Origin: Lichenostomus cassidix
Lineage: Eukaryota > Chordata > Aves > Passeriformes > Meliphagidae
Direction: 5' to 3'
Assembly: GCA_008360975.2 (NCBI GenBank)
Contig: CM039182.1
Coordinates: 151,999,858 to 152,063,857 of the forward strand
Length of the DNA stretch: 64,000 bases
Each line of letters opens with the position of its first letter. Positions within the stretch are counted from its first letter, which is position 1. Positions 1 through 64,000 of the stretch are shown here, one piece after another. The notes below the pieces were generated by a model, which was not told the DNA's origin, ran no database searches, and saw only the letters and a list, made by a program, of their open reading frames with translations. The position numbers and the translations under genes were made by a program.

Positions 1-182
1 TTAGGAGATTCTATGGGGCAGGGCTGTCCCTCATCTAGGGGATTCTATAGGGCAGATGAGGTCCCTTCTTTAGGGGATTCTATGGGGCAGGGACAGCGGG
101 GTCCCATTTAGGGTTTTCTATGGGGCAGGCACAGCGGGGTCCCATTTAGGGTTTTCTATGGGGCAGGCACAGCGGGGTCCCT
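1..182. repeat. Minisatellite, about 38-bp unit
   Basis: At least four copies of a unit containing ttctatggggcagg and cagcggggtccc are seen. The last two copies are nearly identical at a spacing of about 38 bases. The array runs off the left edge of the window. Confidence 0.8.
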
Positions 183-482
183 GGCCAATGTCCCCACACG
201 GCGGGGCGGTGACAGCCCGTCCCTGTCACCGCTATATCGGGACACGGGGGGAGGGGGGCTTATCTCGCCCCTCTCGCGGCGCTGTGGGGCCGCAGTGGGG
301 CCGGGGGGGGGGTCTGGCAGCTGTCCCCGGACACGGCTCCACTTTGTCGTGGCCGCGGTGACAAAGTGTCCCCGCGAGGTGACAGATTCCTGCGGGGGGA
401 GGGTGGGGGACAGGGGGGTCACCTCCGCTTCGGGCCCCACAGAGGGGGTTGTGCCCCATAGAGAGACTCCCCCGGCCCTATA
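183..482. other. GC-rich non-tandem stretch, no gene recognised
   Basis: This 300-base stretch is GC-rich with several CpGs and is not tandemly repeated. It holds a 9-base inverted repeat (340-348 and 360-368, CACTTTGTC / GACAAAGTG, 11-base loop). I see no convincing exon or homology. Confidence 0.5.
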
Positions 483-1240
483 GCGACCCCCTGGACACCT
501 CGGGGACACCTCGGGGACACTTGGGACACCCCTGGGGACCCTCCTGGACATCTGAGTTCCTCCCTGGACATCTGGAACCCCCCTGGACACTTGGACACCT
601 GGGACATCCTGGGGACACTTGGGACCTCACTGGACACTTTGGGATGTCCCCAGACACCTGGGACACCCCGGGGACACCGCTGGACACTCCTGGGACCACC
701 CTGGACACCCCAGTTTCTCGCTGGACAGCTGTGTCCACTCTCTCTGGACACCTTGGACACCCCAAGGACCCCCCTGGACAACTGGACATTCTGGGGACCC
801 CCCTGGACACTTGTGTCCCCTCTCCCCGGACACCTGGGACACCCCGGGGACACCCCTGGACACTTGTGACCCCCCTGGACACTTGTGACCCCCCTGGACA
901 TCTGGACCCCCCTGGACACCTTCGTTTCTCCACGGACATCTGTGTCCACTCTTCCTGGACACCTGGACATCTGACCCCTGGACATCTGTGTCCCCTACAG
1001 GACACCTGGGACACTCCAAGGACCCCCCTGGACATCTGTGACCCCCCCTGGACATCTGGGGACCCCCTGGACACTTGGATCTCCCCCAGGCACCTGGGAC
1101 CCCACTGGACATCTGGGACACCGCTGGACCCCCCTGGACACTTGTGACCCCACTGGACATCTAGGACCCCCTGGACACCTGAATGCCCCCTGGACACCTG
1201 TGTGTCCCACTCTGGACAGCTGGACAGCTGTGACCTCCCT
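483..1240. repeat. Minisatellite based on cctggacac(c/a)t
   Basis: Degenerate tandem repeats of ccctggacacctgggacac-like units, period about 15-20 bases, fill the stretch. Open frames across it on both strands are repeat artefacts rich in Gly, Pro, Asp and Thr or their complements. Confidence 0.85.
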
Positions 1241-2745
1241 GGACACAGAGGAGATGTTGGGATGTGGAGAACGTGGAGGGATGTGAGGAGGTGGAGGGGT
1301 GGTGGGACATGGAGGGGTGGTGGGATGGGACATGGAGGAACCTTGAGAAGGTGGGACAGTGGAACATGGAGGGATAATGGGATGGGACATGGAGGAACCT
1401 CGGGAAGGTGGGACACAGAGAGGTGGTGGGACATGGAGGGGTGGTGGGATGGAACACTGAGGAATTTTGGGGCACAGGGATGGTGGGACACGGAGGAACC
1501 TTGGGAAGGTGAGACATTGGGAGGTGGTGAGACATTGTGGGGTGGTGGGACGTGGAGGGATGGTGGGATGGGACACTGAGGAATGTTGGGACATGGAGGA
1601 ACCTCAGGAAGGAGGGACTTTGGGTGATGAGGGGACATGGAGGAACCTCGGGAAGGTGGGACATGGAGAGGTGGTGGGACATTGGGGAATGGTGGGATGG
1701 AACATGAAGAATGGTGGGGCACAGGGAGGTTGGGACATGGAGGGATGGTGGGATGGGACACCGAGGAATTTTGGGACACAGGGATGGTGGGACACGAAGG
1801 AACCTCGGGAAGGAGGAACACAGAGGTGTGGTGGGACACTCAGGACTTTTGGGACACAGAGGAACCTCGGGAAGGTGAGACATTGAGGAAGGTGGGACAT
1901 GGAGGGATGGTGGGATGGGACATTGAGGAACTTTGGGGCACAGGGATGGTGGGACACAAAAGAACCTCGGGAAGGTGGGACACAGAAGGGTGGTGGGACA
2001 TGGAGGGATGGTGGGACATTGTGGGGTGGTGGGATGAGACATGAAGGAACCTTGAGAAGGTGGGACAGTGGAACATGGAGGGATAATGGGATGGGACACT
2101 GAGGAATGTTGGGAAGGTGGCACGTGGAGGGGTGGTGGGACACAGAGGAACCTCGGGAAGGTGGGACACTGGGGGACAGTGGGACACTGAGGAATTCTGG
2201 GACACTCAGGAACCTTGGGAAGGTGGGACATTGGGGGAATGGTGTGACATGAAGGAACCTCGAGAAGGTGGGACACGGAGGGATGTTGGGAAGGTGGGAC
2301 ATGGAGAGGTGGTGGGACACTGGGGAATGGTGGGACATTGAGGGGTGGTGGGATGGGACACTGAGGAGTTTTGGAACACTGAGGAGTTTTGGGACATTGA
2401 GGACTTTGGGGACACTGAGGAATGTTGGGACACTAAGGGATTTTGGGACACTAAGGGATTTTGGGACACTGAGGAACATTGGAAAGGTGGGACACGGAGG
2501 GGTGGTGGGACATTGGGGGATGGTGGGATGGGACAGTCAGGAACATCAGGAAGATGGGACATGGAGGGATGATGGGACACTGAGGAATGTTGGGACACTG
2601 AGGAGTTTTGGGACACAGGGATGGTGGGACATGGAGGAACCTCAGGAAGTTTGGACATGGAGAAGTGGTGGGATGGGACACTGAGGAGTTTTGGGACATT
2701 GAGGAACCTCAGGAAGGTGGGACATGGTGGAATTTTGGGACACAG
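1241..2745. repeat. Minisatellite with gggacattgagga / cctcgggaaggt units
   Basis: About 1.5 kb of degenerate copies of a unit combining gggacatggagg, ggtggtgggatggg and gaacctcgggaaggtg. Copies vary in length by deletion of sub-blocks. No exon is seen. The next 85 bases (2746-2830) are unique sequence without a recognisable feature. Confidence 0.85.
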
Positions 2746-2830
2746 AGCAGCCGGAGAGCCCATGGTGACAATTTGGGGTCCAATGAGCTCCTCTTGGTTC
2801 TCCTGAGGTTCATCTTTGAGGTTTGTTCAA

Positions 2831-4086
2831 GATGACAATGACAATAACGATGACAACGATGACAATGACGATGATAACGAGGATGACAACAACGATGACA
2901 ATGATAACGATGACAATAACGATAATGATGACAACAATGACAACGATGACGATGACAATAATGACAATGGTGACAATAACGACATCAATGACAAAGACAA
3001 TGATGACAATGATGATGATGACAATGATAACGATGATAACAATGACAATGACAATGACAATAATTATGACAATAATGATATAGATGACAATGACAATGAT
3101 GACAATGGTAACGATGACAATGATGACAATGACAATAATGACAACGACAATGACAATGATGACGATGGCAACGATGACAATGATGATATAGATGACAATG
3201 ATGACAATGACAATGATGACAATGACAACGATGACAATGACAACGATGACAATGACAATGATGACAATGATAACGATGACAATAATGATGACAATGATGA
3301 CAATGACAATGATAACAATGACAATGACAATGATGACAATGATAACAATGACAATGACAATAATGACAACGATGACAATGACAATGCTAACAATGATAAC
3401 GATGACAATGACAATAACTATGACAATAATGACAACGACAATGATAACAATGACAATGACAATGATGACAATGATAACGATGACAATGACAATAATGATG
3501 ACAATGACAATGATAACAATGACAATGACAATAATGATAATGATGACAATGAGATATCGATGACAATGCTAACAATGACAATGATGACAACGACAATGAT
3601 AACAATGACAATGACAATGATGACAATGATGACAATAATGACAATGATGACAATGACAATGATAACTATGACAGTGACAGTGATAACGATGACAGTGACA
3701 ATAATGATGACAATTACAATAATGACGATTACAATGACAATGATAACAATAGTAACGATGACAATGACAATAACTATGACAATGATGACAACGACAATGA
3801 TAACAATGACAATGACAATGATGACAATGATGACAATAATGACAATGATGACAATGACAATGATAACGATGACAGTGACAATAATGATGACAATTACAAT
3901 AATGACGATTACAATGACAATGATAACAATAGTAACGATGACAATGACAAGAACGATGACAACGATGACAACGATGACAATGACAATAATGACAACAATG
4001 ACAACAATGACAATGATAACAATGACAATGACAATAACGACGATAACGATGACAATGACGATATCGATGACAATGACATCGATCAT
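2831..4086. repeat. (GAYGACAAT)n-type microsatellite, about 1.25 kb
   Basis: This is a trinucleotide-phased simple repeat made of gac, gat, aac and aat triplets (gatgacaatgacaat and relatives). Because all its triplets are sense codons in one frame, it creates a long Asp/Asn frame on the + strand and Leu/Ser- or Val/Ile-rich frames on the - strand. Near-duplicate blocks occur around 3590-3730 and 3790-3930, showing internal segmental copying. The 110 bases after it (4087-4195) are unique and carry no recognised gene. Confidence 0.9.
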
Positions 4087-4195
4087 TATCAATTTGTTTA
4101 TTTGGATTCTCTCATTGATCCATTCCTGGCTCAATCCCCAGGTGTGACCTACCTGAGCTTCTCCTGATCCACTGAGGGGACCTGGAGGTGACTGA

Positions 4196-6060
4196 GTGAC
4201 ACTGGACCTGCAGGGCACCTGCTGTGACACCTGGCACTGCACCTGGCACCACACCTGGCACCTGGCATGATCCTGGTGTGACACCTGGCACCTAGCAGGA
4301 CACCTGGCAGGACACCTGGCACTGCACCTGGTGTGATCCTGGTGTGACACCTGGCACTGCACCTGGCAGGACACCTGGCACTGCACCTGGCACCTGGCAT
4401 GATCCTGGCACTGCACCTGGCACCTAGCAGGACACCTGGCACAGACCCCTGAACAGCACCTGGCACTCAGGATGGCACCTGGCAGCACACCTGGCATGGG
4501 ACCAGCACCTGGCACAGCACCTGGCATGATCCTGGTGTGACACCTGGCACCTGGCAAGACACCTGGCACTGCACCTGGCACTCAGGATGACCACCTGGCA
4601 GGACACTTGGCACCGCACCTGGCACTGCACCTGGCACCTGGCATGATCCTGGTGTGACACCTGGCACTGCACCTGGCACTCAGGATGGCACCTGGCATGA
4701 TCCTGGCACTGCACCTGGCACCTGGCAGGACACCTGGCACAGACCCTTGAACAGCACCTGGCACCAGGATGGCACCTGGCAGCACACCTGGCACAGCACT
4801 TGGCACCTGACAGAGCACCTGGCAGCACACCTGGCATGACACCTGGCACAGCACCTGGAAGGTTACCTGGCACAGACCCTTGAACAACACCTGGCGCTCA
4901 GGATGGCACCTGGCAGCACACCTGGCACGGGACCCAGCATGGACCCCGGCACCTGGCACCTGGCAGAACACCTGGCATGATCCTGGCACAGCACCTGGCA
5001 CCTGGCAGAGCACCTGGCAGAACACCTGGCACCTGACATAGCACATGGAAGGACACCTGGCACTGCACCTGGCACCTGTCATGATCCTGGCACTGCACCT
5101 GGCACCTAGCAGAACACCTGGCACAGACCCCTGAACAGCACCTGGCACTCAGGATGGCACCTGGCAGCACACCTGGCATGAGACCAGCACCTGGCACAGC
5201 ACCTGGCATGATCCTGGTGTGATACCTGGCACCTGGCAGGACACCTGGCACTGTACTTGGCACTCAGGATGACCACCTGGCAGGACACTTGGCACCGCAC
5301 CTGGCACTGCACCTGGCACCTGGCATGACACTGGCACAACACAACACCTGGCACAGCACCTGGCACCTGGCATGATCCTGGTGTGACACCTGGCACTGCA
5401 CCTGGCACTCAGGATGGCACCTGGCATGATCCTGGCACAACACCTGGCACAACACCTGGCATGATCCTGGTGTGACACCTGGCACTGCACTTGGCACTCA
5501 AAATGGCACCTGGCACAACACCTGGCACAACACCTGGCACCTGTCATGATCCTGGCACTGCACCTGGCACCTGGCAGGACACCTGGCACAGACCCTTGAA
5601 CAGCACCTGGCACTCAGGATGGCACCTGGCAGCACACCTGGCACAGCACTTGGCACCTGACAGAGCACCTGGCAGCACACCTGGCATGACACCTGGCACA
5701 GCACCTGGAAGGTTGCCTGGCACAGACCTCTGAGCAACACCTGGCGCTCAGGATGGCACCTGGCAGCACACCTGGCACGGGACCCAGCATGGACCCCGGC
5801 ACCTGGCACCTGGCAGAGCACCTGGCATGATCCTGGCACAGCACCTGGCACCTGGCAGAGCACCTGGCAGAACACCTGGCACCTGACATAGCACATGGAA
5901 GGACACCTGAACAGCACCTGGCACCTGGCATGATCCTGGCACTGCACCTGGCACCTGGCAGGGCACCTGGCACAACACCTGGCACTGCACCTGGCACTCA
6001 GGATGGCACCTGGCAGCACACCTGGCATGGGACCAGCGCCTGGCATGATCCTGGCATGAC
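4196..6060. repeat. cctggcac minisatellite with higher-order repeats
   Basis: The basic unit is cctggcac(c/a) with variants such as catgatcctggtgtgac and actcaggatgg. Longer blocks recur: the block starting near 4441 reappears near 5123, and the block starting near 4738 reappears near 5587, so the array has a higher-order structure. No gene is seen. Confidence 0.9.
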
Positions 6061-6180
6061 ACCTGTCCCATACCTGTCCCTGTCCCACCCCCCTGCACAG
6101 GTGACCCTGGGACAGCAGTGGGGACATCCCCTGTGACCGCGGGGACAGTGCCACCCCCTGTCCTGAGCTCCTCTGTGTGT

Positions 6181-7250
6181 CCATCCCAGTTCCATCCCAG
6201 TTCCATCCCAGGGTTCATTCCCAGTCACCCCCAGTCCCTCCCAGTCCATTCCCAGTCCATCCCAGTCTCTCCCAGTCCATCCCAGTCCATCCCAGTCCAT
6301 CCCAGTCCCTCCCACTCCCTCCCAGTCCATCCCAGTCCCTCCCACTCCCTCCCAGTCCATCCCAGTCCCCCCAGTGCCCCCCTGTTCATCCCAGTCACCT
6401 CCCAGTTCCCTCCCAATGTCCATCCCAGTGTCCATCCCAGTCGCTCCCAGTCCCCCCCAGGCCCCCCCAGTCCATCCCAGTTCCATACCAGTTCCATCCC
6501 AGTACCTCCCAGTCCCTCCCAGTCCATTCCCAGTCCATCCCAGTGCCCCCAGTGTCCATCCCAGTCCATCCCAGTGTCCATCCCAGTCCTTCCCACTCCC
6601 TCCCAGTCCCCCCAGTGCCCCCCAGTTCATTCCAGTTCCCTCCCAGTTCCATCCCAGTGTCCATCCCATTCCCTCCCATTCCCTCCCAGTCCATCCCAGT
6701 TCCATCCCATTCTCTCCCAGTCCATCCCAGTCCATCCCAGTTCCATCCCAGTCCATTCTCAGTGTCCATCCCAGTCCCCCCAGTCCATCCCAGTCCATCC
6801 CAGTCCCTCCCAGTGTCCATCCCAGTTCCCTCCCAGTCCATTTCCAGTCCCAGTGTCCATTCCCAGTCCCCCCAGTCCACACCAGTGTCCATCCCAGTCC
6901 ATCCCAGTCCCTCCCAGTCCCCCCAGTGCCCCCCTGTTCATCCCAGTCACCTCCCAGTTCCCTCCCAGTGTCCATCCCAGTCCCTCCCAGTCCATCCCAG
7001 TCCATCCCAGTCCCCCAGTGCCCCCAGTCCATCCCAGTCCCTCCCAGTTTGTTCCCAGTCTCTCTCAATCCCATTCCCAGCCCCCCAGTCACCCCCAATC
7101 CCCTCCCAGTCCATCCCAGTCCATCACAGTGTCCCTCCCAGTCCATCCCAATCCCCTCCCAGTCCCCTCCAGTCCATCCCAGTGTCCATCCCAGTCCATC
7201 CCTGTCCATTTCCAATCCCCTCCCAGTCCCTCCCAGTTCCCCCCAGTCTC
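6181..7250. repeat. (ccatcccagtccctcccagt)n minisatellite
   Basis: Ten-base units tcccagtcca / tcccagtccc are repeated for over 1 kb. The same motif family recurs at 31580-32100 and 36340-36870 in the GPAA1 introns. The 120 bases just before it (6061-6180) are non-repetitive without a recognised gene. Confidence 0.9.
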
Positions 7251-8270
7251 TCCCATTCGCTTTCCCTTTCGCTTTCCCTTTCTCTTTTGGCCGCGCGGCG
7301 ACAAAGGGACAGAGCAGCGACACTCCGGTCACCGCGGGGGTCCCGGTGGGTGTTGGGTGTTGTCACCTCCCCTGTCACCTCCCCTGTCACCTCCCCTGTC
7401 ACCTCCTGTGTCACCTCCTGTCCCAGGTGGGGTCCCGCCCGGGTTGGCTGCAAGCTGGGGGGTGACAGGGGGTGACAGAGGTGACAGGGAGGTGACAGGG
7501 AGGTGGCAGGAGGTGGCAGGAGGTGGCAGGGGGGACAGGAGGTGACACGGACCGAAATTTGGGGACGCGGGGGGGGATGGGTGGGACATTGACCCCTCCC
7601 CCCACCGTGGGAACCTCTGGCCGCTTTGGCGGGAAAAGGAAACGGAGGGGGGAGGGGACAGCGACAGCTTGGGGACATCCGGACAGTGCCACCACCTAGC
7701 CTGGGGACATCCCGGACAGTGCCACCTCCAGTTTGGGGACACTCCGGACAGTGCCACCCCCACCCTGGGGACACCCGGGCAGCTGAGGGGGGGTGACACA
7801 AGTGCCACCACTTCCCGCGGCCACCGGCAGAACCGGTCAGGCGACATCTCCTCCTCGGTGGCCCCGCAGGTGGCCCCGGGGGTGGCAAAAGCCACGCGGC
7901 GCGACAGGAACGCGACCAGGTGACCAAACCCGCGGGTGGCTGTTTGTCACCCGCGGTGGCGGCGCGAGTGGCCCTGGGCGAGTGGTGACACCGGTAGCCC
8001 CCCGGCCATGAGCGGTGGCCACGCCGGGCGGGAGGTGGTGGCCTTGGCGACATGCGGAGGTGAGGGGGGGGGGGGGTGGGGGTGGCGGGGGAGGTGACAA
8101 GTGGCGCCGGAGGGGAGGTGGCGCGGGTGGCGCTGGCACTGCCCAGCCCGCGGGACATCGGGGCGAGGTGCCACCAGAGCCACCAGCGGGGCCACCAGGG
8201 GGAACGAGGCCCCAGGGCACCGAGGGGACAATGCGGGTGGCACTGCCAGCGCTGGGGACGTTGGGGACAT
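7251..8270. promoter_or_regulatory. Candidate CpG-rich promoter-like island
   Basis: This stretch is the only long mostly non-tandem GC/CpG-rich interval upstream of SMPD5. It contains a perfect E2F-like element TTTGGCGGGAAAA at 7624-7636 and a purine/pyrimidine tract (ctttcgctttccctttctc) near 7257-7290. Short repeats occur at 7365-7420 and 7455-7540. It could be the promoter of SMPD5, whose 5' exons are not identified, or of an unseen neighbour. No coding exon is recognised. The assignment rests on composition and one motif only. Confidence 0.3.
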
Positions 8271-9165
8271 TGGCACTGACCCCTCTGGGTGACACTGGGA
8301 ACATTGGGGACACTGGGGTGACACTAGGGGGACACTGAGGGACACTAGGGGACATTGGGGAACACTGGGACCCCTCTGGGTGGCACTGGGGGACATGGGG
8401 ACATTGGCACTGACCCCTCTGGGTGGCACTGGGGACACTGGAACCCCTCTGGGTGGACACTGGGGACAATATTGGACACTGGCACTGACCCCTCTGGGTG
8501 GCACTGGTGGCACTGGGGACACTGGGACCTCTCTGGGTGGCGCTGGGGACACTGGGGGGACACTGAGGGACACTGGGACTCCTGGATGGACACTGGGGAC
8601 AATAGTGGACACTGGCACTGACCCCTCTGGGTGACACTGGTGACACTGGGACCCCTCTGGGTGGACACTGGAGACCCTGGAGGGACACTGGCACTGACCT
8701 CTCCGAGTGGACACTAGGGACATGGGTGACACTGGAACCCCTCTGGGTGGCACTGGTGACACTGGGACCCCTCTGCCTGGGCACTAGGGGACACTGGGGA
8801 CATTGGCACTGACCTGTGTGGGTGGCACTGGGGACACTGGGGACACCGGGACTCCTCTGGGTGGACACTGGTGACACTGGGGTGACACTGGGGGACACTA
8901 GAACCCTCCTGGGTAACACTGGGGACACTGGGGGGACACTGGGGACATTGGCACTGACCCCTCTGGATGGCACTGGGGACACCGGGACTCCTCAGAGTGA
9001 CACTGGGGACACTGGGGTGACACTGGGGGACACTGGGAACCCCTCTGAGTGAGCACTGGGGACACTGAGGGGACACTGGTGGCACTGGGGGGACACTGGG
9101 GGACACTGGTGACACTAGGATCCCTCTGGGGGACACTGGTGGCACTGGGGGGACACTGGGACCCC
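8271..9165. repeat. Minisatellite with ctctgggtggcactggggacactgg units
   Basis: Degenerate units of about 45-75 bases built from cactgacccctctgggtg and gcactggggacactggg are repeated in tandem. No gene is seen. Confidence 0.85.
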
Positions 9166-9390
9166 AGCCGGTCCCCACAGGCTCAGGTGACACCAATTCT
9201 GCCCCGTGGGTGGCAGGGCTGTCCCCTGGCCGGAGGTGCCACACCTGGCCTGAGTCACCTGTGCCACCCACAGCCCTGTGGGGACAGCAGGGGGTGACCA
9301 GTGCCACCAGTGTCACAAATGTCACCTGTGCCACCTGCCAGCCCTGCCACCCACAGCCCTGTGGGGACAACGGAGAGCAGGGGGGGTGAC
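9166..9390. other. Short low-repeat stretch, no gene recognised
   Basis: The stretch contains two diverged copies of a block with ccacagccctgtggggaca (near 9270 and 9350) and otherwise unique GC-rich sequence. A sequence tccccacag ending at 9180 looks like a splice acceptor, but no coding exon can be identified after it. Confidence 0.3.
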
Positions 9391-10490
<1,100 letters not shown>

Positions 10491-10499
10491 CAGTGTCCA

Positions 10500-11995
10500 G
10501 CCTTGCTGTGGCCGCAGGGCTCAGACTCACCTGGCTGGGAACCTGTCAGACCAGACTGGCCAGACAGGACTCACCTGGACAGGATCAGGGGTTGGGATTT
10601 ACCTGGCCGGGATCGGGGTGGGACTCACCTGGCCAGGACTCACCTGGATAAGATCAGGGGCTGGGATTTACCTGGCCGGACTCATCCATTAGGATTTACC
10701 TGGACAGGATCAGGGTGAGACTCACCTGGGCAAGGAGAGGGTCTGAGACTCACCTGGACAAGATTGGGCCGGGATTTACCTGGATAAGGGGAGGGGCTGA
10801 GACTCACCTGGACAAGATCAGCAGCCAGGATTTACCTGGGCAAGATCGGGCTGAGACTCACCTGGGCGGGATCAGGGGCTGGGATTTACCTGGATGGGAT
10901 CGGGGCTCGACTCACCTGGGCAAGGGGCGGAGCCGAGAGTCACCTGGACAAGGGGAGGGGTCAGGACTCACCTGGAAAAGATCGGGCTGGGACTGACCTG
11001 GGCAAGGGGAGGAGCCGAGACTCACCTGGATAAGATTAGGGTTGGGATTTACCTGGGCGGGATCAGGGGCTGGGATTTACCTGGATAGGATCAGGGTGAG
11101 ACTCACCTGGGCAAGGGGAGGAGCCGAGAGTCACCTGAGCAAGGGGAGGGGCCGGGACTCACCTGGAAAAGGTCGGGCCAGGATTTACCTGAATAGGATC
11201 GGGGTGAGACTCACCTGGGCAAGGGGAGGAGCCGAGAGTCACCTGGACAAGATTAGGGTCGGGATTTACCTGGGCAAAATCGGGCCGAGACTCACCTGGG
11301 AGGAGTCAGGGGCTGGGATTTACCTGGATGGGATCGGGGTGAGACTCACCTGGGCAAGGGGAGGGGCTGAGACTCACCTAGGCAAGATTAGGGTCGGGAT
11401 TTACCTGGGCAAGGGGAGGAGCCGGGATTTGCCTGGATAAGATCGGGGCAGGACTCACCTGGGCAGGATCAGGGGCTGGGATTTACCTGGATAAGATTGG
11501 AGCGGGACTCACCTGGGCAAGGGGAGGAGCCGAGAGTCACCTGGACAAGATTAGGGTCGGGATTTACCTGGGCAAAATCGGACCGAGACTCACCTGGGAG
11601 GAGTCAGGGGCTGGGATTTACCTGGACGGGATCGGGGCGAGACTCACCTGGGCAAGGGGAGGGGCTGAGACTCACCTAGGCAAGATTAGAATTGGGATTT
11701 ACCTGAGCAAAATCAGGCTGAGACTCACCTGGGCAGGATCAGGGGCTGGGATTTACCTGGGCAAGGGGGGGGGGTGCTGAGACTCACTTGGATGAGATCA
11801 GGGTGGGACTCACCTGGACACAGGAGGGGCTGAGACTCACCTGGACAGGATTGGGGTGAGACTCACCTGGACAAGGGGAGGGGCCAGACTGAGCTGGACA
11901 GGATATGAGTCCAAAACTCACCTGGACAATGGGAGGGGCAGAGACTCACCTGGACAGGACTCACCTGGACAGGATCGGGGCAGGACTCACCTGCC
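10500..11995. repeat. Minisatellite with gactcacctggacaag / gggatttacctgg units
   Basis: About 1.5 kb of 25-45 base units alternates actcacctgg and atttacctgg. On the - strand these read CCAG|GTGAGT and CCAG|GTAAAT, close to ideal U1 sites, many tens of times. In one + frame the units read THLDKI-like, resembling the first codons of the candidate exon at 12013-12063. Confidence 0.85.
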
Positions 11996-12012
11996 CAATC
12001 TCGCCTGGCCAG

Positions 12013-12063
12013 TCTCACCTGCGGAAGGTCCTGCTGGCCTCTGACCCCCCAAACCCTGGACAG
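12013..12063 (+). CDS. Possible short coding exon, gene unknown
   Basis: A 51-base open segment lies between an acceptor (gcctggccag ending at 12012) and a donor (cag|gtgagg at 12063/12064). It translates in phase 0 to SHLRKVLLASDPPNPGQ. Its 5' edge resembles the unit of the array that ends just before it (THLDKI-like frame), which fits the exon-edge pattern seen at the recognised genes of this window. I do not recognise the protein. It could belong to an upstream gene on the + strand (in mammals SPATC1 lies there) or be a chance open segment. The - strand reading also has an AG/GT-bounded 35-base segment here, so strand is uncertain. Confidence 0.2.
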
Positions 12064-12269
12064 GTGAGGTGGTGACCGCGGCGGGCACAGGGGGTCACTG
12101 CTGGGGTCACCTGGGCCACCTGGGGGGGAGGGACAGGACTGTGTCCACCTGGCTGTGTCCACCTGGCTGTGTCCACCTGAGGTGGCCTTGGGGACACTGC
12201 AGGGACAGCAGGTTTGTCCCCTGCCTGTCCCCTGCCGTCCCCGCCCTTGGGGACAATGGCGGGGGAGGA

Positions 12270-13330
12270 TGGCCTGGCCGAGGGACACCGGACATTCCCA
12301 CGGTGGCACCTGGGACAGGGGGGAGGGGCGGCTCCGGCCACGGGGAGTTCCCACGGTGACCGGGATGGCCTGAGAGGGGGGAGTGGTCACTTCCGGTCAG
12401 GTGAGTTTCCCACGGGGACAGGGGTGTGGCGGGGATGGGGACATTGCCACGGTGGTCAGGGTGAGGAGGGGTCGCTCCGGCCACGGGAATTTCCCACGGT
12501 GACCAGCAGGGGGAGGGGTCGCTCCGGCCACAGGACATTCCCACGGTGACCAGGATGGACAGAGGGCTCTCTTCGGCCACGGGAGTTTCCCACGGTGGCC
12601 AGAATGGGGAGGGGTCACTCCGGCCACGGGAATTTCCCACGGTGACCAGGTGGGGAAGGGTCACTCTGGCCACAGGAGTTTCCCACACTGACCACATGGA
12701 CAGAGATTTCTGACCACAGAATTTCCCAGGATGGACAGACGGACAGAGATCTCTCTGACCACAGAATTTCCCACACTGACCAGATGGACAGAGATCTCTG
12801 ACCATGGAAATTTCCCACACTGACCAGATGGACAGAGATCTCTCTGGCCACAGAATTTCCCAGGATGGACAGATGGACAGAGATCTCTCTGGCCACGGGA
12901 ATTTCCCTCACTGACCAGATGGACAGAGATCTCTGACCACAGAATTTCCCACACTGACCAGATGGACAGAGATCTGTCTGGCCACAGAAATTCCCACACT
13001 GACCACATGGACAGAGATCTCTCTGACCATGGGAATTTCCCACACTGACCAGATGGACAGAGACCTCTCTGGCCACAGAACTTCCCACACTGACCAGATG
13101 GACAGAGATCTCTCTGGCCACAGAATTTCCCAGGATGGACAGATGGACAAAGATCTCTGACCACAGAATTTCCCAGGATGGACAGATGGACAGAGATCTC
13201 TCTGGCCACAGAATTTCCCAGGATGGACAGATGGACAGAGATCTCTCTGGCCACAGAATTTTGTTCCCCACACTGACCACATGGACAGAGATCTCTCTGG
13301 CCACAGAATTTCCCACGCTGACCAGGACTC
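12270..13330. repeat. Minisatellite with repeated kappaB-like palindromes
   Basis: Two related unit types occur. From 12270 to about 12660 the unit is ccacggtgacc...ggtcgctccggccacggg, about 60 bases. From there to 13330 it is agagatctctctggccacagaatttcccacactgaccagatggac-like, about 50 bases. Several copies read GGGAATTTCCC exactly (12485-12495, 12628-12638, 12897-12907, 13031-13041) and one reads GGAAATTTCCC (12806-12816). The array ends about 180 bases before the SMPD5 start codon. Interval 12064-12269 holds no recognised feature. Confidence 0.85.
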
Positions 13331-13451
13331 CCCGGGTGTCCCACTCCCCATTTTCCCACGGTGGCACTGACCCACGGAGTGTCCATCTCTCTCCAGGTGA
13401 CAAGGCCGTGGCCGCAGTGTCCACCCCACTCACCTTGGTCTCTCCCCACAG

Positions 13452-13510
13452 GTTGTCCAAACTGCTCCGGACCGTCCGAACCGGACCGGCCAACCCCCCA
13501 GGACAGCGCC
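13452..13510 (+). other. Probable 5' UTR part of first SMPD5 coding exon
   Basis: A pyrimidine-rich tract and acceptor (ctctccccacag, ending at 13451) precede the start codon at 13511. The 59 bases between them are probably 5' UTR joined to an upstream non-coding exon that I cannot place. Confidence 0.5.
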
Positions 13511-16500
13511 ATGCCGTGGCCACCGCCGTCCACTCTGCCGGACACGCCGTTCCCCAACCGTCCCGTGGCCGCGGTGGCCGCGGTGGCCGAGGCGCTGCTG
13601 ACCCCGGCCTACTGGACGCTTGACCGCCTGCTGGCCCTGCAGCCGACCACTGACCAGCGGTCACGGTGGCGGCGGTGGCGGGGCGGTCACTTCCTGGCCG
13701 TGGCCATCAGGGTCCTGGTGGCGCCGGCCTTGGTCCTGGCGTTGGTCCTGGCGCTGCCGCCGGCCGTCCTGGGGCTACTGCTGTGGCTACCGGCTCAGGC
13801 CAAACGCCGGCCGTTCGTCCATCAATTTTCGGCCGCCGCGGCCACGCCGGAGCCGTGGGACCCGCGGCGTCCACGCGGCTTGACCTTCCTGACGGCCAAC
13901 GTGTGTCTGCTGCCCAGCGGCCTGGCCAGGTTCAGCAACCTGGGCGGCACCGGCCGGAGGGCAGAGGTCATCGGCCGGATCCTGGCGGCGACGGAACGTT
14001 CCGGAGATCGGGATGGACTGCTGGACTCGTGGGGTGGACGGAGCGGCGGCTATGGGGGAACACTGAGCGCCGGCGTGGGGCCAGGAGGAGTGGACGAGGG
14101 GTCAGCGAAGGTCAGCAGCGCGATGTGGCCGGAGATGGCCATGGGTGACCCAACACCGATGACCAATCCAACATCGATGGCTAATCCAACACTGATGGTC
14201 AGTCCAACACTGATGACCAACCCATCGCTGATGACCAACTCAACACCAAATGTTGACCCAATGCTGATGGTCAGTCCAACACCAATGACCAACACAATGG
14301 TGTGGCCAGAGATGCCAGTAGCCAACCCAACGCCGATGACCACCTCAACCCCGATGACCGATACGATGGCATGGCCGGAGATACCCATGGGTGACCCAAC
14401 CCCGATGACCAACCCATGGCCACCAGCTGACTCGGTGCCAACGCTGGACTTGCCGATGACCACCCCAATGCCAGGACCTCCTCCGTCACCACTGACCAAT
14501 CCGTCAGCAATGACCAACTCAACACCGATGACCACCCCAACACCAATGACCAATTCAATGGCATGGCTGGAGATACCCATGGGTGACCCAACCCTGATGA
14601 CCAACTCAACATCGATGACCAACTCAACCCTGATGACCAACTCAACAATGACCAACCCAACCACGATGACCAACCCAACAATGACCAACCCAACTGTGAT
14701 GACCAACTCAACCACGATGACCAACTCAACGATGACCAACCCAACAATGACCAACTCAACCCTGATGACCAACCCAACAATGACCAACCCAACAATGATG
14801 ACCAACTCAACCCTGATGACCAACCCAACAATGACCAACTCAACACTGATGACCAACCCAACAATGACCAACCCAACCGCGATGACCAACTCAACCCTGA
14901 TGACCAATCCATCACTGATGACCAACTCAACCCCGATGACCAACCCAACAATGACCAACCCAACAATGACCAACTCAACACTGATGACCAATCCAACCCT
15001 GACAACCAATCCATCACTGATGACCAACCCAACAATGATGACCAACCCAACAATGACCAACCCAACATCAATGACCAACCCATCACCAATGACCAACCCA
15101 ACCCCACGTCCAGAGTGTCCGGAGCGTCCGGAGCGCCCGATCTCCCTGCCCGACCCCATGCCCCCGGTGCTGACCGCCCGCATCCCGCCGGACGTCGACT
15201 TCCTGTGCCTGCAGGAGGTGTTCGACGTCACCGCGGCCACCGCGCTGCGGCGTCACCTGGGCCGGCGCTTCCCTCACCTGCTGTGGGGGGTGGGGCCGGC
15301 GGGGCTGCGCTGCGGCCGGCTGAGGCTGATGGGCAGCGGCTTGCTGCTGGCCAGTCGCTTCCCGCTGCTGGCCGCCAGCTTCTGGCCCTTCCCCCAGGCC
15401 GCCCGCGAGGACGCGCTGGCCAGCAAGGGGCTGCTGGTGGCGCAGGTGAGGGGACACCTGGGGACACCTGGGGGGTGAGGGGACACCTGGGGACACCTGG
15501 GACACCTGGGGGGTGAGGGGACACCTGGGGACACCTGGGACACCTGGGGTGGGGACAGGTGAGAGGACACCTGGGGTGAGGTGACACTCAGGTGTGACAG
15601 TCAGGTGTGACACCCCCAGGTGCTGCTGGTGGCACAGGTGAGGGGACACCTGGGGACACCTGTGGGGTGTGGGGACAGGTGAAGGGACACCTGGGGACAC
15701 CTGGGGGGTAGGGACAGGTGAGGTGACACCTGGGGGTAGGGACAGGTGAGGGGACATCTGGGGAGGGGACAGTTGAGTGGACACCTGGGGACACCTGGGG
15801 GGTGTGGGGACAGGTGAGGAGACAGGTGTGACACGCCCAGGTGAGGTGACACCTGAGGGAGCAGTGACAGGCTGAGGTGACACTCAGGTGACACTCAGGT
15901 GTGTCACCCCCAGGTGCTGCCTGGCACAGGTAAGGTGACACCTGGGGGAGCAGTGACAGGTGAGGTGACACTCAGGTGACACTCAGTGATGTCACCCCCA
16001 GGTGCTGCTGTTGGGCACAGGTGAGGTGACACCTGGGGTGTAGTGACAGGCTGAGGTGACACTCAGGCATGTCACCCCCAGGTGCTGCTGGCACAGGTGA
16101 GGTGACACCTGGAGGAGCAGTGACAGGCTGAGGTGACACTCAGGTGACACTCAGGTGACACTCAGTGATGTCACCCCCAGGTGCTGCTGGGCACAGGGCG
16201 TGGCCGGCGAGTGGTGGGTTACCTGGGCTGCACTCACCTGCAGGCGACAGCGGGTGAGTGGGACATGGGGACAGCGTGGGGACAGCGTGGGGACAGCTTG
16301 GGGACAGCGGTGTCCTTGTCCCTCCGTGTCCTTTTGTGTGTCACCATGTCCCTGTGTCCATCTGTCCACTTGTCCCTCAATGTCCACGTGTCCCTCTGTC
16401 TGTCCCTCTGTGTCGATGTCCCCTTGTGTCCCCATGTCCCCCTGTGTCCATGTGCACCTGTGTGTCCCCAGTGTCCCCAATGTCCCCAATGTCCCCAATG

Positions 16501-19500
16501 TCCCCAGTGTCCCCAAATGTCCCCAATATCCCTAATGTCCCCAATGTCCCCATATCCCATTTAAATGTCCCCAGTGTCCCCAAATGTCTCCAACGTCCCC
16601 AATGTCCCCAATTATCCCAAATGTCCCCAACATCCCCAATCTCCTCAATGTCCCCAATGTCCCCATATCCCATATTAATGTCCCCAGTGTCCCCAAATGT
16701 CCCCAATGTCCCCAATGTCCCCAGTGTCCCTAATGTCCCTAATGTCCCCAATGTCCCCAATGTCCCCATATCCCATATTAATGTCCCCAATGTCCCCAAT
16801 GTCCCCAATGTCCCCATATCCCATATCAATGTCCCCAAAGTCCCCATATCCCATACCAACATCCCCACTGTCCCCAGTGTCCCCAAAGTCCCCATATCCC
16901 ATACCAACGTCCCCGCTGTCCCCTCCCAGCCGATGCCACCATCCGTGACGCGCAGCTGTCACTGTCCCTGCGCTGGCTCAAGGACTTCCGGCGGCAGCAG
17001 GAGCAGCCTGGGGACATGGTGGCCTTCGATGTCCTCTGCGGGGACCTCAACTTCGACAACTGCTCCCGAGGTGCTGGGGACACTGGGGACACTGGGGACA
17101 CTGGGGACACTGGGGGTGTTGGGGACATTGGGGGTATTGGGGATAATTGGGGACATCAGGGACATTGGGCATGTTGGGGACATTGGGGACATTTGGGACA
17201 ATTGGGGACATTGGGGATATTGGGGACATTGGGGATATTGGGGACATCAGGGATGTTGGGGACATTTGGGATAGTGGGACATTGGGGACATTGGGGACAA
17301 TTGGGGACATCGGACATTGGGGATTGGGGACATTGGGGATGTTGGGGACATTGGGGGGATTGGGGACATTTGGCGACATTTGGGATAATTGGGGACATTG
17401 GGGACACTGGGGGACAATTGGGGATATTGGGGACACTGGGGATTATAGGGGACATTGGGGATATTGGGGATGTTGGGGACATCAGGGGACATTGGGGACA
17501 TTTGGGATAATTGGGGACATTGAGGACACTGGGGAAAATTGGGGACGTTGGGGACACTGGGGATGTTGGGGATAATTGGGGACATTGGGGACATTGGGGG
17601 ACATTGGGGACATTGGGCATGTTGGGGACATTGGGGATAATTGAGGACATTGGGGACATTGGGGGGATTGGAGACGTTGGGGACATTGGGGGACATCGAG
17701 GTGACAAAGGGACACAGAGGTGTCACACCAGGGACACAGCCGGACGGGAGGTGACCCAGAGGTGACACGCAGGTGACACGCAGGTGACAGCAGCCCGCTG
17801 TCCCCGCAGGTGACGCGCAGAACCAGTGCCACCCTCTGTTCCGGGAGTTCTGGGATCCTGCCAGGCGTGACAAGGGACAGGAGCAGCCCTGGGCCATCGG
17901 TGGGGACAGCGCGGCCACCGGGGGATGGGGTCACCTCATGGGGCACTGGTGTCACCTCATGGGGTCCTGATGTCACCTCATGGGGCACTGGTGTCACCTC
18001 ATGGGGTCCTGATGTCACCTCATGGGGCACTGGTGTCACCTCATGGGTCCTGATGTCACCTCATGGGGTCCTGGTGTCACCTTCTGGGTCCTGGTATCAC
18101 CTCATGGGGCACTGGTGTCACCTCATGGGGTCCTAATGTCACCTTCTGGGGGGCTATTGTCACCTTCTGGGTCCTAATGTCACTTCCTGAGGGTCCTATT
18201 GTCACCTCCTAGGGGTCCTGGTGTCACCTCCTTGGTGACACTATTGTCACCTCTCTGGGGCTCTAATGTCACCTTCTGGGGTCCTGAGGTCACCTTCTGG
18301 GTCCTAATGTCACTTCCTGGGTTTCCCATTGTCACCTCCTGGGGGCACTGATGTCACCTCCTTGGTGACACTACTGTCACCTCCTGGGTTCCTGATGTCA
18401 CCTGGGGACACTGCTGTCACCACCCTGGAGTCCTGAGGTCACCTCCTTGGTGACACTACTGTCACCTCTCTGGGGCTCTGCTGTCACCTCCCCTGCACCC
18501 TGATGTCACCTCCTGGGGTCACTGATGTCACCTCCTTGGGGACCTCACTGTCACCTCTCTGCCATCTCCCTGTCACCTCCCTGGGGTCACTGATGTCACC
18601 TCTCTGGGGACCTCATTGTCACCTCCTGGGGACACTGCTGTCACCTTCCCTGAAACCCTGCTGCCACCTCCCTGGGACCTCACTGTCACCTCTGTGGGGA
18701 CAATGCTGTCACGTCCCTGAGGTTCTGCTGTCCCCTGCTGTCCCCTCCTTGTTCATCCCTGTCCCCTGTTGTCCCCTCTGTCCCTCTGTCCCGTTGTCAC
18801 CTGCTGTCCCCTGTTGTCCCCTGCTGTCCCATTGTCCCCCATTGTCCCCTGCTGTCCCCTCTGTCCCCTCTGTCACCTGCTGTCCCCCATTGTCACCTGC
18901 TGTCTCCTCTGTCCCCTGCTGTCCCATTGTCCCCCGTTGTCACCTGCTGTCCCTCTGTCCCACATTGTCACCTGCTGTCCCATTGTCCCCTCTGTCCCAA
19001 TGTCACCTGCTGTCCCCTGCCGTCCCTCTGTCCCCTGCTGTCCCATTGTCCCCTGCTGTCCCATTGTCCCCTGCTGTCCCATTGTCACCTGCTGTCCCAT
19101 TGTCCCCTGCTGTCCCATTGTCCCCTCTGTCCCTCTGTCCCCATTGTCACCCGCTGTCCCTGTGTCCTCAGGCACTTTGCTCAATTACCTCAAGATCTAC
19201 GAGGAGCCTGTGAGTGACCCGGAGAGGATGAGGAGGTGACACTGGGGACACTAACGGGGACATTAATGGGGACACTGGGGACATCATGGGGACATTGGGG
19301 ATATTGGGGACACTGGGGACTTTTGGGGACACTGGGGGGAATTGGGTATGTTGGGGACATTGGGGATGTTTGGGACATTGGGGACATTGGGGGAGATTTG
19401 GGGACATTGGGGACATTAATGGGGACATTGAGGACGTTGGGGACATTTGGGATAACTGGGGAAACTAGGGACATTGGGGATTTGGGGACATTGGGGGGGA

Positions 19501-21001
19501 ATTGGGGACCTTGGGGACATTTGGGGACATTGGGGACACTGAGGACATTGGGGACACTGGGGACACTGGGGGAATTTGGGGACATTGTGGGATTTGGGGA
19601 CATTGGATACATTTGGGGACATTGCGGACAACATCCCCAACATCCCCGCTGTCCCCGCTGTCCCCTCAGGACACTGTCCGAGCCCGGGGGACGGCAGCAG
19701 TTCCTGGCCGGTCCCATCCTGTCCAGCGGTGTCACTGACCCCTCGGTCACCCAGCCCTGGAGTGGCCGCAGGGTGGACATGGTGCTGCTGAGGAGAGACC
19801 CCGAGGTGACCACGGTGAGTGACCGCTGGGGACACCTGAGTGACCCTCGGTGACCATTGGGGACCCCAGTGACCCTCAGTGGCCATTGGTGACCACTGGT
19901 GACCCCTGAGTGACCCCTGGTGACCCTCAGTGACCCCAGTGACCCCTGGTGACCCTTGGTGACCACTAGTGACCCCTGAGTGACCCCTGAGTGACCCCTG
20001 GTGACCACTGGTGACCATTGGTGACCCTGGTGACACTTGGTGACCTTGGTGACCCTCAGTGGCCATTGGTGACCCCTGGTGACCCTCAGTGACCCCTGGT
20101 GACCCCTGAGTGACCTTTGGGGACACCTGGTGACCCTGAGTGACCCCTGAGTGACCCCTGGTGACCCTGGTGATCCCCTGGGACTCCTGAGTGACCCTCA
20201 ATGACCCCTGGTGACCCCGGGGACCCCTGGGCTCTTCAGTGACCCTCAGTGACCCCTGGTGACCTCTGAGTGACCCCCAGTGTCCCCAGTGACCCCCTAA
20301 TGACCCTGATGACCCCTGGTGACCCCGGTGACCCCTGGTGCCCTGGTGACCCACAGTGACCCCTCGATGTCCCCAGTGACCCCTGGGACTCCTCATTCAC
20401 CCCCTGGTGTCCCCTTGTGACCCCTCTGTGACCCCTGTGACCCCTAATGACCCTGATGTCCCCCTGTGACCCCCTCAGTGACCCCTACTGTCCTCTGTGA
20501 CCCCTCAGTGACCACCATGAGTGACCCCTGGTGACCCTCTGGTGACCCCAGTGACCCTTCAGTGTCCCCAGTGACCCCTGGTGACCCTCTGGTGTCCCTA
20601 TGACCCTCCAGTGACCTCTGTGACTTCGGTGACCCCCAGTGACCCCTGAGTGTCCCCTGAGTGACCTCACTGTCCCCTGTGACCCCTGGTGACCCCTGTG
20701 TCCCCTTAGTGACCCCCTAGTGACCCCCTCTTATCCCTATGACCCCCAAGTGACCACTGTGAATGACCCCCGGTGACCACCCCAGTGACCTCAGTGACCC
20801 CTGTGACCTTGGTGACCCCCTGGTGTCCCTCTGTGACCCCCCAATGACCCTGAGTGACCCTTGTGACCTCCCCGTGACCCCTCAATGACCCCTCTGTCCC
20901 CACAGGAGGTCACTCGCTACTCGGTCATCACCCGGCTGGCCACACTGAGTGACCACCTGCCTGTGGCCGTGCGGCTGCGCCTGGGGCCTGCTGACCACTG
21001 A
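13511..21001 (+). CDS. SMPD5: Neutral sphingomyelinase of the SMPD3/SMPD5 family
   Basis: The product is a membrane-associated Mg-dependent phosphodiesterase that hydrolyses sphingomyelin to ceramide and phosphocholine. Seven coding exons join in frame: 13511-15445, 16181-16253, 16930-17070, 17810-17899, 19172-19235, 19670-19814 and 20906-21001 (TGA), giving 847 residues. The start is chosen because the N-terminus (TPFPN at 12-16, then the YW.LDRL region) matches SMPD3. A long hydrophobic segment spans about 61-94. ANVCLLP (N130), CLQEVF (E569), ASKG (K639), CGDLNFDN (D708, N710) and DHLPV (H833) keep the expected metal-binding and catalytic residues, so the enzyme looks functional. The linker before E569 is enlarged by about 320 residues of Met-Thr-Asn-Pro-type repeats. 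SMPD5 rather than SMPD3 is chosen because it lies tail-to-tail with OPLAH, as in mammals. Confidence 0.9.
14141..15105 (+). repeat. Coding minisatellite in SMPD5 (M-T-N-P/S-T repeats)
   Basis: Units of 12 and 15 bases, chiefly atgaccaacccaaca and atgaccaactcaaccctg variants, run in frame through exon 1 and encode about residues 211-531. The left part is more diverged (TPMTNPTSMANPT) and contains a longer repeated block with AWPEIPMGDPTPMTN near 14370 and 14570. No stop or frameshift interrupts it. It lies in the linker that is long and disordered in SMPD3. Confidence 0.9.
15446..16180 (+). repeat. SMPD5 intron 1 array with micro-exon copies
   Basis: The intron is made of ggacacctggggacacctgg and ggtgacactcaggtgacac units. 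Four times it carries an acceptor-exon edge-donor cassette: ccccag, then gtgctgctgg...cacag, then gtgagg or gtaagg. The putative micro-exons are 15620-15637 (18 nt), 15914-15929 (16 nt), 16002-16020 (19 nt) and 16082-16096 (15 nt). Each fuses the 5' edge of exon 2 (gtgctgctgg at 16181) to the 3' edge of exon 1. Confidence 0.85.
16254..16929 (+). repeat. SMPD5 intron 2 array, (tccccaatg)n
   Basis: Nine-base tccccaatg/tccccagtg units with inserted ccatatcccatattaat blocks fill the intron. The coding strand is C-rich. No exon-edge copy is seen. Confidence 0.85.
17071..17809 (+). repeat. SMPD5 intron 3 array, (ggggacatt)n
   Basis: Nine-base ggggacatt/ggggacact units fill most of the intron. The coding strand is G-rich, the reverse of intron 2. 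G runs spaced by short loops give strong G-quadruplex potential. Confidence 0.85.
17900..19171 (+). repeat. SMPD5 intron 4 arrays
   Basis: The first part (17900 to about 18700) repeats a unit of about 20-30 bases, tgtcacctcatggggtcctga and later tgtcacctcctgggg. The second part (18720-19160) repeats ctgctgtccc(ca)ttgtccc. The coding strand is pyrimidine-rich. No exon-edge copy is evident. Confidence 0.85.
19236..19669 (+). repeat. SMPD5 intron 5 array, (ggggacatt)n
   Basis: The same nine-base G-rich family as intron 3 (ggggacattggggacact) fills intron 5. It ends in a pyrimidine tract and acceptor (gctgtcccctcag, ending at 19669). Confidence 0.85.
19815..20905 (+). repeat. SMPD5 intron 6 array of gtgacccctg units with donor-like motifs
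   Basis: Units of gtgacccctg(g/a) and gagtgacccctggtgacc fill the intron. They resemble the exon 6 donor region itself (gtgaccacg|gtgagtgacc at 19806-19824), so the array may have started from that junction. This is weaker than the exon-edge cases in GPAA1 and OPLAH. Confidence 0.8.
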
Positions 21002-21720
21002 CCACTGACCACTGACCACGGTATGGACACAATGTGGACACGGTATGGACATGGAGTGGACATGGGATGGACACAGGATGGACATGGATGGACATGGGGT
21101 GGACACAGGATGGACAGGGGATGGACACAGAGTGGACACAGAGCTGGACGTGGAGTGGACACAGGGTGGACATGGGGTGGACATGATATGGACATGGGAT
21201 GGACAGGGGATGGACATGGGGGTGGACATGGGGTGGACATGGAGTGGACATGGGGATGGACATGGAGTGGACACAGAGCTGGACATGGAGTGGACATGGG
21301 GTGGACATGGATGGACACAGGGTGGACAGGGGATGGACATGGAGTGGACATGGGATGCACAGGGGATGGACATAGGATGGACAGGGGGATGGATGAATGG
21401 ACATGGGATGGACATGGAGTGGATGTGGAGTGGACACGGGGTGGACATGGATGGACATGGGGGTGGAGAATGGATGGACATGGAATGGACACAGGGTGGA
21501 CATGGGGGTGGACACAGGATGGACATGGAGTGGACATGGGATGGACATGGGATGGACACGGAGTGGACACAGAGCTGGACGTGGAGTGGACATGGGGTGG
21601 ACATGGATGGACACGGGATGAACATCAAGGTGGACACGGGGTGGACATGGGGGTGGACATGGAGTGGACACAGGGTGGACATGGATGGACACAGGGTAGA
21701 CACAGCTCTGGACACAGCTT
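21002..21720. repeat. Minisatellite (ggatggacatggagtggaca)n after SMPD5
   Basis: Ten-base units atggacatgg, gtggacatgg and gtggacacag begin within 20 bases of the SMPD5 stop, after a short run of tgaccac that includes the stop codon region. The SMPD5 3' UTR must start inside it. No AATAAA is visible downstream on the + strand in the adjoining arrays. Confidence 0.85.
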
Positions 21721-22800
21721 TGACCTCAGAGTGACCACAGCACTGGACATCACTCCAGCCATGGCTCTGACCCCAGAGTGACCCCAGAGTGACCCCAGAG
21801 TGACCCCAGAGTGACCACAGCACTGGACACAACTCTGACCCTGGTGTGACCCTGGTGTGACCCCAGAGTGACCACAGAGTGACCACAGCACTGGACACAA
21901 CTCTGACCCTGGTGTGACCCCAGAGTGACCACAGAGTGACCACAGCACTGGACACAACTCTGACCCTGGTGTGACCACAGAACTGGACATGGAACTGAAC
22001 ACAGCTCTGACCACAGAGTGACCACAGCTCCGGCCATGGCACTGGACACAACCCTGACCCCGGAGTGACCACAGCACTGGCCACGGCTCTGGACATCACT
22101 CTGACCCCAGTGTGACCCCAGAGTGACCCCAGAGTGACCACAGCAGTGACCACAGAGTGACCCCAGTAATGACCACAGCTCTGACCATAGCAGTGGACAC
22201 AGCACTGACCACAGAGTGACCACAGCACTGGACATTGCTCTGGCCACAGCACTGACCCCAGAGTGCCCCCAGCAGTGGACAGAGCTCTGACCCCAGAGTG
22301 ACCACAGAGTGACCACAGCACTGGACATTGCTCTGGCCACGGCTCTGACCACAGCACTGGCCACAGCTCTGACCCCAGAGTGACCAAAGCACTGACCCCA
22401 GAGTGACCACAGCAGTGGACATGGCTCTGGCCACAGCACTGACCCCAGAGTGACCAGAGTGACCACAGCTCTGCCCGTGGTGTGACCACAGAGTGACCAC
22501 AGCAGTGGCCATGGCACTGGACACATCTCTGACACAGAGTGACCACAGCTCCGGCCACGGCTCTGGACACAGGAGTGACCCGAGTGACCACAGCTTCGGC
22601 CACAGCAGTGACCCCAGAATGACCACAGCAGTGGACATGGCTCTGGCCACAGCACTGACCCCAGAGTGACCAGAGTGACCACAGCTCTGACTGCAGTGTG
22701 ACCACAGCAGTGACCACAGAGTGACCACAGAGTGACCACAGCTCCAGCCATGGCACTGGACACAGCTCTGACCACAGAGTGATCACAGCACTGGACAGCT
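21721..22800. repeat. Minisatellite (ctctgaccccagagtgaccacagcactgg)n
   Basis: Units of 10-30 bases composed of agtgaccacag, cactggacac and ctctgacccc are repeated. Higher-order blocks such as those near 21830, 21890 and 21950 recur. Confidence 0.85.
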
Positions 22801-22839
22801 CAGGGTGTCACTGCAGTGTCACTGCCCTGGGTGACCTTG

Positions 22840-23670
22840 GGGACATCATTGATCCGCCATTGATCAGTATTGATCTGGTATTGATCAGTATTGGGGTGCG
22901 ATTGGTCTGATGTTGATGAGGAATTGATAAGTATTGATCAGTATTGATCCAGTATTGGGGCAGAACTGGTCTGATATTAACTGTGCACTGATAAGTATTG
23001 ATCAGTATTGATCCGGTATTGATCAGTATTGGTCCGGTATTGATCAGTATTGGGGTCCGATTGGTCTGATATTGACTGTGCATTAAGTATTGATCAGTAT
23101 TGATCTGGTATTGATCAGTATTGGGGCGGAACTGCTCTGGTATTGATTCTGGTATTGATCCAGCATTGATCCGGTATCTGTCCAGGATGGATCCGGCATT
23201 GATTGATCGGGCATTGATCAGGCATTGATCTGGCATCAATTCAGCATTGATAAGGCATTGATCCAGCATTGATTGATTGGGCATTGATCAGGCATCGGCC
23301 TGGAATTGATCTGACATTGATCCAACATTGATCAGGCATTGATCTGACATTGATCTGGTATTGATCTGGTATTGATCTGGTATTGATCTGGCATTGAGCT
23401 GGCATCAGCCTGGCATTGATCTGACATTGATCTGACATTGATCTGACATCGATCCAGCATTGATCAGGCATTGATCTAACATTGATCTGGTATTGATCTG
23501 GTATTGATCTGGCATTGATCAGGCATCAGCCTGGCATTGATCAGCCATTGATCTGACATTGATCTGGTATTGATCTGGTATTGCTCTGGCATTGATCAGG
23601 CACAGCCTGGCATTGATCTGATATTGATCTGATATTGATCTGATATTGATCTGGCATTGATCTGGTGCTG
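22840..23670. repeat. Minisatellite (ttgatctggtattgatctggca)n
   Basis: Eleven-base units of the form attgatctggt/attgatcagc are repeated. The same family reappears at 25520-26095, separated by two unrelated arrays. Confidence 0.85.
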
Positions 23671-23749
23671 TTTTGGGGTTGGGATGAAGTTTATTATGGA
23701 ATTTTGGAAATCTTTGGTGTCGTTTGAGTTTGTTTGTCTCGATCCTTGT

Positions 23750-25060
23750 GGGAAAAAATGGGAATAATGGGGTTGGGATGGGATTGGAAATTGGGAATGG
23801 AAATAATGAGAATAATGGGATTGGGAAAAATGGGAATAATGGGATTAGGGTTGGGAATTATGGGAATTGGGATTGGGAATGATGGGAATAATGGGAATGA
23901 TGGAATTGGGATGGGATTGGATTGGGAATGGAAATAATGAGAATAATGGGATTGGGATTGGATTGGGAATGGAATGGGAATAATGAGAATAATTGGAATG
24001 ATGGGAATTGGGATGGGATTGGGAATTGGGAATGGAATGGGAATGATGGGATTGGGATGGGAATGGGAATGGAATGGGAATAATGAGAATAATGGGAATA
24101 ATGGGATTGGGATTGGGAATGATGGGAATAATGGGAATGATGGGATTGGGAATGGGATTAGGATTGGGAATAATGGGATTGGGATGGGATTGGAAATGGA
24201 ATAGGAATAATGGGAATAGATTGGGAATAATGGGATTGGGAAAGGGAATTGGATGGGAATAATGGGATTGGGATTGGGAATAATGGGAATTGGGAATGGA
24301 ATGGAGATGGAATGGGAATGATGGGAATAATGGGAATGATGGGAATTGGGATGGGCTTGGGAATTGGGAATGGAATGGGAATAATGGGATTGGGAATAAT
24401 GGGATTGGGATTGGATTGGGAATGGAATGGGAATGGAATGGGAATAATGGGATTGGGATTGGATTGGGAATGGAATGGGAATGGGAAAAAGGAGAATAAT
24501 GGGATTGGGGATGGGAATGGGATTGGGAATAATGGGAATTGGGATTGGAATGGAATGGAGATGGAATGGGAATGATGGGAATAATGGGATTAGGATTGGG
24601 AATGATGGGAATTGGGATGGGATTGGGAATGGAATGGGAATAATGGGATTGGGAATAATGGGATTGGGATTGGATTGGGAATGGAATGAGAATGGGAAAA
24701 ATGAGAATAATGGGATTGGGGATGGGAATAATGGGAATAATGGGAATAATGGGAATGATGGGATTGGGAATGGGATTAGGATTGGGAATAATGGGAATTT
24801 GGATGGGATTGGGGATTGGGAATGATGGGGATGGGAATGGGATTGGGATTGGGAATGATGGGAATGATGGGATTGGGATTGGGATTGGAAATGGGGATAA
24901 TGGGAATAATGGGAATAATGGGAATAATGGGAATTGGGGATGGATTGGGAATGATGGGAATAATGGGAATTTGGATGGGATTGGGGATTGGGAATGATGG
25001 GAATGATGGGATTGGGATTGGGAATGGAGATGGGAATGCAATGGGATTGGGATGTGGTCG
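23750..25060. repeat. (gggaataat/gggattggg)n repeat
   Basis: Six- and nine-base units gggatt, gggaat and gggaataat are repeated for 1.3 kb with longer blocks duplicated inside. The + strand is purine-rich with dense GGG runs and strong G-quadruplex potential. It is not a telomeric repeat. Confidence 0.9.
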
Positions 25061-25079
25061 GGACAGGAAATCAGGATTG

Positions 25080-25500
25080 GGATTTGGGGATGATTTGGGG
25101 ATTATTTGGGGATTATTTAGGGATTATTTAAGGATTATTTTTGGGGATTATTTGGGGATTATTTGGGGAATTGGGATTATTTGGGGATGATTTGGGGATG
25201 ATTTGGGGATTATTTGGGATTATTTGGGGTTTATTTGGGGATTATTTGGGGTTTATTTTTGGGGATTATTTGGGGTTTATTTGGGGAATTTTTGGGGTTT
25301 ATTTGGGGATTATTTGGGGATTATTTGGGGATTATTTTTGGGGATTTTTTGGGGATTATTTGGGGTTTATTTGGGGATTTTTTGGGGATTATTTGGGGAT
25401 TATTTGGGGATTATTTGGGGTTTATTTGGGGATTATTTGGGGATTTTTTGGGGATTATTTGGGGAATTTTTGGGGATTATTTGGGGATTATTTGGGTTTC
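25080..25500. repeat. (ggggattattt)n repeat
   Basis: Eleven-base ggggattattt/ggggtttattt units are repeated for about 420 bases. Confidence 0.9.
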
Positions 25501-25519
25501 CAACTTCAGAACTCCACCT

Positions 25520-26095
25520 GGAGAAGGAATGATCCGGTATTGGTTTGGTATTGATCCGGTATTAGTTCAGTATTGATCCAGCATTGGTTCAGTATTGATC
25601 CGGTATTGGTTCAGTATTGATCCGGTATTGGTTTGGTATTGATCCGGTATTAGTTCAGTATTGATCCAGCATTGGTTCAGTATTGATCCGGTATTGGTTT
25701 GGCATTGATCCAGTATTGGTTCAGTATTGATCCAGCATTGGTTCAGTATTGATCCAGTATTGGTTCAGTATTGATCCGGTATTGGTTTGGCATTGATCCA
25801 GCATTGGTTCAGTATTGATCCTTCATTGGTTCATTATTGATCCAGCATTGATCAGGCACCAATTCGGTATTGATCCGGCATTGATGCAATATTTATCCAC
25901 CACTTATCTATCCAGTATTGGTTCGGTATTGATCCAGGATTGATCTGGTATCGGTTTCGTATTGATCCAGCACTGGTTCAGTATTGATCCAGCACTGATC
26001 TGCCATCAATCCAGCATCAATCCAATATTGATCTGCCATTGGTTCAGTATTGATCCAACATTCATCTGCCATTGGTTAGGTATTGATCCGCGGGC
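25520..26095. repeat. Minisatellite (tattgatccggtattggttcag)n
   Basis: Units of 11 and 22 bases, cousins of the 22840-23670 array, are repeated and become more diverged to the right. Confidence 0.85.
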
Positions 26096-26229
26096 TCAGG
26101 GGGTCACTGTGACTCCTCCCAGAGCTGTGGGGCAGAGCCCTGTGGGGCTGGGGGGCTCTGGGGGTCTCTGGGGGTCTCTGGGGGTCTCTGTCCCTCTGTC
26201 CCACCCCACAGCAAGACACCAGGCGGGAG

Positions 26230-26430
26230 TTGGAAGCTTTATTGGAACTTTTGGGGAGTTTGGGGAAGTTTGGGGAGTTTGGGGGAGTTTGGGCAAATTT
26301 GGGGTGTTTGGGGAAGTTTGGGGGATTTGGGGAGTTTGGGGGAGTTTGGGGAAGTTTGGGAGGTTTGGGGAAGTTTGGGAGAGCTTGGGGGAGTTTGGGG
26401 GAGTTTGGGGGATTTGAGGGATGTGGGGAG
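26230..26430. repeat. (ggggagttt)n repeat
   Basis: Short ggggagtttggggaagttt units are repeated for about 200 bases. The flanking 26096-26229 is non-tandem GC-rich sequence. Confidence 0.85.
26238..26243 (-). terminator. Candidate poly(A) signal for OPLAH
   Basis: The - strand reads AATAAA here, followed by a G/T-rich stretch (TGGTGTCTTGCTGTGGGG, about 20-45 bases downstream). It lies 2.8 kb after the OPLAH stop at 29033, with only arrays between. It would imply a long repetitive 3' UTR, so an unseen nearer signal is also possible. Confidence 0.35.
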
Positions 26431-26439
26431 ACCCCAAAG

Positions 26440-28240
26440 GGGGTCAGGGGCTGCCCTATAGGGTGTGGATATCTATGGGTCAGAGGCTGCCCCATAGCAG
26501 GGTCAGGAGTTGCCCTATAGGCTGTGCGTTTCTAGCAATGTGGGGCTGCCCCATAGCAGGGTGCATAGCTGCAGTGTGGGGCGGAGGCTGCCCTATAGAT
26601 TGTGCGTATCTAGGGGTCAGGAGCTGCCCCATAGCAGAGTCAGGAGCTGCCCTATAGACTGTGTGTATCTATCAATGTGGGGCTGCCCCATAGCTGGGTG
26701 CATAGCTGGAATTGGGTGCTGCCCTATAGCTGGAGTGGGTCAGGAGCTGCCCCATATCAGGGTCAGGGCTGCCCTATAGGCTGTGGGTAGCTAGCAATGG
26801 AGGCTGCCCTATAGATTGTGCGTATCTAGGGGTCAGAGCTGCCCCATAGCAGGGTCAGGGCTGCCCTATAGCTAGAGCGGGGTTTGGGGCTGCCCTATAG
26901 ATTGTGGGTATCTAGGGAGAGCTGCCCCATAGCAGGGTTCAGAGCTGCCCTATAGGCTGTGGGTAGCTAGCAATGTGGGGCTGCCCTATAGGGTGTGCAG
27001 AGCTGGAGTGTGGGGTGGGGCTGCCCCATAGCAGGGTCAGGGGCTGCCCCACAGATTGTGCATTTCTAGGGGTCAGGGCTGCCCTATAGCCTGTGTGTAT
27101 CTAGGGGAGGCTGCCCCATAGCGGGGTGCATATCTAGGGGTCAGGAGATGCCCCATAGCAGGGTGTGGGGCTGCCCTATAGGCTGTGGGTATCTATCAAT
27201 GTGGGGCTGCCCTATAGGGTGTGCATAGCTGGAGTGTGGGGTGGGGCTGCCCTATAGATTGTGCGTATCTACGGGAGGCTGCCCTATAGAGGAGTCAGAG
27301 GCTGCCCTATAGGCTGTGTGTATCTGTCAGTGTGGGGCTGCCCCATAGATTGTGTGTATCTAGGGGTCAGGAGCTGCCCCATAGCAGGGTCAGGCGCTGC
27401 CCTATAGATTGTGTGTATCTAGGGGAGGCTGCCCTATAGAGGAGTCAGAGGCTGCCCTATAGACTGTGTGTATCTATCAATGGGGTGCTGCCCTATAGAG
27501 TGTGCATAGCTGGACTTGGGGGCTGCCCCATAGATTGTGTGTATCTAGGGGTCAGGGGCTGCCCTATAGGCTGTGAGTATCTAGCAATGTGGGGCTGCCC
27601 CATAGAGTGTGGGTATCTATGTGGGACTGCCCTATAGCAGGGTCAGGGGCTCCCCATGGATGGAGTGGGGTTTGGGGCTGCCCTATAGAGTGTGTGTCTC
27701 TAGGGAGAGCTGCCCTATAGAGGGCCTGGGGGCTGCCCCATAGATTGTGCATAGCTGCAGTGTGGGGTGGGGCTGCCCTATAGATTGTTTGTATGTAGGG
27801 CTCAGGGTCTGCCCCATAGAGGAGTCAGGGGCTGCCCCATAGATTGTGCGTATCAAGGCAGGGCTGCCCCATAGCAGGGTCAGGGGCTGCCCCATAGATT
27901 GTGGGTATCTAGGGGTCAGAGGCTGCCCCATAGCGGGTTCAGGGCTGCCCTATAGGCTGTGGGTAGCTAGCAATGGGGCTGCCCCATAGTGGGTCAGGGG
28001 CTGCCCTATAGATTGTGTGTATCTAGGGGTCAGGAGCTGCCCCATAGCAGGGTCAGAGGCTGCCCTATAGACTGCGTATCTATCAATGTGGGGCTGCCCT
28101 ATAGAGGAGTCAGGGGCTGCCCCATAGATTGTGGGTATCTAGGGGTCAGAGGCTGCCCCATAGCAGGTTCAGGGCTGCCCTATAGGCTGTGCGTATCCAT
28201 CAATGGGGTGCTGCCCCATCATAGTTGTGGGGCTGCCCCA
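26440..28240. repeat. Minisatellite (gctgccctatag...gtgtatctaggggtcag)n
   Basis: About 1.8 kb of 35-60 base units containing gctgcccta/catag, attgtgcgtatctag and ggggtcagg. CAGAGGCTGCCC-type cores are well conserved while spacers vary. Confidence 0.9.
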
Positions 28241-29030
28241 TAGCGGGTTTGGGGTCACAATGGGGTCAGGGACTGCCCCATACCCAGAGTTATGGGGCTG
28301 CCCCATAGCTGGAGTTGTGGGGTTACCCCATAGTTATAGGGCTGCCCCATAGCGGCTTTGGGGTCACAGTGGAGTTGTAGGGCTGCCCCATACTTCTGGG
28401 GTTACCCCATAGTTGTAGGGTCACCCCACAGTTATGGGGTCACCCCACAGCAGTTTTGGGGTCACAGTGGAGTTATGGGGCTGCCCCATAGTTATAGGGT
28501 CACCCCACAGTTATAGGGTCACCCCATAGCAGTTATGGGGTCATCCCATACTTTTAGGGTCACATAGCAGTTATAGGGTCACCCCACAGTTATAGGGTCA
28601 CCCTACGGTTATAGGTCACCCCATATCAGTTATAGGGTCACCCCACAGCAGTTATAGGGTCACCCCACAGTTATAGGATCACCCCATATCAGTTATAGGG
28701 TCACCCCACAGCAGTTATAGGGTCACCCCACAGTTATAGGGTCACCCCACAGCAGCTTTGGGGTCACCCCACGGTTATAGGGTCACCCCATATCAGTTAT
28801 AGGGTCACCCCACAGTTATAGGGTCGCCCCACAGCAGTTATAGGATCACCCCATATCAGTTATAGATCACCCCATAGCAGTTACAGGGTCACCCCACAGT
28901 TATAGGGTCACCCCACAGCAGCTATGGGGTCCCAGTGGGGTTATAGGGTCACCCCATATCAGTTATAGGGTCACCCCACAGCAGGTTTGGGGTCACCCCA
29001 CAGCAGTTATAGGGTCACCCCCAGCTTTGG
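28241..29030. repeat. Minisatellite (ccccacagttatagggtca)n
   Basis: Nineteen-base units ccccacagttatagggtca and longer variants with cagttatagg repeat up to the OPLAH stop codon on the - strand. One variant at 28345-28367 is identical over 23 bases to the sequence at the GPAA1 start codon (41721-41743). Confidence 0.9.
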
Positions 29031-29032
29031 GG

Positions 29033-29314
29033 TCACACAGCCTCCTGCGCCTGGCGGAACTCAAACACACTGCCGCGCTCCAGGAACCTCTGTGGGGTTT
29101 GGGGTTTCCTGGATCCCTCATTTTGGGGTTTCCCGGAGCTCTCGTTTTGGGGTTTCCCGGAGCTCTCGTTTTGGGGTTTCCCGGATCCCTCGTTTTGGGG
29201 TCTCTTTGGGGCCCAAAGGTCCAGCGGCTCTGGGGGCTCCTGGGGGTCACAGGCTGCTGCTTCCTCAGGGGGACCAAAGCCTCCTCCGCCCGGGGTCAGC
29301 AACAGGAACCTGTC
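29033..29314 (-). CDS. OPLAH: 5-oxoprolinase, C-terminal exon (piece 3 of 3)
   Basis: This is the last coding exon of OPLAH, the cytosolic ATP-dependent enzyme that opens 5-oxo-L-proline to glutamate in the glutathione cycle. Read from 29314 (acceptor ctctccccag before it) to TGA at 29033-29035, it begins DRFLLLTPGGGGFG and ends LERGSVFEFRQAQEAV, matching the C-terminus of mammalian OPLAH (TPGGGGYG, then HGSVYEYRRAQEAV). Between them is an in-frame insert of 24-base repeats absent from mammals. The exon is on the - strand of contig 1, whereas the N-terminal exons are on the + strand of contig 2. Exons for roughly residues 800-1190 are missing and presumably lie in the gap at 31058-31557. Confidence 0.85.
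   Translation of the reverse strand, partial: DRFLLLTPGGGGFGPPEEAAACDPQEPPEPLDLWAPKRPQNEGSGKPQNESSGKPQNESSGKPQNEGSRKPQTPQRFLERGSVFEFRQAQEAV
29101..29215 (-). repeat. 24-bp coding repeat in OPLAH C-terminus
   Basis: Four copies of a 24-base unit (on the - strand gggaaaccccaaaacgagag-like) translate to KPQNESSG / KPQNEGSG. All are in frame with the conserved sequence on both sides. The end of the insert (caaaccccacag on the - strand) looks like a splice acceptor, so the insert could also be spliced out as a tiny intron. Confidence 0.75.
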
Positions 29315-31057
29315 CTGGGGAGACAGAAGTTATAGGGTCAGGGTTTGTAGGGTCAGAGCTTGTGGGGTTATGGGGTCAGGATTTATGGGGTTATGGGGTT
29401 TGGGGTTATGGGGTTTGGGGTCAGAAGGGCCAAAGCCTCCTCCGCCCGGGGTCAGCAACACGAACCTGTCCTGGGAGAGAGATTTGGGGTCAGGGGTTTA
29501 TAGGGTCAGAGTTTATGGGGTTATGGGGTTTGGGGTTTGGGGTTATGGGGTTTGGGGTTTGGGGGCCAAAGTCTCCTCCGCCCGGGGTCAGCAATAGGAA
29601 CCTGTCCTGGGAGAGACAGAAGTTATAGGGTCAGCAGGTTTATGGGGTTATGGGGTTATGGGGTCAGGATTTATGGGGTTTGGGGTTTGGGGTCAGAAGG
29701 GCCAAAGCCTCCTCCGCCCGGGGTCAGCAACAGGAACCTGTCCTGGGAGAGACAGAAGTTATAGGGTCAGAGTTTATAGGGTCAGGGGTTTATAGGGTCA
29801 GGGGTGAGAATTTGTGGGCTCAGGATTTATAGGGTTATGGGGTTTTGGGTTATGGGGTTATGGGTCAGGGGGACCAAAGCCTCCTCCGCCCGGGGTCAGC
29901 AACACGAACCTGTCCTGGGGAGAAGTTATAGGGTCAGCGGGTTTATGGGGTTTGGGGTCAGGATTTATGGGGTTAGGGGGTTTGGGGTTATGGGGTTTTG
30001 GGTTATGGGGTTATGGGGTTATGGGGTCAGGATTTATGGGGTTTGGGGTCAGAAGGGCCAAAGCCTCCTCCGCCCGGGGTCAGCAACACGAACCTGTCCT
30101 GGGAGAGACAGAAGTTATAGGGTCAGCGGGTTTATGGGGTCAGGATTTATGGGATTTGGGGTTTGGGGTTATGGGGTTATGGGGTCAGGATCTATGGGGT
30201 TTGGGGTTATGGGTTATGGGGTTAGTGGGTTTGGGGTTTTGGGGTTATGGGGTCAGGATTTATGGGGTTTGGGGTCAGAAGGGCCAAAGCCTCCTCTGCC
30301 CGGGGTCAGCAACAGGAACCTGTCCTGGGGAGAGAAGTTATAGGGTCAGCGGGTTTATGGGGTCAGGATTTATGGGGTTATGGGGTTTGGGGGTTATGGG
30401 GTTTGGGGTTATGGGGTTTGGGGTTTGGGGGCCAAAGCCTCCTCCGCCCGGGGTCAGCAATAGGAACCTGTCCTGGGGAGAAAGGTTATAGGGTCAGCGG
30501 GTTTATGGGGTTTGGGGTCAGGATTTATGGGGTTTGGGGTTATGGGGTTATGGGGTTATGGGGTTATGGGGTCAGGATTTATGGGGTTTGGGGTCAGGGG
30601 GGCCAAAGCCTCCTCTGCCCGGGGTCAGCAACACGAACCTGTCCTGGGAGAGACAGAAGTTATAGGGTCAGCGGGTTTATGGGGTCAGGATTTATGGGAT
30701 TTGGGGTTTGGGGTTATGGGGTTATGGGGTCAGGATCTATGGGGTTTGGGGTTATGGGTTATGGGGTTAGTGGGTTTGGGGTTTTGGGGTTATGGGGTCA
30801 GGATTTATGGGGTTTGGGGTCAGAAGGGCCAAAGCCTCCTCTGCCCGGGGTCAGCAACAGGAACCTGTCCTGGGGAGAGAAGTTATAGGGTCAGCGGGTT
30901 TATGGGGTCAGGATTTATGGGGTTATGGGGTTTGGGGTCAACAATAGGAACCTGTCCTGGAGAGAAGTTATAGGGTCAGAGTTTGTGGGGTTATGGGGTT
31001 AATGGGGTCAGAGTTTATAGGGTCAGGATTTATGGGGTTTATGGGGTTTATGGGGTT
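29315..31057 (-). repeat. OPLAH last-intron array carrying copies of the last exon's 5' edge
   Basis: Units of about 130-230 bases consist of ggggttatggggtttgggg filler plus a copy of the acceptor and first 40 or so bases of the last exon. On the - strand each reads ctcccag, then GACAGGTTCCTGTTGCTGAC and on to GGAGGAGGCTTTGG. Copies start near 29480, 29620, 29750, 29920, 30108, 30330, 30475, 30650 and 30875, plus a partial near 30960. None has a donor site after the edge. Blocks 30060-30345 and 30605-30890 are near identical at an offset of about 545 bases. Confidence 0.9.
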
Positions 31058-31557
31058 NNNNNNNNNNNNNNNNNNNNNNNNNNNNNNNNNNNNNNNNNNN
31101 NNNNNNNNNNNNNNNNNNNNNNNNNNNNNNNNNNNNNNNNNNNNNNNNNNNNNNNNNNNNNNNNNNNNNNNNNNNNNNNNNNNNNNNNNNNNNNNNNNNN
31201 NNNNNNNNNNNNNNNNNNNNNNNNNNNNNNNNNNNNNNNNNNNNNNNNNNNNNNNNNNNNNNNNNNNNNNNNNNNNNNNNNNNNNNNNNNNNNNNNNNNN
31301 NNNNNNNNNNNNNNNNNNNNNNNNNNNNNNNNNNNNNNNNNNNNNNNNNNNNNNNNNNNNNNNNNNNNNNNNNNNNNNNNNNNNNNNNNNNNNNNNNNNN
31401 NNNNNNNNNNNNNNNNNNNNNNNNNNNNNNNNNNNNNNNNNNNNNNNNNNNNNNNNNNNNNNNNNNNNNNNNNNNNNNNNNNNNNNNNNNNNNNNNNNNN
31501 NNNNNNNNNNNNNNNNNNNNNNNNNNNNNNNNNNNNNNNNNNNNNNNNNNNNNNNNN
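31058..31557. other. Assembly gap 1, exactly 500 N
   Basis: The run is exactly 500 N, which suggests a placeholder and not a measured size. To the left is an OPLAH intron on the - strand, to the right GPAA1 intron 5 on the - strand. These are not adjacent in the conserved gene order. Confidence 0.95.
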
Positions 31558-32098
31558 GGTTCACATCATGGTACCTCAGTGCTCCCAGTCCCTCCCAGTC
31601 CCTCCCAGTGTTCCCAGTCTCACCAGTAAGGTTCACATCATGGTATCCCAGTCCATCCCAGTCCCTCCCAGTCCATCCCAGTCCCTCCCAGTCCATCCCA
31701 GTCCATCCCAGTCCATCCCAGTCCATCCCAGTCCATCCCAGTGCTCCCAGTCCCTCCCAGTCTCACCAGTCAGGTTGACATCATGGTACCCCAGTGCTCC
31801 CAATCCCTTCCAGTCCCTCCCAGTCCATCCCAGTCCCTCCCAGTGCTCCCAGTCTCACCAGTCAGGTTCACATCATGGCACCCCAGTGCTCCCAGTCCAT
31901 CCCAGTCCATCCCAGTCCCTCCCAGTCCATCCCAGTCCATCCCAGTCTCACCAGTAAGATTCCCATCATACTACCCCAGTCCCTCCCAGTCCATCCCAGT
32001 CTCACCAGTCAGGTTCACATCATGGTACCCCAGTCCATCCCAGTCCCTCCCAGTCCATCCCAGTCCATCCCAGTCCCTCCCAGTGCTCCCAGTCTCAC
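31558..32098 (-). repeat. GPAA1 intron 5 array with copies of exon 5's 3' edge
   Basis: Units contain tccatcccagtccctcccag filler plus the exon 5 end. On the - strand they read TACCATGATGTGAACCTGACTG|gtgagactgg in short form, that is YHDVNLT followed by the donor. Copies lie near 31560, 31635, 31775, 31870, 31955 and 32010, and the true exon end is at 32099. Confidence 0.85.
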
Positions 32099-35000
32099 CA
32101 GTAAGGTTGACATCATGGTACGCCTCCAGCCAGGCCTGTGTCCCCAGCAGGTCATGTTCTGTCACCAGGAAGATGATGTCCTTGGCCCAGTAAATCTGAC
32201 CTGTGCAATGGATGGGGATACTGGGAGCACTGGGAGGGACCAGTATGGACCAGTATGGACCAGTATGGCCCAGTATGGACCAGTATGGCCCAGTATGGAA
32301 CTGTATGGAACTGTATGGACCAGTATGGCCCAGTGAATCTGACCTGTGCAATGGATGGGGATACTGGGAGCACTGGGAGGGACCAGTATGGACCAGTATG
32401 GACCAGTATGGCCCAGTATGGACCAGTATGGCCCAGTATGGAACTGTATGGAACTGTATGGACCAGTATGGCCCAGTAAATCTGACCTGCGGGCAATGGG
32501 GATACTGGGAGCACTGGGAGCGACTGGGAGGGACCAGTATGGACCAGTATGGCCCAGCATGATCCCAATATGACCCAGTATGATCCCATTATGACCCCAG
32601 TATGATCCCAGTATGATCCCAGTATGGCCCAGCATGACCCCAGTATGATCCCAGTATGATCCCAGTATGGCCCAGTATGATCCCAGTATGATCCCAGTAT
32701 GATCCCAGTATGATCCCAGTATGGCCCAGTATGATCCCAGTATGATCCCAGTATGATCCCAGTATAGCCCAGCATGATCCCAGTATGATCCCAGTATGAT
32801 CCCAGTATGGCCCAGCATGATCCCAGTATGATCCCAGTATGACCCCAGTATGATCCCAGTATGATCCCAGTATGATCCCAGTATGGCCCAGCATGATCCC
32901 AGTATGATCCCAGTATGGCCCAGTATGGTCCCAGTGCAACTCCCCAAAGGACCTCTCAGCACCCCAGTGCCATCCCAGTACTCCCAGTATCCTCCAGTTC
33001 CTGGTAGCCCACTGACCTCGGCAGTAGCCACCCTGGGCCAGCAGTAGCCCCACAGCCTGGTCACTGTGGGGTCACTCAGAGCAGCTCCCCAGTGCCCTCC
33101 CAGTACTCCCAGTATCTCCCAGTACCCCCCAGTTCCTGGTAGCCCCATACCTCAGCAGTAGCCACCCCAAACCAGCAGTAGCCACCCAGGGCCAGCAGTA
33201 GCCACATTGGGCCAGCAGCAGCCACATTGGGCCAGCAACAGCCCCACAGCCGTCACTGTGGGGTCACTCAGAGCAGATTCCCAGTGCCCTCCCAGTGCTC
33301 CCAGTATCCCCAGTAGGCACCCCAAACCAGCAGTAGCCACCCTGGCCAGCAGTAGCCCCATACCTCATCAGTAGCCCACCAGGGCCAGCAGTAGCCCCAC
33401 GGCCTGGTCACTGTGGGGTCACTCAGAGCAGATTCCCAGTGCTCTCCCAGTATCCTCCCAGTACCCCCCAGTAGCCCACTGACTTCATCAGTAGCCCCCA
33501 AACCTCGGCAGTAGCCACCCCGGGCCATCAGTAGCCCACTGACCTCGGCAGTAGCCGGCCAGGGCCAGCAGTAGCCCCACGGCCTGGTCACTGTGGGGTC
33601 ACTCAGAGAAGATTCCCAGTGCCCTCCCAGTACTCCCAGTACTCCCAGTATCCCCCAGTATCCCCAGTAGCCCCCGTACTTCGGCAGTAGCCGGCCAGGG
33701 CCAGCAGTAGCCCCCATACCTTGACAGTAGCCACCTTGGGCCAGCAGTAGCCCCACAGCCTGGTCACTGTGGGGTCACTCAGAGCAGATCCCCAGTGCAC
33801 TCCCAGTACTCCCAGTATCCCCCAGTATCCCCAGTAGCCCCATACCTCAGCAGTAGCCACCCCAAACCAGCAGTAGCCACCCCGGGCCAGCAGTAGCCAC
33901 ATGGGCCAGCAGTAGCCCCACAGCCTGGTCACTGTGGGGTCACTCAGAGCAGTCCCAGTGCCCCCCAGTACTCCCAGTACCCCAGTACCCCAGTAACCCC
34001 CAGTAGCCCCCGTACTTCGGCAGTAGCCGGCCAGGGCCAGCAGTAGCCCCACGGCCTGGTTGTTCTTGTTGCCCTCAGAGCCGCAGGGGACGAGCAGCAG
34101 CAGAGCCTCAGTGCTGGCCGAGCGCGGAGCGCGCAGGATCCCGAACACGTTCGTGCCTCGGACCAGCTGGGAATGGGGTATGAGGACCCCAAAACCCAGA
34201 ACCCCAAACCCATGGGGTCAATGGGGTCAGAGATATACAACCCAAAACCAGCCAGGGAACCCCAAACACAGCCAGTGACACCCCAAACCCCGCAGGATCC
34301 CGAAAATGTTGGTGCCACGGACCAGCTGGGAATGGGGTTAGGGACCCCAAAACAGCCAGGGAACCCCAAACCCCAGGATCCCGAAAACGTTGGTGCCAGG
34401 ACCAGCTGGGAATGGGGTCAGAGATCCTAAATCAGCTAGGGAACCCCAAATCCAGCCAGGGAACCCCAAACCCTGCAGGATCCCGAAAACGTTCGTGCCA
34501 CGGACCAGCTGGGAATGGGGTCAGGAATGGGGTTAGGGACCCCAAAAACAGCCAGGGACACCCCAAAACCAGCCAGGGAACCCCAAACCCCGCAGGATCC
34601 CGAAAACGTTCGTGCCTCGGACCAGCTGGGGGGTCAGGAATGGGGTTAGTGACCCCAAAAACAGCCAAGGAACCCCAAAACCAGCCAGGGAACCCCAAAG
34701 GAACCCCAAACCCGCATGATCCCGAATACGTTGGTGCCACGGACCAGCTGGGGGGTCAATGGGGTCAGGAATGGGGTCAGTGACCCCAAAACACAGCCAG
34801 GGAACCCCAAACCCCGCAGGATCCCGAAAACGTTCGTGCCTCGGACCAGCTGGGATGGGGTCAATGGGGTCAGAGATCCCAAATCCATACAGGGAACCCC
34901 AAATACAGCCAGGGAACCCCAAAACCAGCCAGGGAACCCCAAACCCCACAGGATCCCGAAAACATTGGTGCCACGGACCAGCTATGGGGTCAGGAATGGG

Positions 35001-38000
35001 GTCAGTGACCCCAAAAACAGCCAGGGACACCCCAAACCCCGCAGGATCCCGAAAACGTTCATGCCACGGACCAGCTGGGAATGGGGTCAGAGATCCTAAA
35101 TCAGCTTAGGGAACCCCAAACCCCACAGGATCCCGAACACGTTGGTGCCTCGGACCAGCTGGGCGGTCAATGGGGTCAGAGATCCCAAATCCATACAGGG
35201 AACCCCAAAACCAGCCAGAGAACCCCAAACCCTGCAGGATCCCGAAAACATTAGTGCCACAGACCAGCTGGGAATGGGGTCAATGGGGTCAGAGATCCTA
35301 AAAACAGCCAGGGAACCCCAAAACACAGCCAGGGACACCCCAAACCCCCCAGGATCCCAAATCCACTTAGGGACACCCCAAAAACCCAGCCAGGGAACCC
35401 CAAACCCTGCAGGATCCCGAAAACATTGGTGCCTCAGACCAGCTGGGAATGGGGTTACTGTTATAGGGACCCTAAACCAGCCAGGGAACCCCAAAACACA
35501 GCCAGGAAACCCCAAAAACAACCAGGGAACCCCAAACCCTGCAGGATCCCAAAAATGTTCGTGCCACAGACCAGCTGGGAATGGGGTCAGGAATGGGGTC
35601 AGTGACCCCAAAACACAGCCAGGGAACCCCAAACCCCGCAGGATCCCGAACACGTTAGTGCCACGGACCAGCTGGGAATGGGGTCAGAGATCCTAAATCA
35701 GCTTAGGGAACCCCAAATCCAGCCAGGGAACCCAAAACCCAGCCAGGGAACCCCAAAACAGCCAGGGAACCCCAAACCCTGCAGGATCCTGAAAATGTTG
35801 GTGCCTCAGACCAGCTGGGGGGTCAGAGACCCAAATTCATACAGAGAACCTCAAAACACAGCCAGGGAACCCCAAACCACCAAACCCAAAACCCCAAACC
35901 CCGCAGATCCGAAAACGTAGTGCCACGACCAGCTGGGGGGTCAGAGATCCCAAATCCATACAGGAACCCCAAAACACAGCCAGGGAACCCCAAACCCTGC
36001 AGGATCCCAAACACCCCACCACCAAAGGTCAGTGACCCCAAAAACAGCCAGGGAACCCCAAAACCAGCCAGGGAACCCCAAACCCCGCAGGATCCCGAAA
36101 ACGTTCGTGCCTCGGACCAGCACATGGGAATGGGGTTAGTGACCCCAAAACACAGCCAGGGACATCCCAAATCCATACAGGGAACCCCAAAGGAACCCCA
36201 AATCCATACAGAGAACCCCAAAACCAGCCAGGGAACCCCAAAACCCACCCAGGGAAACCCAAACACGTTGCTGCCTTGAACCAGCTGGGGGCTCAGGGAG
36301 GTCAGTGACCCACAGGGACCCCAAAACCAGACAAGGACACCCCCAGGTGACCCCAAACCCCAGTTCCCTCCCAGTACCTCCCAGTCCATTCCCAGTTCCC
36401 CCCAGTCCATCCTATTCCCTCCCAATCCCATCCCAGTCCATCTCAGTTCCCCATTTCCCATTCCCAGTCCCTCCCAGTCCCTCCCAGTTCATTCCCAGTC
36501 CCTCCAGGTTCCATCCCAGTCTCTCCCAGTATCTTCCAGTCCCTCCCAGCTCCCTCCCAGTTCATTCCCAGTTCCCCCAGTCCATTCCCAGTTCCCCCAG
36601 TCCATCCCAACCCCATCCCAGTTCCCTCCCAGTCCATTCCCAGTCCCTCCCAGTATCTCCCAGTCCCTCCCAGCTCCCTCCCAGTTCATTCCCAGTTCCC
36701 CCAGTCCGTTCCCAGTTCCCTCCCAGTTCATTCCCAGCCCATCCCAGTCCCTCCCAGTCCCTCCCAGTTCCACCTCAGTCCTTCCCAGTCCCTCCCAGTT
36801 CCCCCAGTCCATTCCCAGTCCCTCCCACTCCCATCCCAGTTCCCTCCCAGTCCCTCCCAGTCCCCCCAGTTCCTCACATATCTCTCGTGAGCCTCATCAG
36901 GAAAAGGCAAAGTTCTGGAGAAAGGTTGGCGATGAACCTCCAGCCCGAGCTGGAACATGGTTTGTTCCAACCATTCCACGGGCATTCCTCTGGAAAATAT
37001 CCCAAAAATATCCCAAAAATGACCCCAAAATATCCCCAAAAATATCCCAAAAATATCCTAAAAATATCCTAAAATTATCCCAAAAATATCCCCAAAAATA
37101 TCCTAAAAATATCCCAAAAATATCCCAAAAATATCCTAAAAATAACCCAAAATATCCAAAAATATCCTAAAAAATCAAAAATATCCTAAAAATATCCCAA
37201 AAATATCCCAAAATATCCTAAAAATATCCCAAAAATATCCTAAAATCCCAAAAATATCCCAAAAATATCCCAAAATATCAAATATCCTAAAATATCCCAA
37301 AATATCCTAAAATATCCAAAAATATCCTAAAAATATCCCAAAATATCCTAAATACTCAAAATATCCCAAAAATATCCTAAAAATATCCTAAAAATATCCT
37401 AAAAATATCCCAAAAATATCCCAAAAATATCCTATAAATATCCCAAAAACATCCTAAAATTATCCTAAAAATATCCCAAAAAGATCCCAAAAATATCCTA
37501 AAAATATCCTAAAAATATCCCAAAAATATCCCAAAAATATCCCAAAAATATCCTAAAAATATCCTAAAAATATCCCAAAAAGATCCCAAAAATATCCCAA
37601 AATTATCCTAAAAATATCCTGAAAATATCCCAAAAATATCCCAAAAATATCCCAAAAAATATCCTAAAAATACCCCAAAAATATCCTAAAAATATCCCAA
37701 AAATATCCTAAAAATATCCTAAAAATATCACAAAAATATCCCAAAAATAACCCAAAAATATCCCAAAAATATCCCAAAAAATATCCTAAAAGTACCCCAA
37801 AAATATCCTAAAAATATCCCAAAAATATCCCAAAAATATCCCCAAAAAATCCTAAAAATATCCCAAAAATATCCTAAAAATATCCCAAAAATTATCCCAA
37901 AAATATCCTAAAAATATCCCAAAAATATCCCAAAAATATTCCAAAAATATCCTAAAAATATCCCAAAAAATATCCTAAAAATACCCCAAAAATATCCTAA

Positions 38001-41000
38001 AAATATCCCAAAAATATCCCAAAAATATCCCAAAAATATCCCAAAAAATATCCTAAAAATATCCTAAAAATATCCCAAAAATATCCTAAAAATATCCCAA
38101 AAATATCCCAAAAATATCCCAAAAATATCCCATAAATCCCACATGGTTTGTTCCAACCATTCCACGGGCATTCCCCTAAAAAAACCCCAAACTATCCCAT
38201 AAAAATGGGATTGGGATACCCCAAAATATCCCCTAAATCCCACACAGGAAATCCCAAAATGTTCCCTAAACCCCATATGGGGTGTTTGCCCCCAAAACCC
38301 CAAACTCACCTCACTTTCCTCTTGTGTCTCCCAAATTCCCAGGTGTGTTTCTCCCCCAAAAACCCCTAAAATCCCCCCAAAACTCCCCCATTCTCACCCT
38401 CTAACCACTCGAACCTCCAAACCCCCAAAACCACAAAAATCCCAAAACCCCAACTCACCCTCTCTCTCTTGTGTCCCCCGAATCCCAGGTGTGCCCCCAA
38501 AACCCCCAAAAATCTACCCCAAACCCCCAAAACCCAATTCTCACCTCCTAACCTCCTCAAATTCCCCCCAAACACCCCAAAACCCCATAACCCCACAAAA
38601 CCCCAAACTCACCCCTCTTCCTCTTGTGCCCCCAAATTCCAGGTGTGTTTCTCCCCCTGATTCTCACCCCTAAATCCACCCCAAACCCCCAAAACCCCCA
38701 CTCACCCCTAACCCCCCAATCCCCAGAACCCCCAAATCCCATAAACCCCATAAAACCGCAAACTCACCCCACTTTCCTCTTGTGCCCCTGAAGTCCCAGG
38801 TGTATTTCTCCCCCAAAACCCCCAAAATCCCCCCAAACCTCTCAATTCTCACCCCCAAACCCCCAGAACGCCCAAACCCCATAAAAACCCCATAAAACCC
38901 CATAAAACCCCAAACTCACCCCACTTTCCTCTTTTTCCCCGAATTCCCAGGTGTGTTTCTCCCGAATTCCTGATTCTCACCCCTAAATCCCAAATCTCAC
39001 TCCCAAACCCCTATTTCACCCCCAAACTCCCCAAACCCATAAAACCCCCAAACCCCAAACTCACCCCACTTTCCTCTTGTGTCCCCAATTCCTGGGTGTA
39101 TTTCTACCCCAAACCCCCCAAAATCACCCCAAACCTCCCAAAACCCCCCAATTCTCACCCCCAAACCCCCAAATCCCCCCAAAACCCCCAAAACCCCATA
39201 AAAACCCCATAAACCCCAAACTCACCCCACTTTTCTCTTGTGCCCCCGATCCCAGGTGTTTCTCCCCTGATCTGATTCTCACCCCAAAATCACCCCCAAA
39301 CCCCCCAAAATCCCCATTCTCACCCCTAACCCCCAAATCCCCCAGAACCCCCCAAATCCCATAATAACCCCCCAAAACCCCAAACTCACCCCACTCTCCT
39401 CTTGTGCCCCCCGAACTCCCTGGCCAGCCCCAGCGCCCTCGCTCCCAGCTCCGAGCTCTCGCCCACCATGGTGGAGCCCATGGCGTTCTCCGACAGGTAG
39501 GTGCGCGGGGCCAGGGGGGGCAGCAGCAGGAACCAGGTGAGACCCGACAGGTAACTCAGGATGCTGTGGGGGACCCCAAAATTAGTGAGGGAACCCCAAA
39601 AACAGGGATGGAACCCCAAAAACTGCATTCCAAAATTAGCATTGGAACTCCAAAATGGTCACTGATATCCCAAACAAGAATCAGGGGGGCAGGAGGAGGA
39701 ACCAGGTGAGACCCGACAGGTAGCTCAGGATGCTGTGAGGAACCCCAAAATTAGCATTGGGACCCCAAAATTAGTGAGGGAATCCCAAAATCAGCATCTC
39801 AAAATTGGTATTAGAATCCCAAAATCGGCATCCCAAAATCATCACTGATATCCCAAATCAATGTGCCCCAAAAAGGGTCAGGGGGGCAGCAGGAACCAGG
39901 TGAGACCTGACAGGTAGCTCAGGATGCTGCAGGGAGACCCCAAAATTAGTGATGGAACCCCAAAAACAGCATCCCAAAATTGGCATCCTAAAATCGTCAC
40001 TGATATCCCAAAATCGTCACTGATATCCCAAAAATGTCACTGATATCCCAAACAAGGGTCGGGGGGCAGGAGGAGAAACCAGGTGAGACCCGACAGGTAG
40101 CTCAGGATGCTGTGAGGAACCCCAAAAACAGGGATTGGAACCCCAAAATTGGCAGTCGAATCCCAAAAACAGCATCACAAAACCAGCATTGGAACCCCAA
40201 AAACGGCATTGCAAAAACAGCATCCCAAAATGGTCACTGATATCCCAAAAAGGGTCAGGTGGGGCACGAGCAGGAACCAGGTGAGACCCGACAGGTAGCT
40301 CAGGATGCTGTGAGGGACCCCAAAAACTGGATTGGAACCCCAAAATTAGGGATGGAACCCCAAAAACTGCATTCCAAAATCAGCATTGGAACCCCAAAAT
40401 CGGCACCCCAAAATCGCCATTGACATCCCAAATCAATGTGCCCCAAAAAGGGTCAGGGGGCAGCAGGAACCAGGTGAGACCCGACAGGTAACTCAGGATG
40501 CTGCGGGGAGACCCCAAAATTAGGGATGGAACCCCAAAAACAGCATCCCAAAATTGGCATCCTAAAATCGTCACTGATATCCCAAAATCGTCACTGATAT
40601 CCCAAATCAATGAGCTCTGATTAGGGTCGGGGGGGCAGGAGGAGAAACCAGGTGAGACCCGACAGGTAACTCAGGATGCTGCAGGGAGACCCCAAAATTA
40701 GGGATGGAACCCCAAAAACTGCATCCCAAAATCGGCATCGGAACCCCAAAATCGGCATCCCAAAATCATCACTGATATCCCAAATCAATGTGCCCCAAAA
40801 AGGGTCAGGGGGGCAGCAGGAACCAGGTGAGACCCGACAGGTAGCTCAGGATGCTGCGGGGAGACCCCAAAATTAGTGAGGGAACCCCAAAAACGGCATC
40901 CCAAAATCAGCATTGGAACCCCAAAAACAGCATCCCAAAATCGGCATCCCAAAATCGTCACTGATATCCCAAAATGGACATTGGAGCCCCAAAATCAGCA

Positions 41001-41726
41001 TTGGAACCTCAAAATGGGAACCCCAAAATCCCTCAAATCTCCCCTAACCCCCAAATCTCCCAAATCCCCCAATCCCCCAAATTTCCCCAATCCCCCAAAT
41101 GCCCCAAATCCCCTCAATCCCCCTAAATCCCCCAAATCTCCCAAACTCCTAAAACCCCCAAATCCCCCAAATCCTCCAAACCCCCAAATCCCCTCAAATC
41201 CCCCAAATCCCCAAATCCTCCAAACCCCAAATCCCCCCAAACCCCCCAAACTCCCCAATCCCCTAAACCCCAAATCCCCCAAATCTCCCCTCCAAACCCC
41301 AAACTCAAACTCCCAAATCTCAAACTCCCAAACCCCCCAAACCCCTAAATCCCAATCCCCAAACCTCCCAAATCCCCCCAAAATCCCCCAAATCCCAAAT
41401 GCCCCAAAACTCCCTAAATCCCCAAATATTCCCAAATCCCCCCAAATGCCTCTAAATCCCAAACCCCCAAACCCCAAACCCCCAAATCCCCCAAAATCCC
41501 CTAAATCCCCCCAAACCTCCCAAAAACTCTCAAACTCCCCAAATCCCCCAAAGCCCCTCTCTCAAACCCTCTCAAAATCCCCCCAAACCCCCAAATCCCC
41601 CAAACCCAAATCCCAAACCCCCCCCAAACCCCCCAAATCCCAAATCACTCACCACAGTGGGGTGTTGAGCTGCAGCACCAGCCTGGCCAGAGCCCGGCGG
41701 CACTGCGGGTCTGACAGCAACCCCAT
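32099..41726 (-). CDS. GPAA1: GPI transamidase subunit GPAA1, exons 1-5 (partial)
   Basis: GPAA1 is the ER-membrane subunit of the GPI transamidase that attaches GPI anchors to proteins. Exons on the - strand are 41726-41653, 39563-39390, 36989-36878, 34166-34016 and 32200-32099. They join in frame to 204 residues plus one base. Recognised parts are [18 protein letters not shown] at the start, [20 protein letters not shown] (first membrane segment), [72 protein letters not shown] and [19 protein letters not shown]. The start matches the mammalian N-terminus. Exon 4 ends at a weak donor (A|GTACGG), giving Ser where mammals have Gly before QIYWAKD. The remaining exons are beyond the gap at 31058-31557. 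Every intron is filled by arrays that copy exon edges. Confidence 0.9.
32201..32560 (-). repeat. GPAA1 intron 4 array with copies of exon 5's 5' edge
   Basis: Units of about 142 bases begin with the exon 5 acceptor and first bases (on the - strand ttgcacag|GTCAGATTTACTGGGCC) and continue with ggaccagtatggaccagtat filler. Two extra copies end near 32343 and 32487 besides the true exon at 32200. None has a donor. Confidence 0.85.
32561..32935. repeat. (tatgatcccag)n repeat in GPAA1 intron 4
   Basis: Eleven-base units tatgatcccag and tatggcccag are repeated. On the - strand tactgggatcatactggg dominates. Confidence 0.9.
32940..34015 (-). repeat. GPAA1 intron 4 array with copies of exon 4's 3' edge
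   Basis: Units of 100-250 bases contain copies of the exon 4 end. On the - strand they read CTACTGCTGGCCCTGGCCGG then CTACTGCCGAG|gtcagt, that is [12 protein letters not shown] plus donor, followed by gggatactgggagtactggg filler. Many copies are doubled within a unit (near 33020-33050, 33140-33240, 33340-33390, 33480-33570, 33690-33750, 33845-33920). Some retain tgaccag before the edge as a possible acceptor. Several donors (gtatgg, gtcagt) look better than that of the true exon. Confidence 0.85.
34167..36300 (-). repeat. GPAA1 intron 3 array with copies of exon 4's 5' edge
   Basis: Fifteen or so units of about 110-170 bases each contain the exon 4 acceptor and first 35 bases. On the - strand they read cattcccag|CTGGTCCGAGGCACGAACGT..., translating [13 protein letters not shown], followed by tttggggttccctggctg filler. 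The full exon, which continues into [10 protein letters not shown], is only at 34166-34016. Divergence among copies is low, including CpG-containing positions. Confidence 0.9.
36340..36870. repeat. (tcccagtccctcccagttca)n repeat in GPAA1 intron 3
   Basis: The ten-base tcccagt(c/t)c family fills the rest of intron 3 up to the exon 3 donor at 36877. A block of about 130 bases is duplicated (near 36540 and 36660). Confidence 0.9.
36996..38140. repeat. AT-rich (aaaaatatccc/aaaaatatcct)n repeat
   Basis: About 100 copies of an 11-base unit fill 1.15 kb of GPAA1 intron 2, starting right at the exon 3 acceptor. It is the most AT-rich tandem array of the window and is bounded on its far side by a second copy of the exon 3 edge (38142-38176). 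Confidence 0.95.
38142..38176 (-). repeat. Isolated copy of GPAA1 exon 3's 5' edge
   Basis: On the - strand this reads GGAATGCCCGTGGAATGG and continues to GAACAAACCATG, translating [11 protein letters not shown]. It is identical to the true exon 3 start at 36989 except that the preceding acceptor sequence differs. It is followed by gtgggatttatgggat, not by the rest of the exon. Confidence 0.85.
38181..39389 (-). repeat. GPAA1 intron 2 array with copies of exon 2's 3' edge
   Basis: Units of about 150 bases contain the exon 2 end and donor. On the - strand they read GGCACAAGAGGAAAGTGGG|GTGAGT in short form (GHKRKVG), followed by ttggggttttatggggtt filler and a gagaaacacacctgggaat block. Copies lie near 38310, 38455, 38610, 38765, 38920, 39060 and 39220, with the true end at 39390. 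Confidence 0.88.
39564..40990 (-). repeat. GPAA1 intron 1 array with copies of exon 2's 5' edge
   Basis: Seven extra copies of the exon 2 start lie near 39735, 39928, 40111, 40309, 40503, 40682 and 40857, period about 185 bases. On the - strand each reads CATCCTGAGCTACCTGTCGG and continues to TGGTTCCTGCTGCCCCC, translating [14 protein letters not shown]. They then diverge into tgaccctttttggggcac filler. No donor follows. Confidence 0.9.
40991..41645. repeat. (aatcccccaaa)n repeat in GPAA1 intron 1
   Basis: Degenerate 8-11 base ccccaaatc units fill the part of intron 1 next to exon 1. Confidence 0.88.
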
Positions 41727-41729
41727 AGC

Positions 41730-42755
41730 GGCTTTGGGGTCACTGGGGGAGATTTGGGGTCACTGTGGGGTTTGGGGTTACTCCGGGGGGGTTTGGGGTC
41801 ACTGGGGGGAGATTTGGGGTCACTGTAGGGTTTGGGGTCACTGTGGGGAGATTTGGGGTCACCAGAGGGGTTTGGGGTCACTGTGGGGTTTGGGGTCACT
41901 GTGGGGGTTTGGGGTCACCAGAGGGGTTTGGGGTCACTGTGGGGAGTTTGGGGTCACTGTGGGGTTTGGGGTCACTCAGGGAGATTTGGGGTCACTGGGG
42001 GGGTTTGGGGTCACTGTGGGGTTTGGGGTCACTCGAGGGGGGTTTGGGGTCACTGTGGGGAGATTTGGGGTCACTGTGGGGTTTGGGGTCACTGTGGGGG
42101 TTTGGGGTCACTATGGGGGTTTGGGGTCACTGTGGGGATTTGGGGTCACTGTGGGGGGTTTGGGGTCACTGTGGGGAGATTTGGGGTCACTGTGGGGAGA
42201 TTTGGGGTCACTGTGGGGATTTGGTCACTGTGGGGTTTGGGGTCACTGTGGGAGATTTGGGGTCACCAGAGGGTTTGGGGTCACTGTGGGGAGATTTGGG
42301 GTCACTGTGGGGGTTTGGGGTCACTGGGGGAGATTTGGGGTCACTGGGGGGAGATTTGGGGTCACTGTGGAGGTTTGGGGTCACTGTGGGGAGATTTGGG
42401 GTCACTGGGAGATTTGGGGTCACTGTGGGGAGGTTTGGGGTCACTGTGGGGAGGTTTGGGCCTGGAGATTTGGGGTCACTGGGGAGATTTGGGGTCACTG
42501 GGGAGATTTGGGGTCACTGTGGGGAGGTTTGGGGTCACTGTGGGGAGATTTGGGGTCACTGTGGGGGGTTTGGGGTCACTCAGGAGATTTGGGGTCACTG
42601 TGGGGGTTTGGGGTCACTCCGGGGGGGTTTGGAGTCACTGTGGGGAGATTTGGGGTCACTGTGGGGGGTTTGGGGTCACTGTGGGGTTTGGGGTCACTGT
42701 GGGGGGTTTGGGGTCACTGTGGGGTTTGGGGTCACTGTGGGGCACAGAGGTGAGG
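41730..42755. repeat. (tttggggtcactgtgggg)n array abutting the GPAA1 start
   Basis: About fifty copies of an 18-22 base unit tttggggtcactgtgggga run from a few bases upstream of the GPAA1 ATG (41726, - strand). On the transcribed strand it reads ccccacagtgaccccaaa, so the 5' UTR, or an intron in it, consists of this array. The + strand is G-rich. Confidence 0.9.
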
Positions 42756-43560
42756 AGAGGTCTGCGCTGACCCCATAGAGACCCCACAGACCCCACAGAG
42801 CACCCCACAGACGCCACAAATGACCCCATAGACCCCACAGACCCCACAAATGACCCCACAGAGACCCCACAGGCAGGGAGTCCAGCTCTGAACCCCATAG
42901 AGTTCCCCAGAGACCCCACAGAGCAGCCTAAACCCCACAGACCCCACAGACCCCACAGATCACCCCAAAGCTCCCGTTCCCACCCCACAGACACCCTCTT
43001 AAACCCCTCAGAGCTCCCGTTCCCACCCCATAGACCCCACAGATCACCCCAAACCCCCTCCCCACCCTATAGATCACCCCACAAACCCCACAGACCCCTC
43101 AGAGCTCCTCTCCCCACCCCACAGACCCCACAGATCACCCCAAACCCCTCCCCATCCCACGGATCACCCCAAACCCCACAGACCACCCCACAGACCCCAC
43201 AGACCCCTCAAAGCTCCCGTTCCCACCCCACAGACCCCACAGATCACCCCACAGCCTTCTCCCCACCCCACAGACACCCAAAGCTCCCATTCCCATCCCA
43301 GCTCCTCTTCCACCCCACAGAAACCCCACAGACACCCCTCAGCCCCCTCCCCACCCCACAGACACCACAAACCCCTCAAAGCTCTCTCCCACCCCACAGA
43401 TCACCCCAAACCCAGAAACCCCACAGACACCCCAAACCCCACAAACCCCACAGATCACCCCACAGACACCCCTCAGCCCCACTCCCCACCCCACTCCCCA
43501 CTCCCTCACTCCCTCCGCACCCCACACGGCTCTGACCCGACCCCTTCCCTGCCCCACACC
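42756..43560. repeat. (accccacagaccccacagatc)n repeat
   Basis: Degenerate units of ccccacagaccccacagatc, with ctcagagctcccgttcccac inserts, fill the interval between the previous array and the CpG island. Confidence 0.88.
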
Positions 43561-43830
43561 CCGCTGTGCCCCCCGGGACCCCAAAAATCCCCAAAAACCC
43601 TAAAAATTACCCCAAAAATCCCCCAAACCCGCCGCCCCCCCCACCTGGCACAGCAGGCCCGGCCAGGCCGCTCAATCGCTGCCCGAGCGCGCGGCCAGGG
43701 CGGGGAGAGGAGCGCCGAGATATCGAGCGAGCGAGCGGCGCCGCGCCGCCAGGGGGCGCCAGGGAGCAGGGGCGGGGCTAGGAGTGGGCGGGGCTAAGAG
43801 TGGGCGGGGCTAAGGGGGTGGGCGGGGCTA
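43561..43830 (-). promoter_or_regulatory. CpG island, probable GPAA1 promoter
   Basis: About 200 bases (43630-43790) are unique, very GC-rich and dense in CpG (gcgcgcggcc, gagcgagcgagcggcgccgc). They lie between the EXOSC4 poly(A) site and the GPAA1 start, where a GPAA1 promoter is expected. On the - strand ctgctgtgccag|gtgggg near 43645 could be the donor of a 5' non-coding exon, so that the arrays at 41.7-43.6 kb would be a 5' UTR intron. Confidence 0.5.
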
Positions 43831-44470
43831 AGGAATAATGGGATTTGGGGGAAAAGAAGGGTTTGGGAAAAGGGAGGGTTTGGGGGCAAAAAAGGGTTTG
43901 GGGCAAAGGAATAATGGGATTTGGGGGAATAATAGGGATAGGGAAAAATGGGGAATTTGGGGGCAGAAAAGGGGTTTGGGGCAAAGGGAATAACAGGATT
44001 TGGGGGAATTTCAGGGAATTTGGGGAAAATTTGGCCAAGTGGGTTTGGGGACAGAAAAGGGATTTGAGGTAAAGGGAATAATGGGATTTAGGGGAATAAT
44101 GGGAGGGGAAATGGGGGCAAAAAGTGGGATTTGGGGGCAGAAAAGGGGTTTGGGCAAAGGGAATAATGGGATTTGGGGGAATAATGGAAATTTGGGGAAT
44201 AATGGGGAATTTAGGTGAAATGGGGCCAAAAGTGGGTTTGGGGACAGAAAAGGGGTTTGGGGCAAAGGGAATAATGGGATTTGGGGGAATAATGGGGGAT
44301 AAGGGGGAAAAAATGGGGAATTTGGGGGCAGAAAAGGGGAATTTATGTGAAATGGGGCCAAAAAGGGGGATTTGGGGACAGAAAAGGGGTGTTGGGGTAA
44401 ATGGAATAATGGGATTTGGGGGAATAATTGGGGTTTTGGGGACAATGGGGGTAAAAGGGGTGCAAGGGGG
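43831..44470. repeat. (ggaataatgggatttgggggcagaaaagggg)n repeat
   Basis: Units of about 30-110 bases with gggaataatgggatttgggg and gcagaaaaggggtttggggc are repeated. The + strand is purine-rich. Confidence 0.88.
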
Positions 44471-44554
44471 TGAGAGGGGGTGGGACACATGTGACACACA
44501 CGTGACACACACGTGACACACACATGACACGGAACACGCAGTGACACGCCAGGG

Positions 44555-44560
44555 TTTATT
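44555..44560 (-). terminator. Poly(A) signal of EXOSC4
   Basis: The - strand reads GGCAATAAACCC, about 0.9 kb after the EXOSC4 stop. It is followed within 20-80 bases by a strongly G/T-rich tract (TGTGTGTCACGTGTGTG at about 44475-44530), the expected downstream element. This makes the 44.6-45.46 kb array the EXOSC4 3' UTR. Confidence 0.6.
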
Positions 44561-44599
44561 GCCATTGGTCACTCCCCAAAACCAGCAGGGTCACAGGTC

Positions 44600-45461
44600 C
44601 AGTGTCCCCTGGGGTCACTTGGTCACTGCAGTGTCCCCAAGGTCAGTTGGCCACCAGTGTCCCCAGGGCCAGTTGGTCACTGCAATGATGTGGTGTTGAT
44701 GTCCCCAGGGTCACTCGGTCACCAGTGTCCCCAGGGCCAGTTGGTCACTGCAGTGCTGCGGTGTTGATGTCCCCAAGGTCACTTGGTCATCACAGTGTCC
44801 CCAGGGTCAGTTGGTCACTGCAGTGTCCCCAGGGTCACTTGGCCATGGTGGTGTCCCCACTGACCATTGTGCTATAGCAGTGTCCCCACGGTGTCCCCAT
44901 GGTGTCATTGTGGTCACTGTGCCATGGCAGTGTCCCTGCAGTGGTCACTGTGGTCAGTTCCTGTGCCATGGCCATGTCCCCACAGTGGTCACCATGCCAC
45001 AGCGGTGTCCCCACAGTGGTCACTGCTCCATGGTGGTGTCCTGGGATGGTCACTGCCCCATGGCAATGTCCCCACAGTGGTCACTGTGCCATGGCGATGT
45101 CCCCACAGTGGTCACTGTGCCATGGCGATGTCCCCACAGTGGTCACTGCTCCATGGCCGTGTCCTGGGGTGTGGTCACAATGCCACAGCAGTGTCCCCAC
45201 AGTGGTCACTGCTCCATGGCCGTGTCCTGGGGTGGTCACTGTGGTCAGTCCCTGTGCCATGGCAATGTCCCCTCAGTGGTCACTGGGATGGTCACTGCTC
45301 CATGGCGGTGTCCTGGGGTGTGGTCACTGCTCCATGGCAATGTCCCCACAATGGTCACTGCTCCATGGCCATGTCCTGGGGTGGTCACTGCGGTCAGTCC
45401 CCGTGCCATGGCAGTGTCCTGGGGTGTGGTCACTGCTCCATGGCGGTGTCCTGGGGTGTGG
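44600..45461 (-). repeat. EXOSC4 3' UTR array derived from the end of its coding sequence
   Basis: The part from about 44860 to 45461 repeats a 32-50 base unit. On the - strand it contains caggacaccgccatggagca followed by gtgaccac, the same sequence as the last EXOSC4 codons and stop (QDTAMEQ then TGA). The part from 44600 to 44860 repeats ggtcactgcagtgtccccag. The transition is gradual. Confidence 0.85.
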
Positions 45462-48400
45462 TCACTGCTCCATGGCGGTGTCCTGGCGCAGCCTGGCCCT
45501 CACCACGCTGTCCAGCACGGCGTGCAGCCCCCGGCAGGCGGCCTGGGCAGCGTCCAGCACCGGCCGCAGCCTGTCCTGGTGCAGCCGGGCACTGAGCTGG
45601 CACAGCGCCAGCTGCCCGCTGCCCGCCACCGTGGCCACCACCAGCCTGGGGCCGCCGGCCGCCTCCTCGGCCGAGCTCAGGTCACTCAGGGCCACCGGGG
45701 GTCCGGCGGGGGCTTCGGCCAGTCCTGCCGAGCCGGCCACCACGGGGCCACGCAGGGCCACGCCGGCGTCCAGCAGCGCCAGCCCGGCCGCGCTCACCGT
45801 GGCCGCCAGCTCGCCGCCGTCCGCCTGCAGGACCTGGGGGGAGGAGAGCAAAAATAACCCAAAATGAGCCAAAATGACCCAAAATCCCATAGATCTGTAG
45901 GACCTGGAGGGAGAGGATACCAAAAATAGCCCAAAATGACCCAAAATGAGCCAAAATCCCATAGATCTGTGTGCCCCAGCTCATCACCATCAGCCTGCAG
46001 GACCTGGGAGGGACAGGATACCAAAAATGACCCAAAATGACCCAAAATCCCATAGATCTGAGTGCCCCAGGTCATAACCACCTGCCTGGAGGATCTGTGG
46101 GGGTCAGAGGGTGACCCAAAATTCCCAAAATCTGCCCTAGACCCCTCCAGGACCCCCCCAGACCCCCAAAACCCCCAAATTCCCCCCAAAACCCAAACCC
46201 ACCTGCACAAACACATCGATTTGGGATCGGGGTTAGAGCTGGGTGAGCACAGCCCCCTCCAGGACCCCCAAATACCCCCAATCCCCAAAATCCCCATATT
46301 TCACCCAAATCCCCCATATTTCACCCCAAACCCCCAAACCCCAAACCCACCTGCAGAAACACATCGATCTGGGATCGGGGGTAGAGCTGGGTGAGCACAG
46401 CCCCCTCCAGGACCCCCAAATCCCCCATATTTCCCCCCAAATCCCAAACCCACCTGCACAAAGACGTCGATCTGGGATCGGGGGTAGAGCTGGGTGAGCA
46501 CAGCCCCCTCCAGGACCCCCCTGAGCAGCAGGGCTCTCTCCCCAGACCTCCTGTCCCCCCCGCCCTGGGGGGGTCTCCTCCTCCTCTCGCCGCCCCCCGC
46601 GAACGGGGCTGAGCTGCAGCGGCAGCTGAGCAGGGCTCGGTCCTGGGGGGCTTTGGCTCGGGACCCCCGCACCTGGGGAGAGAAATAAGGGGGGTTAGGT
46701 AGTGTGGGACCCCCGAAATGGGGAGAGAAAGGGGGGTTAGGTAGTGGGGGACCCCCAAAATGGGGAGAAAAGAATGTAGGACCCCCAAACCTGGGGAGAG
46801 AAAGGGGGTCAGGTGGTGGGGGACCCCCAAAATGGGGGAGAAAATGGGGGATTAGATAGTGGGGGGCCCCCAAACCTGGGGAGAGAAGGGGGGGGGTTAG
46901 GTGGTGAAGGCACTGTGGGACCCCCAAACCTGGGGAGAAAATGGGGGGTTAGATAGTGGGGGACCCCCAAAATGGGGAGAAAAAATGTGGGTTAGGTGGG
47001 GGGGGGGAACGTGGGACCCCCGAAATGGGGAGAGAAATGGGGGGATTAGACAAGGGGGAGACCTCCGAAATGGGGGAGAAAAATGGGGTTCAGGTGGTGA
47101 AAGGACTGTGGGACCCCTGAAATTGGGGAGAAAAGATTGTGAGACCCCTGAAATTGGGGATAAAAATGGGGGTTAGGCAGTGAAAAGACTGTGGGACCCC
47201 CGAAACTGGGGAGAAAATGGGGGTTAGACAAGGGGGGGACCCCCAAAATGGGGAGAAAAATGGGGATTAGATAGTGGGGGAATGGGGACCCCTGAAATGG
47301 GGAGAAAAGAATGTGGGACCCCCAAAATGGGGGAGAGTGGGAGAAATGGGGAGGGGGCTGTGGGGAGGGGGAGGGGGTCCCTGGGGGCACAAACTGGGGA
47401 GAGAGTGCTGAAAAATATACCAATTTTAAAATTTTGTATAATTTCAGTCAAACTTTTTATGTCTTTAAGTTGAGAAAATAATTTTAAGTTTCTTTTAAAA
47501 GCATTGTTTCAGCAAGTGAGATTTAATAAACCCAATATATAAAAAAATTGGGAATAACCCAAAACCAAAAGGTTATTAGCAAACTGTCAACCCCAAACAA
47601 CACTCCTGGCTAATGGGAAACACCTAGTCCAGGAAAATGAAATAAAAAAGAAAATTTAATTAACATCAGAGGCGAGAAGATTCAAATCTAAATACTGGAG
47701 AATTGCTCAACTTCACAGCAATTTCTAGGTGTTTTAACTGTATAAAATATCTAAAAAATTGGGTTAAAGTGATGTACCATGGAATAATTCTCTGCACATC
47801 ACGTGTAAATGAAATTATTTCTGTGGTACATCCTGATCAAATAATAAAATAACACTTTGACTCTCTAACGTTAAAAATACTGTGGGAGGGTTTTTGGTTT
47901 TCCTGCAGATTTGGTGACAAATGAGCACTGAGCAAACATGTTTCTAGCTATTTTTACTGGATAAAATATCTAAAAAATTGGGTAAAAGTGATGTATCAGG
48001 GAGATGATTTCTGTGGTACATCCTGGTCAAATAACAAAATAACACTTTGACTCCCTAATATTAAAAATACTGTTGGAGGGTTCTTGTTTTTCCCGCAGAT
48101 TTGGTGACAAATGAGCACTTTTCTAGATATTTTTACCGTAAAAAATATTTCTAGATATTTTTAGATATTTAGATATTATAATCTAATATATAAATATTAG
48201 ATATTTAGATACTAACACGATTTTAGCTATTTTTACTGGATAAAATGTCTGAAAAATCTAATAAATATCAAGTGCCATGGAGTGATTTTGTCTGCACACC
48301 AGGTGTGGATGAGATGATTTCTGAGGTACATCCTGGCCAGAACAACATCCTGGCCAGATAATAAAGAAATGCCTTGACCTTCTAACATTAAAAATGCTGT

Positions 48401-49621
48401 TGGAGGGTTTTTGGTTTTGTTTTTCCTGCTGTTGTGGGACAACAGGCCCTGAGGGATGTCCAGTCTGGGAATGTCCATCCTGAGGGGTCACAGGCCCTGA
48501 GAAAAGGGGTCAGAGTCCCTGAAAAAGGGGGTGGCCAGCCCTGAGGGATGTCCAGTCCGGAAATGTCCATCCTGAGGGGATCCCAAGCCCTGAGGGGGTC
48601 AGAGGCCCTGAAAAAGGGGGTGTCCAGTCTAGGAGTGTCCATCCTGAGGGGATCCCAGGCCCTGAGAAAGGGGATGTCCATCCTGAGGGGTGTCCAGTCT
48701 GGGGGTGTCCATCCTGAGGAAGTCCCAGGCCTGAAGGTGTCCAGTCTGGGGGCGTCCAGCCCTTAGAAAGGGGATGTCCAGCCCTGAGGGGTGTCCATCC
48801 TGAGGGCTCCCAGGCCCTGAGGGATGTCCAGTCCGGGAATGTCCATCCTGAGGGGATCCCAGGCCTGAGGGATCCCAGGCCCTGAAAAAGGGGGTGTCCA
48901 TCCTGAGGGGTCACAGACCCTGAGGGGGTCGCAGGCCATGAGGAAGGGGGTGTCCATCCTGAGGGGTGTCCAGTCTGGGACTGTCCATCCTGAGGGGTCA
49001 CAGACCCTGAGGGTGTCCAGTCTGGAGGTATCTAGCCCTGAGAAAGGAGTGTCCAGCCCTGAAGGGTGTCCAGTCTGGGGCTGTCCATCCTGAGGGGGAT
49101 CACAGGTCCTAAAGGGCTCACAGGCCATGAAAAAGGGGGTGTCCAGTCTGGGAATGTCCAGTCCTGAGGGGGATCCCAGGCCCTGAAAAAGTGGATGTCC
49201 ATCCTGAGGGGATCACAGGCCCTGAGGGCTCCCAGGCCCTGAAAAAGGGGGTGTCCAGTCTGGGGGTGTCCACTCTGAGGGGGTCACAGGCCTGAGGGGC
49301 GTCCAGTTTGGGGATGTCCAGCCCTGAGGGGATCCTAAGCCCTGAGGAAGATGTCCATCCCGAGGGCTCCCAGGCCCTGAGAAGTTTCCATCCCCGATCT
49401 GGGGCTCATCCCCCATCCCCAGGTCGCTCTCAGCCCCGCTCCCCGCTCACCTCATGCGGGCCGTACACCGCCGCCAGCACCTTGGTGTTGCCCTGCTCCA
49501 GGTACGCCGAGCCGTCCGCCCTGGCCAGCACCCCGAGCCGCGCCCGCACCTTGCGCAGCTCGTCCGGCCGCCGCCCGTCCGCCCGGAACCCCGCGTCCGA
49601 CAGCAGCTCCAGCCCCGCCAT
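45462..49621 (-). CDS. EXOSC4: RNA exosome core subunit EXOSC4 (RRP41)
   Basis: EXOSC4 is an RNase PH-fold subunit of the six-member ring of the nuclear and cytoplasmic RNA exosome. It is structural, not catalytic, in vertebrates. Three exons on the - strand, 49621-49451, 46672-46454 and 45833-45462, join in phase 0 to 253 residues (mammals 245). Recognised parts are [38 protein letters not shown] and PHE in exon 1, [19 protein letters not shown] in exon 2, and [26 protein letters not shown] and [12 protein letters not shown] in exon 3. The start equals the mammalian start. The last eight residues (RQDTAMEQ) differ from the mammalian tail and belong to the repeat array that forms the 3' UTR. 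The gene is head-to-head with OPLAH across 1.35 kb and upstream of GPAA1 on the same strand, as in mammals. Confidence 0.93.
45834..46095 (-). repeat. EXOSC4 intron 2 array with copies of exon 3's 5' edge
   Basis: Three or so units of about 85-90 bases carry the exon 3 acceptor and first bases. On the - strand copies read cctcccag|GTCCTGCAGGCTGATGGTGA and cctccag|GTCCTACAGATCTATGGG, followed by ttttgggtcattttgggc filler. The true exon begins at 45833. Confidence 0.85.
46200..46453 (-). repeat. EXOSC4 intron 2 array with copies of exon 2's 3' edge
   Basis: Two extra copies of the last 60-65 bases of exon 2 plus donor lie at about 46344-46415 and 46203-46265. They translate to [19 protein letters not shown] and a more diverged form, then gtgggtttgggg. 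Between them is gggggatttgggg filler. The copy nearer the exon is the closer match. Confidence 0.88.
46673..47395 (-). repeat. EXOSC4 intron 1 array with copies of exon 2's 5' edge
   Basis: Units of about 35-60 bases read, on the + strand, gggacccccaaacctgggga then gagaaagggggttaggtagt. On the - strand this is ttctctccccag|GTTTGGGGGTCCC, which matches the exon 2 acceptor and its first 13 bases (GTGCGGGGGTCCC) with small changes. Roughly fifteen copies occur, several with the AG destroyed (gaaatgggg forms). Confidence 0.8.
47400..48440. repeat. AT-rich island with three diverged 180-220 base copies
   Basis: This is the only long AT-rich non-simple stretch of the window, inside EXOSC4 intron 1. 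Three diverged copies begin near 47730, 47950 and 48228. They share tttactggataaaatatcta, ttctgtggtacatcctg, taaaatacactttgact-like and ggagggtttttggttttcc blocks. They may be remnants of an old interspersed element or a small satellite. No reading frame of a mobile element is visible. Confidence 0.6.
48441..49400. repeat. Minisatellite (gtccatcctgaggggtcacaggccctga)n
   Basis: Units of 15-60 bases made of atgtccatcctgagggg, tgtccagtctggg and cccaggccctgaaaaagggg fill the exon 1-proximal half of EXOSC4 intron 1. No exon-edge copy is recognised. Confidence 0.88.
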
Positions 49622-49716
49622 GGCGCTCCTGCTGCCGGTTCGGCCGCCGGTGCTGCTGCTGCTGCCGGTTTGGCCGCCGGTGCTGCTGCCGCTCCGGACA
49701 CCGCGTGTGGGGCTGG

Positions 49717-49906
49717 ACTACAGCTCCCGGCGTGCACCGCGTGGCCTGTGGGAGCCATGAGGGGAAGGACTACAACTCCCGGCGTGCACCGCGCGGCCTG
49801 TAGCGCCATTGAGGGCCATGAGGGAAAGGACTACAGCTCCCGGCATGCCTTGCGCGGCCTGTGGGCGCCATGAGGGGGAGGACTACAACTCCCGGCGTGC
49901 CCCGCG
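49717..49906. promoter_or_regulatory. Four ZNF143-type sites in the EXOSC4/OPLAH bidirectional promoter
   Basis: Four copies of ACTACA(A/G)CTCCCGGC(G/A)TGC, each followed by a CCGCG/TTGCG tail, start at 49717, 49769, 49830 and 49882. This matches the long ZNF143/THAP11-type element (ACTACAAYTCCCAGMATGC and relatives). The copies are part of a 52-61 base tandem unit that also holds gccatgaggg. They lie 96-285 bases upstream of the EXOSC4 start codon and about 1.1 kb upstream of the OPLAH start. Confidence 0.8.
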
Positions 49907-49960
49907 CGCGCAGCCCGCCAAAAGGAAGCCCCGCCCCGCTGACGTTTCCCGCTGCCTAGG

Positions 49961-50170
49961 CCACGCCCCCAGCCTCGATCCCGACCGAAGCCACGCCCCT
50001 AGTGACGCAGCACTCAGGCTAGGCCACGCCCCTTATGGTGTCCCTCATTGGCCGCTCCGGCATCGAGGCCACGCCCCCTGAGCTAGACCACGCCCATATG
50101 GGGATACAACTCGTGACTGCTGTGAGGCCACGCCCCCAATGACACCGCCCCCGGTAAGCCACGCCCCCAA
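49961..50170. promoter_or_regulatory. Cluster of seven CCACGCCC boxes and an inverted CCAAT box
   Basis: CCACGCCC occurs at about 49961, 49991, 50024, 50069, 50088, 50128 and 50159, a KLF/Sp-type GT box repeated every 20-45 bases. ATTGG at 50047-50051 is an inverted CCAAT core. With the ZNF143-type sites this forms the shared CpG-rich promoter of EXOSC4 and OPLAH. Confidence 0.65.
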
Positions 50171-50224
50171 ACAGGCCCCGCCCCTCCGGTGGCACCGAGC
50201 GGAACCGGAGCGACCGGAGAGACA

Positions 50225-50940
50225 CAGCGCCCCCTGGCGGAGCGGGGCGGGCCGGACCGGACCTCCTCCGGACAGCGCCGGACCTCCTCCGGACAGCACT
50301 GACCCTTTACCGGACACCACTGACCCTTTACCGGACACCACTGACCCCTCACCGGACACCACTGACCCTTTACCGGACACTGCCGGACCTCCTCCGGACA
50401 GCATTGACCCCTTACCGGACACCGCCGGACCTTTACCGGGCAGTGCCAAGCCGTGCCGGGCCGTACCGGACACTCCCGCCCCTTCACCGGACACCGCTGA
50501 CCCTTCACCGACCTTCGGCCAGGCCGTACCGGACACCGCCGACCCTTCACCGGACAGTCCCGACCCCTTACCGGACACTGCTGACCCTTTACCGGACAGC
50601 GCCGGACCTCCACCGGACACCACTGATCCTTCACCGGACAGTACTGACGCTTCACCGGACACCACTGACCCTTACCGGACAGTCCCGACCCCTTACCGGA
50701 CACCTCCGACCCCATACCGGACAGTACCGACCCCTTGCCGGACAGCCCCGGACCTTCACCGGACACTGCCGACCCTCCACTGACCCCTTACCGGACAGTC
50801 CCGACCCCTTACCGGACACCGCCGACACCTTACCGGACACCACCGACCCTTCACCGACCCCTTACCGGACAGTCCCGGACCTTACCGGACACCGCCGACC
50901 CCTTACCGGACAGTACCGACCCTTCACCGGCCCCTTTCCC
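50225..50940. repeat. (ctttaccggacaccactgacc)n array before the OPLAH start
   Basis: About 30 units of 18-24 bases with the core accggaca, CpG-containing, run to within about 35 bases of the OPLAH ATG. They probably form most of the 5' UTR or the proximal promoter. Confidence 0.9.
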
Positions 50941-50972
50941 GCCCCTCTCCCGGCGCTCCCGGGGGTCCCGCC

Positions 50973-53168
50973 ATGGCGGCGCCGCTCGCCCCCGCCGGTT
51001 TCCAGTTCGCCATCGACCGCGGCGGCACGTTCACCGACGTGTTCGCGCGCTGCCCCGGGGGTCGCGTCCGCGTGCTCAAGCTGCTCTCCGAGGACCCCGC
51101 GTACCGGGACGCGCCCACCGAGGGCATCCGCCGCGTGCTGCAGGAGGTGAGACCCCCGCGGTGGCACCGGACAGCGGGGGGACACCGGGGGGACACCGGG
51201 GGGACAGCGGGGACAAACCGGGAACACGCTGAGTACCGTGCTGGGACCACCGGGAACCCCCGGGGACAAACTGGGGACACAGCGGGGACAAACTGGGGAC
51301 ACAGCGGGGACAAACCGGGACCCCCAGGACCCCTGGGAACCCACGCAGGGACCCTCAGGACCACCCCCCAATTGCCCTCCCCCCGGGACCCTCCTGGGAC
51401 CCCCCAGGAACTGACCGGGACCCCTGAGACCCCCAGGATGTCCCCACAGCATCCCTGTGACATTGGGGTCACCCCACCAGGACCCCCTAAGGGACCCCCA
51501 GACCCTTCCTGACCCCATGGGTTCCCTCCCGAGACCCCCAAAGCCCCCTGCCCCACCCTGTGCTGGGGGTCCCTAAATGGGTTTGGGGTCCCTAAATGGG
51601 TCTGGGGTCCTGCTGTGGGTCTGGGATCCCTAAATGGGTTTGGGGTCTCTAAATGGGTGAATTTTGGGGTGTCCCAGTCCCAGGACAAGGCATAGGACAT
51701 GTTTGGGATCCAGTGGATCTCCATGGGCACCATGGGGAACTGTGGGTTTGGGGTCCCTAAATGGGTCTGGGGTCCCTAACAGGGTGAATTTTGGGGTCTC
51801 CCTGCCCTGGGACAAGGCACAGGACATGTGTGGGATTAAGGGGATCTGTGTGGATATTGTGGGGGAGCTGTGGGTTTGGGGGTCCTGCTGTGGGTCTGGG
51901 GTCCCTAAATGGGTCTGGGGTCCCTAAATGAGTCTGGGGTCCCCCGGGTGTACTTTGGGGTCCCTAAATGGGTGAATTTTGGGGTCCCACAGGACCTCAG
52001 GGTGTCCCTGCCCCGGGATGAGTCACAGGACATGTTTGGGATCCAATGGATCTGCATGGGCACCACGGGGGAGCTGTGGGTTTGGGGTCTCTAAATGGGT
52101 CTGGGGTCCCTAACAGGGTGAATTTTGGGGTCTCCAGGAACTGGGAGTGTCCCTATCCTGGGACAGGACATGTTTGGGATCCAGTGGAGCTTCCTGGGCA
52201 CCACGGGGGAGCTCTGGGTTTGGGGGTCCTGCTGTGGGTTTTGGGGGTCCCTAAATGGGTCTGGGGTCCCCAAATGGGTGAAGTTTGGGGTCCCACAGGT
52301 GAATTTTGGGGTCCCTCAGGATCTCAGGGTGTCCCTGCCCTGGGATGAGTCACAGGACATGTTTGGGATCCAGTGGATCTCCATGGGCACCATGGGGGAG
52401 CTGTGGGTTTGGGGGTCCCTAAATGGGTCTGGGGTCCCCAAATGGGTCTGGGGTCCTTAAAGGGTGAATTTTGGGGTCCCTGCAGGAATTGGGGGTGTCC
52501 CTGCCCCGCGACGAGCCGCTGGACAGCTCAAGGATCCAGTGGATCTTCCTGGGCACCATGGGGGAGCTGTGGGTCCTGCTGTGGGTCTGGGGTCCCCAAA
52601 TGGGTCTGGGGTCTCAATTTTGGGGTCCCACAGGAGCTGGGGGTGTCCCTGCCGCGCGACGAGCCGCTGGACAGCTCGAGGATCCAGTGGATCCGCATGG
52701 GCACCACGGGGGAGCTGTGGGTTTGGGAGTCCCCAAATGGGTCTGGGGTCCCCAAATGGGTCTGGGGTCTCAATTTTGGGGTCCCACAGGAGCTGGGGGT
52801 GTCCCTGCCCCGCGACGAGCCGCTGGACAGCTCGAGGATCCAGTGGATCCGCATGGGCACCACGGGGGAGCTCTGGGTCCTGCTGTGGGTCTGGGGTCTC
52901 CAAATGGGTCTGGGGTCCCTAAATGGGTCTGGGGTCCCTAAATGGGTTTGGGGTCTCATTTTTGGGGTCCCCGCAGGAGCTGGGGGTGTCCCTGCCCCGC
53001 GACGAGCCGCTGGACAGCTCGAGGATCCAGTGGATCCGCATGGGCACCACGGTCGCCACCAACGCCCTGCTGCAGCGCCGCGGCGAGAGGACAGCGCTGG
53101 CCGTGACCCGCGGCTTCCGGCACCTGCTGCACATCGGGACCCAGGCCAGGCCAAACCTGTTCGACCTG
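50973..53168 (+). CDS. OPLAH: 5-oxoprolinase, N-terminal exons 1-2 (piece 1 of 3)
   Basis: Exons 50973-51146 and 52977-53168 join in phase 0 to 122 residues. Exon 1 encodes [19 protein letters not shown] and [19 protein letters not shown], the phosphate-binding start of the hydantoinase A-like ATP-binding half. Exon 2 encodes [36 protein letters not shown] and [16 protein letters not shown]. All match the mammalian protein closely. The next exons, to about residue 570, are not in this contig: the sequence runs through an array into the gap at 54398. The direction is opposite to the other OPLAH pieces. The intron before exon 2 is full of copies of its 5' half, and the intron after it is full of copies of its last 48 bases. 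Confidence 0.92.
51147..51640 (+). repeat. OPLAH intron 1, short GC-rich repeats next to exon 1
   Basis: Imperfect repeats of gggacaccggggggacagcgg and gggacaaactggggacacagc (51180-51330) are followed by low-repeat sequence with accccc-rich stretches to about 51560. No exon is seen. Confidence 0.6.
51641..52976 (+). repeat. OPLAH intron 1 array with copies of exon 2's 5' half
   Basis: Eight copies of the first 74 or so bases of exon 2 precede the true exon. The closest three (52485-52558, 52634-52707, 52790-52863) keep the acceptor AG and translate [18 protein letters not shown] then WI(R/F)(M/L)GT. Five more (near 51670, 51800, 51992, 52131, 52314) are more diverged (aggacatgtttgggatccag instead of tggacagctcgaggatccag). 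All stop at ggcaccacggg, then gagctgtgggtttggggtcc filler. None shows a good donor. Confidence 0.92.
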
Positions 53169-54390
53169 GTGAGCAGCTGGCACACCGGGGCACACCTGAG
53201 ATACACCTGGGCACACCTGGGTACACCTGAGATACACCTGGGTACACCTGGGCACACCTGAGATACACCTGAGATACACCTGGGTACACCTGGGTACACC
53301 TAACATACCCCAAACCCATCCCGTCAGCACCTGCTGCACATCGGGACCCAGGCCAGGCCGCACCTGTTCGACCTGGTGAGCAGCTGGCACACCTGGGCAC
53401 ACCTGGGTACACCTGGGCACACCTGGGCACACCTGGGCACACCTAACATACCCCGAACCCAACCCCAACCTATCCCATCAGCACCTGCTGCACATCGGGA
53501 CCCAGGCCAGGCCGCACCTGTTCGACCTGGTGAGAGCCTGGCACACCTGAGATACATCTGCCACACCTGGGCACACATAACCCACCCCAAACCCACACCT
53601 GAACCCCCAAATCCAACCCCAACCTATCCCATCTGCACCTGCTGCACATCGGGACCCAGGCCAGGCCACACCTGTTCGACCTGGTGAGAGCCTGGCACAC
53701 CTGGGCACACCTGAGATACACCTGGGTACACCTGGGCACACCTGAGATACACCTGGGTACACCTGGGCACACCTAACACACCCCAACCCCATCCCATCAG
53801 CACCTGCTGCACATCGGGACCCAGGCCAGGCCGCACCTGTTCGACCTGGTGAGAGCCTGGCACACCTGGGCACACCTGGGTACACCTGGGCACACCTGGG
53901 CACACCTGGGCACACCTGAGATACACCTGGGCACACCTGGGCACACCTGAGATATACCTGGGCACACCTGAAACCCCAAATCCAATCCCAAATCCAACCC
54001 CAAACCCATCCCATCAGCACCTGCTGCACATCGGGACCCAGGCCAGGCCGCACCTGTTCGACCTGGTGAGCTCACCTGGCACACCTGGGCACACCTGTGT
54101 ACGGTTGTATGTACAGCCAGACACACCTGGGCACACCTGGGCACACACCTGGGGATACACCTGGGCACACACCTGGGCACACCTGTGTACAGTTGTATGT
54201 ACAGCCAGACACACCTGCGCACACCTGGGCACACCTGGGTACACCTGTCCCTGTGCCAGCACTGCCACATCCCCCTGTCCCGATGTCCCCTGGGGTGGGG
54301 GTGGCAGTGCCTGAGTGACCAATGTCCCCTGGGCTGGGGTGCCACACCCCCCCTGTGTCCCCAGGGTGACCCATGTGGTGACACTCGTGG
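53169..54390 (+). repeat. OPLAH intron 2 array of complete mini-exon units
   Basis: Five copies of the last 48 bases of exon 2, at 53328-53375, 53482-53529, 53636-53683, 53801-53848 and 54018-54065, each end at a gtgag donor. Each encodes [16 protein letters not shown] in frame. Copies 1, 2, 4 and 5 are preceded by an AG acceptor ((g/a)tcag); copy 3 has TG. Copies 1, 2 and 4 have a branch-site-like cctaac about 25-45 bases upstream. Between them are ggcacacctgggtacacctg repeats. After 54066 the array continues with cacctgggcacac units to the gap. Confidence 0.92.
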
Positions 54391-54397
54391 TGTCCCC

Positions 54398-54897
54398 NNN
54401 NNNNNNNNNNNNNNNNNNNNNNNNNNNNNNNNNNNNNNNNNNNNNNNNNNNNNNNNNNNNNNNNNNNNNNNNNNNNNNNNNNNNNNNNNNNNNNNNNNNN
54501 NNNNNNNNNNNNNNNNNNNNNNNNNNNNNNNNNNNNNNNNNNNNNNNNNNNNNNNNNNNNNNNNNNNNNNNNNNNNNNNNNNNNNNNNNNNNNNNNNNNN
54601 NNNNNNNNNNNNNNNNNNNNNNNNNNNNNNNNNNNNNNNNNNNNNNNNNNNNNNNNNNNNNNNNNNNNNNNNNNNNNNNNNNNNNNNNNNNNNNNNNNNN
54701 NNNNNNNNNNNNNNNNNNNNNNNNNNNNNNNNNNNNNNNNNNNNNNNNNNNNNNNNNNNNNNNNNNNNNNNNNNNNNNNNNNNNNNNNNNNNNNNNNNNN
54801 NNNNNNNNNNNNNNNNNNNNNNNNNNNNNNNNNNNNNNNNNNNNNNNNNNNNNNNNNNNNNNNNNNNNNNNNNNNNNNNNNNNNNNNNNNNNNNNNN
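54398..54897. other. Assembly gap 2, exactly 500 N
   Basis: A second run of exactly 500 N separates OPLAH intron 2 on the + strand from an OPLAH central intron on the - strand. One gene changes strand across it, which points to a mis-oriented join. Confidence 0.95.
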
Positions 54898-54966
54898 AGT
54901 CCCCCAAAAAAACCCCCAAAACCCCAAAAAATCCCCAAAAATCCCCAAATTCCCCCAAAACCGCAC

Positions 54967-57900
54967 CTGGAACTGCACGGCCTCCTGCATGGCGCCCAGA
55001 TGCACGGGGATGTGAGGCGCGTTGGACACCAAACCCCCCTGGGGGCCGAAGAGCGCGCAGGAGAAGTCCAACCGCTCCTTGATGTTGGTGGAGATGGCAG
55101 TGCGCTGCAGGGTGCGACCCATCTGCTCTGCGGGGACATGCCGGCGCCTCAGGGGACATCAAAAACCCAAAAAATGTCCCAAAAACATCCTGGGATCGCT
55201 AGGGACCACCAGGAACCACCAGGAACCACCCAGGAACCATCAGGAACCACCAGGAACCCAAAGAAACCATCCAGGAACTCTCAAGGAACCATCCTGGGAC
55301 CACCAGGAACCAACCAGGAATCATCCAGGACCACCAGGAACTATCAAGAAGCCAACCAGGACCACCAGGAACCATCAAGAAACCATCCTGGGACCACCCA
55401 GGACCACCAGGAACTATTCAGGAACCACCAGGAACTACCCAGGAACCACTAGAAACCACCCTGGGATCACCCAGGACCACCAGGAACCATCCTGGGACCA
55501 CCACGGGACCACCAGAAATCACCCAGGAACCACCCAGGAAGCACCAGGGGCTCCTCGATGTTGGTGGAGATGGCAGTGCGCTGCAGGGTGCGACCATCTG
55601 CTCTGCGGGGACATGCCGGCGCCTCAGGGGACACCAGAAACACCTCAAAATACCCAAAAAAACCCCAAAGCCACAATGGGACCACCCCTGATCATCAGGA
55701 ACCAACCAGGAGCACAAGGAACCACCAAGAACCACTAAGAAACCACCCAGGAACCATCCTGAGACCACCAGGAACCATCCAGCAACCACAAGAAACCAAC
55801 CAGAACCATCAGGAACCACAAGAAACCACCCAGGAACCACCAGGGGCTCCTCGATGTTGGTGGAGATGGCAGTGCGCTGCAGGGTGCGACCATCTGCTCT
55901 GCGGGGACATGGCAACACCTCAGGGGACACCCCGAAACCAGGAGACCCCAAAAAATGTCCCAAAACCATCCTGGGATCAACCCAGGACCAGCAGGAGCAC
56001 CAGGAACCATCTAGGAACCATCAGAAACCACCAGGAACCATCAAGGAACCATCCTGGGATCACCAGGACCATCAAGAAGCCAAGCAGGACCAGCAGGACC
56101 ACCAGGAACCACCCAGGAGCACCAGGAACCACCCTGGGATCACCAGAAACCATCCAGGAACCACCTAGGACCAGCAGGACCACCAGGAACCATCCAGGAA
56201 CCACCCAGGATCACCAGAAACCATCAAGGAGCCACCCTGGTACCATCCAGGAACCATCCAGGAACCACCCAGGACCACCCAGGACCACCAGGACCACCCA
56301 GGACCCCCCAGATCCCACCTAGGACCACCCAGGTACCACCCAGAAACCACCAGGATCCCCCAAATCCCACCCAGGCCCACCAGGAACCACCAGGAACCAT
56401 CCAGGAACCATCAGGAGCCCCCTAAATCCCCCCCAGGACCACTCAGGATCCACCAGGACCACCAGCAACCACCCAGGAACTAACAAGGAACCAACCAGGA
56501 CCACCCAGGAGCCACCTAAATCCCACCCAAGAACCATCCAGGAGCCGCCCAGGAACCATCCTGGAAAACCCAGGAACCACCCAGGACCACCAGGAACCAC
56601 CCAGGAGCACCAGAAACCATGCAGGAACCAACCAGGACCACCCAGGAACCACCAGGACCACCCAAATCCCACCCAAGAACCACTCAGGACCACCAGGAAC
56701 CACCCAGGAACCAACAAGGAACCAACCAGGACCACCAAGAACCACCCAGGAACCATCCAGGACCACCAGGAACCACCCAGGACCACCCAGGAACCACCCT
56801 GGGACCACCAGAAACCATCCAAGAACCACCCAGGCCCACCAGGAACCATCCAGAACCACCCAGAACCACCCAGGAACCCTCCAGAACCACCAGAACCCTC
56901 CAAATCCCACCCAAATCCCACCCAGGAACCACCAGGACCACCCAGGACCACCCAGGAACCACCCAGGACCACCCAAATCCCACCCAAGGACCACCAGGAC
57001 CCCCCAGCTCCCCCCAGGCCCCCCAGGCTGCCCACCTGCGATGCTCATGAAGCGGTGGGAGAAGATGGACAGCTGGACAGGGTCAAGCTGTGTCCCCAGC
57101 GGCCGCGCAGGTCCCGCGGTCACCTCGATGCAGATGTCCCCGAGGGGCGTCAGGGTGGCCACACAGCCCGGCTCCACCACGATGGTGCTGGTGGGGACAC
57201 CAGGGGTTGGGGTCACCTGATGGCCACCGAGGTGACACCAGGGTCTGGAGATCTCAGTGTCCACCATGGTCACCCCATGGTCACCCCATGGTCACCCCAT
57301 GGTCACACCATGGTCACCCTGTGGTCACACCATGGTCACCCTGTGGTCACACCATGGTCACCCCATGGTCACCCCACGCTCTGGAGATCTCAGCATCTCC
57401 ACCATATCCTGAGATCTCAGCATCTCCACCATGGTCCCACCATCTTCTGGAGGTTCTATTGGCCAACATGGTCCCACCATGTTCTGGAGATCTCACTGTC
57501 CCACCATGGTCCAACCACATCCTGGAGATCTCAGCATCTCCACCATGGTCACACCATGTTCTGGAGATCTCCCTGTCCCACCACGGCCCCACCATATCCT
57601 GAGATCTCAATATCTCCACTGTGGTCCCACCATGCTCTGGAGATCTCCACATCACCATGCTCTGGAGATGTCAGCGTCTCCACCATGGTCACACCACGTC
57701 ATGGAGGTTCTATTGTCCACCATGGTCTCATCAGGTTCTGGAGATCTCATCATCTCCACCATGGTCACCCCATGGTCACACCATGGTCACCCCATGGTCA
57801 CACCATGTCCTGGAGGTTCCATTCTCCACCATGGTCACACCATGGTCTGGAGATCTCCCTGTCCCACCATGGTCCCACCAGGTCCTGGAGATCTCAACAT

Positions 57901-60900
57901 CTCCACCACAGTCCCACCATATCCTGAGATCTCAGCATCTCCACCAAGGTCCCACCACACCCTGGGGGTTCTATTGTCCACCATGGTCCCACTATGTTCT
58001 AGAGATCCCAATATCTCCACCCTCGTCCCACCAGGTCCTGGAGATCTCAGCATCTCCACCAAGGTCACACCATGGTTCCCACCACGTTCTGGAGATCTCA
58101 ATGTCTCCACCATGGTCCTACAATGTTCTGGAGGTTCTATTGTCCACCATGGTCACACCATGGTCCCACCAGGTCCTGGAGGTTCTATAGTCCATTATGG
58201 TCATACCATGGTCTGGAGATCTCAGCATCTCCCCCATGGTCCCACCATCTTCTGGAGGTTCTATTGTCCACCATGGTCCCACCATGTTCTGGAGATCTCA
58301 CTGTCCCACCATGGTCCAACTGCATCCTGGAGATATCAACATCTCCACCAAGGTCACACCATGGTCCCACCATGTCCTGAAGGTCCCACCATGTTCTGGA
58401 GATCTCAGCATCTCCACCACATCGTGGAGATCTCAACATCTCCACCATGGTCACACCATGTTCTGGAGATGCCAACATCTCCACCACGGTCCCACCACGC
58501 TCTCATGGTCTCAACATCTCCACCATGGTCCCACCAGGTTCTGGAGATCTCAATGCCCACCATGGTCCCACCACAGCCTGGGGATCTCACTGTCCACCAA
58601 GGTCACACCATGTTCTGGAGATCTCAATATCTCCACCACATCCTGGACATCTCAATGTCCACCCTGGTCCCACCATGTCCTGGAGGTTCTATTGTCCACC
58701 ATGGTCCCACCAGGCCATGGAGATCTCAACATCTCCACCAAGGTCACACCAAGGTCACACCACATCCTGAGGTCCCCACGGTCCCCCCCTGGTCCTCACA
58801 GGACGTCCTGATCCCTGAAGGTCCCTGAAGGTCCCCAGGTGTCCCCAAGTGTCCCTGAGTGTCTCTGAGTGTCCCAGGTGTCCCAGGCGTCCCCAAGTGC
58901 CCCAGGTGTCCCCAGATGTCCCCGAGTGTCTCCAGGTGTCCCCAAGTGTCCCCAAGTGTCTCAGGTGTCCCCAGGTGTCTCTGAGTGTCTCAGGTGTCCC
59001 CAGGTGTCCCAGATGTCCCCAGGTGTCCCTGAGTGTCCCCAGGTATCCCAGGTGTCCCCAAGTGTTCCCAAGTGTCCCTGAGTGTCCCAGGTGTCCCCAA
59101 GTGTCATGTCCCCAGATGTCCCAGGTGTCCCGGTGTCCCTGAGCATCTCAGGTGTCCCAGGTGTCCCGGTGTCCCCAGGTGTCTCAGGTGTCCCCAGGTG
59201 TCCCAGGTGTCCCCACCTGTCCCCGGTGTCCCTGTCCCCACCTGTTGGTGTCGATGACGATGGCCGGCCCGGGCAGGCTGTGGTCACAGCCCAGGTCACC
59301 CAGCAGGTACACAGGTGTGTCCAGGTAACCTCCCTCGAAATAGCAGCGTGTCACCTGCGGGGGTGACAGCCCTGTCACCTCTGGGCCACTGGTCACCCCC
59401 TGGTCACCCCCTGGGTCACCTCTGGGTCACTGGTCACCCCTGTCACCTCTGGGCCACTGGTCATCCTCTGGGTCACTGGTCATCCCTGGTCACCCATGGT
59501 CATCCTCTGGGTCACCTTTGTCCCCTGGTCACCTTTGGGTCACCTCTGTGCCACTGGTCATTCCCTAGGTCACCTCTGGTCATCTCTGGGTCACCCCTGG
59601 TCATCCCTCTGGTCACCTCTGTGCCACTGGTCATCCCCTGGTCACCTCTGGGTCACCTCTGTGCCACTGGTCATCCCTGGTCACCCCTGGGTCACCTCTG
59701 TGCCACTGGTCATCCCCTGGTCATCCCTGGGTCACTCCCTGGTCATTCCCTGGTCACCTCTGTGCCATGGTCATCCCCTGGTCACCTCTGGGTCACCTCC
59801 GGGTCACTGGTCATTCCTTGGTCACCCCCTGGTCACCCCTGGTCACTCTCTGGTCACCTCTGTGCCACTGGTCATCCCTTGGTCACCTTTGGGTCACCTC
59901 TGTCCTCTGGGGTTACCTTTGGGTCACCCCTGGCTACCCCTGGTCATCCCTTGGTCACCCCTGAGGTCACCCCCTGTCACCTCCTGGTCGTCCTTGGGTC
60001 ACCCTTGGGTCATCCCCTTGTCATCCCCTGGTCACCCCCGAGTCACCCTCAGGTCACTGCCGGGTCACCCCTGGTCACCTCCTGGCCATCCCTGGGTCAC
60101 CCCCCGGTCACCTCTGTCCCCTAAGGTCACCCCCAGGTCACCCGGGGTCATCCCCTGTGCCCTTGGGTCACCCCTGGTCACCCCCAGGTGACCCCCTGGT
60201 CACTGTGGGTCACCCCCAGGTCACCCCCTGGTCACTGTGGGTCACCTCCAGGTCACTCTCAGCCCCCCTGGTCACTCCAAGGTCACCCCCAGGACCCTCC
60301 GGGTTCCTCCCCAACCCCTGAGGTCCTACAAGTACCTCCAGCCCCACTGACCCCACTGACCCCAAATCCGCCCAGCCCCACTGACCCCACTGATCCTCCC
60401 CAGACCCACTGACCCCTCTGACCCCACAGACCCACTGACCTCCAGCCCCACTGACCCCACTGACCCCACATCCCTCCCAGCCCCATTGATCCCCCCAACC
60501 CCATTAACCCTAATTCCCCTCAGCCCCATTAACCCTAATTACCCCCATCCCATTAAACCTAATTACCCCCAACCCCATTAACCCCAATTCCCTCCATCCC
60601 ATTAACCCCAATTACTCCATCCCATTAACCCTAATTACCCCCATCCCCATTAACCCTAATTACCCTCAGCCCCATTAACCCCATTAACCCCAATTCCCCT
60701 CACCGGCTCCACCTGGGGGCAGCTCCCAATTCCCCAAAATCCCATTAACATCATTAACCCCATTAACCCCAAATCCCAAACCCCAATCCCATTAACCCTT
60801 TATTCCCCTCACCGTCTCCACCCTGGGCGGTTCCCCCCTTGGCTCCAGCGGTTTCTCCTCGATCCCCCATTAACCCCAAACCCTATTAACCTCATTAGCC

Positions 60901-63395
60901 CCAAATCCCATTACCCCATTGACCCTAAATCCCATTAACCCCCAACCCCATTAACCCCATTAACCGCAAATCCCATTATGCCCATTAACCCCATTAACCC
61001 CAAACCCCAATCCCATTAACCCCTTATTCCCCGTACCGTCTCCACCCTGGGCGGTTCCCCCCGCGGCTCCAGCGGTTTCTCCTCGATCCCCCATTAATCC
61101 CAAACCCCATTAACCCCAAACCCCATTAACCCCAAACCCCATTAACCCCATTAACCCCAAATCCCAAATCCCAATCCATTAACCCCAATCCCATTAACCC
61201 CTTACTCCCCGTACCGTCTCCACCCTGGGTCTCTCCCCCCTTGGCTCCAGAGGTTTCTCCTCGATCCCCCATTAACCCCAAACCCCATTAACCCCAAACC
61301 CCATTAACCCCAAATCCCAAACCCCATTAACCCTTTATTCCCCGTACCGTCTCCACCCTGGGCGGCTCCCCCCTTGGCTCCAGCGGTTTCTCCTCGATCC
61401 CCCATTAACCCCAAACCCTATTAACCCCATTAACCCCATTAACCCCAAACCCTATTAACCCCATTAACCCCAAATCCCATTAACCCCAAATCCAAACCCC
61501 ATTAACCCTTTATTCCCCATACCGTCTCCACCCTGGGCGGTTCCCCTCTTGGCTCCAGCGGTGTCTCCTCGATCCCCCATTAACCCCATTAACCCCATTA
61601 ACCCCAAATCCCAAACTCCATTAACCCCTTATTCCCCGTACCGTCTCCACCCTGGGCGGTTCCCCCCTTGGCTCCAGCGGTTTCTCCTCGATCCCCTCGG
61701 TGCATCCGGTGCCTCTGACCCGCAGATCGTCCACCAGCACTGTCCGGCCGGCCATGGTGAACCCGAACTCCTGCTGGTACCTGAGGGGACATTGGGGACA
61801 TTGGGGACAGTGACAGGGACACCAGACATGGTGAACCCGAACTCCTGCTGGTACCTGAGGGGACATTGGGGACATTGGGGACATTGGGGACACTGGGGAC
61901 ATTGGGGACATTGGGGACATTGGGGACAGTGGTGACACCAGACATGGTGAACCCGAACTCCTGCTGGTACCTGAGGGGACATTGGGGACATTGGGGACAA
62001 TGGGGACACTGGGGACATTGGGGACATTGGGGACATTGGGGACACACCGGCCATGGTGAACCCGAACTCCTGCTGGTACCTGACAGGGGACATTGGGGAC
62101 ATTGGGGACATTGGGGACATTGGGGACATTGAGGACAGTGACACACTGGACATGGTGAACCCAAACTCCTGCTGGTACCTGGGGACAGTGAGGGGACATT
62201 GGGGACATTGGGGACAGGGACACTAAACATGGTGAAGCCAAACTCCTGCTGGTACCTGGGGACACTGGGGACAGTGACATGGACAGGGACAGGGACAGGG
62301 CTGGTGTCACCACAGGGGGCTGGTGGCACTGGGATAGAACAGGCAGCACCAGGACAGGCTGGTGGCACTGGGAGAGGACTGGTGTGACTGGGACATGGGT
62401 GGTGTCACCGGGACAGGTTAGTGTCACCATGGCAGGCTGGTGGCACTAGGACAGGGCTAGTGTCACCACAGCAGGCTGGTGTCACAGGGACAGGACTAGT
62501 GTCACAGGGAAAGGTTGGTGGGGTGTCACCACGAGGCGTGTCACGGGACAGCTGGTGTCACCAGGCAGGCTGGTGTCACCGCAGTGCGCTGGTGTCACTG
62601 GGACAGGGATGGTGGCACTGGGACAGACTGATGTCACCATGGGTGTGTCAGGGGCTGGTGTCACCGCGGCAGGCTGGTGGCACTGGGACAGGCTGGTGGC
62701 ACTGGGACAGGGATGATGTCACCAGGACATGACTGGTGTCACCAGGACAGGTTGGTGTCACCATGGCAGGTTGGTGGCACTGGGACAGGCTGATGTCACC
62801 AGGACAGACTGGTGTCACCATGGCAGCCTGGTGTCACTGGGACAAGGATGTCACAGGGACAGGTTGATGTCACCAGGACAGGACTGGTGGCACAGGGACA
62901 GCCTGATGTCACCGTGGCATGCTGGTGGCACTGGGACAGGGTGGTGGCACTGGGACAGACTGATGTCACCATGGTGGTGTGTGGCATGCTTGTGGCACTG
63001 GGACAGACTGATGTCACCAGGACAGGTGGGTACGGTGTGATGTCACCAGGACAGCCTGATGTCACCATGACAGCCCGATGTCACCGTGGCATGCTGGTGG
63101 CAATGGGACAGGCTGATGTCACCAGGACAAGGATGTCACAGGGACAGCCTGATGTCACCAGGACAGCCTGATGTCACCATGACAGGACTAATGTCACAGG
63201 GACAGCCTGATGTCACCATGCCAGCCCGCTGTCACCGTGTCCCCTGCTGTCACTGACCGGGCGGTGAAGGCAGCCAGGAAGTCCCCGGCGGCGCAGGTGT
63301 CAGGGCCGGCGGGGTGACCTCGCGGTGACACCATGAGGGCACAGTCGGTGCCATCGTAGCGCAGGTGCAGGAACGGCTCCGTGCTGATCTGCGAC
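54967..63395 (-). CDS. OPLAH: 5-oxoprolinase, five central exons (piece 2 of 3)
   Basis: Five consecutive exons lie on the - strand: 63395-63258, 61780-61642, 59354-59242, 57187-57036 and 55127-54967. All phases match, giving about 234 residues. They read [20 protein letters not shown], then [20 protein letters not shown], then [18 protein letters not shown], then [26 protein letters not shown], and finally [20 protein letters not shown] and [20 protein letters not shown] with VQFQ. This is the end of the hydantoinase A-like half and the start of the hydantoinase B-like half, roughly residues 570-800 of about 1288 (position from memory of the mammalian protein). Upstream exons must lie beyond 64000, and downstream exons in or beyond the gap at 54398-54897. 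Confidence 0.92.
55128..57035 (-). repeat. OPLAH intron array (aggaaccaccaggaccaccc)n with two exon-edge copies
   Basis: The intron between exons 57187-57036 and 55127-54967 is a 1.9-kb array of caggaaccac/caggaccac units. It contains two copies of the downstream exon's 5' edge (about 55549-55610 and 55849-55905) with acceptor cccgcag. Both lack one base of the true exon (gtgcgaccatctg instead of gtgcgacccatctg on the + strand), so they are out of frame as copies. Confidence 0.9.
57188..58790. repeat. OPLAH intron array (ccaccatggtcccaccatgttctggagatctca)n
   Basis: Units of 30-60 bases made of ctccaccatggtccc, accatgttctggagatctca and ttctattgtccaccatgg fill 1.6 kb. The ctccaccatggt core resembles the start region of the adjacent exon (ctccaccacgatggtg at 57173-57187), but the match is too short to call an exon-edge copy. 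Confidence 0.88.
58800..59241. repeat. OPLAH intron array (ccccaggtgtcc)n
   Basis: Nine- to twelve-base units ccccaggtgtcccaggtgtc repeat up to the donor of the exon at 59242. Each unit has cag|gtgtcc on the + strand. Confidence 0.88.
59355..60290. repeat. OPLAH intron array (ggtcacctctgggtcactggtcatcccct)n
   Basis: Units of about 10-50 bases made of ctggtcatcccctggtcacc, tctgggtcacctctgtgcca and similar repeat next to the exon at 59354-59242. No clear exon-edge copy is seen. Confidence 0.88.
60300..60690. repeat. OPLAH intron arrays (ccccactga)n and (cccattaaccctaatta)n
   Basis: A short ccccactgaccccactgatc run (60340-60480) passes into cccattaaccctaattaccc units (60480-60690). The latter is not a telomeric repeat. 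Confidence 0.85.
60691..61641 (-). repeat. OPLAH intron array with copies of the 3' edge of exon 61780-61642
   Basis: Five full copies and one partial copy of the last 55-60 bases of the exon plus donor lie near 60801-60868, 61024-61095, 61203-61270, 61334-61400, 61510-61572 and (partial) 60695-60715. On the - strand they read GAGGAGAAACCGCTGGAGCC, then GAGACG|gtacggg, encoding [16 protein letters not shown], followed by ggggttaatggggttaatgg filler. Confidence 0.92.
61781..62270 (-). repeat. OPLAH intron array with copies of the 5' edge of exon 61780-61642
   Basis: Five extra copies of the acceptor and first 30-35 bases of the exon occur near 61853, 61972, 62081, 62177 and 62256. On the - strand they read GTACCAGCAGGAGTTCGGGT then TCACCATG, encoding YQQEFGFTM. 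They are separated by tccccaatgtccccaatg units. The copies farthest from the exon carry more changes (TTTGG for TTCGG). Confidence 0.92.
62280..63240. repeat. OPLAH intron array (ggtgtcaccatggcaggctggtggcactgggacagg)n
   Basis: Units of 15-40 bases made of ctggtgtcaccatggcagg, ggtggcactgggacagg and ctgatgtcaccaggacag fill the intron next to the exon at 63395-63258. No clear exon-edge copy is recognised. Confidence 0.88.
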
Positions 63396-64000
63396 CTGGG
63401 GACAGCGGGGGACAGCGGTGACATCACTGTCACCAGTGTCACTGTCACCGTGTCATGTACGTCACTGTCACTGTGTACTGTCATCATGTCACGTGGCATT
63501 GTCACTGTGTCACTGTGTCCCCTTGTCATCACTGTCACCGTGTCATTGTCACTGTGTCAAGTCACTGTTCACTTCACCAGTGTCATTGTCACCGTGTCAC
63601 TGTGTCACTGTGTTACTGTGTCAATGTCACTGTCACTGTGTCACCAAGTCACTGTGTCACCTTGTCATCACTGTCACCATGTCACTGTCACCGTGTCAAT
63701 GTCACCGTGTCACTGTGTCACTGTGTTACTGTCACCAGTGTCACTGTGTCATTGTCACCGGTGTCACTGTGTCACCTTGTCATCACTGTCACCAGTGTCA
63801 TTGTCACCATGTCACCGTGTCACTGTTGTGTCAATGTCACTGTGTCAATGTCACTGTCACTGTGTCACCAGTACTGTGTCACCTTGTCATCGTGTCACCA
63901 GTGTCATTGTCACTGTGTTAATGTCACTGTGTCACTCTGTGTCACTGTCACCAATGTCACTGTGTCATTGTCACCAGTGTCATTGTGTCACTGTGTCATG
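63396..64000. repeat. (gtcactgtgtcaccgtgtcatt)n repeat to the window edge
   Basis: Six-, nine- and twelve-base units gtcact, gtgtcaccagtgtcattg and gtcaccgtgtca fill the intron upstream of the exon at 63395 and run off the right edge of the window. Confidence 0.9.

Follow-up and report, generated by a model that had tools for sequence, protein, structure and literature searches.

Exon stuttering in introns of GPAA1, EXOSC4 and OPLAH of a honeyeater, with local tandem duplication as its likely source

In the 64,000 nucleotides of Lichenostomus cassidix DNA analysed here (the window), introns of three genes, GPAA1, EXOSC4 and OPLAH, contain arrays whose units carry the edge of the adjoining exon together with its splice site. 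These introns are cases of exon stuttering, an already described phenomenon that was named (also as sequence stuttering) and screened for genome-wide in chicken by Hron et al. (2026; PMC12954441). We consider it highly likely that they arose by frequent local tandem duplication, with amplification after the founding event. The host is very probably a dot or micro-chromosome of a bird, a class that we infer.

We compared 23 exons of four genes (GPAA1, EXOSC4, OPLAH and an SMPD-like neighbour) with 22 introns or intron fragments (17 complete, five truncated), using settings after Hron et al. (2026): blastn-short without dust filtering, a minimum match length of 20 nt and a minimum score of 42.1 bits. 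The screen covered plus-strand matches, an addition of our own that places inverted copies outside its scope, and the multiple-source filter of Hron et al. was left out. Of the 53 matches passing the threshold, 34 belonged to acceptor sides and 19 to donor sides, and all lay in the intron next to the source exon on the matching side, with none in distal introns and none in other genes; matches below threshold comprised 22 adjacent, six distal and two in other genes. Shuffled introns (20 sets) gave a top score of 26.3 bits against the 42.1-bit threshold. Eleven of the 22 introns were positive (9/17 complete, 2/5 truncated). Among the 52 strong matches listed of the 53, 44 (85%) lie no more than one base from the exon border, and no whole-exon copy is found among those listed for any of the 23 exons; over 15 edges, the longest copied piece amounts to 40% of its exon. 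The initial annotation had stated that copies of 5' edges lie only upstream of their exon and copies of 3' edges only downstream, and this holds for all 53 strong matches, but any tandem duplication that spans an edge would yield that arrangement.

In a stricter junction test, an alignment had to cross the splice site with an exon part exceeding the 99th of 100 nulls made from shuffled exon parts. Sixteen of 38 edges were positive (nine acceptors and seven donors, the SMPD_7 donor being marginal), while the OPLAH_m5 donor, where there is a gap, lies outside the 38. Recurrence at about ten exons with unrelated sequences and units, as had been claimed, is borne out by at least one positive edge at each of the ten exons named, and the positions then given (29033, 52977, 55127, 61780 and 63395) each coincide to the base with the end of an exon. 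The GPAA1 exon 2 donor array was positive by the junction test only and is missed by the published screen. By self-comparison, repeats enter the exon at 18 of the 38 edges, to a depth of 11–76 nt, in keeping with the 13–75 bases noted earlier, and the array limit falls outside the exon at the other 20, including the SMPD_7 donor (two copies), where it falls one base outside. Short copies at the SMPD_A donor, the SMPD_3 acceptor and the EXOSC4_2 acceptor extend 13–17 nt into the exon, fail the stricter null and were counted as non-positive; those of the EXOSC4 exon 2 acceptor (13 nt, six copies) are indistinguishable from chance in the junction test. Positives numbered 0/4 among first-exon donors vs 16/34 among other edges, which is not significant (p 0.12). 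Queries with CYC1 and GRINA gave, among the matches listed, only weak repeat-like ones, which were not taken as exons.

Table 1. Exon-edge arrays and associated features, in window coordinates.
Feature	Position	Strand	Description
SMPD3/SMPD5-like gene	13511..20998	+	7 exons as drawn; neighbour, further edge set
OPLAH last exon as drawn	29033..29314	-	one open frame
OPLAH last-exon acceptor array	29315..30977	-	10 copies, first 23-50 exon bases + 3' splice site
500-N gap	31058..31557		Ca to Cb join, at odds with gene order
GPAA1 exon 5 donor array	31599..32098	-	5 copies (stricter rule 4), last 22-26 exon bases
GPAA1 exon 5 acceptor copies	32201..32509	-	2 copies, first 18 exon bases
GPAA1 exon 4 donor array	33004..34015	-	8 copies, last 34-45 exon bases, at least 2 junction types
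GPAA1 exon 4 acceptor array	34167..36289	-	17 copies, first 27-35 exon bases
GPAA1 exon 3 acceptor, single copy	38141..38198	-	first 35 exon bases; 1.2 kb upstream of exon
GPAA1 exon 2 donor array	38289..39389	-	6 or 7 copies (by rule), last 22-42 exon bases
GPAA1 exon 2 acceptor array	39564..40879	-	7 copies, first 41-56 exon bases
EXOSC4 exon 3 acceptor copies	45834..46031	-	1 or 2 copies by rule, diverged
EXOSC4 exon 2 donor array	46180..46453	-	2 copies, last 67 exon bases, 148-bp unit
OPLAH exon 2 acceptor array	51977..52976	+	5 copies (stricter rule 3), up to first 76 exon bases
OPLAH exon 2 donor array	53169..54092	+	5 copies, last 49 exon bases, spacing 154-217 bp
500-N gap	54398..54897		Cb to Cc join; connects two opposite-strand OPLAH pieces
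OPLAH exon m5 (55127-54967) acceptor array	55128..55923	-	2 copies, first 54 exon bases, 296-bp unit
OPLAH exon m2 (61780-61642) donor array	60789..61641	-	5 copies, last 55 exon bases
OPLAH exon m2 acceptor array	61781..62276	-	5 copies, first 28-33 exon bases

The OPLAH last-exon acceptor array, with a 545-bp higher-order repeat, covers 1,642 of the 1,743 sequenced bases of its intron (Table 1). The last exon itself contains a 24-nt repeat at 29098–29201 that is in frame, though it could also be a short intron. In-frame repeats in two exons (SMPD and last OPLAH) were considered as proof that selection on the reading frame limits the arrays, and this was dropped because other frames of the SMPD stretch are open as well, so that it may be an intron.

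Under the favoured explanation, local tandem duplication would be so common that most intron sequence consists of arrays, and a duplication chancing to span an exon-intron border would produce a unit that captures the exon edge and its splice site. This founding unit would then multiply inside the intron, presumably by duplication of single units or of several at a time (higher-order) or by unequal exchange. Purifying selection would preserve one intact exon and permit copies on the intron side only, hence the direction rule given above. The copies would be half-exons with one splice site each, and they are probably ignored by splicing because exon definition needs both splice sites.

The initial annotation had instead read the arrays as anchored on exons, and a process starting at the border (in repair, or linked to transcription or splicing) that repeatedly copies the edge outward would account for splice sites and exon edges in the arrays of unrelated exons. 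We regard such a process as improbable, and the intron-position control rejects it as the default origin: a repeat crosses 14 of 38 exon edges vs 1,024 of 1,208 intron position-direction tests, a comparison in which low-complexity sequence raises the intron rate and a lower duplication rate at exons is inseparable from selection against it. Exon edges are thus not favoured sites for repeats, and the introns of the SMPD-like gene are arrays yet none of the six reaches the published threshold. Repeated outward copying also fits poorly with the endpoints, since in 8 of the 13 multi-copy arrays, read by eye, the copies break off at one and the same exon position, give or take a few bases, and continue into similar filler. 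This common endpoint suggests one founding duplication per array, amplified later and partly in multi-unit blocks, the commonest repeat distances in three introns (545, 574 and 473 bp) corresponding to several units each. Against a single founder, the GPAA1 exon 4 donor array has at least two unrelated junctions, as outward copying could also produce, and in four further arrays the endpoints fall into small sets.

Copies near the OPLAH_m2 acceptor are the most exon-like (rho -0.89, p 0.04 uncorrected) and the two farthest copies of the OPLAH_2 acceptor are the most diverged, both as expected of copying outward from the border, but identity declines with distance in only one of nine arrays with at least four copies, so that a general decay from near to far was rejected. 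What stands of the earlier interpretation is that the units come from the borders of exons and include the splice site; the anchoring and the outward copying are not supported.

Splice sites, endpoints and codon positions were analysed at 15 edges (SMPD_7 donor excluded) in 79 copies, defined by alignments of at least 15 nt lying no more than four bases from the edge; the two diverged OPLAH_2 acceptor copies fall outside this set. AG is kept in 47 of 48 acceptor copies and GT in 26 of 31 donor copies, and the whole 9-base donor is retained in 16 of the 31. These counts supersede an earlier 51/51 for AG and 29/33 for GT, biased by alignments that had been required to span the junction. Such retention might be expected if the copies were functional alternative splice sites or exons under selection, which we think very unlikely. 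AG is retained no better than each of the first six exon bases (47–48/48), which belong to the copy-defining alignment, and bases -14 to +1 are unchanged in only 4 of 48 acceptor copies. At 14 of the 15 edges, splicing to the nearest intact decoy would shift the frame or introduce a stop, whereas the decoy at 32005 of the GPAA1 exon 5 donor would add 93 nt in frame and free of stops; nor is there a sign of selection against decoy splice sites, with AG intact in 47/48. Differences private to one copy are spread 15/15/16 over codon positions 1/2/3, and these changes look neutral.

Differences shared among copies behave otherwise. Those common to a minority of copies are non-uniform over codon positions (9/4/18), so a single founder whose copies each drift neutrally on their own is too simple an account. 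At 20 differences all or most copies oppose the exon, and 13 of these fall at third codon positions. Fourteen are sites at which most copies differ, and at 13 of them a minority of copies has the exon's own base; these copies are scattered through the array and are not the closest to the exon, the nearest copy read lacking the exon's base at 13/13, which argues against repeated copying from the border. The third-codon bias suggests that the exon took part after founding, as exon-anchored copying would have it, hinting that exon edges still swap sequence with their arrays. It is possible, though we hold it only tentatively, that the exon edge is a live terminal unit of the array, still trading sequence with the copies through conversion or unequal exchange; if so, synonymous variants would pass from the array into the coding exon or in the opposite direction.

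An assembly error, through misassembly of repeats or duplication of contig ends, is least likely of all, as the pattern is seen within contigs at ten exons and most copies differ by substitutions and indels both among themselves and relative to the exon. Two observations point the other way: the scaffold order is at odds with the OPLAH gene, and the 545-bp repeat of its last intron includes identical sequence over 300 nt or more, which could be an assembly duplication. In chicken, the PHF8 intron repeats were checked in raw nanopore reads (PMC12954441).

The initial annotation knew of no described class of such arrays, a view that two known systems refute. In chicken stuttering, too, the outer part of a coding exon and the donor or acceptor belonging to it are repeated in direct tandem orientation within the neighbouring intron; the exon part is tens of bases long, the units are imperfect, the introns are filled with repeats and the exons are intact (PMC12954441). 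Variation of intron length among individuals also belongs to the chicken description. There, 190 of 5,572 annotated dot-chromosome introns stutter, dot chromosomes account for 190 of 236, and the copied source lies no more than one base from the exon border in over 90%, slightly above the 85% of listed matches here; the paper treats the mechanism as speculation. Our rate of 11/22, from matches of the same minimum length and score, well above the shuffled control, and in introns as heavily repeat-covered as the 1,024/1,208 tests indicate, exceeds the chicken rate, in a small window chosen because of the finding. GPAA1, EXOSC4 and OPLAH occur nowhere in the main text of that paper and may or may not be on its gene list; the word 'mirage' is likewise absent from its main text. 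In the literature searched, 'exon stuttering' and 'sequence stuttering' with 'intron' retrieved PMC12954441 alone.

The second system, described before the chicken case, is the 'mirages' of amphioxus (PMC3087553; PMC3902484, which cites the original Adh3 report), minisatellite-like repeats over either exon-intron boundary with units of 10–160 bp and AG/GT in many copies. The nine acceptor and seven donor edges positive here (one donor marginal), with AG or GT in 47/48 and 26/31 copies at 15 of them, share this structure. Mirages differ in being described from a few cephalochordate genes, with no chromosome-wide state in the accounts cited; normal splicing and haplotype instability are reported for amphioxus. 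We read the likeness as structural and not as common descent. Tandem-repeat introns are also known from GC-rich bird genes that assemblies lack (Beauclair et al., 2019; PMC6792250), where figure legends give the introns of TNF-alpha, MRPL52, PCP2 and PET100 as purely tandem repeats, although the passages concerned are without exon-edge copies.

The window adds genes to a kind of instability in genomes that was first given its name in 2026, and it connects avian exon stuttering to amphioxus mirages. It also sets testable constraints on mechanism, namely that most multi-copy arrays share a founding endpoint, that amplification is block-wise and that edges are not preferred. Introns with many intact decoy splice sites also provide a natural setting in which to test how the true exon is chosen in splicing.

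Separately, OPLAH is spread over three contigs (Ca, Cb and Cc) with conflicting orientations (Table 1). The window is a mis-joined scaffold, a feature absent from the initial annotation.

Exon-edge copies, in which an exon-intron border is duplicated with its splice site in the adjoining intron, were sought on the plus strand using the thresholds of Hron et al. (PMC12954441; cut-off 42.1 bits). All 53 matches at or above this cut-off lay in the intron adjoining the source exon, and 20 sets of shuffled introns never exceeded 26.3 bits. By this plus-strand screen, 11 of 22 introns or intron fragments were positive, including none of the six in the SMPD-like gene. In a junction test that retained the intron side and shuffled the exon side 100 times, 16 of the 38 edges that could be tested were positive; every one of the ten exons named in the initial annotation as having copies with splice sites carries at least one such edge, which bears that observation out. 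If an array is taken to extend from the exon out to its most distant copy, the arrays at 15 edges span 12,952 of 31,103 intron bases, a figure inflated by one lone, far copy of GPAA1 exon 3.

These copies are real and striking, and they already have a name. The initial annotation regarded them as an undescribed class, but Hron et al. (2026; PMC12954441) describe exon stuttering in 236 chicken introns of 115 genes, 190 of them on dot chromosomes, with an exon part of 20–187 bp (median 36) that includes the donor or acceptor; 183 of 192 introns screened in chicken varied in length, and the mechanism is called speculative. Boundary-spanning tandem repeats of unstable length, many copies of which hold splice signals, were reported earlier from amphioxus as mirages (PMC3087553, PMC3902484). 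In its main text, the 2026 chicken study mentions neither mirages nor GPAA1, EXOSC4 or OPLAH. New here are the additional genes and the tie to mirages, together with the comparison with intron positions, the common founding endpoints and the pattern over codon positions.

Exon edges are not special sites for the arrays. Intron positions taken every 45 bases were tested like edges, in both directions, and scored as crossed where a repeat ran across for 26 bases or more. Repeats crossed in 1,024 of 1,208 intron tests versus 14 of 38 edges (Fisher p = 7e-11, the tests not being independent), or, by gene, in 91% of intron tests versus 0/12 edges (SMPD-like), 89% versus 6/9 (GPAA1), 57% versus 2/4 (EXOSC4) and 87% versus 6/13 (OPLAH). 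Array limits fell 1–209 bases short of the edge in 20 of 38 cases and 11–76 bases inside the exon in 18, which, together with the crossing rates, indicates that arrays fill introns, reach the exon and sometimes take in its edge. As described initially, copies of an edge lie on one side of the exon only, but no exon-directed mechanism is needed to produce this; that arrays halt near exons would most simply reflect selection on coding sequence.

Had exons been copied outward again and again, as first proposed, the exon endpoint should differ among copies. By our reading, however, in 8 of 13 arrays with at least two copies every copy, or almost every one, has one and the same exon endpoint (within a few bases) with similar filler after it (e.g. 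49 bases in 5/5 copies, 55 in 5/5 and 33–35 in 16/17), which argues against repeated copying; four of the 13 have small endpoint sets, and the GPAA1 exon 4 donor array has at least two unrelated junctions. The top repeat distances (545 bp in the last OPLAH intron, 574 bp in GPAA1 intron 1 and 473 bp in an OPLAH intron 2 fragment) are each several units long, so some growth occurred in blocks; the 545-bp repeat reflects either a very recent event or a duplication introduced in assembly. Similarity to the exon dropped with distance (p < 0.05) in only one of nine arrays with at least four copies. What fits best is one founding duplication, which would take in the exon edge, with the founding unit then amplified by unequal exchange or block duplication.

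Pooled over 79 copies, differences from the exon outside CpG were commonest at the third codon position (37/932, 26/956 and 86/910 at positions 1, 2 and 3). Those found in all copies numbered 3/1/2 and those in most copies 1/2/11, the latter biased to the third position (11/14, p = 0.0007, with two site pairs linked and sites within an array not independent). The exon's base occurred in at least one copy at 13 of these 14 sites, in scattered copies that were never the nearest one read. Differences shared by a minority of copies, or coming from arrays that have no more than two, numbered 9/4/18, at odds with copies diverging only by private drift. With low to moderate confidence, these counts suggest synonymous change on the exon lineage and some later exon-array exchange.

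Splice dinucleotides are retained in 47 of 48 (AG) and 26 of 31 (GT) copies, but adjoining exon bases are retained too; differences in single copies spread 15/15/16 over codon positions, as expected for non-coding DNA. At 14 of 15 edges, use of the closest intact decoy would cause a frameshift or introduce a stop; only the GPAA1 exon 5 donor escapes this. Across the 15 edges the largest copy is at most 40% of its exon, so that each copy has one splice site only. Exon definition is an established concept and, given one site per copy, would explain how the copies are tolerated.

Features located in the window
Feature	Position	Strand	Remark
18-nt repeat region, first drawn exon of SMPD3/SMPD5-like gene	14148-15104	+	645-codon frame through repeat
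24-nt in-frame repeat, last OPLAH exon as drawn	29098-29201	-	
545-bp higher-order repeat, last OPLAH intron	29315-31057	-	exact identity at least 300 nt
500-N gap, first/second contig join	31058-31557		
GPAA1 exon 5 decoy donor	32005	-	adds 93 nt to exon, in frame, without stop
500-N gap, second/third contig join	54398-54897		

The gene models comprise 23 exons drawn with GT/AG sites and coding phases, two of them kept single solely because an open frame spans internal repeats (periods 18 and 24). These in-frame repeats would fit selection for frame, but fall short of proving it, since the SMPD3/SMPD5-like stretch is open in further frames; it is either coding or intron. The OPLAH repeat could be a short intron, given the acceptor-like CCCCACAG directly ahead of the final coding stretch.

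OPLAH, EXOSC4 and GPAA1 were found by tblastn with human proteins as queries, as was an SMPD3/SMPD5-like gene absent from the initial annotation's finding. In agreement with these assignments, the exon pieces matched Pfam Gaa1, RNase_PH, Hydant_A_N and Hydantoinase_B above cut-off and RNase_PH_C and Exo_endo_phos below it (no family for three of ten pieces), and window sequence matched PDB chains of GPAA1, RRP41 and SMPD3 (none for the middle OPLAH exon m5, 55127-54967, minus strand). About 80% of the window is locally repeated (12-mer level, N stretches counted in); from this and the initial annotation we infer a bird origin and a dot-chromosome location. An array of short GATGACAAC-like units occupies ∼1.2 kb (2831-4076), and 24001-26000 is strongly asymmetric between strands (GC skew 0.77, GC content 41%).

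The scaffold is misjoined at both gaps: the last OPLAH exon lies on the minus strand of the first contig, exons 1–2 on the plus strand of the second and the middle exons on the minus strand of the third, with GPAA1 and EXOSC4 between the pieces. The order first, third, flipped second contig would set all OPLAH pieces in one direction and presumably match human gene order. The EXOSC4 and OPLAH start codons stand head to head, ∼1.35 kb apart (49621-50973), an interval that is perhaps a shared promoter region.
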